Made by a program: the position numbers and the translations under genes. From Hexactinellida sp. DTS-2022 (Eukaryota; Porifera; Hexactinellida), in assembly GCA_028753945.1 (NCBI GenBank), contig JAPNXP010000002.1, positions 5,084,001 to 5,148,000 on the forward strand: a stretch of DNA of 64,000 nucleotides, read 5' to 3'. Shown here one piece after another: positions 1 to 64,000 of the stretch; the stretch's first letter is position 1; every line of letters begins with the position of its first letter. The notes under the pieces are model-generated. The model was not told the DNA's origin, searched no databases, and worked only from the letters and a program-made list of their open reading frames with translations.

Positions 1-284
1 TAGTAGATGTTAGTTTGAAAAATCTTCCGGAATTACACTTGTATTCATCAGTTTATACTTGGTTTCAACCAATTTGGACCAAATTTGCAAAAGTTGAACC
101 TAATGTAAACATATTTGATTTGAAAATTGACCTTCTCATGATGATACACACATTCCTCTGGTCTAAAATGGTAGTTATAGCAAAAGTAGGACCCAGATTC
201 ACCTGAAATTTTCAGTGCAGCTATCCTTTATTGGTTACTATACGAAAATAGTCTAATCTCAATTTCCATCTAGAGTATCGTTGA
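1..284. other. AT-rich sequence, nothing recognised
   Basis: A short open frame on the plus strand (15-206) has no recognisable motif and is within chance expectation for this composition. I see no repeat or RNA gene here. Confidence 0.5.
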
Positions 285-530
285 CCCATAAAATCATGTT
301 ATAAATCATTTTGATTTTATACTTGTTTCATACAATCATTTGGATTTTGGATTTATTTTATAAAATGATTTTTATTAATCATTTTGATTTTAGTTGTTTC
401 ATAAAATTATTTTATAAATCATTTCGATTTTCTACTTGTTTCATAAAATCATTTTGATTTTTGAATAATTATAAAATGATCTTATAAATCACTTTGATTT
501 TACTTGTTTCATAAAATCATTACATAATTC
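285..530. repeat. Degenerate tandem repeat around ATAAATCATTTTGATTTT
   Basis: The phrase ATAAATCATTTTGATTTTACT, usually followed by TGTTTCATAAAATCATTTT, recurs about five times with variable spacing of roughly 55-65 bp. It is an old, diverged AT-rich minisatellite. No coding frame runs through it. Confidence 0.6.
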
Positions 531-604
531 TGTTATAATTAATTTATTTTTAGTGACTCGATAAATCAATCCTTTTTCATAGAAAAATCACTTAGATTTT
601 CAAT

Positions 605-770
605 ATACGAGCACGCTTCGCTTGCTCGCTCTACGCTGGTGTCGAACATTTTGTATTTGCTCTCGGGCAATTAGGACTTCGATTAAGAAATATATTAGGA
701 GTTGAATTTTACAATACCATATTTGGAATCAGCGTACCCGATTACCCCAAATATAACCGTTGAAACCATG
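605..770 (+). repeat. Old fragment related to hAT MITE family R
   Basis: It contains a GC-rich CGCTTCGCTTGCTCGCT block followed by ATATTTGGAATCAGCGTAC and a purine/pyrimidine context. The same order is found inside the full-length family R element at 20706-21641 (CGCGCTTCGCTTGCTTTCGC, then ATATTTGGAATCAGCATAC). No ends are preserved, so this is a diverged internal fragment. Confidence 0.45.
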
Positions 771-1145
771 TTTAAGCGTTATCATAATTGTAATTTTTTG
801 TTGTTGCTTATATATCAATTTGTAACCATTGGCTAAGAATATAGGATAGCATAAAGATTACATCACACGAATATATTGTGGTTAGTTGTACTTCCTGTCA
901 GGTGCATATTCGAAGAAATCCCCTGAATATATATATTCTCATAGATCTAAAAAGTATGAGTGGCTCTGGACTCTCAACGAATTTTTACCATACGGAATAT
1001 CAGGTTTTATTCTGCTATGATAACCTTACTCCGCTTTAGTGTTATTTTTGACTGCTCTGAGCTTTCTGTCGACACGTATTGAAATCATTGCTTATTCAAT
1101 TATTTTAATTTATTTAATATAAACTTGTTGGAAGTTAGAACCTTA

Positions 1146-3850
1146 ATGGCTGATATTGGGATTCAACCGCCAGAAATTGATAATTCTCTTTTCATCGAGG
1201 AACACACAATTCGGGAGTACAATGTTCCCGTGACTCGCCCAAATTGGTACTTTCGCTTTTATATTCCTGTAGAAGGTTGAAATTATACCCGACACAAATG
1301 TGTTGAGTTTGGTTTCGAGGGCATTGCCCCTCTGTATGCACAGACTAACCTTCACCGTCACTTTACTGCGAAGATTTACAAAGAGTGTGGGGTGAAATAC
1401 TATAGTTGGAAGATTCAACATGGGGGGAAAAAATGCAGTTCCGAAAGAAATATCACGTCATCAAGTTAACTATAAGACTTGTTCGAAAGGACTGCAATCG
1501 GATGATATTGATGATAAACTTGGAGACTTGTTTATTAGTGCTGAAGGCTCTTCAGCCCTACTGAACCCTGAAACCCCCCAATTTTTCGAAAAATCGAGGT
1601 CTTTCCTGAATGTTGCATAGAATATATGGCTAAATGCTTCTGCAAAGTTTGAGCAAATTCTATTCAATAAAAAACAAATTATGGGTAGCCAAAGTTTACA
1701 TAATGAAGAAATCTCATTAGAAAAATCCCGGGGATCAGCATAACCTGCCCCCAATTCATAAAAGATTATAAGAACAGTGAACATAGTAGAGCTATGAACT
1801 GTAGTGGAATCAATAGTTAAATGTATTAGGTAGGGAGCTATGGAGAGCTTTTTCCAATAATAAAACATAAACTTATGTAACACTAATAAAATAGGCCTAT
1901 GATATATGTTTGACAGCCAAATTCTCGAAGATTCCGAAGGAATGACCTGTTATAAAGGAAGTTATAAGCTTAATTGTGAATCTGGCTTCATAGCTCCCTA
2001 CCTGGATACTTTATACAATTGAGCAACAGGCATATTAACTTAATATATAACCATAGCAGAATAATCGTAAAGTAACCTGTATAAATTACTATATGGAGAT
2101 TTGTATTGATTCCATATAGTGCTATTTTTGTAATTGATGCTATGGGAAAGGTATGCAATCGCAAGTTGAGTTAAGAATATTCGTAGATTCATTATATGAT
2201 GTACTCATAAAATAACAGTTAAAAACGAGTTTGCTCAGTGAGGCTGGAGAGCCTGAACTCCCATTCACATTCGTAAAACTTGAGGAGTTTGCAACTTTTT
2301 GTGCAGGGCTCAATCCCCACTATACAGTACCTCAATCTTTAAGCTAAAAAATAGGATATTGAAGAATGAATATATTGAAGGTGACAAGTCACTCCGTAAT
2401 TAGCTGACTAATAGTCCTTTTGGCTAATCAGTATGATGGGGATCATCGTACACTATTTTGTAGAAACTATTCCTAAGTCCAGTGTTTTGTCGATGGATAT
2501 GTTTAAAGGCCCTCATTCAGGTAGGCGAATAGCGGATTTTACTCTCAGTACTTGTGGAGATTGGAATATTACCAAGAAGATTGTTCGAATAGGAACAGAT
2601 AATGGGTCGAATATGGTAAATGCATTTTCTCATTTTGAAGAATTATTAGAACTGAACGAAAACCTAGAGAATTTGGATGATGGCTCACCAACTGTTGAAC
2701 ATCTAAACGAGGATTACGATTCTTTCGATGAGGAAACGTTGAAGTTTGATGAGATTGACAATTCTGTTATAGAGGAAACTGTCGAGAATCTAACTGAAGA
2801 TTTGGAAACAGCACATCCTAAATCACATATAAAGTTGCGAAATGCTGGCCTGTTAAATAATTGGTTCCATGCGCGTGCCATAGGTCGCAATTAGCAGTAA
2901 AGGATTTATTGGCTCGTAATCTTGTCTACAGTGGCCAGGTCAACGTTCTAGTAGCCAAGGCTCATGAATATGTGAAATGTTGCAAAGGTTCTACCAAATG
3001 TGCCGAAATCTTCCTTAATGAACGTATGTCCTTGGTTTCAATGAATAAAACTCGATGGAATAGCATGTATAATATGCTTAATTCATTATTGAAGGCAGAT
3101 GACAGAATGATATTTGAACAGTTGCCACCATTAAGCTGTCAACTCCCTAATAACTTTGAGATGAACATACTTCGCGAAGTATGCGAAGTTATCCAGCCAA
3201 TTTCTCTTTTTACAAATGAGATGCAAGCTACTCACGGCACAAGTGGCATGATTATCCCTGCGATAGAAATGATTTTGAACGAATTGGATCAGGGAGACTT
3301 AGCCTTAGTTTACGTGATATCATTAAAGAACGTTTTGCTTATCTCAAGTTGGACAAATTTTTCTGGATTGCAAATTGTCTCGACCCACGATTTGCGTTAG
3401 AGACATTTGAGAAAGAAGATTACATGAGAGCGTTAAAGCAGGCTTTGAAAATTGTAGTGGAACACAATAACATCACTGAAGGAGAGAATAAAAAACAAGA
3501 TGTCGTATAGCCCGAAGGTGAACATTCTAGCAAAAAGAGGAAGAATTTATTTCCTGTTAAGAGGTTTTCGGATTCTAATCTACAAGGTGTTTCTGAAGAT
3601 ATCATCGATATGGAATTAACTTTATTTAGAGCAGAGGCAAGAATAATACACGGAATTATTGATGTCGATCCAGTAGGTTAGAAATTTTTCCAAATTTCCC
3701 TTGATGTCTCAACTCTCTATGATTTATATATTGACTCCAGCTTCAAATTCTGATGTGGAACGATTGTTCAGTGTAGCGGGTCTTATCTGTCGCCCGCATC
3801 GCTCTAAATTAAATCCTGATACAATTTCGCTACTGGTAATTCTTAACTAA
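1146..3850 (+). pseudogene. Decayed hAT-superfamily transposase (BED finger, RNase H-like core, hAT-C dimerisation domain)
   Basis: Pieces of one hAT transposase lie in order on the plus strand. A start codon at 1146 opens a BED-type zinc-finger region with an aromatic start (NWYF), one surviving Cys and TNLHRHF. It is broken by TGA at 1278, and the second Cys is Phe. At about 2251-2335 comes the LPFTFVKLEEF...LNPHYTVP block that precedes the core. From 2433, GIIVHYFVET leads to the catalytic TDNGSNMV (about 2595-2618). A frameshift near 2865-2885 leads into CACHRSQLAVKDLL, then TRWNSM (about 3050) and LDPRFALE (about 3380). The last frame ends with the hAT-C motif ASNSDVERLFSVAG (3692-3850, stop 3848-3850). 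Additional stops lie at 3508 and 3679. Family role: DNA-binding transposase that cuts at terminal inverted repeats and leaves 8-bp target duplications. It is clearly non-functional. Part of the interval 1640-2240 has no recognisable transposase and may be inserted sequence. Confident on family, less on the 5' limit. Confidence 0.85.
1830..2002. repeat. Inverted repeat inside the hAT remnant
   Basis: GGTAGGGAGCTATG at 1830-1843 is matched by its complement CATAGCTCCCTACC at 1989-2002. The enclosed ~145 bp has no transposase similarity, so this may be a small insertion that interrupts the hAT coding region. Confidence 0.4.
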
Positions 3851-6165
3851 TATAAACCCACAATTTAACTAGCAAGACAAAGAGAGAGAGAGGGAGACTG
3901 TCCACTTAGTATATTGCATGTCCTAGTCCACTTTGGTTTGACTCTAATTATGATTATTTAACTAATATAAACCCACAATTTAACTAGCAAGACAAAGAGA
4001 GAGAGAGGGAGACTGTCCACTTAGTATATTGCCTGTCCTATTCTACAATGGTTTGACTCTAATTATGATTATTAATCTAATATAAACCCACAATTTAACT
4101 AGCAAGACAAAGAGAGAGAGAGGGAGACTGTCCACTTAGTATATTACCTGTCCTATTCAACAATGGTTTGACTCTAATTATGATTATTATCTAATATAAA
4201 CCCACAATTTAACTAGCAAGACAAAGAGAGAGAGAGGGAGACTGTCCACCTAGTATATTACCTGTCCTATTCAACAATGGTTTGACTCTAATTATGATTA
4301 TTATCTAATATAAACCCACAATTTAACTAGCAAGACAAAGAGAGAGAGATGGAGACTGTCCACTTAGTATATTGCCTGTCCTATTCCACTTTGTTTTGAA
4401 TCTAATACTGCATATTTATCGAATATAAACACACAATTTCTCTAGTCCTTACGAAGTGGGAGAGAGGGAGACTGTCCACTTAGTATATTGCCTGTCCTAG
4501 TCCACTTTGGTTTGACTAGAATTAGGTGTATTTATGTAATATAGAACCAAACTTCAACATGCACTTCCGGCCCGTAGGAGGGGGATACTGGACAGTTGAT
4601 ATATTGCAACCGCAGTCGACTTTGGTTTGACTCTAATTATGAACATTTCTCGAATATAACACCACAATTTAAGTAGCACGACGAACAGGGAGATAGGGAC
4701 TGTCCACTTAGTATATTGCCTGTCCTAGTCCACTTTGTTTTGAATCTAATACTGCATATTTGTCGAATATATACACACAATTTCTCTAGTCCTTACGAAG
4801 TGGGAGAGAGGGAGACTGTCCACTTAGTATGTTGCCTGTCCTAGTCGGCTTTGTTTTGAATCTAATACTACATATTTGTCTAATATATAACCACAATTTA
4901 TCTATCTTACGGCCAAGGAGATTGGGAGACTGTGAAATTAGTATATTGCTTATCTTAGTTCACTTTGATTTGACTAGAATTAGGTGTATTTATGTAATAT
5001 AGAACCAGACTTCATAATGCACTTCCGGCCCGTAGGAGGGGTATACTGTACAGTTGATATATTGCAACCGCATTCGACTTTCGTTTGACTCTAATTATGA
5101 ACATTTCTCTAATATAACACCACAATTTATCTAGCCCTTACAGACAGGGAGAGAGGGAGACTCTCCACTTAGTATATTGCATGTCCTAGTCCACTTTGGT
5201 TTCACTCTAATTATGATTATTAATCTAATATAAACCCACAATTTAACTAGCACGACAAACAGGGAGAGAGGTAGAATGTCCACTTAGTATATTGCCTGTC
5301 CTAGTCCACTTTGGTTTGAATCTAAAACTGCATATTTGTCGAATATAAACAGACAATTTCTCTAGTCCTTACGAAGTGGGAGAGAGGGAGATTGTCCACT
5401 TGGTATATTGCCTGTCCTAGTCCACTTTGGTTTTACTCTAATGATGATTATTTATCTAATATAAACCCACAATTTAACTAATACTACGGCCAGTGAGATA
5501 TGGAGACTGTCCACTTAGTAGAATGGTTATCGTGTCCCACTTTGGTTTGAACCTAATGCTCCATATTTGTCTAATATAAAAACACAATTTATCTAGCCCT
5601 CACGGATAGGGAGAGAGGGAGACTGTCCAGTTAGTATATTGCCTGTCCTAGTCCACTTTGTTTTGAATCTAATACTGCATATTTGTCGAATATCAACACA
5701 CAATTTCATTAGTCCTAACGAAGTGGGAGAGAGGGAGACTGTCCACTTTGTATATTCCCTGTCCTAGTCCACTTTGGTTTTACTCTAATTATGATTATTT
5801 ATCTAATATAAACCTAAAGTTTAACTAGCACTACGGCCAGTGAGAGATGGAGACCGTCCACTTAGTATATTGGTTATCGTGTCCCACTTTGGTTAGAATC
5901 TAATATTGCATATTTGTCTAATATAAACACACAATTTATCTAGCCCTTACGGACAGGGAGAAAAGGAGACTGTCCACTTAGTATATTGCCTGTCCTAGTA
6001 CACTTTGGTTTGACTCTAACTATGAACATTTCTCTAATATAACACCACAATTTATCTAGCCCTTACAGACAGGGAGAGAGGGAGACTCTCCACTTAGTAT
6101 ATTGCATCCTAGTCCACTTTGGTTTTACTCTAATTATGATTATTTATCTATTATAAACCCACAAT
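3847..6165. repeat. ~115-bp satellite array, segment 1 (about 20 monomers)
   Basis: Direct repeats of about 115 bp. The phrase CTAATATAAACCCACAATTT starts at 3847, 3962, 4077, 4191 and 4305, so periods are 115, 115, 114 and 114. Each monomer carries GACTGTCCACTTAGTATATT, a CCTAGTCCACTTTGG block and an A/T-rich end. Monomer types differ mainly around the middle: CACGACGAACAGGG, CCCTTACGGACAGG, CACTACGGCCAGTG, CTTCCGGCCCGTAGG and CTTACGGCCAAGG. The first monomer overlaps the hAT stop codon at 3848-3850. The array resumes after the X1 insertion. No open frame is conserved between monomers. Confidence 0.95.
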
Positions 6166-6169
6166 TTAA

Positions 6170-6867
6170 GGTTCAGGTATACTCTACAAAATCCCAAATT
6201 TCGATAAAATCCCAAATATTGTAAATCTCGTTTTTATTGCATTTTCGGATTGTATTGACACCAATGTGTACTCTCAATAGATTTCTAAGAGAAATTCCTA
6301 TTATTCTTCCAGTTTGACACACTTTGGTCACCTCAATCTAGGTATTATTGATGTAAATTATTTTTTCAAAAGCCTCTATCTCAAAACCAACATTTTCAGT
6401 ATTGGGTAATAGGTCATTTTGTCAATTTTGGTCGTGGAATCAAAAGCTCAACGGTTTCGGATAGATCTCGTGAAGATAAAACTAATGAGTGCAGAGATTT
6501 ATTCTATTATGGATAGTTCATGTGCTTTTTGGATTTTGGATCAGGAAAATCTTCATTTGAAAGTCGACATCACATAAAAGTATTTGAAATCCAGAAAAAT
6601 CCAGATATTCACAATTCCTGCACTCATTAGTTTTATTACATCCAGCTAAACACATTCAATCAATAATATTATTGGTCTTGTAAATCTTTGCTGATTGATC
6701 TTCTATCCAATAGTGGTAAAATTAAAAAAAATATTTTTCCTCTCTTAGTTTATTTGCCAATATTATTGTATTTTTGGCATCCTGAGGATGAAGTAAACCC
6801 GCTGTAAAAAAATTAATTCATTCGGGTGAATAGTTATGGTAGAAGTACTCTAGAGGATACCTGAACC
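6170..6867 (+). mobile_element. MITE X1 (698 bp, TTAA-flanked, GG...CC ends)
   Basis: Ends are GGTTCAGGTATACTCTA on the left and the complementary TACCTGAACC on the right, each flanked by TTAA (6166-6169 and 6868-6871). The uninterrupted satellite monomer reads ACAATTTAACTAGC with TTAA once, so TTAA was duplicated on insertion. There is no coding capacity. Four other copies lie in this window (10068, 26056, 33214, 42302). TTAA duplication is known for piggyBac and Kolobok superfamilies. The GG start argues against classical piggyBac, whose ends start with CC. Confidence 0.9.
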
Positions 6868-6871
6868 TTAA

Positions 6872-9800
6872 CTAGCACTACGGCCAGTGATGGCGATTGT
6901 CCACTTAGTATATTGCTTATCGTATTCCACTTTGGTTTGAATCTAATACTACATATTTGTCTAATATACAACCACAATTTATCTATCTTACTGCCAAGGA
7001 GATTGGGAGACTGTCCACTTAGTATATTCCTTGTTCTAGTTCACTTTGATTTGACTATAATTGGGTGTATTTATGTAATATAGAACCACACTTCAACATG
7101 CACCACCGGCCCGTAAGAGGGGGATACTGGACAGTTGATAGATTGCAACCACAGTCCACTTTGGTTTAACTCTAATTATGATTCTTTATCTAATATAACC
7201 CCTCAATTTAACTAGCAAGACGAAGAGGGAGAGAGGGAGACTGTCCACTTAGTATATTGCCTTTCCTAGTCCACTTTGGTTTTACTCTAATTATGATTAT
7301 TTATCTAATATAAACCTAAAGTTTAACTAGCACTACGGCCAGTGAGAGATGGAGACCGTCCACTTAGTTTATTGGTTATCGTATCCCACTTTGGTTTGAA
7401 CCTAATATTGCATATTTGTCTATAAAACACACAATTTATCTATCCCTTACGGACAGGGAGAGAAGGAGACTGTCCACTTAGTATATTGCCTATCCTAGTA
7501 CACTTTGGTTTGACTCTAATTATGAACATTTCTCTAATATAACACCACAATTTATCTAGCCCTTACAGACAGGGAGAGAGGGAGACTCTCCACTTAGTAT
7601 ATTGCATCCTAGTCAACTTTGGTTTTACTCTAATTATGATTATTTATCTAATATAAACCCACAATTTAATTAACTAGCACTACTGCCAGTGGGAGTGGAG
7701 ACTGTCCACTTAGTATATTGCTTATCGTATTCCACTTTGGTTTGAACCTAATACTACATATTTGTCTAATATAAACACACAATTTATCTAGCCCTTACGG
7801 ACAGCGAGAGAAGGAGACTGTCCACTTAGTATATTGCCTGTCCTAGTCCACTTTGGTTTACTCTAATTATGATTATTTATCTAATATAAACCCACAATTT
7901 AACTAGCACTACGGCCAGTGATGGCGATTGTCCACTTAGTATATTGCTTATCGTATTCCACTTTGGTTTGAATCTAATTTTACATATTTGTCTAATATAT
8001 AACCACAATTTATCTATCTTACGGCCAAGGAAATTGGGAGACTGTCCACTTAGTATATTCCTTGTCCTAGTTCACTTTGGTTTGACTATAATTGGGTGTA
8101 TCTATGTAATATAGAACCACACTTCAACATGCACTTCCGGCCCGTAGGAGGGGGACACTGGACAGTTGATAGATTGCAACCACAGTCCACTTTGGTTTGA
8201 CGCTAATTATGATTGTTTATGTAATATAATCCCTCAATTTAATTAGCAAGACGAAGAGGGAGAGAGGGAGACTGTCCACTTAGTATATTGCCTGTCCTAG
8301 TCCACTTTGTTTTGAATCTAATACTGCATATTTGTCGAATATATCAACACACAATTTCATTACTCCTTACGAAGTGGGAGAGAGGGAGACTGTCCACTTT
8401 GTATATTGCCTGTCCTAGTCCACTTTGGTTTTACTCTAGTTATGATTATTTATCTAATATAAACCTAAAGTTTAACTAGCACTACGGCCAGTGAGAGATG
8501 GAGACCGTCCACTTAGTATATTGGTTATCGTATCCCACTTTGGTTTGAACCTAATATTGCATATTTGTCTAATAAAACACACAATTTATCTAGCCCTTAC
8601 GGACAGGGAGAGAAGGAGACTGTCCACTTAGTATATTGCCTATCCTAGTTCACTTTGGTTTGACTCTAATTATGAACATTTCTCTAATATAAACCACAAT
8701 TTATCTAGCCCTTACAGACAGGGAGAAAGGGAGACTCTCCACTTAGTATATTGCATCCTAGTCAACTTTGGTTTTACTCGAAATATGATTATTTATCTAA
8801 TATAAACCCACAATTTAACTAGCACTACTGCCAGTGGGAGTGGAGACTGTCCACTTAGTATATTGCTTATCGTATTCCACTTTGGTTTGAACCTAATACT
8901 GCATATTTGTCTAATATAAACACACAATTTATCTAGCCCTTACGGACAGCGAGAGAAGGAAACTGTCCACTTAGTATATTGCCTGTCCTAGTCCACTTTG
9001 GTTTTACTCTAATTATGATTATTTATCTAATATAAACCCACAATTTAACTAGCACTACGGCCAGTGATGGCGATTGTCCACTTAGTATATTGCTTATCGT
9101 ATTCCACTTTGGTTTGAATCTAATTTTACATATTTGTCTAATATATAACCACAATTTATCTATCTTACTGCCAAGGAGATTGGGAGACTGTCCACTTAGT
9201 ATATTCCTTGTCCTAGTTCACTTTGGTTTGACTATAATTGGGTGTATTTATGTAATATAGAACCACACTTCAACATGCACTTCCGGCCCGTAGGAGGGGG
9301 ACACTGGACAGTTGATAGATTGCAACCACAGTCCACTTTGGTTTGACTCTAATTATGATTGTTTATCTAATATAACCCCTCAATTTAACTAGCAAGACGA
9401 AGAGGGAGAGAGGGAGACTGTCCACTTAGTATATTGCCTGTCCTAGTCCACTTTGTTTTGAATCTAATACTGCATATTTGTCGAATATAAACACACAATT
9501 TCTCTAGTCATTACCTAGTGGGATAGTGGGAGACTGTCTACTTTGTATATTGGTTATCGTGTGCCACTTTGGTTTGAACCAAATACTGCATATTTGTCTA
9601 ATATAAACACATAATTTATCTAGCCCTTACGGACAAGGAGAGAAGGAGACTGTCCACTTAGTATATTGTCTGTCCTAGTCCACTTTGATTTGTCTCTAAT
9701 TATGATTATTTATCTAATATACACCCACAATTTAAATAGCACGACGAATAGGGAGAGAGGGAGACTGTTCACTTAGTATATTGCCTGTCCTAGTCGGCTT

Positions 9801-10063
9801 TGTTTTGAATCTAATACTACATATTTGTCTAATATATAACCACAATTTATCTATCTTACAGCGATGGAGATTGGGAGAATGTCCACTTAGTATATTGCTT
9901 GTCCTAGTCTGATTTGGTTTGACTATAATTACGTGTATTTATCTAATATAAACCCACAATTTAACTAGCACGACGAATAAGGAGAGAGGGAGACTGTTCA
10001 CTTAGTATATTGCCTGTCCTAGTCGGCTTTGTTTTGAATCTAATACTACATATTTGTCTTATA
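6872..10063. repeat. ~115-bp satellite array, segment 2, with higher-order repeat
   Basis: This continues the array after X1 with about 28 monomers. Landmarks recur at long spacing. TGATGGCGATTGTCC lies at 6889, 7919 and 9066, and CTAGCAAGACGAAGAGGG lies near 7211, 8241 and 9388. The spacings are 1,030 and 1,147 bp in both cases. The 117-bp difference is one extra monomer (CACACAATTTCATTACTCC type, about 8345-8460). So blocks of 9-10 distinct monomers have been duplicated as a unit. Confidence 0.93.
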
Positions 10064-10067
10064 TTAA

Positions 10068-10764
10068 GGTTCAGGTATCCTCTAGAGTAATTCTACCACA
10101 AGTATTTACCCGAATGAATTAATTTTTTACAGCGGATTTACTTCATCCTCAGGATGCCAAAAATACAATAATATTGGCAAATAAACTAATATAGGAAAAA
10201 ACTTTTTTTAAATTATACCATTTTTGCGGAATAGATCAATCAGAAAAGATATACAATACCAATAATATTATTGATAAAATGTGTTTAGCTGGATGTAATA
10301 TAACTTTTGAGTACAGGAATTGTGAATATCTACATTTTTCTGGATTTCAAATACTTTTATGTGATGTCGATTTTCAAATGAAGATTTTCTTGATCCAAAA
10401 TCCAAAAAACACATGAACTATTCATATTAGGGTAAATCGCAGTAATAGAAAGTTGTATCTTTACGAGATATCTCCGAAACCGTTGAGTTTTTGATTCTAC
10501 GACAAAAATTGACAAAATGACTTCTTCCGCAATTCTGAAAATGTTAGTTTTGAGATAGCGGCTTTTGAAAAAAAAATTACATCAATTATTCCTAAATTGA
10601 GGTGACCAAAGTGTGTCAAACTGGAAAAATAATAGGAATCTTTCTTAGAAATCTCTTGAGAGTACTCATTGGTATCAATACAATCCCAAAATGCAATAAA
10701 AGAGAAATAGACAATGATTTGGATTTTATCTAAATATTCGAAATTTGTAGAGTATACCTGAACC
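10068..10764 (-). mobile_element. MITE X2 (697 bp) inserted in the satellite
   Basis: Opposite orientation to X1. The ends GGTTCAGGTATCCTCTAGAG and ...GAGTATACCTGAACC are flanked by TTAA at 10064-10067 and 10765-10768. Outside sequence on both sides is satellite. An open frame on the minus strand inside (10497-10775) also appears in X5 but crosses the element end, so it is not a gene. Confidence 0.9.
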
Positions 10765-10768
10765 TTAA

Positions 10769-10903
10769 CACACAATTTATCTATTGAACGGGGATGGAGA
10801 TTGGGTGACTCTCCACTTAGTATATTGCTTGCCCTAGTCCACTTTGGTTTGACTATAATTAGGTGTATTTATGTAATATAGAACCACATTTCAACCTGCA
10901 CTT
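10769..10903. repeat. ~115-bp satellite array, segment 3
   Basis: About one monomer between X2 and Z1. It ends with CTGCACTT, which is continued at 12053 as CACTTCCGGCCCG after the Z1 insertion. Confidence 0.9.
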
Positions 10904-12052
10904 CACAGTGGCTTAACACATGGAAATAGGAAAATATTTGTATTTATCAAAATGCCTCTAAATGGTATTTTAATTGAAGTTAGATAGTATACTAACATTC
11001 ATTTGAAATTTCAATTGGTTTGAACACAAACTACGCCGATAAATAATTTTTGAATTATATCAAATGTATAGTTCCATTTGCGGTTTGCAGAATTCATAAA
11101 AATACAACATATTTCATTTAATTCTGAACTACATTGTATAAGGAATCGTGGTTATTTTGTATTCAAATATATACAAAATGAGTATGCTAAATATATATTT
11201 CTATACTAATTTACTGTAACACTGATGCATTATAAATTTAACAGGGGGTAAAAGCTCTTATGAACCAAAATTATTCGAACTTTCAAAATTAAAAATCTCA
11301 GGTAAGCGCAAAAAAAAGTACATCAAAAATCAAAGAGAAATTTTGACAGGCTTTAGATTAAAGTTGTAAGAATTAATTATGGAAATCTTAGCTTCCGAAA
11401 CAGTGCGCAACTTTGAATATTTTAGCGAATTCCATTGTCTCTTTGTGTTGCTAAGAAAATGTTAAAACTAATTATCGCTACTATTCAGTAGTATATCTTA
11501 TTGGTTACCCAAATGTATGGAAATTATTGTATATTAAGAACAACTGAGCACGTAAGGACAATTTCATCAATCAGAGCAGCGAACGATGAACTCATATTGG
11601 CTTTTTGATATTGAAGGCTGTTAGTTTTGCACAATTCGGAGGTTATTTAGTGTGATGCACAAATGACAGCTATGCTAGAAAAAGTCATCTAGGGTATTAT
11701 GAGTTCTAATACAAGTTATAATTACATTCAGAATCATCTACCCCCTTTACATGAGTGTACGAATCCTTATATCCCTTGGGAACTGGCCTTTTACGAAATA
11801 TTCCCCATGTTCAAGATATTTGAACAATAATCATGGGTGAGTATTAAAAGATTGTTAACAAACCAAAAAATTTGTGTTTCATTGATTTACAACAAATCGC
11901 CCAGAACTAAACTTAAAAGAGTGGATACATCATTTTTGATGAAGCCATTCAATTCGCAGCTATCAATAACCTATATGTCAATAATACTTCACTTTTGAGT
12001 AACTGCAACCCAAATGCCTATTTCCTATCAACTACAGTTTTAAGCCACTGTG
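10904..12052 (+). mobile_element. MITE Z1 (1,149 bp; CACAGTG ends, 5-bp target duplication CACTT)
   Basis: Termini are CACAGTGGCTTAACAC on the left and the complement of CACAGTGGCTTAAAAC on the right. CACTT is duplicated on both sides (10899-10903, 12053-12057). The native satellite monomer reads TGCACTTCCGG with CACTT once, so the 5-bp duplication is directly supported. A second, inverted copy lies at 26870-28019, very similar by eye over its whole length. There is no coding capacity. CACAGTG termini with 5-bp duplications are the arrangement seen in Transib and RAG-type elements. hAT-like relatives with 5-bp duplications are the main alternative. No RSS-like nonamer is visible 12 or 23 bp inside. 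Confidence 0.85.
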
Positions 12053-13309
12053 CACTTCCGGCCCGTAGGAATGGGATACTGGACAGTTGGTGTATTGCAA
12101 CCGCAGTCCACTTTGGTTTGACTATAATTATGAACATTTCTCTAATATAACACCACAATTTATCTAGCCCTCACAGACAGGGAGAGAGAGAGACTCTCCA
12201 CTTAGTATATTGCATGTCCTAGTCCACTTTGGTTTGACTCTAATTAGGATTATTTATCTAATATAAACCCACAATTTAACTTGCAAGACGAAGAGGGAGA
12301 CAGGGAGACTGTCCACTTAGTATATTGCCTGTCCTAGTCCACTTTGGTTTGACTCTAATGATGAATATTTATCTAATATAAACCCACAATTTAACTAACA
12401 CTACGGCCAGTGAGATATGGACTGTCCACTTAGTAGAATGGTTATCCTGCCCCCACTTTGGTTCGAACCTAATACTCCATATTTGTCTAATATAAAACAC
12501 AATTTATCTAGGCCTCACGGACAGGGAGAGAGGGAGACTGTCCAGTTAGTATATTGCCTGTCCTAATACACTTTGGTTTGACTCTAATTATGATTATTTC
12601 TCTAATATAAACCCACAATTTAACTAGCACGACGAACAGGGAGAGAGGGAGACTGTCCACTTCGTATATTTCCTGTCCTAGTCCACTTTGTTTTGAATCT
12701 AATACTCCATATTTCTCTAATATAACACCACAATTATCTAGCCCTTACAGACAGGGAGAGAGGGAGACTGTCCACTTAGTATATAGCCTGTCCTAGTCCA
12801 CTTTGATTTTAATCTAATACTCCATATTTCTCTAATATAACACCACAATTATCTAGCCCTTACAGACAGGGAGAGAGGGAGACTGTCCACTTAGTATATA
12901 GCCTGTCCTAGTCCACTTTGATTTTAATCTAATACTGCATATTTGTCGAATATCAACACACAATTTCATTAGTCCTTACGAAGTGGGAGAGAGGGAGACT
13001 GTCCACTTTGTATATTGCCTGTCCTAGTCCACTTTGGTTTTACTCTAATTATGATTATTTATCAAATATAAACCTAAAGTTTAACTAGCACTACGGCCAG
13101 TGAGAGATGGAGACTGTCCACTTAGTATATTGGTTATCGTGTCCCACTTTGGTTTGAACCTAATACTGCATATTTGTCTAATATAAACACACATTTTATC
13201 TATCTTACGGCCAAGGAGATTGGGAGAGTGTCCACTTAGTATATTGCTTGTCCTAGTTCACTTTGGTTTGACTATAATTGGGTGTATTTATGTAATATAG
13301 AACCACACT
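12053..13309. repeat. ~115-bp satellite array, segment 4
   Basis: About 11 monomers. Two adjacent monomers around 12715-12935 are almost identical to each other (CCATATTTCTCTAATATAAC followed by CACAATTATCTAGCCC), indicating a recent local duplication. Confidence 0.92.
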
Positions 13310-13313
13310 TCAA

Positions 13314-14051
13314 GGCTTCGCGTCCCCTTCGATAGGCTGCACGACCCCTAACAAAAAATTTCTGTTTATTATTGATTAATCTTATTCAACATATTAGCTA
13401 TATTATTGTAACAGAGAGCTTGTCTCTATCTATCCTACTTTTCTTATTTCAGCAATTATTGTGTAATTGGAACCAAAATGCTTCTATGAGAAAACAATAT
13501 TGAAATCAAATCAGTTGATTTTTATACATCGTAGCTCTATTTGTTGAAATGCGTTGATTTGAAGTCGATTTGAGCCTATACTAATTTAGTCCATATTAGT
13601 TTACATTGCGTGACAGACTTCGATTAGCGATATAATCTTTGAAACCAATAGGAATGCTCGAGTAATTTCGAAATGTCATGATAATCAAAAAATTCCTACT
13701 AGTCACTCCCGTAGTATTGAAAGTAAATATGAATTCAACTAAGGGAGTCTGTCACGCAATGTGAAATAGTATGGACTAAGTTAGTATAGGCTCAAATCAA
13801 CTTCAAATCAACGCATTTCAAAAAATAGTGCATTGATCTATACTATTCGCCTGATTTGAGTTCAATATTGTTTTCTCATAGAAGCCTTTTGGTTCCAATT
13901 ACACAATAATTGTTGAAATAAGAAAAGTAGGATAGCTAGAGACTAGCTCTCTGTTACAATAATATAGCTAATATGTTAAATTAGATTAAGCAATATTAAA
14001 CAGAATATTTTTGCTAGGGGTCCTATGCCAGAATCTCAGGGACGGGAAGCC
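13314..14051. mobile_element. Fold-back element W1 (738 bp, long inverted arms)
   Basis: Left end GGCTTCGCGTCC...ACCCCTAACAAAAAAT pairs with right end ...TTTTTGCTAGGGGTCC...GACGGGAAGCC. The complementarity continues for about 300 bp per arm, for example ATTGTGTAATTGGAACCAAA on the left and its near complement on the right. The flanks are TCAA and TTAG, probably a worn TTAA. It is related to W2 at 23961, which has exact TTAA flanks and a shared ACCCCTAA block. It is inserted in the satellite. Confidence 0.75.
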
Positions 14052-14055
14052 TTAG

Positions 14056-14787
14056 TATATTGCTTGTCCTAGTTCACTTTGGTTTGACTATAATTAGGTG
14101 TATTTATGTAATATAGAACCACACTTCAACATGCACTTCCGGCCCGTAGGAGGGGGATACTGGACAGTTGATAGATTGCAACCACAGTCGACTTTGGTTT
14201 GACTCTAATTATGAACATTTCTCTAATATAACACCACAATTTATCTAGCCCTTACAGACAGGGAGAGAGAGAGACTCTCCACTTAGTATATTGAAGGTCC
14301 TAGTCCACTTTGGTTTGATTCTAATTATGATTATTTATCTAATATAAACCCACAATTTAACTAGCACGACGAACAGGGAGAGAGGGAGACTGTCCACTTA
14401 GTACTATATTGCCTGTCCTAGTCCACTTTGTTTTGAATCTAATACTGCATATTTGTCGAATATGTACACACAATTTCTCTAGCCCTTACGGGTGGGAGAG
14501 AGGGAGACTGTCCACCTAGTATATTGCCTGTCCTAGTCCACTTTGGTTTGACTCCAATTATGATTATATATCTAATATAAACCCACAATTTAACTAGCAC
14601 TACGGCCAGTGATGGCGATTGTCCACTTAGTATATTGCTTATCGTGTCCCACTTTGGTTTGAATCTAATACTGGATATATTTGTCTAATATAAACACACA
14701 ATTTATCTAGCCCATACGGATAGGGAGAGAGGGAGACTCTCCACTTAGTATATTGCATGTCCTGGTCCACCTTGGTTTGACTCTAAT
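14056..14787. repeat. ~115-bp satellite array, last segment
   Basis: About six monomers follow W1. The array stops abruptly after GGTTTGACTCTAATC at about 14787 and gives way to unique AT-rich sequence. Confidence 0.92.
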
Positions 14788-15023
14788 CTATATATTAATA
14801 GAGGAGCAGAGGGAATACTATCGGCTGAAAAAACAGAAACTTTTTGAAAAAAACAACTAAAAATAATTGTGAAAATAGAATAATAAACTTCCCAAAAGTA
14901 AAGCAAGTACTACTAGATATATAATACAATGTTCTAAATAAGCACCAGCGTCTCAGGGTCAATAAAATAAAATTCTTATAAGCTAAGGCTAATCAATATC
15001 AGCAAAGAATTATAGTCTCAGCC

Positions 15024-15803
15024 ATGGCTTACTATATATACGGCTGTGTATGTTCCCCGCCTTCAAACAAGATGGCCAGTTTTAAATTTCATTCAAAGTT
15101 AAAACATGCCTTCTATTGTTGTTTATTGGATTGTATATGGGGTAATCAAACATTGTGAATCCATTGGAACCACTTTTGAGAATCTCTGATCTGTGGTTAA
15201 GCTATTTAGGCGCCATTTAATGATGACACCACAAATATACAAAAAATATACAATTCTAGTCTAAAGAACTACAAGAAAATGAAAATAATTTGCTAATATA
15301 CATAGAATACATTTTCCGAATATGTAATGAGAATGGATATATATAAACCAGCAATTATATACGTTTTATGGACAAAAATAGTAAGTTGTAATTCGGATAA
15401 TACTTGTATTTTGGCATGTGGTTGCTTTATAATTAAAAGAAAATTAGAATGTCGCCATTTTGTAATTTAGTAGCCTTTGGGGTATGAAATATATTCCTAT
15501 TTTAGTATTCCTATTATAAAATTATTAGAAAGTAGGAAGTAACTGAAATTTATGATTTTTACAAAAAATTCATTTCCCAAAAATTGTTACCATCATCATT
15601 AAATGGCGCCTAAATAGTTTAACCACAAATCTGAGATTCTCAAAAGTGGTTTCAATGGATTCACAATGGTTGATTACCACACATACAACCTAAATAACCA
15701 CAATAGAAGGCTTTGTTTAGCTTTGAATGAAATTTAAAACTGGCCGTAATGTTTGAATGCTAAGTCGGGACCATACACAGCCGTATACTATATAGTAAGC
15801 CAT
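15024..15803. mobile_element. Fold-back element of about 780 bp
   Basis: The left arm begins ATGGCTTACTATATATACGG and the right arm ends with the complement CGTATACTATATAGTAAGCCAT. The arms continue through AGATGGCCAGTTTTAAATTT, GAGAATCTC and TAGGCGCCATTTAATGATGA, each with its complement on the right (to about 15588). The ~350-bp loop has no gene. Family unknown. The arms are imperfect, so it is not recent. Confidence 0.7.
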
Positions 15804-15893
15804 ATTTCAGCCAGGACTTTACCCAGCTATTTTTGGAATGGCACTTTTTGAAGCATACTAAATCTCCCCGGCACCCAAAATTAACTGTTCATG

Positions 15894-16202
15894 CAGGAGT
15901 TTATCTAGAAATTACTTGACAGGCACTTTATTATAGAGGTAATTTTTTTTTAGACACACAAAAGGTGTTAGCCATAATACATGATCGGTATAATTCAATG
16001 ATGCGGCAATATTTGAAGGAGGTAAATTTGTTTATGCAGAATTTCTGGCCAGACTCCCAGCATCGAATTAAGTGCCAACCCGGCACCTAAATTAAGTTCC
16101 GACATGGCACCTAAATCGAATTAAAATGCAGGCACCCTGGGTCCTCGGCCGATGCTGGAATGGCACCTATGGGTGCCTGTCCGGCACATAGATAAACCCC
16201 TG
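15894..16202. mobile_element. Small MITE with CAGG(A/G)GTTTATCTA ends
   Basis: CAGGAGTTTATCTAG at the left is matched by TAGATAAACCCCTG at the right. The interior has repeated GGCACCTAAATT and CAGGCACC blocks. No clear target duplication is visible. hAT-like CAG...CTG ends are possible. Confidence 0.5.
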
Positions 16203-16491
16203 GTCTAAGCTTACCCATTGTTTTACTCTAGAACAGTTATACATAGTGAATGATAACACCGTCTCTTAAATTTAGATTTACAATATTTTTTTTATTTTTT
16301 ATTTTTTAAATTTCGCTAATGTTAAATTCCTATACCCTAGTGGGTTTGCTCCAACATTTCCCAAGAAGTGTATTTACAAGATATCAATTTGAATCTTTAT
16401 CTATCGTGTAGTTCATGAATAGATCTGTAATTTTATGATTGTGTAATCTCTATCAATTTTTTTTTTTATAAATGTTAAAAAAAGATTTAGG
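16203..16491. other. AT-rich intergenic sequence
   Basis: Homopolymer A and T runs and no recognisable gene or element. Confidence 0.4.
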
Positions 16492-16632
16492 ACAAAAACC
16501 CCCCCCTTTTCTTGGATTTTCATGGAATTTCGTCCGATTAGGTCATAAAATGTGAAGAATGCATCGAAAAGCTTATACAACCCGACAAATCACAGATCTA
16601 CTAATAAACTATACGAGAGAAAAGGATTTAAC
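16492..16632 (+). repeat. Interspersed repeat M, copy 1
   Basis: About 140 bp (ACAAAAACCCCC... TTAGGTCATAAAATGTGAAG ...GAGAGAAAAGGATTTAA) are repeated with high similarity at 61111-61247. Neither copy has terminal repeats, so it is probably a fragment of a larger element. The similarity stops at the same GGATTTAA on both sides. At 61248 palindromic element S2 follows. Confidence 0.7.
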
Positions 16633-16916
16633 TTGATATCTGTTATACAAACTTCTGGGTGAATGTTGGCGCAAACTCACTTTGTCCGTTTTATTGATTT
16701 TTTGAAAAATTTCGTCTAATTGTAGTTAATATTAATATATTACACAAATATACCAAAAACCTTTTTTCTAGACGGATTTTCGAGATTTTCTTTTTGGATC
16801 AATATACTACATATATAGAAGTAGTGCTTAATGCAATAAACTATAAAATGTTTTTATTTTAGTTTCTAAATATTACTTTTATTTTCTGAAATTGATTAGC
16901 CTTATATCAACTTAGT

Positions 16917-17049
16917 AGGTTACTTAAGTTTTGTACTTAAGTACACACTTAAATCTCGGTGAATACCAATCTTAGTGAATACGACTTAAGTACGTACTTA
17001 CTACTTAAGTACTAATTACGTGCTTAACTTCTTAGTGAATACGGGCCCA
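16917..17049. repeat. MITE end with GTATTCACTAAG and ACTTAAGTAC repeats
   Basis: On the minus strand it begins GGGCCCGTATTCACTAAG. The phrase GTATTCAC(T/C)(A/G)AG recurs three times, interleaved with ACTTAAGTAC palindromes (several within 100 bp). Only one end is recognisable. Such sub-terminal repeats are usual for non-autonomous DNA transposons. Confidence 0.45.
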
Positions 17050-17451
17050 GTTGATGTGGCTGTGATTATACTAAAGATGTAAATTTTCATAATGCCTCCA
17101 TTGAAACACTGCTTTCGACCAGGCATCTTTACTTCAATAATCGGAACACATTTTCAAATCTACGAGCCCTTCGGTCTCGGTCGCTTTGCGACGGATCGGT
17201 GCCGCTATGCGTCCTTACTCTTCACTAAACTAATTGGGGATCGTGTCACTCACGTTTTCTCGAAATATTCGAACAGATATTGATTTATGGCGACCAATTC
17301 GTTAGCAATGCGGGTCACTGGCTAGTTTTTATAATTAGAAACATCCTTCTAACTTTTCCACATAATAATACTTTATTGTTGATTTCTATTCTGGAATATT
17401 CGGATATATTTCTTAAGTTAATTTGTTCTCCTAACTTTGGTATTTAGAATA

Positions 17452-17537
17452 CAGTCACCTCGGGGCCATGGTAGTTTGACACGATTAAGCGGAGAATTCT
17501 ATTAACTGTGTCTCTATTTAGCGGAGTACATATACTG
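17452..17537. mobile_element. Palindromic mini-MITE K1 (about 85 bp, TA-flanked)
   Basis: CAGTCACCTCGGGGCCAT...GATTAAGCGG...TATTTAGCGGAGTAC...ACTG. It has the same layout as K3 at 24682, where the two halves (CCGCTTAATAGAGCCACC and GGTGGCTCTATTAAGCGG) are nearly perfect complements. TA flanks suggest a Tc1/mariner/pogo-type target duplication. Confidence 0.65.
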
Positions 17538-17784
17538 GACGTATATTTAGTATATACTTGGTCAAACTTAGGGCTAGGGCACTCTGTAAATTCCTGATTG
17601 TCGGACAATTCATTTTAGAAGCGAATTTTTTCAATTATTGATCAACCCTCTGAAGATGGATCATATGTTACACCTGAAGTTATTTTGGCACTTTCGGATA
17701 CTTATTATTGGTGTTGTAAGCTTTCTAGGGCTGCGCCTGAGAATATTTCCGAATTTCAGCAAAAAAGAGGTTATAAAATTCTGC

Positions 17785-19060
17785 ACTGCCCTATATTGTG
17801 TCCCAAATTCGAAAAGTTCGTAATCTACAGCTAAAATAAAAAGGTTCACGTCAAAAGTTCAGGAATTTGTCAAAAATTGGCAAATTAGGTGCATAAAAGA
17901 GGATGAAGACTATGCCAGTACCGGGTGATCATATTTACTGTGAAGTCCTCAAGTCCCACAAGTATACAATAATATATTATATATATTTGGAAATAGTATT
18001 TGCGCACAAAATGAGACGTTAAACGACACGATCCAATAATTATTCGTTTTCCCCTCAGAAGGGGGCAAAAAATCTCACATTTCACACCTGTTGATATTTC
18101 AGAAACGTTTTGAGATAAAATGATTACAGTAATACCTCGTTTACGCGGTTTTTTTTACGCGTTTTCGTTTTACGCGGAACAATTTTTTATGACCAAAACT
18201 TTTTTTACGCGATCCTAAACTCGTTTTACGCGGTTTATCTATGATTTTCATGCAAATAATTCTATTTTTTATGGATATTTTCTATAATTTTTATGATTTA
18301 CTGGTAACAAAGCGATTCTACATTTACAAAAAAACAAAAAAATGATGATTTAGAGATAGTAGATAGTTAGGGATATGTATTTGTCGTATAGTAAGTTCAT
18401 CCAAATATATTATTGGTCAAATGAATACATATTTGCTTCACTATTCACACTAGAGATACTCGGTTGTGGGAGGTACCCGAAGGTGTAGGGTTGCGGTGTG
18501 AAGTGAAATTTAATTCCCTTCACAACACAATTCCCTTTCTGTGGGAATTCCCGAGTATTCTCACAAGTTGGTTTCTATCTGGATTCCCATAGGTTAAAAT
18601 AATTTCAATTCTAATCCATATTGGAAATCCCATGGGAATTCCAAAGGGATTAACATACACACGGAAGCCTTGGCTATCTGAGAGGTCCGGATGTTGGATT
18701 ATTGAATGTTTAAACACTAGGTAATCATAATTTTATTCGATGTTGATAATATTTGGAAACGCATCTACTGGTTGAATATGTGTAACTATGAGAATGAACC
18801 GTTTTTTTTACGCGATTTCGTTTTACGCGGGGTTTTCAAGGAACGCATCTACCGCGTAAAAAGAGGGATACCTGTTTAGCCATTAGAAAATAATGTAAAT
18901 ACCTGACTTTCTATAAGTATTAAATACATTTTAGGTCCCTAGGTGTCATAATTTTCAACATGACCATATATGGTAATTTTGATGTGACCAATTTTGATGA
19001 CGAAGCAAATTTTCTAATTCTTGATATATGGACAGCAGATACTAGCTCTTAAATCATCAA
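17785..19060 (+). repeat. Interspersed repeat Q, copy 1 (interrupted by a pogo-like MITE)
   Basis: Sequence 17785-18126 plus 18877-19060 matches the inverse of 47560-48325. Shared blocks include CGACACGATCCAATAATTAT, TTTTGCCCC-type sequence around CCCCTCAGAAGGGGGCAAAA, CACACCTGTTGATATTTC and CAACATGACCATATATGGTA. The insertion at 18127-18876 is absent from the other copy. No ends or coding frame are recognised, so it may be a piece of a retrotransposon 3' region. Confidence 0.7.
18127..18876. mobile_element. pogo/Tigger-like MITE (750 bp, TA target)
   Basis: Left end CAGTAATACCTCGTTTACGC, right end ...GCGTAAAAAGAGGGATACCTG, with several internal TTTTTTACGCG / TTCGTTTTACGCGG blocks near both ends. 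Repeat Q copy 2 gives the empty site (AAAATGATCATAGCCATT, read on the opposite strand), and here TA lies on both sides (18125-18126, 18877-18878). The ATACCTCGTTTACGCGG style of end is typical of pogo/Tigger elements. No transposase remains inside. Confidence 0.75.
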
Positions 19061-19439
19061 ACCTCAATATGTGCATTGACGCATGAATTGTAGGTTACAT
19101 TTTTGTTATTGCCTGGCTCAGATTTAATGCGAAAATTAAAAAAAATTCTAGAGACATGCAACACATTCTGTTTTATAACGTGACAAAATTGTTTGACGAT
19201 TGAATCAAAAATGTAAGAGCTAAATCAAAATTAGTTCGTACGTGACGTCACAAACCCATAAACCGGTATACGTGTGTCTCATTGTATGTTGTGTCATCAT
19301 CTAAAATTGTGGGCGAATCGAATAAAAACTGAAAGAGTTATTGCCAAATATGTGCGTTTATGACGTCATAATCCCGATATTTCGCTTAGAAAACCAATAA
19401 ATCGTTGTCGCAGTACAAAATTATCCCTGTATACCAATT

Positions 19440-19525
19440 TTCAGATTTCTAGGACTCGTAGTCTTTCCAATTAATTCTGGACAAACACACACACACACAA
19501 ACACACAACAATTCCTCTTTTAATA
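19440..19525 (+). repeat. Possible non-LTR/SINE 3' tail with CA-rich run
   Basis: ATTTCTAGGACTCGTAGTCT, then TTCTGGACAAACACACACAC, then TTTAATATAGG. The same order (CAAATTCAAG/AGCTCTTACCC, TCCGAACAAACAAAC, TTTAATATATAAGATA) occurs at 21406-21510, and a shortened form at 30185-30250. This layout resembles short tails of RTE-type LINEs and their SINEs. I infer this from general form, not from a match. Confidence 0.35.
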
Positions 19526-19745
19526 TAGGCTAAGTGTCCCCAGTAAATCCTGTTTTCCGATTGCTCCCTCAGCCCCTTACATGTTTTTATTATTGTATAA
19601 GCTATCTTTGAATAAAAAAGAAATCGTGTCTAGCTCTTATACTTTTCGAGTTACAGAATTATTTGTCAAACTGGAACTATTGTATAAATGTATGTATTTA
19701 TATGTAATCAGTGATTTCATAATAAAAGTATACATTTCGCCTTAA

Positions 19746-20454
19746 GGCTCGACCCACACCTTCAGAGAAATTAAACCACTTCCAATTAATTAGGTTTTAT
19801 TGCTTATTTCGATAGGTCTATATGTTGTGTATATTCCCTGAAAATATAATCCAGAAATATTGAATACTTTAGGAGATATGGAACTGAAACCAAAAGATCG
19901 CAACATTAATGTCCGAATTTTCGAAATGTTTTCGAGAATCAAAACCTCTCCAACATGTACACGCGTGCAGAAAAAATCTAATAAGTTATTGATGATCTGA
20001 GAAAAATGCATTATTTATATAGTATTGTTACTCAACCTTCACCTAAAAACAAGGCTTCAAATACTTCAATAGAAGTGTTATAAGAATTTGAATCAAAAAA
20101 ATGCAAAATAATCATGAATCATTGCCTTGGTTTCACTATACTGACTACAAATTTTCTCGTAAGCATGAAATTGCAGAATATTTTAGGTGAAGGTGTAACA
20201 CTAGTATATGTATTGAATAAATAAAGCTTAATCAGCACTTGAACTAGTGTGGTTAGTTTGAAAAAATGCTTACCGTAAATTCAGTCATGTATAGGAATTT
20301 AATATTACGCATTATGGAACTATAATCAATCACTCGAGCGAATATTATTCGAATTCAATTTTGATTGCGGATTTATGTAGCTTATAGATATGGCTAAAAC
20401 TGATATAGGTTTGGATTTGAAGGGGACGTTATTAGTGAAGGTGTGGGTCGAGCC
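19746..20454 (+). mobile_element. MITE V1 (709 bp, TTAA-flanked, GGCTCGACC ends)
   Basis: The ends GGCTCGACCCACACCTTC and GAAGGTGTGGGTCGAGCC are perfect complements, with TTAA outside (19742-19745, 20455-20458). The interior matches V2 at 50697-52144 in reverse orientation, for example GTTATAAGAATTTGAAT, GAACTATAATCAATCACTCG and GCGAATATTATTCGAA. It is inserted just three bases beyond the stop codon of the Myb-like ORF of the Harbinger element. No gene inside. Confidence 0.88.
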
Positions 20455-20705
20455 TTAAGGCTAATTGTGCTGAGAAAACCTCCATTTGTTTGCAGAGAAC
20501 CTCTTGCTGTAGAGGAAGTAGATCAGAGGCTGATAATGACCTCCCTGAAGATTTTTCGGCGCTCCTCTTACGTTTGCGCGTACGTATTCCAACAATTGAA
20601 CTATTTTTACAAGAACTTCTGGTGCGTCGAGGTTCATGGAACTTGATACATTAACAAGTACTTCAGGTAGGGAATTTGATGGTCCTTCGAACAAGTCTAT
20701 ACTAT

Positions 20706-20850
20706 CAGGGACGTCGCCACGGGGGGGGGCATAGGGGGGCAATGCCCCCCCTGGTAGAAATCCTCGCCCCGGGGCAATGCCCCCCCTGGTAAAATTTCGT
20801 GCCCCGGGACATACCCCCCTGCTAAATTATTGCCAAATAACGTTGTATGT

Positions 20851-20902
<52 letters not shown>

Positions 20903-21641
20903 GTATACAAGCGCGCTTCGCTTGCTTTCGCTGCGCGGCTGCAGAAAGCACTCCTCTGGTGCCTCATATATCCCAACCAACAAATAACAGAAGTAACGTT
21001 TGTAAATTCCTTATAACGTCTACATCTAAACAACAAATATATACACATGGGTTGTTAACAACATCATATTTGGAATCAGCATACTTAATTACTCCATATA
21101 TAGTCGTTGGAAGTAAGCGGCCACGACCCTTTAAAACATGTAAATTACAAATAATTGATTGGATTTATTATTTTTCTCTCGCACAATTAAATTGCAGTTT
21201 CAGATTGGCATTTTATAATGCACACTTAACAAATGTTAGAGACACTAAATCAATTTATACTAATTGAATGCTAGCTGCTAATCCATACTGTGCCACGCTC
21301 GAATTTAATTGGCTAAAGTTTTTGTTACCTTTTGAGATTGAAGATGTGAATATTTTTCTTAGATATTAGAACTTGTTTCTAGATACGTAGTTACCCACCT
21401 TCCTGCCAAAATTCAAGTCTGTAGCTCTTACCCAGTTTCTCAATCAATTCCGAACAAACAAACAACAAACAAAAAAACAAACCATTTAGATTTAATATAT
21501 AAGATAGAAACTTGATAATTTCATATTATAATCGACTCTCGTTGATACGAATTTTGTGAGTGGGGGGGGGGGGGAGGGGGGGCATGCCCCCCCTGGTAAT
21601 TTGCCGCCCCCCCTAGATGAAAAATCCTGGCGACGTCCCTG
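20706..21641 (+). mobile_element. hAT MITE R1 (936 bp) inserted in the Myb-like ORF
   Basis: Ends CAGGGACGTCGCCA and TGGCGACGTCCCTG, with TATACTAT / TATACTAC as an 8-bp target duplication (20698-20705, 21642-21649; 7 of 8). Next to each end is a G-run/C-run block around GGGGGGCATGCCCCCC-type palindromes. Inside are an ATT microsatellite, CGCGCTTCGCTTGCTTTCGC, ATATTTGGAATCAGCATAC, and a SINE-like tail near 21440-21510. A truncated inverted copy is R2 (45665-46310). Long frames through the ATT run (poly-Leu, poly-Tyr, poly-Asn) are artefacts. Confidence 0.88.
20855..20901. repeat. (ATT)n microsatellite, about 15 units
   Basis: Uninterrupted ATT repeat inside R1. The copy in R2 has only about six AAT units (46146-46165), so the run has changed length since the copies separated. 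Confidence 0.95.
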
Positions 21642-22300
21642 TATACTACCCTTAATTCCACTAAATGCTGGTGTACCCTCTAGCATATCTGTTACCCTCT
21701 CCGTTGAAGTGGTTGACAAGTCTTTGTCAGCAGAAAGAATAAGTATATCCTCGTCATTTATCTCTCCAACTGCATTTGGTCCTCCTCCTGTCTGTCTTGA
21801 TTTTCGACGACTACTATCCACATGAGACTTTGCAGCTCCCTTGAGATTATTCCATTTTTTCTTCGAGTCTTTAACACCTCTATTGTTGCCATGGATCGAG
21901 TTAACCTTTCCTACCATATCACTCCACAGTGATTTCTTCTTCCTGTTGAGGTCAGCGCAGTGCCCAGTACCTCTGAGTAAAAGATCAGCGGATTGAATTG
22001 CGTCAATGGGTGTATACTCTTCCTCTTTGGACCAGTTACCTTTTCGAGGTTTTTCCATTTTCTTTAGCTGAAGTTCAAATATTCACTTTAATTTATACTT
22101 TGCAATAACAACAGCCGATGCAGTTGTACTCGACGATATTTCTCAAGCACGCAAATCGCAGGTAATTCAATGATAATATTATTTTTAAAGTTAAAAGAAT
22201 AAAGCAAGCTAATACAATAGCATTCCATACATATTATGCTATGCTATTACATCCCATGTTGCATTACATCCCTAACTAAATTCAAATGCGTTTAGACCTA

Positions 22301-22382
22301 GAGTCACCTCGGGACAGGGTTAATTTGACCCAATTAAACGGTGAAATCTATTAACAGTGGCTCTATTAAGCGGATAATACTG
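22301..22382. mobile_element. Palindromic mini-MITE K2 between the two Harbinger ORFs
   Basis: GAGTCACCTCGGGACAGGG, then GACCCAATTAAACGG, then GTGGCTCTATTAAGCGG and ACTG, with TA on both sides. Same family as 17452, 24682 and about 40991. Confidence 0.65.
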
Positions 22383-22529
22383 TATTAACAATATTATATG
22401 TCAATATACAATACTGTTATTGAAATATTAGCTGAAATAATGAATGGAGAATTGATCTCTATAATGTTTGGCAGCCATATGGCCAGTATCCTCAACAGGG
22501 TATATTATAAGCTCATTTTTTAATTCCTA

Positions 22530-22668
22530 GCCCATTTTTTTATTCCTATTTTCATTTTTTACTCCCTTGAATAGTGAGTTTTTATCGTCTGATATCCATT
22601 TCAAGATTCCATTTCTACCGAAAATCCATTTTTTTATTCCACGAAAACAATAAAAAACATTTTTTTAT
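22530..22668. repeat. Short tandem repeat of CATTTTTTTATTCC
   Basis: About five irregular copies of CATTTTTTTATTCC or close variants lie just downstream of the Harbinger transposase stop on the minus strand. It may be part of the transposon's intergenic region. Confidence 0.6.
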
Positions 22669-22674
22669 TCCTTA

Positions 22675-23449
22675 TAAAATACACTGATCCTCAACCTCAA
22701 ACAGCTCACACGGATCAGTTATATTGGAGAATTCGTGATCTAATATAGGTTGTTTCCACATAATTGCCATATTTTGCAATACTGCACAAGCAACTATTAT
22801 CATGCATACTTTATCTGGAGTCTTCCGAAGTTCGCCATGAAGACATCTACGTTTCCATCTTCCAAATGTTTGCTCAATCATAACACGTGTTTTCTTATGA
22901 GTATAGTGATAATTGGATTGGGGAGTCGAGGCTGGTTGTCGATAGGGTGTCAGTAAGTAGGGTTAGCATGTAACCACTATCCCCTAATATGTGCTCCCGA
23001 ATAATAAGTTGTTTTCAACATATATTCTAGCCCTGGAAACCTTCCAAATGCGAGAATCGTGAACAGATCCAGGAAACGAGCCAACACATCACTAAATATA
23101 CCATCCGATCGACATATAACTTGGACATTAATTGAGTGGTAAAATGTCGGTTCATGTAATCTGCTTCATTTTCAGATGGTTTTTGAATGCGTATATGTGT
23201 CCCGTCAACTAGTCCAAGGACGCCTGGAAAATGATCAATTTCGTCAAATTCTGCCTTCTCAGCTGAGCTTGGCATACTAACATACTGGTTGTATATATCC
23301 TGAAAACCTTGTGAAACATCATGAATATAGCGAGAAGCTGAAGACTGGCTTACATTAACTCCATCTCCACAGATTATCTGGAACGTTCCAGGAGCAAAAA
23401 CTGAAGTGCAAGACAAACCTGTAATTGTGGGGGAGAGGCCAGTGGCGGC
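22675..23449 (-). pseudogene. PIF/Harbinger transposase (HARBI1-like), frameshifted but with all DDE residues
   Basis: Reading the minus strand from 23449, SPPQLQVCLALQF is followed by FAPGTFQIICGDGVNVSQSS. The join needs one extra T in a five-T run near 23395, so there is a one-base deletion. HFPGVLGLVDGTHIRIQKPS holds the first catalytic Asp (about 23200). YHSINVQVICRSDGIFSDVL and PGSVHDSRIWKVSR follow in two other frames, as expected for this family. HILGDSGYML holds the second Asp (about 22980). In the next frame THKKTRVMIEQTFGRWKRR holds the Glu (about 22870), and the end is VACAVLQNMAI...EDQCIL. At least four frameshifts make it non-functional. The part N-terminal to SPPQ (the HTH region) is missing. 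U1 begins at 23450 and probably interrupted it. Neither terminal repeat of the element was found. Family members act with the Myb-like protein encoded downstream (20461-22058). Confidence 0.9.
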
Positions 23450-23660
23450 GGAAGCTAATAAAAACTAGGGGGCAAACCTGTGTAATTATGTCCACCTTCA
23501 AATAGGAGAACGAAATATTTGGGCGACAAATATACTCTATGACTATGACTCTATGAGTATTGTAAATCTTACGATTGGCTATAAAATCCGAATTGGTATT
23601 CGAACTAAATATTTGCTACATTAAGGAGATAGAGGCTCAGAAATTAGAAACAATTGGTTA
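23450..23660 (+). mobile_element. hAT MITE U1, left part
   Basis: CAGTGGCGGCGGAAGCTAAT, then AAAAACTAGGGGG, TGTCCACCTTCAAATAGGA and CTCTATGACTATGACTCTATG match the left 200 bp of U2 (48952-50000). The right end was not found. Sequence to 23956 is AT-rich and unassigned. It interrupts or abuts the Harbinger transposase. Confidence 0.65.
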
Positions 23661-23960
23661 CAAAATCTAATTTTCGGAAAATGCTCTAACTAATGATTAT
23701 TATTGATCAACACAATAACAATAAATTTTAAGTGATATTTTCTCAAAAGTCTACATATATTGCCAGGTTCGTGCTTTGTTTAAAAGATACCACAAAATAA
23801 TGTGTGTTTATATATCCATGGTTCAAGACCCATAAGCATTTTTAAATAACCACAAATGTTAAATATGATCTTGGAATATGGTATGATTTTTTATTTTAAT
23901 TTCTTTTAATTATGGGTTTTCTATAATTCAATAAATTTGCGTAGGTAGGTTCTAAGTTAA

Positions 23961-24663
23961 GGCCTCCGACCTTCTGGAATATGGCCACAGGACCCCTAAT
24001 TTTTTATGTTAAAATCCATTAGATTATTGTATTTTGTTATATATTCAAAACAAAGTTTGACTCTCTAGCTCATATATTTTCCAAGTTACAGCAAGGTATG
24101 TGAATTTGGAACTAAATGACGAATCATTGTATTTCACATTATTTGAGAATTTTCTATTCACTTTCATTTCAGGAAAATTGGGCATTTATCAATGCGACGT
24201 TAGTACCAATATAGTTAGTACTAACTAGCTAGCTATACACTACAGAGCGTTTTAATTGATATCTTGTTTACTTTCAATACTACACCAATGACTTTGTGGA
24301 ATTTTTTTCAGAGGAGATAAATTCCAACTTATCATTCCGACAGTGTTGAAAGTAAACACGATATCGATTAAAACGCTCTATTACGTTCAGGTAGCTAGTT
24401 AGTACTAACTATATAGGCACTAACATCGCATTGATAACTGCCCAATTTTCCAGCAAATGAAAGTGAATAGAAAATTCTCAATTAATGTTAAATACAATGA
24501 TTCGTCATTTAGTTCCAAATTCACATACCTTGCTGTAACTTGGAAACTATATGAGCTAGAGAGTCAAACTTTGTTTTGATTATATAGCAAAATACAATAA
24601 TCTAATGGATTTTAACATAAAAAATTAGGGGTCCTGTGGCCATATTCCAGAAGGTCGGAGGCC
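23961..24663. mobile_element. Fold-back element W2 (703 bp, TTAA-flanked)
   Basis: Nearly perfect palindrome. GGCCTCCGACCTTCTGGAAT at the left and its complement at the right are flanked by TTAA (23957-23960, 24664-24667). The arms run about 270 bp each and include GACCCCTAATTTTTTATG, CAAAGTTTGACTCTCTAGCT and GTTAGTACTAACTAGCTAGC. The short loop contains TATCATTCCGACAGTG. No gene. A transcript through it would form a long hairpin RNA. Confidence 0.9.
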
Positions 24664-24681
24664 TTAATTAAATCAACAATA

Positions 24682-24761
24682 CAGTCAACTCCGCTTAATA
24701 GAGCCACCGGTTAATCGGGTCAAACTGGTCCCGAGGTGGCTCTATTAAGCGGATTTGACTG
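24682..24761. mobile_element. Palindromic mini-MITE K3 (80 bp, TA-flanked; best copy)
   Basis: CAGTCAACTCCGCTTAATAG at the left is complementary to CTATTAAGCGGATTTGACTG at the right, around a GGTTAATCGGGTCAAACTGG centre, with TA outside. It lies 18 bp from W2. The whole element can fold into one hairpin. Confidence 0.8.
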
Positions 24762-24763
24762 TA

Positions 24764-25528
24764 TATTAATGTGATGGTATTTTGGATAGCAAGAATGGCT
24801 AGGAATAGATGAAGCTTGGTGCAAATGAAAGTACGTATATATGGGTTTCTATAGACTAATAGTCTCCACAAGAAGTGCATCGCATTACGGTATTAAATAA
24901 TATATCAAAAGTATTATAAAAGCACAATCGTAATTAATTTGGCACTTTTATGTTTATAAATGGAACTAAAACCTGAAAGTGATAAATCATTGTTATAGAT
25001 AATTAATAAACAAATTTTGTGAAATAACTGATTACTTGCTCACTTTGTAGTTAGTCTAGGTAATAAATAAACAAGGCAGAGTGAAACTATGCAATACGTG
25101 TTACATTCTTGTAAACCAAACAAATCAGATCACCCGTTTTAAAATAATAGGAAACATTATAGCTGATAAATTCATAAAATAAGTATCTAAAAATGATGCA
25201 TTTTAACAAGGTGTTGAACTAACTGTAGTTGTTTATTATATAAAAATTTAAATTAATCGAGCCGAATTGGAAAAAGTTATTAATATCTATCAATCAATAT
25301 TATTAAAATCGATTGTTGTTGTTTGTTTGTCCGGTACTATTAAAGTGATGGGGGAATAAAAACCGCATTTACAATTGAGATAAAAGTAACTTCCAAATGT
25401 TTAATAGGTAAACAAAGTATGCTGAATTCGAATTTCGCATTTATAAATTTATTGTTGTTGTTCACAACAAATTCCTTTATCTAAAATTAACTACTTTTTT
25501 CTAAAAGTAGAAATATGATGATTTACCA
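24764..25528. other. AT-rich sequence without recognised features
   Basis: Open frames are short. GTTGTTGTTTGTTTGTCCGG near 25315 could be a worn SINE/LINE tail, but nothing supports a call. Confidence 0.4.
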
Positions 25529-25687
25529 GAGTTTTTTTATGCCAAATTAGAGGGCCCAAAAGTCCCTCTAATTTTTTCGCCAGGCGCCTCTAATTTTAAA
25601 TGTACTAACATTATAAGCTGTTAGATTTTGGGGTGAGGGACCTCAAATTGTTGGCAGGCCCTCTAAGCGAATCCTAAAAGAACACTG
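25529..25687. mobile_element. Small MITE with AATTAGAGGGCC sub-ends
   Basis: CAGAGTTTTTTTATGCCAAA and TTAGAGGGCCC at the left, GGCCCTCTAAGCG and CCTAAAAGAACACTG at the right. CAG...CTG ends fit a hAT-type MITE. No target duplication is clear. Confidence 0.45.
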
Positions 25688-25748
25688 GTCTACATAATTA
25701 GTAAACAATTGGTGAAAATAGAAAATTAACTTTAGAAATTAAGTTCCA

Positions 25749-25835
25749 GTGGCGGCGTGAGGCAAGATCAGGGGAGGGGGCAGCTTTTTTCTCTAATACA
25801 GGGGTCCCCAAACTGCGGCCTGCAAAAAATATTGC
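25749..25835 (+). mobile_element. Two adjacent hAT-type MITE ends
   Basis: CAGTGGCGGCGTGAGGCAAG starts near 25752 and CAGGGGTCCCCAAACTGCGG near 25800. Both have the CAG-GC-rich form of hAT ends. Neither has a matching right end nearby. Confidence 0.4.
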
Positions 25836-25883
25836 CATAATAAAAATTTAGTAGGTTTGCATTCACATTTTTGATCCAAACTA

Positions 25884-25917
25884 CCGTATTATAGGAAATT
25901 AATTTCCTATAATAAGG
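25884..25917. repeat. 34-bp palindrome made of two abutting ends of MITE family P
   Basis: CCGTATTATAGGAAATTAAT joined to TTTCCTATAATAAGG, with TA on both sides. The same ends border the 380-bp element at 38417-38796. Here the interior is gone, leaving the ends back to back. See findings. Confidence 0.75.
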
Positions 25918-26055
25918 TAATCAATATTCGCCTGATGAAATCATAGATCGTCAGTTAATCGAATTAATAGTTAAAACTACAGGATTGGACAATAGTTAAA
26001 TAATACTAATTTGCAAAGGTAACTGAACTGAGGAGAGAATAGGAATTCAGGTTAA

Positions 26056-26751
26056 GGTTCAGGAATACTCTACAAATTTCGAATATTTAGATAAAATCCA
26101 AATCATTGTCTATTTCTCTTTTATTGCATTTTGGGATTGTATTGATACCAATGAGTACTCTCAAGAGATTTCTAAGAAAGATTCCTTTTATTTTTCCAGT
26201 TTGACACACTTTGGTCACCTCAATTTAGGAATAATTGCTGTAAATTTTTTTTTCAAAAGCCGCTATCTAAAAACTAACATTTTCAGAATTGCGGAAGAAG
26301 TCATTTTGTCAATTTTTGTCGTAGAATCAAAAACTCAACGGTTTCGGAGATATCTCGTAAAGATACAACTTTCTATTAATGCGATTTACCCTAATATGAA
26401 TAGTTCATCTGTTTTTTGGATTTTGGATAAGGAAAATCTTCATTTGAAAATCGACATCACATAATAGTATTTGAAATCTAGAAAAATGTAGATATTCACA
26501 ATTCCTGTACTCAAAAGTTATATTACATCCAGCTAAACACATTTTATCATTAATATTCTTGGTATTGTTTATCTTTTCTGATTGATCTATTCCGCAAAAA
26601 TGGTAAATTAAAAATTGATTTTACCTCTCTTAGTATATTTGCCAATATTATTGTATTTTTGGCATCCTGAGGATGAAGTAATCCGCTGTAAAAAATTTAA
26701 TTCATTCGGGTAAATACTTTTGGTAGAAGTGCTCTAGAGTATACCTGAACC
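26056..26751 (+). mobile_element. MITE X3 (696 bp)
   Basis: GGTTCAGGAATACTCTACAA...CTAGAGTATACCTGAACC with TTAA outside (26052-26055, 26752-26755). Same orientation as X1. An 87-codon frame inside (26201-26464) overlaps a homologous frame in X5 on the other strand, but stop positions are not conserved across copies. Confidence 0.9.
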
Positions 26752-26869
26752 TTAAACAAATTTCCCCAATGTGTACAAACAGAATAATTACAGTAACTAG
26801 GTGAGCCTGAATAAATTGGAAACGCACAATCCAAACTATTGTGAATTGATGTGATTAACATGTAATATG

Positions 26870-28019
26870 CACAGTGGCGTCAAAACTGTAGTTTATAGGA
26901 AATAGGCATTTGGGTTGCAGGCACTCAAAAGTGAAGTATTATTGACATATAGGTTATTGATAGCTGCGAATTGAATGGCATCATCAAAAATGATGTATCC
27001 ACTCTTTTAAGTTTAGTTCTGGGCGATTTGTTGTAAATCAATGAAACACAAAATTTTTGGTTTGCTAACAATCTTTTAATACTCACCCATGATTATTGTT
27101 CAAATATCTTGAACATGGGGAATATTTCGTAAAAGCCCAGTTCCCAAGGGATATAAGGATTTGTACACTCATGCAAAGGGGGTAGATGGTCCTGAATGTA
27201 ATTATAACTTGTATTAGAACTCATAATACCCTAGATGACTTTTTCTAGCATCGCTGTCAATTGTGCATCACACTAAATAACCTCCGAATTGCGCAAAACT
27301 AACAGCCTTCAATATCAAAAACCCAATATGAGTTCATAGTTCGCTGCTCTGATTGATGAAATTGTCCTTACGTGCTCAGTTGTTCTTAATATACAATAAT
27401 TTCCATACATTTGGGTAACCAATAAGATATACTATTAAATAGTAGCGAATAATTAGTTTTAACATTTTCATAGCAACACAAAGAGACAATGGAATTCGCT
27501 AAAATATTCAAAGTTGCGCACTGTTTCGGAAGCTAAGATTTCCATAATTAATTCTTACAACATTAATCTAAAACCTGTCAAAATTTCTCGTTGATTTTTG
27601 ATGTACTGTTTTTTACGCTTACCTGAGATTTTTAATTTTGAAAGTTTGAAGAATTTTGGTTCATAAGAGCTTTTACCCCCTGTTAAATTTATAATGCATC
27701 AGTGTTACAGTAAATCAGTATAGAAATATATATTTATCATACTCATTTTGTATATATTTGAATACAAAATAACCACGATTCCTTATACAATGTAGTTCAG
27801 AGTTAAATGAAATATGTTTTATTTTTATGAATTCTGAAAACCGCAAATGGAACTATACATTTTATATAATTCAAAAATTATTTATCGGCGTAGTTTGTGT
27901 TCAAATCAATTGAAATTTCAAATGAATGTTAGTATACTATCTAACTTTAATTTAATACCATTTAGAGGCATTTTGATAAACACAAATATTTTCCTATTTC
28001 CATGTGTTAAGCCACTGTG
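26870..28019 (-). mobile_element. MITE Z2 (1,150 bp; CACAGTG ends, 5-bp target duplication ATATG)
   Basis: Inverted relative to Z1 and very similar along its length. Left end CACAGTGGCGTCAAAACTG, right end ...GTTAAGCCACTGTG. ATATG is present on both sides (26865-26869, 28020-28024). The two Z copies agree on 5-bp duplications when the ends are set at CACAGTG. No 8-bp duplication appears if the ends are set at CAGTGGC. Confidence 0.87.
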
Positions 28020-28151
28020 ATATGACATTAGATATATAAAGTCCATTGTAGTCACAGTATATAACATAATTCAAACACTAACGGAATCAAACATAGTTCC
28101 TTACTAGAACTACGATACCAAGGGATTAACATTGACACTTTGACAGTATTA

Positions 28152-28432
28152 GCAGCTAAAAGTATAGTCGGCACAGTAATAGTAAAGGCAGTGAGATTAG
28201 AACTGGGCCACTATAATATAGTCGGCACAGTAATAACTAACCAAAGGCAGTAAGATTAGAACTGGGCCACTATACTATAGTATAGTCGGCACAGTATTAT
28301 TATTATTATTAAATACCAAAGCACTAAGATTAGAACTGGGCCACTATAGTATAGTCGGTACAGTAATATCTAACCAGGCAGTGATTTCAATACTGGGCCA
28401 CTATACTATGTATAGTCGGTACAGTAATAACT
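28152..28432. repeat. Tandem repeat of TATAGTCGGCACAGTAATA units
   Basis: Four to five units of about 60-75 bp: TATAGTCGG(C/T)ACAGTAATA, a variable (ATT)n or AACTAACC part, GGCAGTAAGATTAGAACTGG, GCCACTATAC. Joins such as CACTATACTATAGTATAGTC are palindromic, as if MITE ends had been joined head to tail. One unit in reverse orientation lies at 63795-63850. Confidence 0.8.
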
Positions 28433-28920
28433 ACAGCAACAAAAGATTCTCATATAACTAGCTTGTAATGCAAGATTCTAGGTCACAATATCTTTAGCCA
28501 TTATATCCGTTCGAAACATGCCTCTTGGCTCACTTGGAGTTTTCACCGATTTGTTTACTTATTTTATAAACAATAACAATGTTATTCATATTATAAATTC
28601 GTAATGCTAAATTTGGAATCAGCATAAGTATACTTGTTTACCTATATTAAAAATTTGGAAGCTAGTCTCTAGCAGTGATGTGCTCCGTTACTCAGTAACA
28701 GAGTAACGGTAACGATAACGGAAAAAAGTCGCCGAGTCAAACATAATTCTAAACTAGAACTTCGATACCAAGTGATTAACAGTTGACAGTAAAGAAGGAT
28801 CTATAACAGATATGTAAGCAGTTCTGGAATATAACAAATGTTTGAAAAATCTGCTTCAAGGTACATATTGATTGGTTAGACTGATCAAGGAGCAAAAAGA
28901 ACACTATTAACTACGTACAG
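28433..28920. other. AT-rich sequence with one hAT-like end
   Basis: At about 28676 CAGTGATGTGCTCCGTTACTC and GAGTAACGGTAACG look like a hAT-type MITE start. The right end was not found. ATTTGGAATCAGCATAAGTA (about 28610) recalls the interior of family R. Confidence 0.4.
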
Positions 28921-28992
28921 GGGCGGATTGGGCCGCCGAGACACCGGGATAATGCCCGGTGGGCCGGTGGATCGATGGGCTGTGGATCTGTG

Positions 28993-29274
28993 CAGTGGCG
29001 CAAACAGGGGGGGGGCATGCGCCCCCCCGTAAAAGTTGAAGGGGGGCAACATTAATGGTGCGGGTGTGACCGTGCCCTCTGGATAAATAATAAAATCTTC
29101 AATATAATTTAGGATAGTAAATATACATATAATTCATTAAAAAATGTCATTTGTTGCAATCAATTTTTTTCGGGGGGGGGGGCAAGCCCCCCAGACCTCC
29201 CAAATAATCGCTCGCTACACTCGCTCCGCGCCCCCCCAACTTTAACCTCAGACTTGTAAAACTTTGCGCCTATG
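28993..29274. mobile_element. hAT MITE (282 bp) inside an older hAT-like element
   Basis: CAGTGGCGCAAACAGGGGGG...ACTTTGCGCCTATG with GATCTGTG / GATTTGTG (7 of 8) as target duplication (28985-28992, 29275-29282). G-runs and C-runs flank the centre, and GCTCGCTACACTCGCTCCGC lies near the right end. It sits within sequence starting CAGGGGCGGATTGGGCCGCC at about 28919, with CGGTGGGCCGGTGGAT on the left and GTGGGCCGGTGGATTT on the right of the insertion. That looks like the left end of another hAT element. Confidence 0.8.
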
Positions 29275-29350
29275 GATTTGTGGGCCGGTGGATTTCGGGT
29301 AGTGGGCCAGTTTCGGGGTTTTGCCAGGGCCGCCAAAGACATTATGAAGA

Positions 29351-29640
29351 TGGTGTTGTTGTTGTGGAATGTGGTGGTGGTGTTGTGTGGAAGGTGGTGG
29401 TGTTGTGTGGAAGGTGGTGGTGTGTTGTGCGGAAGGTGGTGGTGGTGTTGTGTGGAAGGTGGTGGTGGTGTTGGGTGGATGGTGGTGGTGGTGTTGTGTG
29501 GAAGATGTGTTGTGTGGAAGGTGTGTTGTGTGGAAGGTGTGTTGTATCGAAGGTGTGTTGAGTGGAAGGTGTGTTGTGTGGAAGGTGTGTTGTGTGGAAA
29601 GTGTGTTGTGTGGAAGGTGTGTTGTATCGAAGGTGGAAAG
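29351..29640. repeat. G/T-rich minisatellite, GTGTTGTGTGGAAGG units
   Basis: First GGTGGTGGTGTTGTGTGGAA-type units (about 20-30 bp), then regular 15-bp GTGTTGTGTGGAAG(G) units. The plus strand is almost free of C, a strong strand asymmetry. Several overlapping frames on both strands are open only because the unit has no stop codon, and I do not call them genes. Confidence 0.92.
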
Positions 29641-29700
29641 GAATTATGAAAAAGGTTTGAATATTCTCTTTATATAACACTTTCATTCCAGATCTGAAAG

Positions 29701-29935
29701 TCACGATTTCATAACCGAATTGAGAAGATTACATAAACTTCCTGTCACGTGGGTTATTGATTCTTGAAAATTGACCTAAAATATATTTTGTTGAATTCGG
29801 TTGTTATATGCTCTAATCGCGATTTCATAGCCGAATTGAGAAGAGAATTTATATTTCCTGTCATGTGATTATTCATGAATATTTCAAGCAAACGTAAATA
29901 TATTTAGTTGATTTCGGTTGCTACAAGCTCCAATA
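29701..29935 (+). repeat. Tandem duplication, two ~118-bp copies
   Basis: CGATTTCATA(A/G)CCGAATTGAG, CTTCCTGTCA(C/T)GTG, AAATATATTT and TTCGGTTG(T/C)TA occur in the same order at 29707-29816 and 29819-29935. The copies are diverged. Confidence 0.75.
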
Positions 29936-30570
29936 ATCATTACAAAATGGAATCGTAATTACACCATAAGCCCGTTGACCCGTTGAAAGCGAACCTCTGG
30001 GTAGAATTTGAATTTTCATCAATTTGTTTACCTAATTTAGGTAAACAACAACAACAAATATTAATATTAAAAATTTTAATTGCGAAATTCGAAAACAGCA
30101 TACTTATTTACCTATTATAACATATATTTACCAATTAAAAAATTTGAAAGTTAGTTTATATCACAAATAGATATACGGTTTCTATTCCCCATCACTTTAA
30201 AACAATCCGAAAACACACACAAACAAACACACAACGAGATTTAATAATACGCGCCCTTCGGGGTAGGTCGCTTCGCGACGGATCACTCTCTACCAAAGGC
30301 CGCTTCGCGAACCTTGTTCGTTCGTGGTGGACATTATGTAATACAAATAACGGCAGCCTTGCGGCCTTACCCAACGTGTGGTAAACAGAATAGAAAAAAA
30401 CCCTCACAGACGGGATGGGAGTGTGTACCTTCAGATTGCACTTCCCCAATGTTTAATTGAACTAGAATTTCAATATTAATATTAATAAAAAAATAATAAT
30501 GTTATAAAATGTTATATGAATATCATAACAATAACAAAAACTAATAATGTTATACAATATGATATATACT
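29936..30570. other. AT-rich sequence with a GC-rich block
   Basis: A short CA-rich tail (AAACACACACAAACAAACAC at about 30210) is followed by CGCGCCCTTCGGGGTAGGTC and GCTTCGCGACGGATC. A similar GCTTTGCGACGGATCGG occurs at 17190, so this is a dispersed repeat fragment. The minus-strand frame at 30192-30449 has no recognisable motif. Confidence 0.45.
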
Positions 30571-32075
30571 ACTCACTTCATCAAACCGGGTTTTTCTCAT
30601 TCTTATCCGGTAATCACATATTCTAGATGTTTTTGCTAGGGTCCTTCAAACACACAATTATCCCTCCGGACTTTTCCATCTAAATAAAACTTACTTCACG
30701 CTTCAAAGCTCAGGTATATTACAACGTTACAGTATACTATTCCTAGTGCAGTGGTGGCTATGGTTCTTATCTATATCCAGAGGAAGTCATCCGTTGCTAG
30801 CGTTTAGTAATAATATATTCCATACTACTGTACTAAATTTGATACTTTGTTATATACAATACTACTCACTTTATTATACCAGGTTTTTCTCTTTCTTATC
30901 CGGTAATCGCATTTTCTAAATGTTTTTGCTCGGATTTTAAAACACATACTTATCCCTCCGGGCTTTTCCATCTGAATCAATCCTACTTCACGTTTCAAAG
31001 CTCAGGTATTACAACGTTGCATTATACTAATCCTAGTTGATTGGTGGCTATGGTTCTTATCTATATCCAGCAGAATTCATTTGTTGCTAGGGTTTAGTAA
31101 TAATATATTCCATACTTCTGTACTAAGCTTGTTACTTTGTTATATACAATACTACTCACTTTATTAAACCAGTTTTTTCTCATTCTTATCCGGTAATCGC
31201 TTATTCTAACGGTTTTTGCTAGGATTCTTCAAACACACACTTATTCCTCCGGACTTTTCCATCTAAATAAACCCTACTTCACGCTTCAAAGCTCAGGTAT
31301 ATTACTACGTTACATTTTACTAATCCTAGTTCATTGGTGCCTGTGGTTCTTATCTATATCCAGCAGAATTCATTTGTTGCTAGGGTTTGTAATAATATAT
31401 TCCATACTACTGTACTTAACTTGATACTTTGTTATATACAATACTACTCACTTTATTTTACCAGGTTTTTCTCATTCTTATCCGGTAATCGATTATTCTG
31501 AAGGTTTTTGCTAGGATTCTTCAAACACACACTTATTCCTCCGGACTTTTCCATCTAAATATACCCTACTCCACGCTTCAAAGCTCAGGTATATTACAAC
31601 GTTACATTATACTATTTCTAGTTCAGTGGTGGCTATGGTTCTTATCTATATCCAGAGGAAGTCATTCGTTGCTAGGGTTTAGTAATAATATATTCCATAC
31701 TCCTGTTCTAAGCTTGATACTTTGTTATGTACAAAACTACTCACTTTATTAAACCAGGTTTTTCTCATTCTTATCCGGTAATCGCTTATTCCAAAGGTTT
31801 TTGCTAGGATCCTTCAAACACACACTTAACCCTCCGGACTTTTCCATCTGAATAAACCCTACTTTACGCTTCAAAGCTCAGGTATATTACAAGTTACAAC
31901 ATTACATTATACTAATCCTAGTTCATTGGTGGCTGTGGTTCTTATCTATATCCAGCAGAATCTATTTGTTGCTAGGGTTTTAGTAATAATATATTCCATA
32001 CTACTGTACTAAGCTTGATTCTTTGTAATATACCAAACTACTCACTTATATTAATCCAGTTTTTTCTCATTCTTT
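30571..32075 (+). repeat. 293-bp tandem array (five copies plus a partial one)
   Basis: The phrase ACTCACTT starts at 30571, 30864, 31154, 31446, 31739 and 32040, giving periods of 293, 290, 292, 293 and 301 bp. Shared blocks are TTTTTCTCATTCTTATCCGG, CCTCCGGACTTTTCCATCT, TTCAAAGCTCAGGTAT, GGTTCTTATCTATATCCAG and GTAATAATATATTCCATACT. Copies differ by scattered substitutions, so it is not freshly expanded. No frame is conserved and no transposon ends are visible. Confidence 0.95.
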
Positions 32076-33127
32076 ACGTTAATTCATACATTAATAAATT
32101 CTATTTTACTAAGATGAAATTTAATTTTAATAAAGAACTACATTTGTTTCATACATAAATTATGAATGCGATTTGGGAAGGGGAGTCAGACTCTCCGAAG
32201 GACAGTTAAGCAGTTCTGCTATTTAGTTACAGACTCGACTGATATACACTATCCTATACCATTTGGATGTACAAAAATTGAACTTTGTCTACGAAATATC
32301 CTAATTTTAGGCCAATCGAATCGCATAATCGTTAATTAATTAATCAATACTTCCCTCAATAGGTTACTGGAAACAAAAAGTTGTATGTTGCAAACCTGTG
32401 TTCATAAAAGCTAATCAGAAAGTGAAAAACTGACTGATTCGGTTAAAATTATAGTGCACCTAGCAGGGTTCATTCAGGCAAGTAAATATGAATAAACTTT
32501 TCTAAGCGAATGTGGCAAACTGTTTGACATTAGTTATGATATTACTCCACACTGGGTTTGATTTAATTACACGAGTAAAATGATCTATTTTGATATATAA
32601 ATTGTTTGCTATCCATAGCCAAGTAAATAATTAGTTCCAACTAGTAAGTTGCCTCACACGGACTATGCAAAATGATCAAACAAAACTACATTAAAGTTTA
32701 AAGAGCCGCGTGAAACAAGAATAATAATTACTACAAGAGGCATCAAGAATTTATTCAAAGACTTGTTTCGAGTGGCGGCATTCAGGGGGCGATTAATTTA
32801 CATCTTTTAATCAACCGTTATATATATAAATAATATAATATATATCACTAACACTTCTGGCAACGAGGCAGAAAAAAAGATTGATTAACTGGAAATTTGT
32901 TTCTATGTTAAACAATATTTTGAGATTAATGACCTTCATTAAAACAGCAACGCGATAGTTTTTATCGACAAAAATGCGTAGCCATCTACTAAAGTAATTC
33001 AATCGCTGCCATATTTAAAAAGATTATTATCACGAACGACTTTAGTGAGTCGGTATTTCGAATGAGAATGAATAAAGAATAGATAAAGAAAGGTAAATAT
33101 CAGTATAGTATAGTATGTAATATGTTC
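32076..33127. other. AT-rich sequence, nothing recognised
   Basis: Short frames only. The 63-codon minus-strand frame at 32811-33002 lacks any motif. Confidence 0.4.
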
Positions 33128-33799
33128 TACACCAACCAGCTAAAAGTATATGAACAACATAAATTCTAATGCAGACACAATATTCGACTGGGAACTTATT
33201 AATGGCAGTTTAAGGTTCAGGTATACTCTAGAGCACTTCTACCAAAACTATTTACCCGAATTAATTAAATTTTTTACAGCGGATTTACTTCATCTTCTAA
33301 CCGGCAAAAATGCAATAATATTCGAACTAGGTAACTCAGTGAAAAATATTTTTTCTAGAAAATCGTATTTTGCGGAACGGATAGGTTTTTTCCTGCTAAT
33401 GATTAGGAGTAGATTGTTGCTGCATTGCATTAAGAAACTCCTAAACTATCATATGAGTGCAAGAATTCTTTTAATCACGTATGAGTCAAATTTTTCATCA
33501 ATAAATGTGGACATCACTTTTTTCATCATCAATAAATTAAATAAAAATAAAAATAAAAGTTACAAATGAAATCGCTACACTCATATGATAGAACTAATTG
33601 AGATCTGTCCAAAACCGTTGAGATTTTGTTTCTAGGTGGTATATGAGTCATAATATGACTTCCGCAATGGCAATAATTGTGTTTGGAGATAGCGAGGTTT
33701 GAAAAAAAGTGTCCCCTATGGCAGTGGCTTAGGTAGAGGACACTAAAAAGTCTGTATCATTGAGAGTTTTCAATATTCTTCCATAATATTTGAAATTAA

Positions 33800-35030
33800 G
33801 GATGCTGAACGCGAGTTAACATTAGCTGTAATGGGTAGTTTCCATAGTTTTGTCCAAACAATGGTAAATCACTATAAACATAAGATCCTTTATCCTAACT
33901 AAGATATTTAGCACTTGAGATCATTTTTTGGAATTATATTTTTGTCAGGGAGGGTGAAAATATTTTTTTGGCTTCTCATACCCGTAATACAATAGAATCA
34001 AAACTTCTCGGCATTATCCAGAGTGTTATATTGTGGCGCAAGTTCTGAAAAGTTTTGTACATATTCCCCACAACTAGGAATGAAAAAATGACTAGCTTTG
34101 GTAGTGTAGAGTTCCTACTTTCTATCCTGTGGGTGCTTGTCCCTTGTTATCTCAAAAATCGGTCAAAATTAGACAATTTTACACCAAATTGGTTCAAAGA
34201 ACTCTTAGTTCTTGTACAATCGCTCCCAAGCTAGTCATTTTTATTGACAATAGTGTATACAAGTATATCTGAGTTTTTTTAGTCATTCCGCTAAATATTT
34301 TTTCTCAACTAATGCCGAGAAGGTCGAAAAAATGAGTTTTGAGATACAAGCGTTCAAAGTTTACCAGGTTATTCCCACTAATAATAGATACATTTCAATT
34401 GGTGTTTCATCCGGGGATGGAAGGAGTATGTAAGCTTATATTCGTACGATAAGCTTTACATGTATTCAGTCATTGTTCGTAACTAAATGACTTGATATTT
34501 ATCCATTTATGCAAGTCCACTTTATTTTGGGACACCAGCTGGAAAAGGAATTTGATGTAATTTGCTGTGAGAATTGTTCGAAATTCAACAGAAAGTTCAT
34601 TCCAGCAATGTTTTGAACTACTATGTACATGCACCATGTATATTTGTGGCACCTTTCAAATGAATTGCTTTATATCCCAGAATAATTAAAAAGATTGTCA
34701 CCATAGAGATTCGAACCCATAACCTCAAGTATACATTCTCCATATGCTTTCCACCGTGCAGTTGATACATATTAGTTATATATGAACTGATATTAGTATC
34801 AAAATGCACATAAATAACCATCAATGGTGATAAATGTGAGGAATGTTCACATAATCACCGATGTCATCAAAAATGACGTCACTAATAATGCACTTTTGAG
34901 CAAAAATATTCTAGATTTTTAAAAATTTGCACTTCGAACAGAATTCCAGGTTATTTTTGCATGTTATTTCACAATAATCGACACTTAAATTTTTGAAGTT
35001 AAATACCGGATAATTTGGCGTCAAGCATCC
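33800..35030. mobile_element. Element N (1,231 bp, TTAA-flanked), nested in X4
   Basis: GGATGCTGAACGCGAG at the left and the complement of GGATGCTTGACGCC at the right, with TTAA on each side (33796-33799, 35031-35034). Only one copy is visible in the window. No transposase. It carries a tRNA-like SINE head. Confidence 0.7.
34690..34775 (-). repeat. tRNA-derived SINE head
   Basis: On the minus strand, ACTGCACGGTGGAAAGCATA is followed about 30 bases later by ATGGGTTCGAATCTC. This is close to the RNA polymerase III B-box consensus GGTTCNANNCC and at tRNA-like spacing from an A-box-like segment. A folded tRNA cloverleaf is not evident, so I call a SINE or tRNA pseudogene rather than a tRNA gene. 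Confidence 0.55.
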
Positions 35031-36031
35031 TTAAGATGCGATATATGCTGTTCTATCCAAATATAAGATAAAACCTATATGTGGCCATGTCCCGAAATTA
35101 TCAAGTTTCCATGGTATACTGCAACCGGCAACCAAAACCAGAACCCCAATATTTCTTTCAAAACTCGAAGTGAGTCAAACTGGAGAAATAATTGGAATTT
35201 TTCTTTGAAATTTCGTCAAAGTCCACATGGGTATCCACACAATCCGAAAATGCAATAAAAACGAGATTTACCATATTTTGGGGTTTATCGAAATTTTGGG
35301 ATTTTGTAGAGTATACCTGAACCTTAAACCACTCTAAAATGACTATAAATATCTTTCTACAGTTATAACTTTAAAAATATTGTGATTTCATGTCATTTTA
35401 GGCAATATCCATTTAGTGGCATAAGTGTCCCTCGAACATGCCACTTGTGGCACAAATGGGAATGTAACTGTATCTCAGTAGAGAACATTCGTAATTATTC
35501 GAAATGAATCCCCTAGAATAATTCGTCCATGTGGAATTCAAAACTGCAATCAGAAATTATACTTTCTGAATTGCATGAATAATGATCAGATATAATATAT
35601 TCAATTATCTAATTAGATACTAGTTAATAAGTTTAACACCTCCATAAAATCTAAATACAAAAGTTTTGCTAATGTATTTTACGTAACACATCGTCTAATG
35701 TAAACATCCATGTTGAAGCCCCTACAAATGTAATTATGCTGCTATAAGCTTTAATGCAGGAATACAAATTATTGCTGTTCAAATACTTTTGGCCTGTATT
35801 GTATAGTACTATCAGTATAATAAAGTGTAGTTACAATATGGAGAAGATGGCAGATTTACATCAAAAACCGTTAATAAAACGTAATTGGTTAGCGACCTGT
35901 TCATTTTAAGGAGATAGCCCCTTGATTTAAAATAGTTAATTGATTTCTAGTTTGATAGCGTTTTTGGACTGTACTATGTAGTAGTAGTTTACCTGGAAAA
36001 TAGAATTGATTTAGCTTGTATTACTCTAGAG

Positions 36032-36356
36032 CAGTGGTTCCCAATCTGGGAGGAATTCCTCCCTGGGGAGGAATTTGGCCATCCTCGGGGAGGAATTCCG
36101 CATAGGTATACTTAGATATATTAATGAAATTCTATGGATTACTTTGTCTCACTGAATGATTTAATCACTACGTAATTAAATATTCCTTGCATTGATTATA
36201 TTGACAGTTATCATTGACAGTATTATTTATATTTAACTTAGTTTTTCAGTTATTTCCAAACCAAAATTCTACATTGTAATCCTGGGTGGAATTTTAGCAA
36301 AATATTGCTTAGGGGAGTAATATCCTGACTTTTTTGGAAAAGGTTGGGAACCACTG
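36032..36356. mobile_element. hAT MITE (325 bp) with exact 8-bp duplication CTCTAGAG
   Basis: CAGTGGTTCCCAATCTGGG at the left and GGTTGGGAACCACTG at the right. CTCTAGAG is duplicated exactly (36024-36031, 36357-36364). The interior begins with GGAGGAATT repeats. The same type of end appears at 53469. Confidence 0.92.
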
Positions 36357-36365
36357 CTCTAGAGT

Positions 36366-36945
36366 TACTTACTATAATCTAATTTATCCTATGTGAACCC
36401 ATATAGCCGTTGCCAAGTGATATTAATACAACAATAAATAGTCAACTTAGTTTGAGGTTGTATTTCAACTCTAATAGTATATGATTGAAAGATACTGGGA
36501 AGTTTTTGTTGAATTTCTACTTAATTAATTTTTACGTAAATCTTTGCTGAATATGTGGATAATTTGTCTATAATTATGATAACTAAATTATTATAAATTT
36601 CAATATCTTTAAAATGTGAATTCTGAAATCAGTATCTTACTCTACATACGATACGGAACAACTTTGCAAATGAATTTGAGTCTCTATCTTTTATATATTT
36701 TGAGATGACACTTGGCAAAGACCATCCTTTGAGGGAGAATTTTTTTTTGGACAAGATGAAGATACTGAACCACTTCTATGGACTTTTGTCACCCAAAAAT
36801 TGACTTACGTCACCCAAAGAATTATCTAAATGATATTTACTTCATATTCGGGAGGTTTACACATGTATGTATAATTGCACAGATATAACCGTTATTTGAA
36901 CAATTTTTTATTTTTGGTCCGAATTGAAGGGGCAATTTCCTTAAA
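36366..36945. other. AT-rich sequence, nothing recognised
   Basis: No gene, repeat or RNA feature found. Confidence 0.4.
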
Positions 36946-37240
36946 AATTATGCATATCTCTCGAATATAGACCCATACTTAAACAGGCGCTATCGGCCAA
37001 GGGAGGGAGAGACTGTCCACTATGTATATTGCTAGTCGTGTTGCACTTTAGTTTGACTCTAATTATGCTTATTTCTCTAAGTGACCAACACTTCAACAGG
37101 CGCTATCGGCCATTGGGAGTGGGAGACTCTCTACTTACATGTTTGTTTGTCATGGTCCACTTTTGTTTACTGTAATTATGCATATTTCTTTAATAAAGAC
37201 CGACACTTCAACTGGCCATATCGGGGAGGGGGAGCGGAAG
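36946..37240 (+). repeat. Three relic monomers of the ~115-bp satellite
   Basis: CGAATATAGACCCATACTT, AACAGGCGCTATCGGCCAAG, GAGACTGTCCACTATGTATA and TTTAGTTTGACTCTAATTAT correspond part by part to the satellite at 3847-14787, closest to the CTTCCGGCCCGTAGG monomer type. GACTGTCC / GACTCTCT / GACTGAC landmarks are about 114 and 105 bp apart. All three monomers are much more diverged than those of the main array. Confidence 0.85.
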
Positions 37241-37243
37241 ACT

Positions 37244-38416
37244 GACACATCAGGGTGTTATCCAGGCGTATTGGGCGCTCGTAAAGGAGCGTAATTTGGA
37301 TGCATTTTAATCTAGGTGAACAAAAATCGTGTCTAGGCGTACAATATCGAGACATGCTCCCATAGACTTAATTAAGGAGATAGGTCCTAAATTAATTAAT
37401 ACTGATCAAAACGGAAAAATATTGTTTTTAGCACGCCTAACTATATATTGATATACTATCAATCTAATTTGAAAGAAAATTTTCATTCGGACATTTTTTG
37501 ACCTCTGTGACGTCACTAAAGGTCAAAATCGCCGTTAAGTAGTATTAAACAAAATTTCGTAAGATTTTATGAGAGTGACCCCCTCTATTCTTAATATTTT
37601 CAGAGCTAAAGTTGTCATTTCAATGTTTTGTATTTGCTGTAATGATGTGACTAGGATTTTAGAGCTAACTCTAGACTCAAAGGTTCAGGAGATATGCATT
37701 TTGCTTGGACATCAGAAATTGGCACATTTTATGCCCATATAAGGTCAAAGTCTTTAGTTGAAGTGATTTATCGAAATTAATAACAGCATCTTGTCAGAAG
37801 TCGAATAAAAGATCTCGTGTGAAGCTGGATTGAGTTTATTCCCTTAATTCTTTGAGTTAAGGCGACAAATAAGAATCCGGGTACCCATTATATTGTCCCC
37901 GCGCATATATCACGTGAAATAGATTATTTCAACTCATTCGTGTGACGATATACTCTGTTCTACCCACGGAGACTACTCACAAAGTAATTAGTTTTTATAG
38001 AATGTTTTAAGATTTTTATAGAGTTCGAAAGAGAATGTCCCCTAGAAATATTTCATTTTCAACAACATAATCGATGATAACTCAGAAAATATTAGTTAAA
38101 AAGATTCAAATCGAGATAGGCTATATCATTGTGATGTATTCTTTATAAAATAGACAAAAAAACCTTTTATTGTGACAGAATATTTTTCTGATTAATTTGT
38201 TTTTTACGATATCCATAGCGTTAAATCATTGTTCAATTTTGGCCATCCATAAGGAGTTAACACATTCAATGGAAATTGAGCCACTCATTGAGGAGTTCAT
38301 TGATTCGACTGCTCAAAGGAGAAACAAGTTTGGACCAAATTTATGATATTGTTTTCTAAATCAACTATTCAATTAAACAATTGGGTATTTATTAACACAA
38401 TAAATGATATAATATA
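37244..38416. other. AT-rich sequence with a possible hAT-like fragment
   Basis: At 37260-37330, CCAGGCGTATTGGGCGCTCG and AAAGGAGCGTAATT resemble the GGAGCGCG blocks at 41660-41830. No complete ends. Nothing recognised further right. Confidence 0.35.
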
Positions 38417-38796
38417 CCTTATTATAGGAAATTAATGCGCCATGAAATGAACGCGAATTTCTCCAAATCGCGTTAATTTCCTCGCGTTAATTTCCATGAC
38501 CTTAATTTCCTGCAATTTAGCAAAATTATACAATGGATGGACAAACTTCCCAGTTACATATTTTCAGATGTGCAACTAGTTTGAAAGGATATACCATTTC
38601 TATCAAGTAGATTGGAAGCCTATTTGGGCACAATAAAGTAATAAATCAGGAGATTAATAATGCTGAATTTTTTTAATAAAATTTATTGGCGTTAATTTCA
38701 TGTATTTGAAAATGTCAGCTCCAATTCTCGTTAATTTCATGGAGCGTTAATTTCGTTCGCGTTAATTACATGGCGCGTTAATTTCCTATAATAAGG
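38417..38796. mobile_element. MITE P (380 bp, TA-flanked)
   Basis: Left CCTTATTATAGGAAATTAAT, right TTAATTTCCTATAATAAGG, with TA outside (38415-38416, 38797-38798). GCGTTAATTTC is repeated several times in both arms. TA target suggests a Tc1/mariner-type transposase. The same ends lie back to back at 25884-25917. Confidence 0.85.
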
Positions 38797-38798
38797 TA

Positions 38799-39798
38799 GA
38801 TGAAAACAGTTTTAATATCTAACTTCGCCCCCCCATATTTATGCGATTTTGAGAGAAATTATACGCCCATGGCACCACAGAAGTACGATTGGATCGCCAA
38901 GATCGTAGTCATGAAAAGACATTTACATTCGTCCTCGACTGAGAGCTATTGTATGCTTATTTCTCAAAATGACCAATTAGATAACATTTAATTAATTGCA
39001 TTTCGTTGTCTTTTAAGTGTATTTACGTTGTAATAGTACCATTTTAATTATTTTTCCAAATTATCTAATATTTTTTATTGTGTTGGAATACCTGCTATTT
39101 AGGATGTCCAAAGTTACAAGATTCAAAAACCAAAAGTTTTGGAGTATTATTAAAGACAATCCAATTTTTGGTTTAAATTATCGCTGAATCCCGAGAATGG
39201 AATGAAATCTCTACAACATTTTTAAGCAGTAAATGTATTGTATTAAAATTGTAGCGTATAGAGAATGAACATCAATGGTTGAGATTCACTAAACAAATAA
39301 AAGTTTTATAGCTCTCAATCTGGAACCAAATGAGATGGTTTTATGTCATGGAACTAGCGATACAAATCCTTCACTTATTTATACTGGCATAGAAGGATTA
39401 GATGTTTAATTTCATTACAGGACCTTTGGGTATGGGGATATTATTTTTCGTAAGAAGTTACAATGGAAAATCGATTTACTTATAAGATCACAATATCTAA
39501 TTCTTGGCACATTATTATCATCATAATTCTCACAGGTAAGATGATCGAACTAGATGTGGACAGGAGTTTACCTTGGCACCATTTGTACCTGCTAAATTAT
39601 CTTCCTACCAGAATGAAGGATACAATGCAGTAACTAGACTTCATCACAAAGATAGGGTATTTATTTTGTACCCGAACCAGGGGATTTATACTCAGTATGT
39701 CGTAACTTATTTCTACTCAAATTAATTGCATTTGTCATTAAGGACAATTATCAATGAGCGAACGCTTAGGTTCTCTCGATTAACAGCTTGATATTATC
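38799..39798. other. AT-rich sequence, nothing recognised
   Basis: A 63-codon plus-strand frame at 38800-38991 has no motif. Confidence 0.4.
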
Positions 39799-39806
39799 CT
39801 ACTACG

Positions 39807-40332
39807 CAGGGGCGGCGCGGCGCCACTCAGTCCACCGGGTAGTGGCCCTTTTTAGGTGCGCCCACATATTCATTGGCGCATACAGGATTATCGTGAGGGG
39901 GTGTTATATAGCGATCTAAGCGATGCCGCGGGATGGGAGGTCTGGGGGTCTAGCCCCAGAAATTCTTTTGAATGTTAGACTCTCAAACATCGAAGCACAG
40001 CTATTCTTGTTACATAGTAGGAGGAGTTGTACAAAAGATGTTTTAAATGTTTAGGTGTTTAGATATTTATGTTTAGAAAACATGATTACAATGTTCCATT
40101 ATTTTATCAATAATTTTCACAAAATCGAATTATAAATATCAACATATCCCTATTCAGGAAAATAGGATTCTAAATAACAACATATCCCTTTTGGAAACCA
40201 TTTATGAGGGGGCTGTTTCAACACCCAAATCCCACCCCCCCTGGATACGCCACTGTATTTTTAAAGCATATGGGACGTCACTCTAAAAGGTTCGGGCTAC
40301 ACCTAATTTGTTGAATGGCTGCGCCGCCCCTG
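39807..40332. mobile_element. hAT MITE (526 bp) with exact 8-bp duplication CTACTACG
   Basis: CAGGGGCGGCGCGGC at the left, GGCTGCGCCGCCCCTG at the right, and CTACTACG on both sides (39799-39806, 40333-40340). It contains a second hAT-like MITE. Confidence 0.9.
39871..40255. mobile_element. hAT-like MITE nested in the preceding element
   Basis: CATTGGCGCATACAGGATTA at the left and CCTGGATACGCCACTG at the right are worn complements of the CAGTGGCGTATCC type. The target duplication is not clear. Confidence 0.6.
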
Positions 40333-40340
40333 CTACTACG

Positions 40341-40990
40341 TAATTCATTGTGGATAAATATGAAACTGTTAATTGTACAACTTTTTGTCACGTCTAACGA
40401 ATTCTGAAATGTGTTATTTATTGCTTATAATTTCGATAATATCATTAATCACTAATATCTCAAAACTCATTATTTTACACTTCAATGAATATTCTCTAAA
40501 TCAAAGAATAAGTCTGGAGCTCTGAAATTTTTGGAGGTTCTTGTATTTAGTATAGGTCAATTCATGATGCAACTTGGTACTAATCGTGCAATAACTAAAT
40601 ATATATTTGACCCATGAAAGGCAAAATATCCCATTTTCTTGAGTCTTTTTGTCTATTTCCTTTCGTTTGAATTTCCAGAAACATAATACTGACACTATAT
40701 ATCTAGAAGTGCATAACTTTTTTATAATAGTGGTTAAGAAATATCACTGAAGTTTTTTGCTCTATAGCTTCTATAGTTTCTTCAAATTAATTAAGTCTAT
40801 TTCAACACTACAGTGTTATTGCTATGGAATCCTTATTTCTAAAGAATTCAATAGCATGCCGAAAATAGAACAATGAAAGTGACACTGAATGACGGATACT
40901 CTTAGTAAGATAGAAAACATTTATGTTTTGATTCAAACAGTTTATAAAAGCTGGGAAACTCAAATCTCTCATTGAGCAAATAGTGATATT
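40341..40990. other. AT-rich sequence, nothing recognised
   Basis: The 64-codon minus-strand frame at 40501-40695 has no motif. Confidence 0.4.
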
Positions 40991-41078
40991 AGTCGCTTAA
41001 ACAGCTTTATTCCACTTAATCGGCTCAAAATGGCCTGTCGCCGAATCCCTACGTGACACTATTAAACGGAGTATACAG
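40991..41078. mobile_element. Palindromic mini-MITE K4, diverged
   Basis: CCACTTAATCGGCTCAAAAT, then GACACTATTAAACGGAGTAT and ACAG correspond to the centre and right half of K3. The left end is unclear. Confidence 0.45.
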
Positions 41079-41170
41079 TAAATTCTGTAATTACTATATT
41101 AGTATTATTGGGCCAATTTTTTGTTTGCGTGTGATTTTGGCACATCTGAAAGTTTTAAGGTGATGAGTCC

Positions 41171-41248
41171 AGTGGCAGCGCCAAAGGGTGGCCAGGAGGA
41201 AACGTCCCCCTCCACGGGAAAACTGGTGCCCCCTGCGAGGTGGGGCAC
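41171..41248 (+). mobile_element. hAT-like MITE end
   Basis: CAGTGGCAGCGCCAAAGGG and a G/C-run block that ends GCGAGGTGGGGCAC. The matching right end was not identified. It is interrupted by the next element. Confidence 0.4.
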
Positions 41249-41547
41249 CAGTGCTCGACAAATTAGGTGATTTGGTGGCGCTAGCTACCAAAAATCTTAA
41301 TTAAGCCACCAAATATTGCCTTTGAAGGCTTAACTAATCTACCATGAACTGTGGATTATATCACGTGGTGTATATTATATTTATCGTTGCATTATCTGTT
41401 ATTAACGTTAGTGTTGTTTTACGGCATAAGAACTTTGTTAAGTCATTAATGGATTGTTAAATCGGCCGTTGTTATTTATTTAGCTACCAGAAAATGTGAA
41501 GTGGTGGCTTAATTAGTTACCATAAAATTTGATTTTTTCGAGCACTG
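41249..41547. mobile_element. hAT MITE (299 bp) with CAGTGCTCGA ends
   Basis: CAGTGCTCGACAAATTAGG at the left, TTTTTTCGAGCACTG at the right. TTGGTGGCGCTAGCTACC and CAGAAAATGTGAAGTGGTGG lie inside. Flanks GGGGCAC and GAGGGCAC suggest an imperfect target duplication. Confidence 0.65.
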
Positions 41548-41984
41548 GGGAGGGCACACTTTTGCAAGATTCTATGGAAAACAATTATTCTCAGTTATTT
41601 TTAGTGAATTTGAACAATATTGAACATGACAACAAAATTCATCAGTCTTCAACAAGGAATTATATAGGAGCGCGAGACGCTCCTTTTGGAGCATGATTTA
41701 GGAATATTTAAATTTAGGAGCGCGAAAATTTGGTATCATCGCCTATACCGTAACATTAAATTGTGATTTAGGCGTATGAAAATTGGATAAGAGCTGAATT
41801 AGGAGCGTTTTTAGAAATGGCTGTATAATACACTGGTCTTCAAACATGAATGCCCAATCAATGTTAAATTATTTTATGTTCATTTTTGAATCCTAACTAC
41901 ATTATAGTTACTACCTTTACTAGATGGATTCAGATCTAAACGATTTAAAAAAAAATTGTGATTAGGGGCACACCCACACCGATG

Positions 41985-42180
41985 ATGAACGCCACACCCA
42001 CACCGACGATGACCGCCACACCCACTACGATGATCGCCACACCCATACCCACGATGATGACCGCCATAGGATGCGGAGGCAGGAGCGAGTAGAGGAAGCG
42101 GAGCTAGGAGACTCGGAGCGAGGAGACTCAGGAGAGGAGGCGAAGCAAGAAGAGGAGGCGGAGGTCGGGTAGGGGGAGCT
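41985..42180 (+). repeat. Two simple repeats: CGCCACACCCAC(N)CGATGA and GGAGCGAGGAGAC
   Basis: First, about four units of roughly 25-28 bp containing CGATGACCGCCACACCC. Then purine-rich GGAGGCGGAG / GGAGCGAGGAGACTC units. Strand asymmetry changes between the two parts. Not coding. Confidence 0.75.
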
Positions 42181-42301
42181 TAGACCATGCTTTCCAAGCT
42201 ACTGGATATTTTAAAGTTAATTATCTGGTAATAACCAATTAATTGAGGGTTTTTAAATAAAGCTTTTTCTTTTACACAGCATTAAAGTAAAGTATCATTA
42301 A

Positions 42302-42989
42302 GGTTCAGGTATCCTCTAGAGTACTTCTACCATAAGTATCTACCCGAATGAATAAATTTTTTTACTGCAGTATTACTTCATCCTCAGGATGCCAAAAATA
42401 CAATCATATTGGCAAATAAACTAATAGAGGAAAAAACTTTTACCATTTTTGCGGAATAGATCAATGAGAAAAGATAAACAATACCAAGAATATTATTGAT
42501 AAAATGTGTTTAGCTGGATGTAATATAACTTTTGAGTACAGGAATTGAGAATATCTACATTTTTCTGGATTTCAAATACTTATATGTGATGTCGATTTTC
42601 AAATGAAGATTTCCTTATCCAAAATCCAAAAAACAGATGAACTATTCATATTAGGGTTAATCGCAGCACTGAAAAGTTGTATCTTTACGAGATCTCCCCG
42701 AAACCATTGAGTTTTTGATTCTACGACCAAAATTGACAAAATGACTTCTTCCGCAATTCTGAAAATCTTAGTTATGAGATAGCGGCTTTTGAAAAAAAAA
42801 TTTACAGCAATTATTCCTAAATTGAGGTGACCTAAGTGAGTCAAACTGGAAAAATAATAGGAATCTTTCTTAGAAATCTCTTGAGAGTAATCATTGGTAT
42901 TAATACAATCCCAAAATGTAATAAAAGAGAAATTGACAATGATTTGGATTTTATCTAAATATTCGAAATTTGTAGAGTATACCTGAACC
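42302..42989 (-). mobile_element. MITE X5 (688 bp)
   Basis: GGTTCAGGTATCCTCTAGAG...GAGTATACCTGAACC with TTAA at 42298-42301 and 42990-42993. Same orientation as X2. Confidence 0.9.
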
Positions 42990-43072
42990 TTAAAACAAAT
43001 GAATGAACTCTTCCTTTTTTTGTTAGAAAGGCTTACACTCACAGGGAGTTGTATATAATGGTATTCAATTAT

Positions 43073-43112
43073 TATTAATTCGAACCCCTAACCTCTTATA
43101 AGCTAGATTGAA
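43073..43112 (-). repeat. tRNA-like SINE head fragment next to the 27-bp minisatellite
   Basis: On the minus strand, GATAGCTCATTTCAATCTAG is followed by GGTTAGGGGTTCGAATT. The first is A-box-like, and the second is B-box-like and tRNA-spaced. The A-box part overlaps the first unit of the adjoining minisatellite. Confidence 0.5.
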
Positions 43113-43478
43113 ATGAGCTATCCTTACGATGCAGCTGAAACGAACTACCCTTAAGATTCAGCTGAAACGAGCTACCCTTATGATGGATCTGGAACGAACT
43201 ACCCTTATGATGCAGATGAAACGACTGCCCTTTTGATGCAGCTGAAACGAACTACCCTTATGATGCAGATGAAACGACTACCCTTATGATGCAGCTGAAA
43301 CGAGCTACCCTTATGATGGAGTTGAAAAGAACTATCCTTATGATGCAGATGAAACGACTACCTTTATGATGCAGCTAAAACGAACTACCCTTATGATGCA
43401 GCTGAAACGAACTACCTTTATGATGCAGCTGAAACGAACTACCCTTATGATGCAGCTGAAACGAACTACCCTTAATGA
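43106..43478. repeat. 27-bp minisatellite, about 14 units
   Basis: GCTGAAACGAACTACCCTTA plus TGATGCA repeats about 14 times. Two or more units are 26 bp and lack one A, so the nine-residue peptide frame (AETNYPYDA) is not kept. The minus-strand unit GGGTAGTTCGTTTCAGC resembles the A-box segment GGATAGCTCATTTCAATC of the neighbouring SINE head. Confidence 0.93.
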
Positions 43479-44114
43479 ACAAATATAACTATCTTGCATG
43501 ATATGTCTGTTTATTGTACAAGTATTAAATCAATCTTTCTACTCATCCCACAAATTTATTCCCGCTCTACTACTAGATCATAATATATGCTAATTAAACG
43601 GTCTTATATCTCACCTTTGAATCGCAGATTGATAAGTCAATATTATCTCTACGTGTCAATGTGATAATCCTGTTGGTCGATCTAACAGATGCTGACTAGA
43701 CCCTGATCCACCAAAATGACGAATATAACGCCTTCGAAAGTAAATATGAATATAAAATTTGACTCCCAACAAGTAACTATGATATCCTTAGAACAGTTCA
43801 AGTTTACGCCATGCGGTCGTTACATTAGATAGAAAGAAATTGAACGGAGAAACGCACCTTCAGTTGTAAAAAGGATATTCGTTTGTTATCACCATCAGCA
43901 ATAATTATGAAGTTATTCCAACAGATAATTGCATTCGGGCATTATAAGTTACATGTGCTTGATTGCTGGTTGGTAATGCGGGTGGGAAATGAAAGTGTGA
44001 TCGATTTGCTGATATATTATTTTATGGGAGTAAATGAGAAACTTTAAATAGTTTTAGAAGTGTATTTGTGTTCTGTGGAACTTGTGGATATCCCAAATTA
44101 CAAGAATTATGATA
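43479..44114. other. AT-rich sequence, nothing recognised
   Basis: It lies downstream of the caspase fragment on the minus strand. No terminal caspase exon was recognised here. Confidence 0.35.
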
Positions 44115-44606
44115 ACACTTCCCAGCACAATGCTCAATATTTGAATAACATCATAATCCCTTCTAAAAATATTTTCTGATATTGTATCACAAAGAGTTGG
44201 GAGGAAATTGAATCGGAACAAGGATAGCAGTGTGTGACATATACATTAGCCTTTTGTGAGCTCAAAATAAAATCAGGATGAATGGGTACCTTTGAGGATT
44301 GAGCTGTAATTGAAACTGGAAGATCTGAAAGTATATTCGAAACTGGCATACTTCTACTCGCCCTAGAACAGTCAAATATAATAAATTAAGGTCTTATTTA
44401 TAGCGTAGGGCAGGTTATGGGAATAGATTATTCCAGAACAACATTATACTGCACTAGCATGCAATCTGACCTCAAGAACATACCCTTCTCCATAAAGGAA
44501 CATGCTTTATTATGATGAATGTTTCGAACTTCAGTACCATGAGAAATGATTGCCATTACAAAGGAATTATTTGAACTGTGATCCGTGACCTTCGTTATAT
44601 AAGGCC
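44115..44606 (-). pseudogene. Caspase-like peptidase fragment: histidine exon and p10 exon, cysteine exon missing
   Basis: Caspases are cytosolic cysteine proteases of apoptosis and inflammation. On the minus strand VTDHSSNNSFVMAIISHGTE (about 44586-44527) fits the caspase histidine signature (H, spacer, S/C, two hydrophobics, S-H-G). DNKACS-type sequence (HHNKACSFMEKG) follows up to a GTATGT donor at 44483. A good acceptor (TTTGACTGTTCTAG) precedes an exon from 44362: SRSMPVSN, then HPDFILSSQKANVYVTH, which resembles the p10 start. After a frameshift comes LCDTISENIFRRDYDVIQIL, which matches the p10 end. The QACRG-type active-site cysteine exon expected between them is absent. The two exons also do not join in phase, so something was lost. 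Palindromic element S1 abuts the upstream side at 44589. I read this as a pseudogene or exon-deleted copy. Upstream exons and prodomain were not found. Confidence 0.6.
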
Positions 44607-45662
44607 TTACTACTGAGTAGATTTTGCTGGACATTGGATTACTTAAAGGCCATTGATTATTAACTGACAGATATTTATCTCAATATCTAGTAATGATATA
44701 CCTGAGAAATGGATTATATTTGTATATGAAGTTATGAACATGATATCAAGGCATACATAACACCCTTTAGAATTGTGATATATTACCATTTGATTACGTG
44801 ATCGCTATTTTTTGGGGGAATTATCTTGTTCATATAGCCTACTTTAACATAATTAAACGCATTCTAGATGACCAAAATTGGAACATGAGGATGTCCATAA
44901 CTAGTTGAATGAAATATATCGATATTATAAATGGAATGTTAACCATTCCTCGGTTGCCAGGGAAATTTATATTTACTAAATGAGCCATAACTCAAAAACT
45001 CTAGATTTTATGTAAACTATGCTAGTACTAATCTATCCTTAATAGGTTACACGGACTTTCTATCCATTTATAATACATTTTCTAGGTCTAAATTCAATAA
45101 TCTTTGAGATAATGAGATTATTAGCACTTAATTCTTTATATGGTAATACAATCATTATCTCAAAGATTATTGATGTTAGGCCTCGAAAATGTATTAATAA
45201 GAATAGGAAGTAACCTATTGCGGATAGATTGCTATAAGCATAGTTTACATAAAATCGATTGTTTTTGAGTTATGGCTCATTTAGGAAATATACATTACCC
45301 TGGCAACCGAGGAATGTGTTTACGTTCCATTTATAATTTCGATATATTTCATTCAACTAGTTATGGATATCCTCATGTTCCAATTTTGAACATTTAGAAC
45401 GCGTATAACAATGTTAAAAGTAGTCTATATGAACACGATAATTCCCACGAAAAATAGCCAATACGTTTCAAATGGTGATATATAACAATTCTAAAGGGTG
45501 TTATGTATGCCTTGATATCATGTTCATAACTTCCTATGCAAATATAATGCATTTCTCAGGTCTATCATTGCTAGCTAATGAGATAAAGATATGTCAGCTA
45601 ATAATCAATTGCCTTTAAGTATTCCATGGATCGGAGCAGTAGTAAGCCTTATATAACGAAGG
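44589..45662. mobile_element. Palindromic element S1 (1,074 bp)
   Basis: CCTTCGTTATATAAGGCCTT at 44589 and AGCCTTATATAACGAAGG ending at 45662 are the tips of arms about 500 bp long. Matching blocks include GAACATGATATCAAGGCATA, CATAACTAGTTGAATGAAAT, AACTCAAAAACTCTAGATTT and AATAATCTTTGAGATAATGA. The short loop is near 45125. No gene. A shortened copy is S2 at 61248-61992. Family unknown, and no target duplication is visible because R2 abuts the right tip. Confidence 0.85.
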
Positions 45663-45664
45663 TA

Positions 45665-46310
45665 TCTAGAAACAAGTTCTAATATCTAAGAAAAATATTC
45701 ACATCTTCAATCTCAAAAGGTAACAAAACCTTTAGCCAATTAAATTCGAGCGTGGCACAGTATGGATTAGCAGCTAGCATTCAATTAGTATATATTGATT
45801 TAGTGTCTCTAACATTTGATAAGCGTGCATTATAGAATGCCAATCTGAAACTGCAATTTAATTGGGCGAGAGAAAAATAATAAATCCAATCATTTATTTG
45901 TAATTTACATATTTTAAAGGGTCGTGGCGGCTTACTTCCAACGACTATATATGGAGTAATTAAGTAAGCTGATTCCAAATATGATGTTGTTAACAACCCA
46001 TGTGTATATATTTGTTGTTTAGATGTAGACGTTATAAGGAATTTACAAACGTTACTTCTGTTATTTGTTGGTTGGGATATATGAGGCACCAGAAGGGTGC
46101 TTTCTGCAGCCGCGCAGCGAAAGCAAGCGAAGCGGGCTTGTATACTAATAATAATAATAATAATACACCTACAACGTTATTTGGCAATAATTTAGCAGGG
46201 GGGTATGTCCCGGGGCACGAAATTTTACCAGGGGGGGCATTGCCCCGGGACGAGGATTTCTACCAGGGGGGGCATTGCCCCCCTATGCCCCCCCCGTGGC
46301 GACGTCCCTG
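45665..46310 (-). mobile_element. hAT MITE R2, truncated
   Basis: Inverted copy of R1. It ends GGCGACGTCCCTG at 46310 and runs to TCTAGAAACAAGTTCTAATA at 45665, corresponding to about the first 70% of R1. The missing end lies at the S1 tip. Similarity to R1 is high, apart from the AAT microsatellite length. Confidence 0.8.
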
Positions 46311-47559
46311 GTCACGTGTTATCCAATTTAGAAAAATATTCCATCTGAGAAAACATAAAGAATACATATGTGATTAATTGAAAAACACTAAGGGGTGATA
46401 AATCGGAAACATATATATATTTTCACTCTAAAAATAGGGTAATGCTACACTAAATTTTAATTTGCTTCAAAAAGAAAAGTTCTAGATGGCAACAGTTGTA
46501 TGACACTTGTATTTACATAGTTACTTGTAAGGGAATTTTGAGGGAATGCCAATAGGATTCCCACATTTGAAAATTCAGCACATGTGGCAATCCCCACAGG
46601 ATTCTCACTTGTCGGAAATCCCAAAGAGGCCAAAAACAATTTAAATAACAGCTGTGCAGATAGCATGTCTTTTGAAGGCATTATATTTTGGTTGTTGCTT
46701 GATTGATAGTGCCTCCAAAAAGAAAATGCTGTCGGCACCGCTGTAATGCAAGATATTTTTGTGTCATATTCGCTATAAAGGTGTTTTAGAAGGAAACAAT
46801 CCTTAGTAAGTTGGAAACTTCCATTCAGTCCACATCATTAAGGAAAATTCGAATTTCAATATCAATATCATAGGTGATGAATCAACAAAAATCTGTGAAT
46901 ATTTGCAGTTCACCCAACGTCAAACAACACATTCGTTATTTTGAAATCATGATGGAAAGCGTGTATTATAGAGCCAAGATTAATAACTCAATTATGCTGT
47001 AATTTCATAAATAATTCTGAGAATGCATGTCAAGTTAATTAGCAATTTCAAATTTCTTCCAACGATACTTTTATGATTCTTTTTTTGAAAATCTAAATTA
47101 TCCTCTAATCCAATCTTGTATACGAAAATCCAGTGGGTATTTGTTGTATTTGTTGACAAAAGCGTCCCAAATTATCAAAAAACAGTGAATCAAAAATCTA
47201 TTCTCTATAAAGTTCATTTACATGTTCTCAACACTCTATAAAAAATTTCTAACAAATTAATTATCTAGTTTTTGAAGGAAAAATTTACCCCTGAATCACT
47301 TTTCACATTCTACTGATTTTTATTTGTGTCGAAGTGGCTGAGTCCAGAATGTGAAAGTACGACTAAAATGAGTTCCAAAGCTGCATAAAATAGATAATGT
47401 AATTTGAAATTGAATTAGATCATTTTTAGTAATTTAGTACTAAGCTCTATCTCATTTGGTTCAGAAGTTGGATTTTTTGTCACATATTGGATATTGCCAC
47501 TCTCCCACCACCATATATGGGCATTTAAATTCAGAACACATCATTCGAATCAACATATA
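46311..47559. other. AT-rich sequence, nothing recognised
   Basis: Upstream (minus-strand) side of the caspase fragment, searched for further exons without success. A 93-codon minus-strand frame at 46457-46738 has no known motif. Confidence 0.4.
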
Positions 47560-48325
47560 TTCCCAAAAGGTTATCCAATGAGTAAGAAATTTTATCAAGA
47601 TGTGATTAGAATTTTAGAGCTAGTCTCTGCAGACCAGAGATCAAGAGTTAGAAAATTTGCTTCGTCATCAAAATTGGTGACATCAAATTACCATATATGT
47701 TCATGTTAAAATTTTTGACATTTAGAGTCCTAAATTTATTATAAACGTATAGAAAGTCAGGTATTTACAGTATTTTCTAATGGCTATGATCATTTTATCT
47801 CAAAAGTTTCTGAAATATCAACAGGTGTGAAATGTCAGATTTTTTGCCCCCTTCTGAGGGGCAAAAGTCTATAACCTAGCGAATAATGATTGGATCGTGT
47901 CGTGTAACGTCTCATTTTGTGCGCAATTGCTATTTCCATCTTTGTATTACCAAATTGGGGATATATATAATACATTATTGTATATTTGAGGGCCTTGAGG
48001 TGTGAAAATATGACAAAACAGATATAACCATAGTCATAAATTGGTCATAACTCATGATATATTATTGTAAAAATGTTGAAACCAAATTCCACGTATGGAT
48101 AAGAAGCTGACGCATTTTTATGAAGAACAACAGAATTATCCTGCAGTCCAATTTGCCACAGTAATATAAGATCACTGGGTACTACCATAGCCCTCATCTT
48201 CTTTTATGCCCTTAATTTCCTAATCTTTGACATATTCATAATTTTTTGACGTAAACCTAAATATTTTGACCTGTTGAGTCCGAATTTCTCGATTTTGGGA
48301 CGCAATATATGACAGTGCTCTTATA
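47560..48325 (-). repeat. Interspersed repeat Q, copy 2 (uninterrupted)
   Basis: Matches 17785-19060 in reverse and lacks the pogo-like MITE, so it supplies that insertion's empty site. Shared blocks include GATTGGATCGTGTCGTGTAA, GATTTTTTGCCCCCTTCTGA and GAAAATTTGCTTCGTCATCA. Confidence 0.7.
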
Positions 48326-48943
48326 ACTTGTTATAACTATTTATATTAAGTTTACACTCTCGCAGTTCCCCACCTCTAATATACGGGAAACTTCCTCAAC
48401 CGTGCACCCTTATTGTTTTAATTCCAAGCTTTATATGTTTTCATTTAACGTATTATGGAGTTTAATGACAAAACTATATAACAATACATATCTTAAACTA
48501 TCCAAAACCAGTTAATAATGCTAGTTTTGATTTTGAATAATTCTAGAAAATAGGGATTAAACAATTTGGCATTGTTGCCATTGTATTTCTGAGATCTGAG
48601 CAAATTGGAAGTTGCGGGCATCCTCCGGACCACAGTCCCAGGATAAGGAAGGTTTGAGTGTACTTGTGAATTCGATGTTGCTTCTTTTTAATTGTAGTTT
48701 TTTCCAATGGTTTGAATCAAATAGAATACAATATTGTAATTAGTTTCACTTTACTGAATTGAATTTACTATTGATGATATTGACAAAATAACTACTTTCT
48801 ATTAAATACATGATAATAACTAAACATAATTAATCTTGACCCAAGCTGGCGCAGAATGTGAATGCTGAAACTAAATGTTAATTCAATTTCAATTTCATTT
48901 GAAAATCATAATGAAGTGAATTTGATATCCTAATGTGTCTATC
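48326..48943. other. AT-rich sequence, nothing recognised
   Basis: No gene or repeat identified. Confidence 0.4.
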
Positions 48944-48951
48944 TACTGAGC

Positions 48952-50000
48952 CACTGGCGGCGGAATCTAATAAAAACTAGGGAGGCTAACCTGTGTAACT
49001 ATGTCCACCTTCAAATAGGAAAACTAAATATTTGGGCGACATATATACTCTATGACTATGACTCTATGAATATTTTAGATCTTACGATTGGCCACAAATG
49101 ACAATTAGTATTCGAAATATGTATTTGCTACATTAAGTATATCAATATATTACCATTGTTTAAACAATATATATTCCAAGATCGTAGCGAGGACTGACAT
49201 TTCTTTGTCATATTCTAGTTTCATGGTTAATGAAGTGATATTACAAAATTTCAATATTCAATTAATTTCTCAGATCATTCGAATGAATATCAAATCGTCA
49301 GATAAATTAAACAAAATACATAAAATATTTTGAATCAATTTTCAAGTCATTTCCAGATATCTAAGTCATTATCCAAATAAATAAAGTATTGAGAAAACAA
49401 CATCAACTAATAATCCAAATTTGAATATCAAGTGGCTGGTGACACTCAATGGCGCAGCTAAGGTTTCGGGAGCCCGGTTCAAACACATTTTGACGAAGTA
49501 TGATTGAAGTATATCTTATATCTGTATATGGATAATTTTGGAACCTTTATGCATACCTGGCAACCGTATATGGATTCCCTGTACAGTATATAATTCAATG
49601 CTTTGTCCTTTCCAAAGTGATGATTTTTATATATAAGTGTATAGTAATTCAATGGACGAGCGAGCGCAGCGAGGGAAACAAGTTTTTGGAGGTGTACAGG
49701 GATTTGGCCAATGTACAGGGGAGAATTGGAGCCCTGTACAGGACTATGACTCAAATAGGTTGACAGGTATGCCTTTGGTGGCTCCCGAGACATCGAGGTC
49801 CCTGGTTCAATGAACCTCCTGAACCGCCTATAGCCACGCCTCTGGTGACACTCTCTAACGAAGATAATTACTGAAATGTCCTTTACTAGTATTATTAAAT
49901 TAGTATAATGTATATGAGGTGAAAGTAGGGAGACTGAGCCCCCCTAATTCAAAGGTAAGGGGGATATAGGCCCCTAGCCCCCCTGCTTCCGCCGCCCTTG
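48952..50000 (+). mobile_element. hAT MITE U2 (1,049 bp)
   Basis: CACTGGCGGCGGAATC at the left and CTTCCGCCGCCCTTG at the right. The target duplication is TACTGAGC / TACTTAGC (48944-48951, 50001-50008; 7 of 8). The outside sequence is the first unit of the 81-bp tandem array, so U2 jumped into or beside that array. A second hAT MITE is nested inside. U1 is a partial copy. Confidence 0.85.
49447..49844. mobile_element. hAT MITE (398 bp) nested in U2, exact 8-bp duplication GTGACACT
   Basis: CAATGGCGCAGCTAAGG at the left, CTATAGCCACGCCTCTG at the right, GTGACACT on both sides (49439-49446, 49845-49852). A 104-codon minus-strand frame inside shows no domain. Confidence 0.9.
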
Positions 50001-50002
50001 TA

Positions 50003-50690
50003 CTTAGCAACTATACCGAAGGCACAATCCACCTTCTAAGGCACAACACACTTTACACCTGCTTTTAAACCTATATTAGTCTTGTTGAGCAACTATACCG
50101 AAGGCACAATCCACCTTCTAAGGCACAATACACCTTCCACCAGCAGTGTTCCCCCTAAGCCTTTTGACCGGCCGGCTGGCCGGTCAAAACGCCAATTTAA
50201 TCAACCAGCGGCCGGTCAAATAGACTCTGCAGCCGCTCATGATGACTTTCAAAATGTATTTTCACCCCTCAAAATCGAAAGCAAGACCATTTACCGGGAT
50301 GGGGGAATGGTTCCTATTTAATTTGAAGGTTGCGTGTAGTATGTAAGCATAGTAAAAGCAAGCCTTTTAAATTTTTACCGTGAGAGCGTCATATATTGTA
50401 TTCGTGTGTTGAAAAAGTGCGTATTCTCCAGCCGTTTATTGTCCTTTTTGAAATTTATCAGTCGATGAAAGCTGGCACGAGGCCGGTCGAATGAGACCCA
50501 TAACTTGGCTTAGGGGGAACACTGTCCACCAGCTTTTAAACCGATATTAATCTGCTGAGCAACTATACCGAAGGCACAATCCACCTTCGAATGCACAATA
50601 CACCTTAGACCAGCTTTTAAACCGATATTTGTCTGCCTAGCAACTTTACCGAAGGCACAATCCACCATCTATGGCACAACACAGATCACT
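50003..50690 (+). repeat. 81-bp tandem array (four units) interrupted by a hAT MITE
   Basis: Units start AGCAACTATACCGAAGGCAC and continue AATCCACCTTCTAAGGCACA, ACCTTCCACCAGC, TTTTAAACCGATATT. GCAACT lies at 50007, 50089, 50559 and 50640. Allowing for the 389 bp of insertion and target duplication, spacing is 82, 81 and 81. Confidence 0.9.
50144..50524 (+). mobile_element. hAT MITE (381 bp), exact 8-bp duplication TCCACCAG
   Basis: CAGTGTTCCCCCTAAG at the left, CTTAGGGGGAACACTG at the right, TCCACCAG at 50136-50143 and 50525-50532. Internal GACCGGCCGGCTGGCCGGTC palindrome. It is about 97% identical by eye to 54694-55076, so both are recent. Confidence 0.95.
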
Positions 50691-50696
50691 TTTTAA

Positions 50697-52144
50697 GGCT
50701 CGAAGCGCAATTTGAAATTTTTTGTTCCATTCAAATCCATAGTTATATTAGTAAAAGCCTACACTATACTGATAACAAATCCACTATCAGAATTGATTTC
50801 GAATAATATTCGCTCGAGTGATTGATTATAGTTCCATATTGCGTAATATTAAATTCCTATACCTGACTGAAATATGTGCACAATTGTAACAAATAAACCA
50901 CAGAAGATTAAGCGCTGATCCAGCTTTATTTCTTCAATAGATATACTAGTGTTTAATCTAACGCTATTTAGTGTCAAATTAATGCATACTCTATGAATTA
51001 TTAGTCTTGAAATTGAAACCTAGTCATTTACTCATGGTTATTATGCATTTTTTTTATTCAAATTCTTATAACAATTCTTTTATTGTTTTGAAACGTTGTT
51101 TAGAGGCTTAGGTTAACTACAAGTATATATTGAATATTGCTAAATCCAGAAAACATGTATTACTTACTGGAATTTTTTTATAGACTTGCGCATGTTGCCA
51201 TCACTTTGAATTTTAAAAAATTACATTACTTTTAAAATCTTTACATTAAGGTTAAATTACGGCAGATTCACCCAAAAAACACATGAATTTAGTTTTGAAG
51301 GTGGGAGTTTGAATTTCACATATATGATGGAAGACATTATAGCTATATCGAAACTGAAAACGAAATCTGATTATCTTCCATAAATTCGAAATTATTGGGC
51401 TTGCAGTATTATGCTAATACAAAAGTCCCATAGGGGGATTTTTTCAGACTCCACCTGATAAGTGTGTGGTTTGCAAGATCATTATTTGCTAAAGACCTGT
51501 ACTGTGTGATCTATCAGATAGATCATCGTTATGGGCGGTTGGTGAGTGGTTTAGAATTTTGATAAGATCTAAATAAAAAATATTGCGACCTTTTGGAACC
51601 AAAAAATGAATAAAAAGGTCATCTTTTCATGCGAAATTTGATAAAATGCTTGATAAAAAAAATTCCAAGTCATAATTCAAAAATGTAAACCGTCTACCTA
51701 CTCCGTACGCTTATAATATTTAAATATTGATTCTGAAAGCAAACATTGATGGCCGCATTGCCAAATTACCGCATAATATCTACCACCACTTTTGGAAATC
51801 GCCCTATGGGAGATTTGTATTAGCCAAATTTTGAAACCGACAAAAAATAAAAAGTATAATAGATAGGGACATTTTCTTTTTGGTTTATTGATTTGTATCG
51901 GATAGGTATATATTTCTCACAATTACAGATTAATACAAGAACTTTCATTCACGTGGGGTAATTTAACCTTAATATGGAGAAGAATGTACTTCAGGTGTTG
52001 ATATTTCCAAAAGTATTTGGAATTTCTGAATGAAACTTTCAGTGAATACTCTAGACATATAGAGCTTGCTAAATATGCAATTAAACAAAAATCTAAGTTT
52101 TATAACATTAAATGGAATTTCATTTTCAAATTGCGGGTCGAGCC
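50697..52144 (-). mobile_element. MITE V2 (1,448 bp including nested Y1)
   Basis: GGCTCGAAGCGCAATTTGAA at the left, TTCAAATTGCGGGTCGAGCC at the right, TTAA outside (50693-50696, 52145-52148). The left part matches V1 in reverse. Element Y1 occupies 51250-51968. Confidence 0.87.
51250..51968 (+). mobile_element. MITE Y1 (719 bp), nested in V2
   Basis: GGTTAAATTACGGCAGATTC at the left, GTGGGGTAATTTAACC at the right, TTAA outside (51246-51249, 51969-51972). Four copies of almost equal length occur in the window (51250, 53636, 57609, 62883). Confidence 0.92.
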
Positions 52145-52148
52145 TTAA

Positions 52149-53460
52149 CAACATTTGAAGACCTGAATTTTAAGTTCACCCTATGTTTATTGAGGTCACG
52201 GATATAGATGTGATTATTTTTCAGATTAATTTCTGGTTCGGTGAGAAGATCTATTTTTATATTGCTTGAGCAATATCAAAAGAAACATCAAAATATATTC
52301 CTCCTGTATAAATTATTAAAATTTATAGTTAGTTCCACAAATAATAATCAGATACTTCCGAATTCCCAAGTCCCCCCTGCCCTTCCTACCTGCTCTCCCA
52401 TAAAATCCAATAGTCCCTACCTGCTATTTTCTATTGTGAGTCCACCTCTTTCGCCCCGGCAACAATCATGCATATTTTGAGCTTGTTAGCCAGTGTGGGA
52501 TGCGCTCAAAAATGAGGAAACTGATTTTAATTATATTAGACAGTCCTGAATCTGCAATGAGAAAACGCGCTTGACATTGAGAGAATCGACATGGTCGATT
52601 GCGAATATTTTGCCATCTCTGTGCTTAGCAAACTAGCAATAATATAAATGATCAAGATCATAAAGTTTTTGATCTTTTTGTGAAAATATGATGTTTACAA
52701 TTAGAAATACTGAAGGCACAGATTGTTTTTTTTACATTAAATTACTACATTATTCATACACAAAGTTACCGCTTTGATGAAATATAGTTTCCGGGATCAT
52801 TTCCCTAGATCCCTTTTGTCCTAACTTGTGCAATTACTTCCCATCAGCAGAGAAAAATCAAACGCAATGGTTTACATAATCATGAAGGAAAAGGTTGTTA
52901 TTGGCATCAATTGAAAAAAAAATGCTACCCCAAAATCATGTAGACGTGATAGTATGATCCCTGTAGGAAATAGATTGTCAAGATCGTAGAAGTGTATATG
53001 TCGCCGGCGAAATTGAGTTTCAGTCCAAATTGAGTCTCATTTTAGTCTAGGCGAGATTGAGTCATACTTATAGAAAATGTTTAACTAAGTATTATCGGTT
53101 GTTGAAAATTAATTATATTCCAGATCTAATTATTCTAATCCCTTTATTTGTTCACTTCCAAATGTGAATACTAGGTAAACAAGTATGCTGAATACGAATT
53201 TACACTCCCAAATTTCTATTATGTCGAATTGTCGATTTTTTGTTGTTGTTTACAAAATAGGTAAACAAATTCATGAATATTCCAAATTAGCATAGAACCG
53301 AACTTGCAACAGGAGTTATATATGTGCAAGTATGCTGTACAAGATTGACCCATTTACAAATTTATAATACAAATATTTAATGTGGTTGTTGTTCTTGTTG
53401 TTGTTATTGACAATATAGGTAAACTTGTTTGTAAATTATTAGAATTCAAATAGAGACTCG
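52149..53460. other. AT-rich sequence, nothing recognised
   Basis: The plus-strand frame at 52241-52480 is proline/serine-rich at its end (CCCAAGTCCCCCCTGCCC region) but has no domain. Confidence 0.4.
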
Positions 53461-53468
53461 CTGTAGAC

Positions 53469-54527
53469 CAGTGGTTCCCAAACATTTTGAAAATAATGCC
53501 ATTTTGGTCCCCATAGTCATTTGGGAACGTCTTTCGGTCCCCCATGAAATAATATACAAAATTGCTCAACTTGTAATTTAAATAGTTTTGAAAAAACTAT
53601 ACTAAATTTAGACAGAAAAAGCCAAACTATGTTAAGGTTAAATTACGGCAGATTCATGTAAAAAAACACATAAATTTCGTTTTGAAGTAAGATGTTTAAT
53701 TTTCACATATATAATAGAAGACATTATAGCTATATCGAAACTGAAAACGAAATCGAATTATTTTGAATAAATTCGATTTTATGGGGCGTGCAGTTTTATG
53801 GTAATACAAAAGTCCCATAGGGGGATTTCTTCAGACTCCACCTGATAAGTGTGTCGATCTCAAGATCATTATTAGCTAAAGACATATTATGTGCGATATA
53901 TCACATAGATCATCGTTATATGCTGTAGGTGACTGGTTTAGAATTTTGATTTGACCTAAATAAAAAAAGTTGCGACCTTTTGAACTAAAGAAATCATTAA
54001 AAAGGTCATGTTTTTTATGAGATATTTGATAAAATGTTTGAAAAATAATTTCAGAGTCATAATTCAAAAATGTAAACCGACTACCAACTCCGTACGCTTA
54101 TAATCTTTCAATATTGATTCTGATAACAAACATTGATGGCCGCATTGCCAAATTACACTATAATATCGACCACCACTTTTTGAAATCGCCCTATGGGAGA
54201 TTTGTATTAGCCAAATATTGAAACCGACAAAAAATAAAAAGTATAATATATTGAGACATTTTCTTTTTTGTTTATTGCTTTGTATCGTACCTTGATCTAT
54301 TTCTAACAATTACAGATTAATACAAGAGATTTCATTCCCGTGGGGTAATTTAACCTTAAACTACATTTTAAACCTGTATTACAAAATCTTTGCTTACAAG
54401 AAATGATTATTAATACAAAATTTGCAAAATATCTCACTATAAAAATTGTATTAATTAACACTCGCGGTCCTACAAAAGGTGCCTCGCGGACCCCAAAGGG
54501 ACCGTGGGCCCAGTTTGGGAACCCCTG
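53469..54527. mobile_element. hAT MITE (1,059 bp including nested Y2)
   Basis: CAGTGGTTCCCAAACATTTT at the left, CCAGTTTGGGAACCCCTG at the right. Flanks CTGTAGAC / CTATATAC (6 of 8) are a worn 8-bp duplication. Without Y2 it is about 335 bp, close to the 325-bp relative at 36032. Confidence 0.8.
53636..54355 (+). mobile_element. MITE Y2 (720 bp), nested in the hAT MITE
   Basis: GGTTAAATTACGGCAGATTC...GTGGGGTAATTTAACC with TTAA at 53632-53635 and 54356-54359. Confidence 0.92.
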
Positions 54528-54693
54528 CTATATACGGTTATTTTAAGTAATTGCATTTGCTAAATACGAATTTAGAATTATCTACTTGCAAATAAGGGCT
54601 GTATGTTGTTAAAGTTTGGGAATTAATGAATAAGAATAAGATAGAGATTTAAATTATAAGTAAGTAAGCAAACTAGTATAATATAGTCGTATA

Positions 54694-55076
54694 CAGTGTT
54701 CCCCCCTAAGCCTTTTGACCGGCCGGCTGGCCGGTCAAAACGCCAATTTAATCACCCAGCGGCCGGTCAAATAGACTCTGCAGCCGCTCATGATGACTTC
54801 CAAAATGTATTTTCACCCCTCAAAATCGAAAGCAAGACCATTTACCGGGATGGGGGAATGGTTCCTATTTAATTTGAAGGTTGCGTGTAGTATGTAATCA
54901 TAGTAAAAGAACGCCTTTTAGAGTTTTACCGTGAGAGCGTCATATATTGTATTCATGTGTTGAAAAAGTGTCGTATTCTCCAGCCGTTTATTGTCCTTTT
55001 TGAAATTTATCAGCCGATGAAAGCTGGCACGAGGCCGGTCGAATGAGACCCATAACTTGGCTTAGGGGGAACACTG
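54694..55076 (+). mobile_element. hAT MITE (383 bp), exact 8-bp duplication GTCGTATA
   Basis: Second copy of the element at 50144. CAGTGTTCCCCCCTAAG...CTTAGGGGGAACACTG, GTCGTATA at 54686-54693 and 55077-55084. Confidence 0.95.
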
Positions 55077-55084
55077 GTCGTATA

Positions 55085-55505
55085 TAGATTAATATTGAAG
55101 ACTTGACAAATGAAAACGAGTGCTTTTATAAGTTAATTATAATGCGTGGTTAAAGTGTAATTATACAACACAATGAATTACGTAAGTGGTATTGTTAATT
55201 TTGTTCCTCTAAACGCTTTATATGTCATACAACTTATTTAATGTTCTTTATAAAAATATAATACTACTGGCTATAACCTTACTCTATTTCTATCATATTG
55301 CTAAATATTTCAGATTCATTAATTATTATCAGTTTATCACTCATTCCAACAGCATTATACAATTGATATATGCATCTGAAATCTGTGGTATGTTTGACCT
55401 CCGATACACAACACATGTAAATTAAATCCATTAGTATTGTTGCCATGTTTAATAAGAATGCAATAGATTAAAATTGAGCAGAAAAGTTAATATAACAGCA
55501 TATAA
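55085..55505. other. AT-rich sequence, nothing recognised
   Basis: Hydrophobic 67-codon frame at 55222-55425, probably chance in AT-rich DNA. Confidence 0.35.
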
Positions 55506-55790
55506 GTGTTGAAGCTTGATCATTATCTATTTATTTGCATCACATCGAATCTGAAATTTGAAATCAAAGTTTTCGCTACCTCCCAAGCAAAATCAACCTG
55601 TGATGACATTGGAGGTACAGTAAATGAATTACTGCCCGAGCTAGTTTACAGCGACCAAAAGAGGGAAATATATTATCACCTTTTCAAATGTTTAACTTTT
55701 GTTCGACAACTCCAAGTCTTTCAATTATCAAATTATTTTTCATTTCTAAATCAAATGTCTCAATTGCGAAAGACATTTAAAACATAGTTA
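55506..55790 (+). pseudogene. Possible fragment with a GKS.CD.IGGTV-type motif
   Basis: A 93-codon frame contains FATSQAKSTCDDIGGTV (residues 23-39, about 55572-55622) followed by NELLPELVYSDQ and a Phe/Leu-rich end. From memory, HGKSACDGIGGTVKR-like stretches recur in uncharacterised, apparently transposon-linked ORFs of invertebrates. Here Gly is Ala and Lys-Arg is lost, so at best this is a decayed piece. No function can be assigned, and chance resemblance is possible. Confidence 0.3.
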
Positions 55791-55974
55791 GTTAAAAGCT
55801 TAATAGATAAAGCTCTTAATTATGTTGTAGTACACTTAATTATGTGTTAGATATGATAACATCAAAACTTTACCAGGGATACGTACTTACCATAAATACA
55901 CTCCAATAAGTGCCAAATTTATAGGAAGAAAGCGAATTAGTGACCAATTAGATAATACAATAACGAATGGAGGA

Positions 55975-56080
55975 TATTTGGTATCAGGAAATTTGTTATC
56001 CGGAAATTTGGTCTCGGAAATTTGGTCTCTTGGAATTTCCCTATCCGGAATTTTCGAATCCAGAATTTTTGTCTTCGGAA
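55975..56080 (+). repeat. Short degenerate repeat of CGGAAATTTGGTCT
   Basis: TCAGGAAATTTGTTATCC, CGGAAATTTGGTCT, CGGAAATTTGGTCTCTT, CCGGAATTTTCGAATCC and CAGAATTTTTGTCTT follow each other at 14-20 bp spacing. Confidence 0.6.
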
Positions 56081-56299
56081 TAGATTTTATTTAATGACCT
56101 AATAGCTTGGGGTTTCAGCGATAAATATTTATTGTAAAAATCTTGGCAATATATTATGTATCCTTTTTAAATATACGAAACAATCAGAAAATATTTTTTT
56201 ATTGCAAATTTAATTAGTGTGTGGTAGGTAAATGGTAATATAATTAAGTGCATATATGATGGAAATATATTAAACATTCAAATGTCTGGACTAGAGTTA

Positions 56300-56895
56300 G
56301 GAATACACCACGTTTTAGCGCACTTTTCTCTCAGTCTTCTAAGTTCTCGAGACACAGGGTCTTTCTCAGATTATTGACCAAGGACTCTCAAGTTTCCAGC
56401 AATATATAAACCACTAGCAGTCTTGGCTATACTAAGAGCTGTATAAAGAGCATTTCTACTCTACATATGCTCGATATGTACAACTACACACTCATAGGTA
56501 TTTCCCGGGCTCTTGTGTATAGTTATAGCTTCGGCAGGAACAATAGGAACTGTTTTCTAAAAATACTGTAAGAACTAGCTCCTTTGCCACGTTGAAATCT
56601 TTATTTTCTAATGTTATTGGTGTCCAGTTGCTCATGATTTGTTTATTTCTCATTATCAAATGTTTGGATTTGAGACGATTTACCGCACCCACGCTTGGGT
56701 CATCAAAGTAGATCCAAACCCCAATGGGTATAATTTCCGATGTGTCCTGCCTCTTTCCCTAATCTATTCTATTTAGTATGCCAGTAGTACCATTAACTAA
56801 CCCATCAGGAGTATTAATGTTCAACGTTACTAGATATCTTGAAGAAACACGTAAATACAGTTCATAAGGTAAACCTTGTTTCAGATATCTTTGAC
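56300..56895 (-). pseudogene. PIF1-type helicase C-terminus, probably from a Helitron
   Basis: Reading the minus strand from about 56895: GLPYELYLRVSSRYLVTLNI, then NTPDGLVNGTTGILNRID, a stop, VWIYFDDPSVGAVNRLKSKH, VPAEAITIHKSPGNTYECVV, NALYTALSIAKTASGLYI and RELRRLREKCAKTW. These are the ordered C-terminal blocks of PIF1 helicases, including IHKSQG- and LYVALSR-type motifs with SQ to SP and R to I changes. Stops interrupt it (for example after VVVHIEHM), and a frameshift lies between LVLTVF and VPIVPAEA. Helitron RepHel proteins end in this domain, and a cellular PIF1 pseudogene is the alternative. The Walker A region and Rep domain are not present upstream, where a 24-bp minisatellite lies instead. 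Confidence 0.8.
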
Positions 56896-56960
56896 AGTAG
56901 TGCCCCAAATCCTGCCTCTATTAATGTTATTCCTTTTTTTAGAGTTTGAGTTGTGTGTAG

Positions 56961-57246
56961 GGTTATGGCCTGTATCGGTGGGAGGGTTAGGATCCGTATC
57001 GGTTCCAGGGTTAGGATCCTTATCGGTTTCTGGGTTAGGATCCGTAACGGTGGGAGGTTTAGGACCGGTAACGGTGTGAGGGTTAGGTCCTGTATCGGTG
57101 GGAGGGTTAGGACCTATTCGGTAGGAGGGTTAGGAGCTGTAACGGTGGGATGGTAGGATCCGTATCGGTGGGAGGGTTAGGACCTGTATCGGTGGGAGGG
57201 TTAGGACCTGTATCGGTAGGAGGGTTAGGACCTTTATCGGTTCTAG
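56961..57246. repeat. 24-bp minisatellite, 12 units, each with GGTTAGG
   Basis: GGTTAGGACCTGTATCGGTG plus GGAG repeats 12 times (two units are 23 bp). Because 24 is a multiple of three, frames on both strands stay open (Val-Gly-Gly-Leu-Gly or Pro-Thr-Asp-Thr-Gly-Pro type), but no gene context supports them. GGGTTAGG is telomere-like, though the rest of the unit is not. Confidence 0.95.
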
Positions 57247-57604
57247 GGGTAACGCTTTTACAATGCCTTCTAATAAGAAATTTAGATAAAATTGCATTCA
57301 AAATAATATTGCTAATAGTTTGATAATTACAAAGAAGGTACCTGGAATCATTTGCGTGTCATTTTGTTGATTTAATCAACTTCCATTTCATCAATTTTCT
57401 TTGTATGATGGAGAGAAATTATAGTGATCTCCCTTAGAAATCATTATATAATGGACTTACTTTATTAGGGAAAATCAGAAATTTAAAAATACTCTTTTGA
57501 GTAGTTCATTGATTCAATTAAATCTCAAAATGATTCCAAATTCGTAAATATTGGATTTTAATTGACTTTGAAATTATTCTCAAATCTATCAAAAATCCTT
57601 AATG
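57247..57604. other. AT-rich sequence, nothing recognised
   Basis: Searched on the minus strand for earlier PIF1 helicase motifs without success. Confidence 0.4.
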
Positions 57605-57608
57605 TTAA

Positions 57609-58327
57609 GGTTAAATTACGGCAGATTCGGGCAAAAAAACACACAAATTTCGTTTTGAAGTTAGGTGTTTGATTTTCACATATATGTTAGAAGACATTAT
57701 AGGTAGATCCATTCTGGAGACGAAATTACATTATCTTCTATAATCTCGATTTTATGGGCCGTGCAGTTTTATGCTAATACAAAAGTACCCTAGGGGGATT
57801 TCTTAGAACTCCACTTGATAGAAAAGTGGGTTTGGGAATCAATATTTGTTATAGACATATTCTGAGCTATGTATCACATAGATCATCGTTATGGGCGGTT
57901 GGTGACTGGTTCAGAATTTTGATTTGACCTATTTCAAAAAAATTGCGACCTTTTGAAGGCAAAAAAATGAATAAAATGTCACCTTTATATGCGATATTTT
58001 ATGAAATGTTTGAAAAAATTAATTTGGAGTCTTAATTCAGAAATGTCAACCGTCTACCAACTCAGTACGCATATAATCTTTCAATATTGATTCTGATAAC
58101 AAACATTGATGGCCGCATTGCCCAAACACCGCATAATATCTACCACTACTTTTGGAAATCGCCCTATGAGAGATTTGTATAAGCCAAATTTTGAAACCGA
58201 CAAAAAATAAAAGTATAATGGATAGAGACATTTTCTTTTCGCTTTATTGCATTGTATAGTACAGGGATATATTTCTCACAATTACAGATTGATACAAGAA
58301 ATTTCATTCACCTGGGATAATTTAACC
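57609..58327 (+). mobile_element. MITE Y3 (719 bp)
   Basis: GGTTAAATTACGGCAGATTC...CTGGGATAATTTAACC, TTAA at 57605-57608 and 58328-58331. The most diverged of the four copies. Immediately followed by O1. Confidence 0.9.
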
Positions 58328-58333
58328 TTAATA

Positions 58334-58897
58334 CACTAGCCGGCCAAAAGTATTTGAACAGCAATAATTTGTATTTATACATTCAAGCTTCTATCAGCAG
58401 AATAGCATTGGTAGATGCATTAACACTGCTATTTACATAAAACGATATGTGAAGTATTATAAAATAGCAAATTTTTTGAATTTACATTTACATCGAGGTG
58501 TTAATCTCATTAACTATATATTTAGCTAATTAAAAATATAATTTCTGATCATCAAGATGGAATGGGAATATAGAAGTTCTGATTGCAGATTTCAATTCCA
58601 CATGGTCGAATTACTCTAGAAGCATAATTTCAAATGATTAGGTTTATTCTCTACTGGAATACAGCCACATTCCCATTTGTGACACTTGTGCCACAAGTGG
58701 CACGTGGCAGATACACTTATGGCACTTCATGGATATTAAAAAAAATCACGTGAATTCAAAATATTATTTAATTTATAACTATAGCAAGATATTTTAGTCA
58801 TTTCAGAGAAGATTAAACAGCCTCTAATAAGTTACCAGACGATTATTGCAGTTTGCATTAAAACTCCAATTGTTCAAATACTTTTGGCTTGTCAGTG
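58334..58897 (+). mobile_element. Tc1/mariner-like MITE O1 (564 bp, TA-flanked)
   Basis: CACTAGCCGGCCAAAAGTAT, TTGAACAGCAAT at the left. ATTGTTCAAATACTTTTGGC, TTGTCAGTG at the right. TA outside (58332-58333, 58898-58899). It gives the empty-site sequence for X4 in O2. No transposase. Confidence 0.85.
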
Positions 58898-58899
58898 TA

Positions 58900-60740
58900 T
58901 GTCATAATGGATTTTTCGATTGAGAATGTACTTTCCTACTAAATTTAAATATATAGACATGATAAATACTAGAAAGACTTCTAAATGGACCATCTGCATC
59001 TTGATATCTGTATGTTATGCAATTATAAATGAATAAGGAAAACGTATAAATTTTGGAAATTCGAATAGAATTCGGTTATCCAAAGGGATTTGCAAGTTCT
59101 TCAGAATTAGGAATTCCCAATGGATTTGGAATTCATTGAATACATGTAAAGCTGAACGTACGAATAGAAGCTTATATACTCCTTCCATACAGGGATGAAA
59201 CACCGTATAATAGCTTAGTTGAGAGTGTTTTATTCGGAAAAATTTGACCGATAATAACTCAAAACAGAGATTTCTGACCTTTGACCACATTGAGTTTAAA
59301 ATACTCACCCAAAGTCATCAAGAATTTGGCACATATTAGTATATATCGGTTCCTATATATTTGACCTTGATTGAACCTAACGAACTTATAGTGCATGACC
59401 AGTTACGAAAGTTTGGCTAAATCGATATTTTCCACCTAATGTCCGCATGTTAATGCAATTTATATCCAAAATAAATATTTGTGAATGAATCAGTTTAAAA
59501 ATGATCAATTTGTTACCCATAGTATTGCTGCTTATACTCAGCAAATTTAGAACTAGAGCTCTAACAGTTTTTATGATAAAAGTGTACGCCTATATGTACA
59601 TTATTTAGCATTACATAGATAGGAAGCCATAGGCTACGTAATATGATGGAATTCTGAAAATAGCTGAAGAAAAGTTCAAAAGCCAATATTTTATGCTTAG
59701 TTGGACGATTACAGGCAATAATGGAGAATTTCAGCTCAATATTCAATATAACCGTGAAACCACCAATAGGGCTAATATACTTTTGGCGGCAGGTCCCCTA
59801 AATGACGAATTATGCTAATTCATCATCAAATTACTAAATCATGATGATAATAGAAAAATTTTAAAAATCACGTAACTCGCACATAATTCGCAACATCACT
59901 AGATAATCTCTGGAAATTTAAAAGAACATGTACAAATATGATGCGGACACGTTAGTCACACCAGATTTCCATTAGGAATAACCATTAACGCATGATCAGT
60001 GATTATGCGATATTGAGTGGACATATTACAAAATAGCAAAAGTTTCACAATGTTAAATTTGACATTATGCTTATTTACGCTTTCTAATCAATGTTAGAAG
60101 TTATAAACCACACACCTCCCTCAAAGAGGTTGGTGTAAGATTGTGTTCTGCTGCGAAGCGACTTAGCAAGCGCTGCGCGCTAGTTACATACTAATTTTGA
60201 TCATATTTGATGAATTCTTTGTAAACCGGCAATTAATTAATGGTTTGTTGGATATATTTAAAATCAATTACTCAAGATTCTTCCTAAAGAAAAGATCGAA
60301 AACTGATAATTTATACTCGATAGCCAACTTTACAAAATTTAACAAACCGACCACAATTTTACATACAACTTAAAATTTTGAATTTGTATTAATTTTCAAG
60401 TAACTCAGTGAATTCGAGGTAACAAAACGAAGTTTTCGGGAAATTTGAGGAAATTAGAATTGGCTTTATTAAATAGAGTATTTAATCAATTATATTCATA
60501 ATTAGCAATAATTAATCGAATCCTTGCAAGTTGCAGCCATATTACCCGAGACCGATTTCTTTTGGGACATCCTTTAATGAAATAATTCAGGGATAACGTC
60601 GTGATTAATTTTGTAAAGTGTATTATACGTATGTCTACACTAGTTAGGATACATTAAGTATATACTAAATATATACGAATTGAGTGAATATATGAAAAAA
60701 GTCAATCAAGCTGTGATGATGCAATGAGATAAGGAATATT
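58900..60740. other. AT-rich sequence, nothing recognised
   Basis: Minus-strand frames at 59015-59308 and 59561-59746 have no motif. A small GC-rich block (GCGAAGCGACTTAGCAAGCG, about 60153) resembles other dispersed blocks. Confidence 0.4.
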
Positions 60741-60830
60741 ACATGCAGAATAGGGATTGGAACCCAAGATCTAGTTATTGTTGTCCATGTATGCTAACCA
60801 GTGAGGTATATCGGCTTATTAATGGAAGTT
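60741..60830 (-). repeat. tRNA-derived SINE head
   Basis: Minus strand: ATACCTCACTGGTTAGCATA (A-box-like, D-arm-like) and, at tRNA spacing, TTGGGTTCCAATCCC, which fits the B-box consensus. GGTTAGCATACATGGA compares with GGAAAGCATATGGA in the head at 34690. A SINE or tRNA pseudogene, as no full cloverleaf is evident. Confidence 0.55.
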
Positions 60831-61110
60831 TATATTAATGAATGAATGTTAAAGTAGCGTTATTAAATGCAGGATATACTGCATAGAATACACAAGAATG
60901 TCTATTGTGATAATGAAAAATGCTTAATCATCATTAATGACGTCACTAAATTGGCATTCTGAAGAATTCTGAGAATTATTTCTGAAATTTTTCACTTCTC
61001 AAATAATTCTATGATATATAGGCATCATTTCAATACATAAACTCGCTTTCCAATTTTCACACAAAATCCCCTATTTTTCCAGTCGAAGCTTCCTTAAAAA
61101 GATTTCCGTA

Positions 61111-61247
61111 CAAAAACCCCCCTTTTCTAGGATTTTAATGGAATTCCGTGCCGATTAGGTCATAAAATGTGAAGAATGCATCGAAAATCTTATACAACCT
61201 GACAAATCACAGATCTACTCATAAATTATACGAGAGAAAAGGATTTA
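61111..61247 (+). repeat. Interspersed repeat M, copy 2
   Basis: Matches 16492-16632, including TTAGGTCATAAAATGTGAAG, GCATCGAAAA and ATACGAGAGAAAAGGATTTAA, and ends where S2 starts. Confidence 0.7.
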
Positions 61248-61992
61248 AATAAAATATATCGAAAATATAAATGGAATGTTGACACATTCCTCGGTTGTGA
61301 GGAAATGTATATTTCCTAGAATGAGCCCTAACTCTAAAACTATAAATGTTATGTTTACTAGACTAGTGCTAATCTGTCCGCAAAAGGTAACTTCCTATTC
61401 ATAGATAGTACATTTTATTTGCCTAACTTTAATACTTTTGAGTTTATGAGCTTATACCATATACGGAATACGAGTTAATTATCTCATAAAATCAAAAAAT
61501 ATTAAATTTAGGCAAATAAAATGTACTATCTATGAATAGGAAGTTACCTATTGCGGACAGATTTGCACTAGACTAGTTTACATAACATTTATAGTTTTGG
61601 AGTTAGGGCTCATTTAGGAAATATACATTTTCCACACAACCGAGGAATGTGTCAACATTCCATTTATAATTTCGATATATTTTATTTAACTAGATCTGGG
61701 TATCACTATGTACCAATGTTGAACATTTATATATGGTTTATCTAAGTATAAACAGGCTTCAAAAACATGATAATTCGCGAGAAAATTGACGATTACGCCA
61801 TCAGATGATGACATATTACAATTTTGAAAGGTGCTATGTATACCTTGATATCATGTTCGGATGTTCCCATATAGTTACAAGTTATATTTCAGGTCTACCA
61901 TTGCTAATAATCGAGATAAAAAAGTACCCTCTATTCGAACTCATCCTTGGTCCAATTTTTTTAAGTCGTGAATTGGCCTTATATAACGAAGG
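61248..61992. mobile_element. Palindromic element S2, truncated at the left
   Basis: Starts inside the arm (AAATATATCGAAAATATAAAT-like sequence, as in S1 near 44910) and ends with GGCCTTATATAACGAAGG. The central palindrome is intact: CCTATTCATAGATAGTACAT and its complement lie on each side of about 61450. Confidence 0.8.
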
Positions 61993-62800
61993 TCATGGTT
62001 CTACATATTATATACAAAGAACTACAGGGCAAGCTATTTTCCTGAAAATCACATCGGCAGTCAACGGTTAAATGTTTGAAATTCATATGATTAGGTTGTA
62101 AATAACCGCAATATACTTTCTTTTTTCGAGACCATTCTTCAACACTTTCCTCTTCCAAACTATTTCTTACTCTTTTAGGACCTTTAAATACCTTATTCGC
62201 TCGCGGGTGAAAGGCAAATTGGAATGCTGATAACCTACTTATTATACCAGGATATAGCAATTGTATCAAATCACCTGGCCTCAAATTAGTTTTGGATTCC
62301 AAAATATTTAACAATACGCTTCCAATTCTCCACAATAGCGTTGCTAAAGATGCTAGTCTTGTTCTTAACCGATATCCTAATAGGTCTGTTGTATCGTATT
62401 ATGTGGCGCTATCGTATATTGATGCGCTGTATGATACAATACTATAAACCATGGATATGCTATTACAAATAATACAGTGTATTTTGAGGCGCTTAGTTCT
62501 AACTTCCGGACACTTACAGCTGCATATTTTAGACTTCTCTACCAGGATTATGATTATATAACAAAGGTGTTTAGACCCGGTATAAATGACCGGTGCCACG
62601 TGGTTTAATGTTCTTTTCCCGAATCTCAGACTGATTTTGTGACGTTTTGTACTTTCCTGACAAGAATATTCATTATAATCTTTTAGAAATTTTTTTGATT
62701 ACTTTTTATGTGCTTCCAGTCATGCTGATAAATAAATTGGAGTGTTCTGATCAACTTTTTAGAGACGTTCTATAGAAACTGGCCATATTTAACTCCCTGA
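61993..62800. other. AT-rich sequence, one unrecognised 118-codon frame
   Basis: The minus-strand frame 61979-62335 is basic and has no family I recognise. Since it runs into the tip of S2 and has no splice or codon evidence, I do not call it a gene. Confidence 0.35.
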
Positions 62801-62804
62801 CTCC

Positions 62805-62878
62805 TTAACGGAATTAATGGGCTTGAAAGGAATTTGTCGACTTAACGGGATGAATGGACTTGAACGGGACCAATGGAC
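62805..62878 (+). repeat. Degenerate ~20-bp repeat AATGGACTTGAACGGGACC
   Basis: Units such as TTAATGGGCTTGAAAGG, GATGAATGGACTTGAACGGG and ACCAATGGACTTAA. The series continues after Y4 (TTTGAACCGGTCCAATGGAC, 63622), so Y4 split it at a TTAA. Confidence 0.7.
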
Positions 62879-62882
62879 TTAA

Positions 62883-63602
62883 GGTTAAATTACCCCACGT
62901 GAATGAAAGTTCTTGTATTAATCTGTAATTGTGAGAAATATATACCTATACGATACAAATCAATAAACCAAAAAGAAAATGTCCCTATCTATTATACTTT
63001 TTATTTTTTGTCGGTTTCAAAATTTGGCTAATACAAATCTCCCATAGGGCGATTTCCAAAAGTGGTGGTCAATATTATGCGGTAATTTGGCAATGCAATT
63101 ATCAATGTTTGTCATCAGAATCAATATTTAAAGATTATAAGCGTACGGAGTAGGTAGACGGTTTACATTTTTGAATTATGACTTGGAATTTTTTTTATCA
63201 AGCATTTTATCAAATTTCGCATGAAAAGATGACCTTTTTATTCATTTTTTGGTTTCAAAAGGTCGAAATATTTTTTATTTAGATCTTATCAAAATTCTAA
63301 ACCACTCACCAACCGCCCATAACGATGATCTTTCTGATAGATCACACAGTACAGGTCTTTAGCAAATAATGATCTTGCAAACTACACACTTATCAGGTGG
63401 AGTCGCAAAAAATCCCCCTATGGGACTTTTGTATTAGCATAATACTGCAAGCCCAATAATTTCGAATTTATAGAAGATAATTAGATTTCGTTTTCAGTTT
63501 CGATATAGCTATAATCTCTTCCATCATATATGTGAAATTCAAACTCCCACCTTCAAAACTAAATTCATGTGTTTTTTTGGGTGAATCTGCCGTAATTTAA
63601 CC
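62883..63602 (-). mobile_element. MITE Y4 (720 bp), inverted
   Basis: GGTTAAATTACCCCACGTGA...GAATCTGCCGTAATTTAACC, TTAA at 62879-62882 and 63603-63606. Close to Y1 along its length. Confidence 0.92.
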
Positions 63603-63717
63603 TTAAGGGGATTATGAGATTTGAACCGGTCCAATGGACTTAAATCGCTTCAAGCATGGTAAGCTGCTATTAAAGGGAAAAAAGTGACAGAAATTTTACT
63701 AAAGGGACCATACGGAC

Positions 63718-64000
63718 CAGGGTGACCAGATGTCCTTCTCTTGGAAGGACAGTCCTTTTAGACTTATTGCCTTCTTTCCTTTGCATCCTTTTTTACTGTG
63801 CCGACTATGCTATAGTATAGTGGCCCAGTTCTAATCTTACTGCCTTTAATATTATTATTATCATTGTTTTTCTCCGTAGACGGTGCCCTGGCACCACCTT
63901 TATACATAGAGAGCTGAAATTTGGCATGTAGGTGCGGAGTGCCCTTTTAATTTGCACCTGGAGTTACGATTTATGATCAAATAATTAATACACCTATTTA
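63718..64000. repeat. Patchwork of repeat fragments at the window end
   Basis: CAGGGTGACCAGATGTCCTT (63718) has hAT-type form. 63795-63850 is one inverted unit of the repeat at 28152 (GTGCCGACTATGCTATAGTA, GGCCCAGTTCTAATCTTACT). From about 63880, GGTGCCCTGGCACCACC and AGAGAGCTGAAATTTGGCAT are of unknown family and run off the window. Confidence 0.5.

Follow-up and report, generated by a model that had tools for sequence, protein, structure and literature searches.

The window, i.e., the whole stretch of DNA analysed (64,000 nucleotides), contains several MITE families that share flanking TTAA and termini of the GG...CC type. This raises the question of which transposase mobilises them, and whether a single enzyme serves all families. 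The evidence argues with good confidence for membership in the Kolobok superfamily, each family most likely being served by its own transposase, or by a close relative of that enzyme, rather than by one shared enzyme.

Elements and target sites

Element boundaries and flanks were taken straight from the sequence letters:

6170..6867, strand., X1: 698 bp, TTAA on both sides, within a 115-bp tandem array
10068..10764, strand., X2: 697 bp, TTAA on both sides
13314..14051, strand., W1: 738-bp foldback, flanks TCAA/TTAG
19746..20454, strand., V1: 709 bp, TTAA on both sides
23961..24663, strand., W2: 703-bp foldback, outer arms 95 % complementary, TTAA on both sides
26056..26751, strand., X3: 696 bp, TTAA on both sides
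33214..35323, strand., X4: 2110 bp including the nested N, TTAA on both sides
33800..35030, strand., N: 1231 bp, nested in X4, TTAA on both sides; family with a PF20700 partner on contig C15
35910..36940, strand., Q: 1031 bp, TTAA on both sides, ends GGAGATAGCCCC / GGAAATTGCCCC
42302..42989, strand., X5: 688 bp, TTAA on both sides
50697..52144, strand., V2: 1448 bp including Y1 (725 bp without Y1), TTAA on both sides
51250..51968, strand., Y1: 719 bp, nested in V2, TTAA on both sides
53636..54355, strand., Y2: 720 bp, TTAA on both sides
57609..58327, strand., Y3: 719 bp, TTAA on both sides
62883..63602, strand., Y4: 720 bp, TTAA on both sides, 97 % identity to Y1

Direct reading of the flanks confirmed exact TTAA on both sides together with GG...CC for 13 of the 14 elements named in the first-pass annotation, the exception being W1. 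Q is an additional element of the same design, absent from that annotation, and P represents another GG family located outside the window. GG...CC termini are present in every MITE family and match the 5'-RR...YY-3' rule. Without N, X4 shares 98.7 % identity with the 875-bp form of X. Exact TTAAGGTTCAGG ends occur 639 times genome-wide, compared to 25 for the reversed pattern.

TTAA had also been expected at empty sites. Empty sites with a single TTAA exist for X1 (other units of the 115-bp tandem array), N (X copies), P (locus L055) and Y1 (V1 has one TTAA at the position matching the Y1 insertion in V2), whereas relatives of the X2 and X4 sites lack it: array units at the position of X2 are without TTAA, and a 78 % similar site in L044 reads CTAA at the position of X4. 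Among 16 joined-flank queries, three were clean (X1, N, P), one was weak (Y4, one TTAA, 79 % over 80 bases) and eight lacked a match spanning the junction; those of X2, X4, Y3 and the Y copy of L047 were not clean. In case of V, W and Q, the TTAA target is read from the flanks. The duplication would be 4 bp long; since TTAA is a palindrome, a 2-bp TA duplication with AGG...CCT ends would give the same sequence.

Chance occurrence was assessed by scanning the window and the adjoining 10 kb to its left and right (84 kb in total) for inverted ends, matching at 13 or more of 16 positions, with neighbouring identical 4-mers. TTAA yielded 25 pairs, 18 of them starting with GG (4 of these 18 combine ends from two different copies); AATT likewise yielded 25 pairs, but without a dominant start. 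Counts for palindromic 4-mers are inflated, because foldbacks contain such 4-mers repeatedly. The scan does not capture every element, N falling below the threshold and the low-complexity filter removing a 1663-bp element at window coordinate 64160.

Kolobok-type genes and the partners of N and V

As had been stated earlier, the window harbours no transposase for the families, with zero PF20700 (Kolobok-type) or piggyBac profile matches inside. Kolobok fragments are located within 10 kb of the window on both sides, and a TTAA-flanked Kolobok derivative (CG family, ~1.67 kb) starts 160 bp past its right edge. The genome harbours 116 PF20700 matches (best 5.4e-64), a number of them with open frames of more than 800 aa. 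The CG family is a PF20700 subfamily with TTAA-CGCTACCTACG ends, and both ends flank six transposase genes. Its end TTAACGCTACCTACGACTACT has 45 exact occurrences in the genome, with 19 convergent pairs among them; all six pairs of 3407-3600 bp bracket PF20700 matches, compared to a mean of 0.08 brackets (maximum 2) in 2000 trials of random placement. Searching with exact end patterns including TTAA, TTAA flanks were found on the full-length PF20700 elements of the CG family (six) and on the N element of C15.

According to PMC9587614, Kolobok is characterised by TTAA duplications and by 5'-RR...YY-3' termini, which distinguish it from piggyBac, as well as by three protein motifs, i.e., CxxH, a CCHC finger following the first D and a zinc finger preceding the last E. 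All three motifs are found in the PF20700 proteins read (L060, L064 and L070), where CxxH is present as ECLTH and DHAAGNHSGCP...WC (IHSGC in L064) precedes NESLH; catalytic residues in these proteins are putatively assigned. RR termini were not found on the CG-family elements, the ends of which start with CG, such that the clearest PF20700 family misfits the RR rule. Two full-length PF20700 proteins scanned possess a C-terminal PHD-like finger (score below the Pfam cut-off) and yielded no match to the THAP domain; exonuclease, helicase and homing endonuclease likewise had no match in four PF20700 proteins scanned (two of them partial). A literature search for a Kolobok combining PHD finger and transposase retrieved no paper.

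The N family has a Kolobok partner. Two N ends (C15:234855 and C15:238774) bracket PF20700 matches, and the 1196-bp spacing between N end and gene recurs exactly at a second PF20700 gene (C11:5499861). Since a single bracket by itself is weak (random placement produced one or more brackets in 113 of 2000 trials), the weight of this link lies in the repeated spacing. At a later protein anchor the two loci differ by 13 bp (2132 on C11, 2119 on C15), a difference consistent with an indel that breaks the frame of the C15 copy. At least N is a Kolobok transposon in shortened form, the long version being located elsewhere in the genome.

In case of V, two related PF20700 genes, both on C11, each have a V end 1649 bp away from the same part of the protein match, an equal spacing reached in 1 of 1000 random placements. 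With one end at equal distance from two related genes, V probably has its own PF20700 partner; the link concerns one end only, and both loci may stem from duplication of a single segment. Another V pair (C11:5456717 and C11:8421071) was rejected, its raw spacing (8 of 3000 random runs) being lost in register (1559 vs 1820). Ends were assigned to genes solely by coordinates.

One transposase or several

A Kolobok-like rather than piggyBac transposase had been favoured by the first-pass annotation. From the N bracket and the V spacing, this holds for N, is probable for V and would extend to the rest, with X, Y, W, P and Q presumably moved by other members of the superfamily. An autonomous element elsewhere in the genome would form a PF20700-type DDE transposase, which may bind the terminal repeats of a family, excise the short element and place it into a TTAA site, such that the element ends up with TTAA on either side.

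The further idea that one enzyme mobilises all five families found no support. A single Kolobok-type transposase acting on all GG families, needing little beyond TTAA and GG, would agree with the TTAA-GG design common to all of them and with the family ends being most frequent on contig C11 (among the ends listed). It is nevertheless quite improbable, since the N-type and V-type transposases, each compared with the CG-family fragment, share 34 and 28 % identity with it, respectively, and since the family ends lack the common sub-terminal motif that had been envisaged: alignment past GG gave 137 summed matches compared to a shuffled mean of 139.9, and the best pair of ends (X-P, 10 of 16 identical) was reached in 514 of 3000 shuffles. 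Moreover, none of the X, Y and W ends listed (100, 100 and 49, respectively) has an inward-facing PF20700 match within 4 kb. The common TTAA-GG design suggests a common superfamily rather than a common enzyme. The same missing matches could point to a different TTAA-specific superfamily for some families (X, Y, W), for example Sola2 or Sola3, both of which are TTAA-specific. Against this reading, which appears unlikely, N and probably V are of the same design and tie to PF20700. Transposases of the piggyBac type, also TTAA-specific, are present in the genome with 57 PF13843 matches, several of them with long open frames. None of the 57, however, is bracketed by convergent ends (X, Y, W, V, N, P or CG, among the ends listed), the spacing is unequal among the four cases (two loci) in which a V end is located near a piggyBac match, and the RR...YY termini separate Kolobok from piggyBac (PMC9587614), rendering their involvement highly improbable. 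No piggyBac ends were found in the loci examined.

Misreading of the 3-bp TWA targets of PIF/Harbinger as TTAA would be suggested by a Harbinger gene pair between two X ends in L009 and by Harbinger-like fragments at ~21492-23353 of the window. The Harbinger of L009, however, is an insertion nested in X, with GGGCC as separate ends and CTG as target duplication, and the empty sites contain TTAA. Neither a 3-bp TWA duplication nor, apart from this nested insertion, a DDE_Tnp_4 gene between the ends was found, and this explanation has next to no probability. Accordingly, the 6.4-kb X pair on C6 (L009) was rejected as autonomous element, representing an X copy with this nested Harbinger plus a nested P-family element.

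Returning to Kolobok partners, the proposed search for longer elements by family ends gave a partner for N and, one-sidedly, for V, but among the ends listed none for X, Y, W and P. As the ends listed comprised 100 of 639 X and 100 of 558 Y ends (and 49 W ends), the absence of X and Y partners is weak evidence. Two long P-family pairs (C7:2090939-2094576 and C18:4313953-4317386) have no PF20700 or piggyBac match inside, and the MITE interiors have no protein similarity to the transposases examined here. Inserts at CTCTAGAG, which we take to be hAT-like, are present in the 973-bp and 1372-bp copies of X, and probably in the 862-bp copy as well; among the X copies analysed, the size of the 1038-bp copy is without explanation. 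THAP matches (150 scored of 1052 candidates, six loci taken) were rejected as Kolobok, the four proteins scanned matching THAP plus TNP-like RNase H domains instead. Judging from these domains and from inverted repeats with CATAG at five of the six loci (none at L055), the THAP loci look P-element-like.

Known systems and truncated CG derivatives

These MITE families are a well-populated example of an already known kind of system. The T2-MITEs of Xenopus (PMC6004289) likewise comprise many subfamilies with TTAA target and purine-rich start, alongside autonomous Kolobok elements in one genome. Their ends, however, start with AGGRR rather than GG, and most Xenopus Kolobok transposases contain a THAP domain, in contrast to the PHD-like finger of the two proteins scanned here. 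The lineages KolobokE, KolobokD, KolobokP and Kolobok5 have a CCHC finger after the first D; their CCHC, CxxH and second zinc-finger signatures recur in the present PF20700 proteins, which differ by the PHD-like finger and by the lack of exonuclease, helicase or homing-endonuclease matches in the four proteins scanned (PMC9587614). With piggyBac, the TTAA target is shared, whereas the termini described there differ and bracketing by the ends listed is lacking.

What began as a guess from sequence is thereby assigned to a named superfamily, and a partner element is at hand for one family at least; the compact genome is home to several coexisting Kolobok-type TTAA families whose ends differ. The set may be useful for defining what a Kolobok transposase recognises besides TTAA and the first two bases.

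In the 1.67-kb CG-family derivatives, 15 matches cover the same entire 297-aa C-terminal frame, which ends in the PHD finger; all 15 have 99-100 % identity and 14 are stop-free, while two further matches are broken. Short P-element copies in flies dampen the full transposase. By analogy, the CG derivatives might encode a truncated transposase damping the full enzyme amid coexisting TTAA Kolobok families with different ends, which we consider rather doubtful; for the intact 297-aa frames, recent spread would be a sufficient explanation as well.

TTAA-flanked families and their genomic copies

Base-by-base inspection bore out the first-pass annotation: of the 14 elements it had named (MITE families X, Y, V, W and N), 13 have GG...CC termini and are flanked by exact TTAA at each end; the exception is the W copy W1, flanked by TCAA/TTAG. 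One additional element of the same design was found beyond these 14:

35910-36940, element Q, TTAA on both sides

Nesting was observed twice, i.e., N within the X copy X4 and Y1 within V2. The copies X1, X2 and W1 sit in a long 115-bp minisatellite array (window ~3831-14700). A further GG family (P, end GGCCCCACTATACT) was first met in locus L009 outside the window. In an 84-kb scan, at a threshold that misses N, 25 pairs of inverted ends adjoin TTAA, 18 of them with a GG start (4 of these 18 combine ends from different copies); AATT likewise yielded 25 pairs, without a dominant start.

Across the genome (112.4 Mb, 18 contigs; window at C11:5084001-5148000), family ends by far exceed control patterns: X 639 (exact) vs 25 for the reversed pattern, Y 558 (degenerate 25-mer) vs 0, V 200 (≤1 mismatch) vs 1, N 167 (≤1 mismatch) vs 0, W 49 (≤3 mismatches) vs 0 and P 51 (≤1 mismatch) vs 0. 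Copies are homogeneous within the two families examined: with 40 of 582 candidates scored, 41 of the 50 matches listed for an 875-bp X form (the query itself included among the 41) are near full length and 97-100 % identical, and 32 of the 37 N pairs formed among 100 of the 167 ends listed span 1224-1241 bp including TTAA. These MITEs and matches to PF20700, the Pfam model of Kolobok-type transposases, are concentrated in the region containing the window (C11, ~2.7-11 Mb), with 63 of 116 PF20700 matches on C11.

Other elements lie close to X ends. In L009 (1928-7496), a Harbinger carrying both a transposase gene and a Myb-like gene has inserted six bases from one, with a CTG duplication, and different hAT-like short elements occur at or close to CTCTAGAG, a motif of the X terminal repeats, in L011 and L012 (clear, each with an 8-bp duplication) and L018 (probable).

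Target sites

Empty sites were sought with 16 joined-flank queries, 8 of which gave no match spanning the junction. A single TTAA was found for X1 (other units of the 115-bp array), N (X copies, 99 %), P (L055, 97 % over 144 bases) and Y1, the position of which in V2 bears one TTAA in V1 (515 of 753 columns identical between V1 and V2 minus Y1). The Y4 match is less clean (79 % over 80 bases, one TTAA), a 78 % similar relative of the X4 site has CTAA, and the array units shown at the place of X2 are without TTAA; joined-flank queries for Y3 and the Y copy of L047 yielded no usable empty site. The palindromic nature of TTAA makes its duplication indistinguishable from that of a 2-bp TA target combined with AGG...CCT ends.

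PF20700 elements and candidate partners

The genome contains 116 PF20700 matches (114 of 213 candidates scored), 57 matches to the piggyBac model PF13843 and 1052 THAP candidates, 150 of which were scored; four scanned THAP proteins (open frames of 878-976 aa) look like P-element-like transposases. The PF20700 proteins of L060, L064 and L070 display CxxH, CCHC following the first D, and a zinc finger preceding the last E, which PMC9587614 gives as Kolobok signatures, together with TTAA duplications and RR...YY termini. The L060 and L064 proteins combine PF20700 with a PHD-like finger below threshold, while the PHD match of the L020 fragment exceeds the cut-off.

This fragment belongs to a 1663-bp element just beyond the right edge of the window (L020:160-1822, window coordinates 64160-65822) with TTAA-CGCTACCTACGACTACT at both ends, a PF20700 derivative keeping an open 297-aa C-terminal frame with PHD finger. 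The frame has 15 whole-frame matches in the genome, 14 without stop. The end of this CG family occurs 175 times at ≤2 mismatches (control 1), and its 45 exact ends form 19 convergent pairs, with lengths of 1670-1675 bp (12 pairs), 2374 bp (one) and 3407-3600 bp (six). Each of the six longest encloses PF20700 matches, far above random placement (mean 0.08, maximum 2 in 2000 trials); PF20700 elements in this genome therefore use TTAA.

The proposed search for longer elements with the MITE ends was productive in part: N ends bracket PF20700 on C15, V is linked on one side, and X, Y, W and P gave nothing among the ends listed. The N bracket (C15:234855-238774, 3920 bp) is one of five N pairs >2 kb among the ends listed and represents a broken copy, as its PF20700 match falls in two frames. 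Because at least one such bracket arises in 113 of 2000 random placements, the argument is carried by a repeated spacing: the N end at C11:5502121 and the PF20700 start at C11:5499861 are separated by 1196 bp, the identical distance to that on C15. Among the ends listed, with the one-mismatch list ending at C11:4837441, this C11 locus shows no second N end. V ends at C11:5460324 and C11:9802389 share a distance of 1649 bp to one and the same portion of the PF20700 protein match. Random placement reproduced such equal spacing, in register, once in 1000 runs; neither locus showed a 5' V end among 100 of 200 ends listed, and the two loci are possibly copies of one duplicated segment. Among the ends listed for the other families (100 of 639 for X, 100 of 558 for Y, all 49 for W and all 51 for P), none faces inward toward a PF20700 or piggyBac match at a distance of up to 4 kb. 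Two long P-end pairs (C7:2090939-2094576, flanked by ATAA left and TTAT right, and C18:4313953-4317386) contain neither match.

One enzyme or several

Mobilization of all families by a single enzyme, as first proposed, is disfavoured. Matches inside CG-family elements are 96-100 % identical to the 297-aa fragment (one copy 86 %), N-type and V-type genes only 34 % and 28 %. The suggested common sub-terminal motif did not emerge, the ends of eight families giving 137 summed matches at positions 3-18 vs a shuffled mean of 139.9. Since the transposases are divergent and the ends no more alike than shuffled ones, the common GG would best be read as a superfamily trait, and separate partners for each family appear the better reading. 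A direct precedent for such MITE families is provided by the Xenopus T2-MITEs, which PMC6004289 describes with TTAA, AGGRR ends and a tie to Kolobok.

Among the piggyBac matches, L051 (C11:10778000-10787999) holds two genes on mutually identical inverted arms, each 3537 bp or longer, and close, oppositely oriented matches occur at C11:4928457/4938567, C11:5004528/5008793, C11:8869725/8875130 and C5:2680771/2691172; these arrangements are either palindromes or an assembly artefact.
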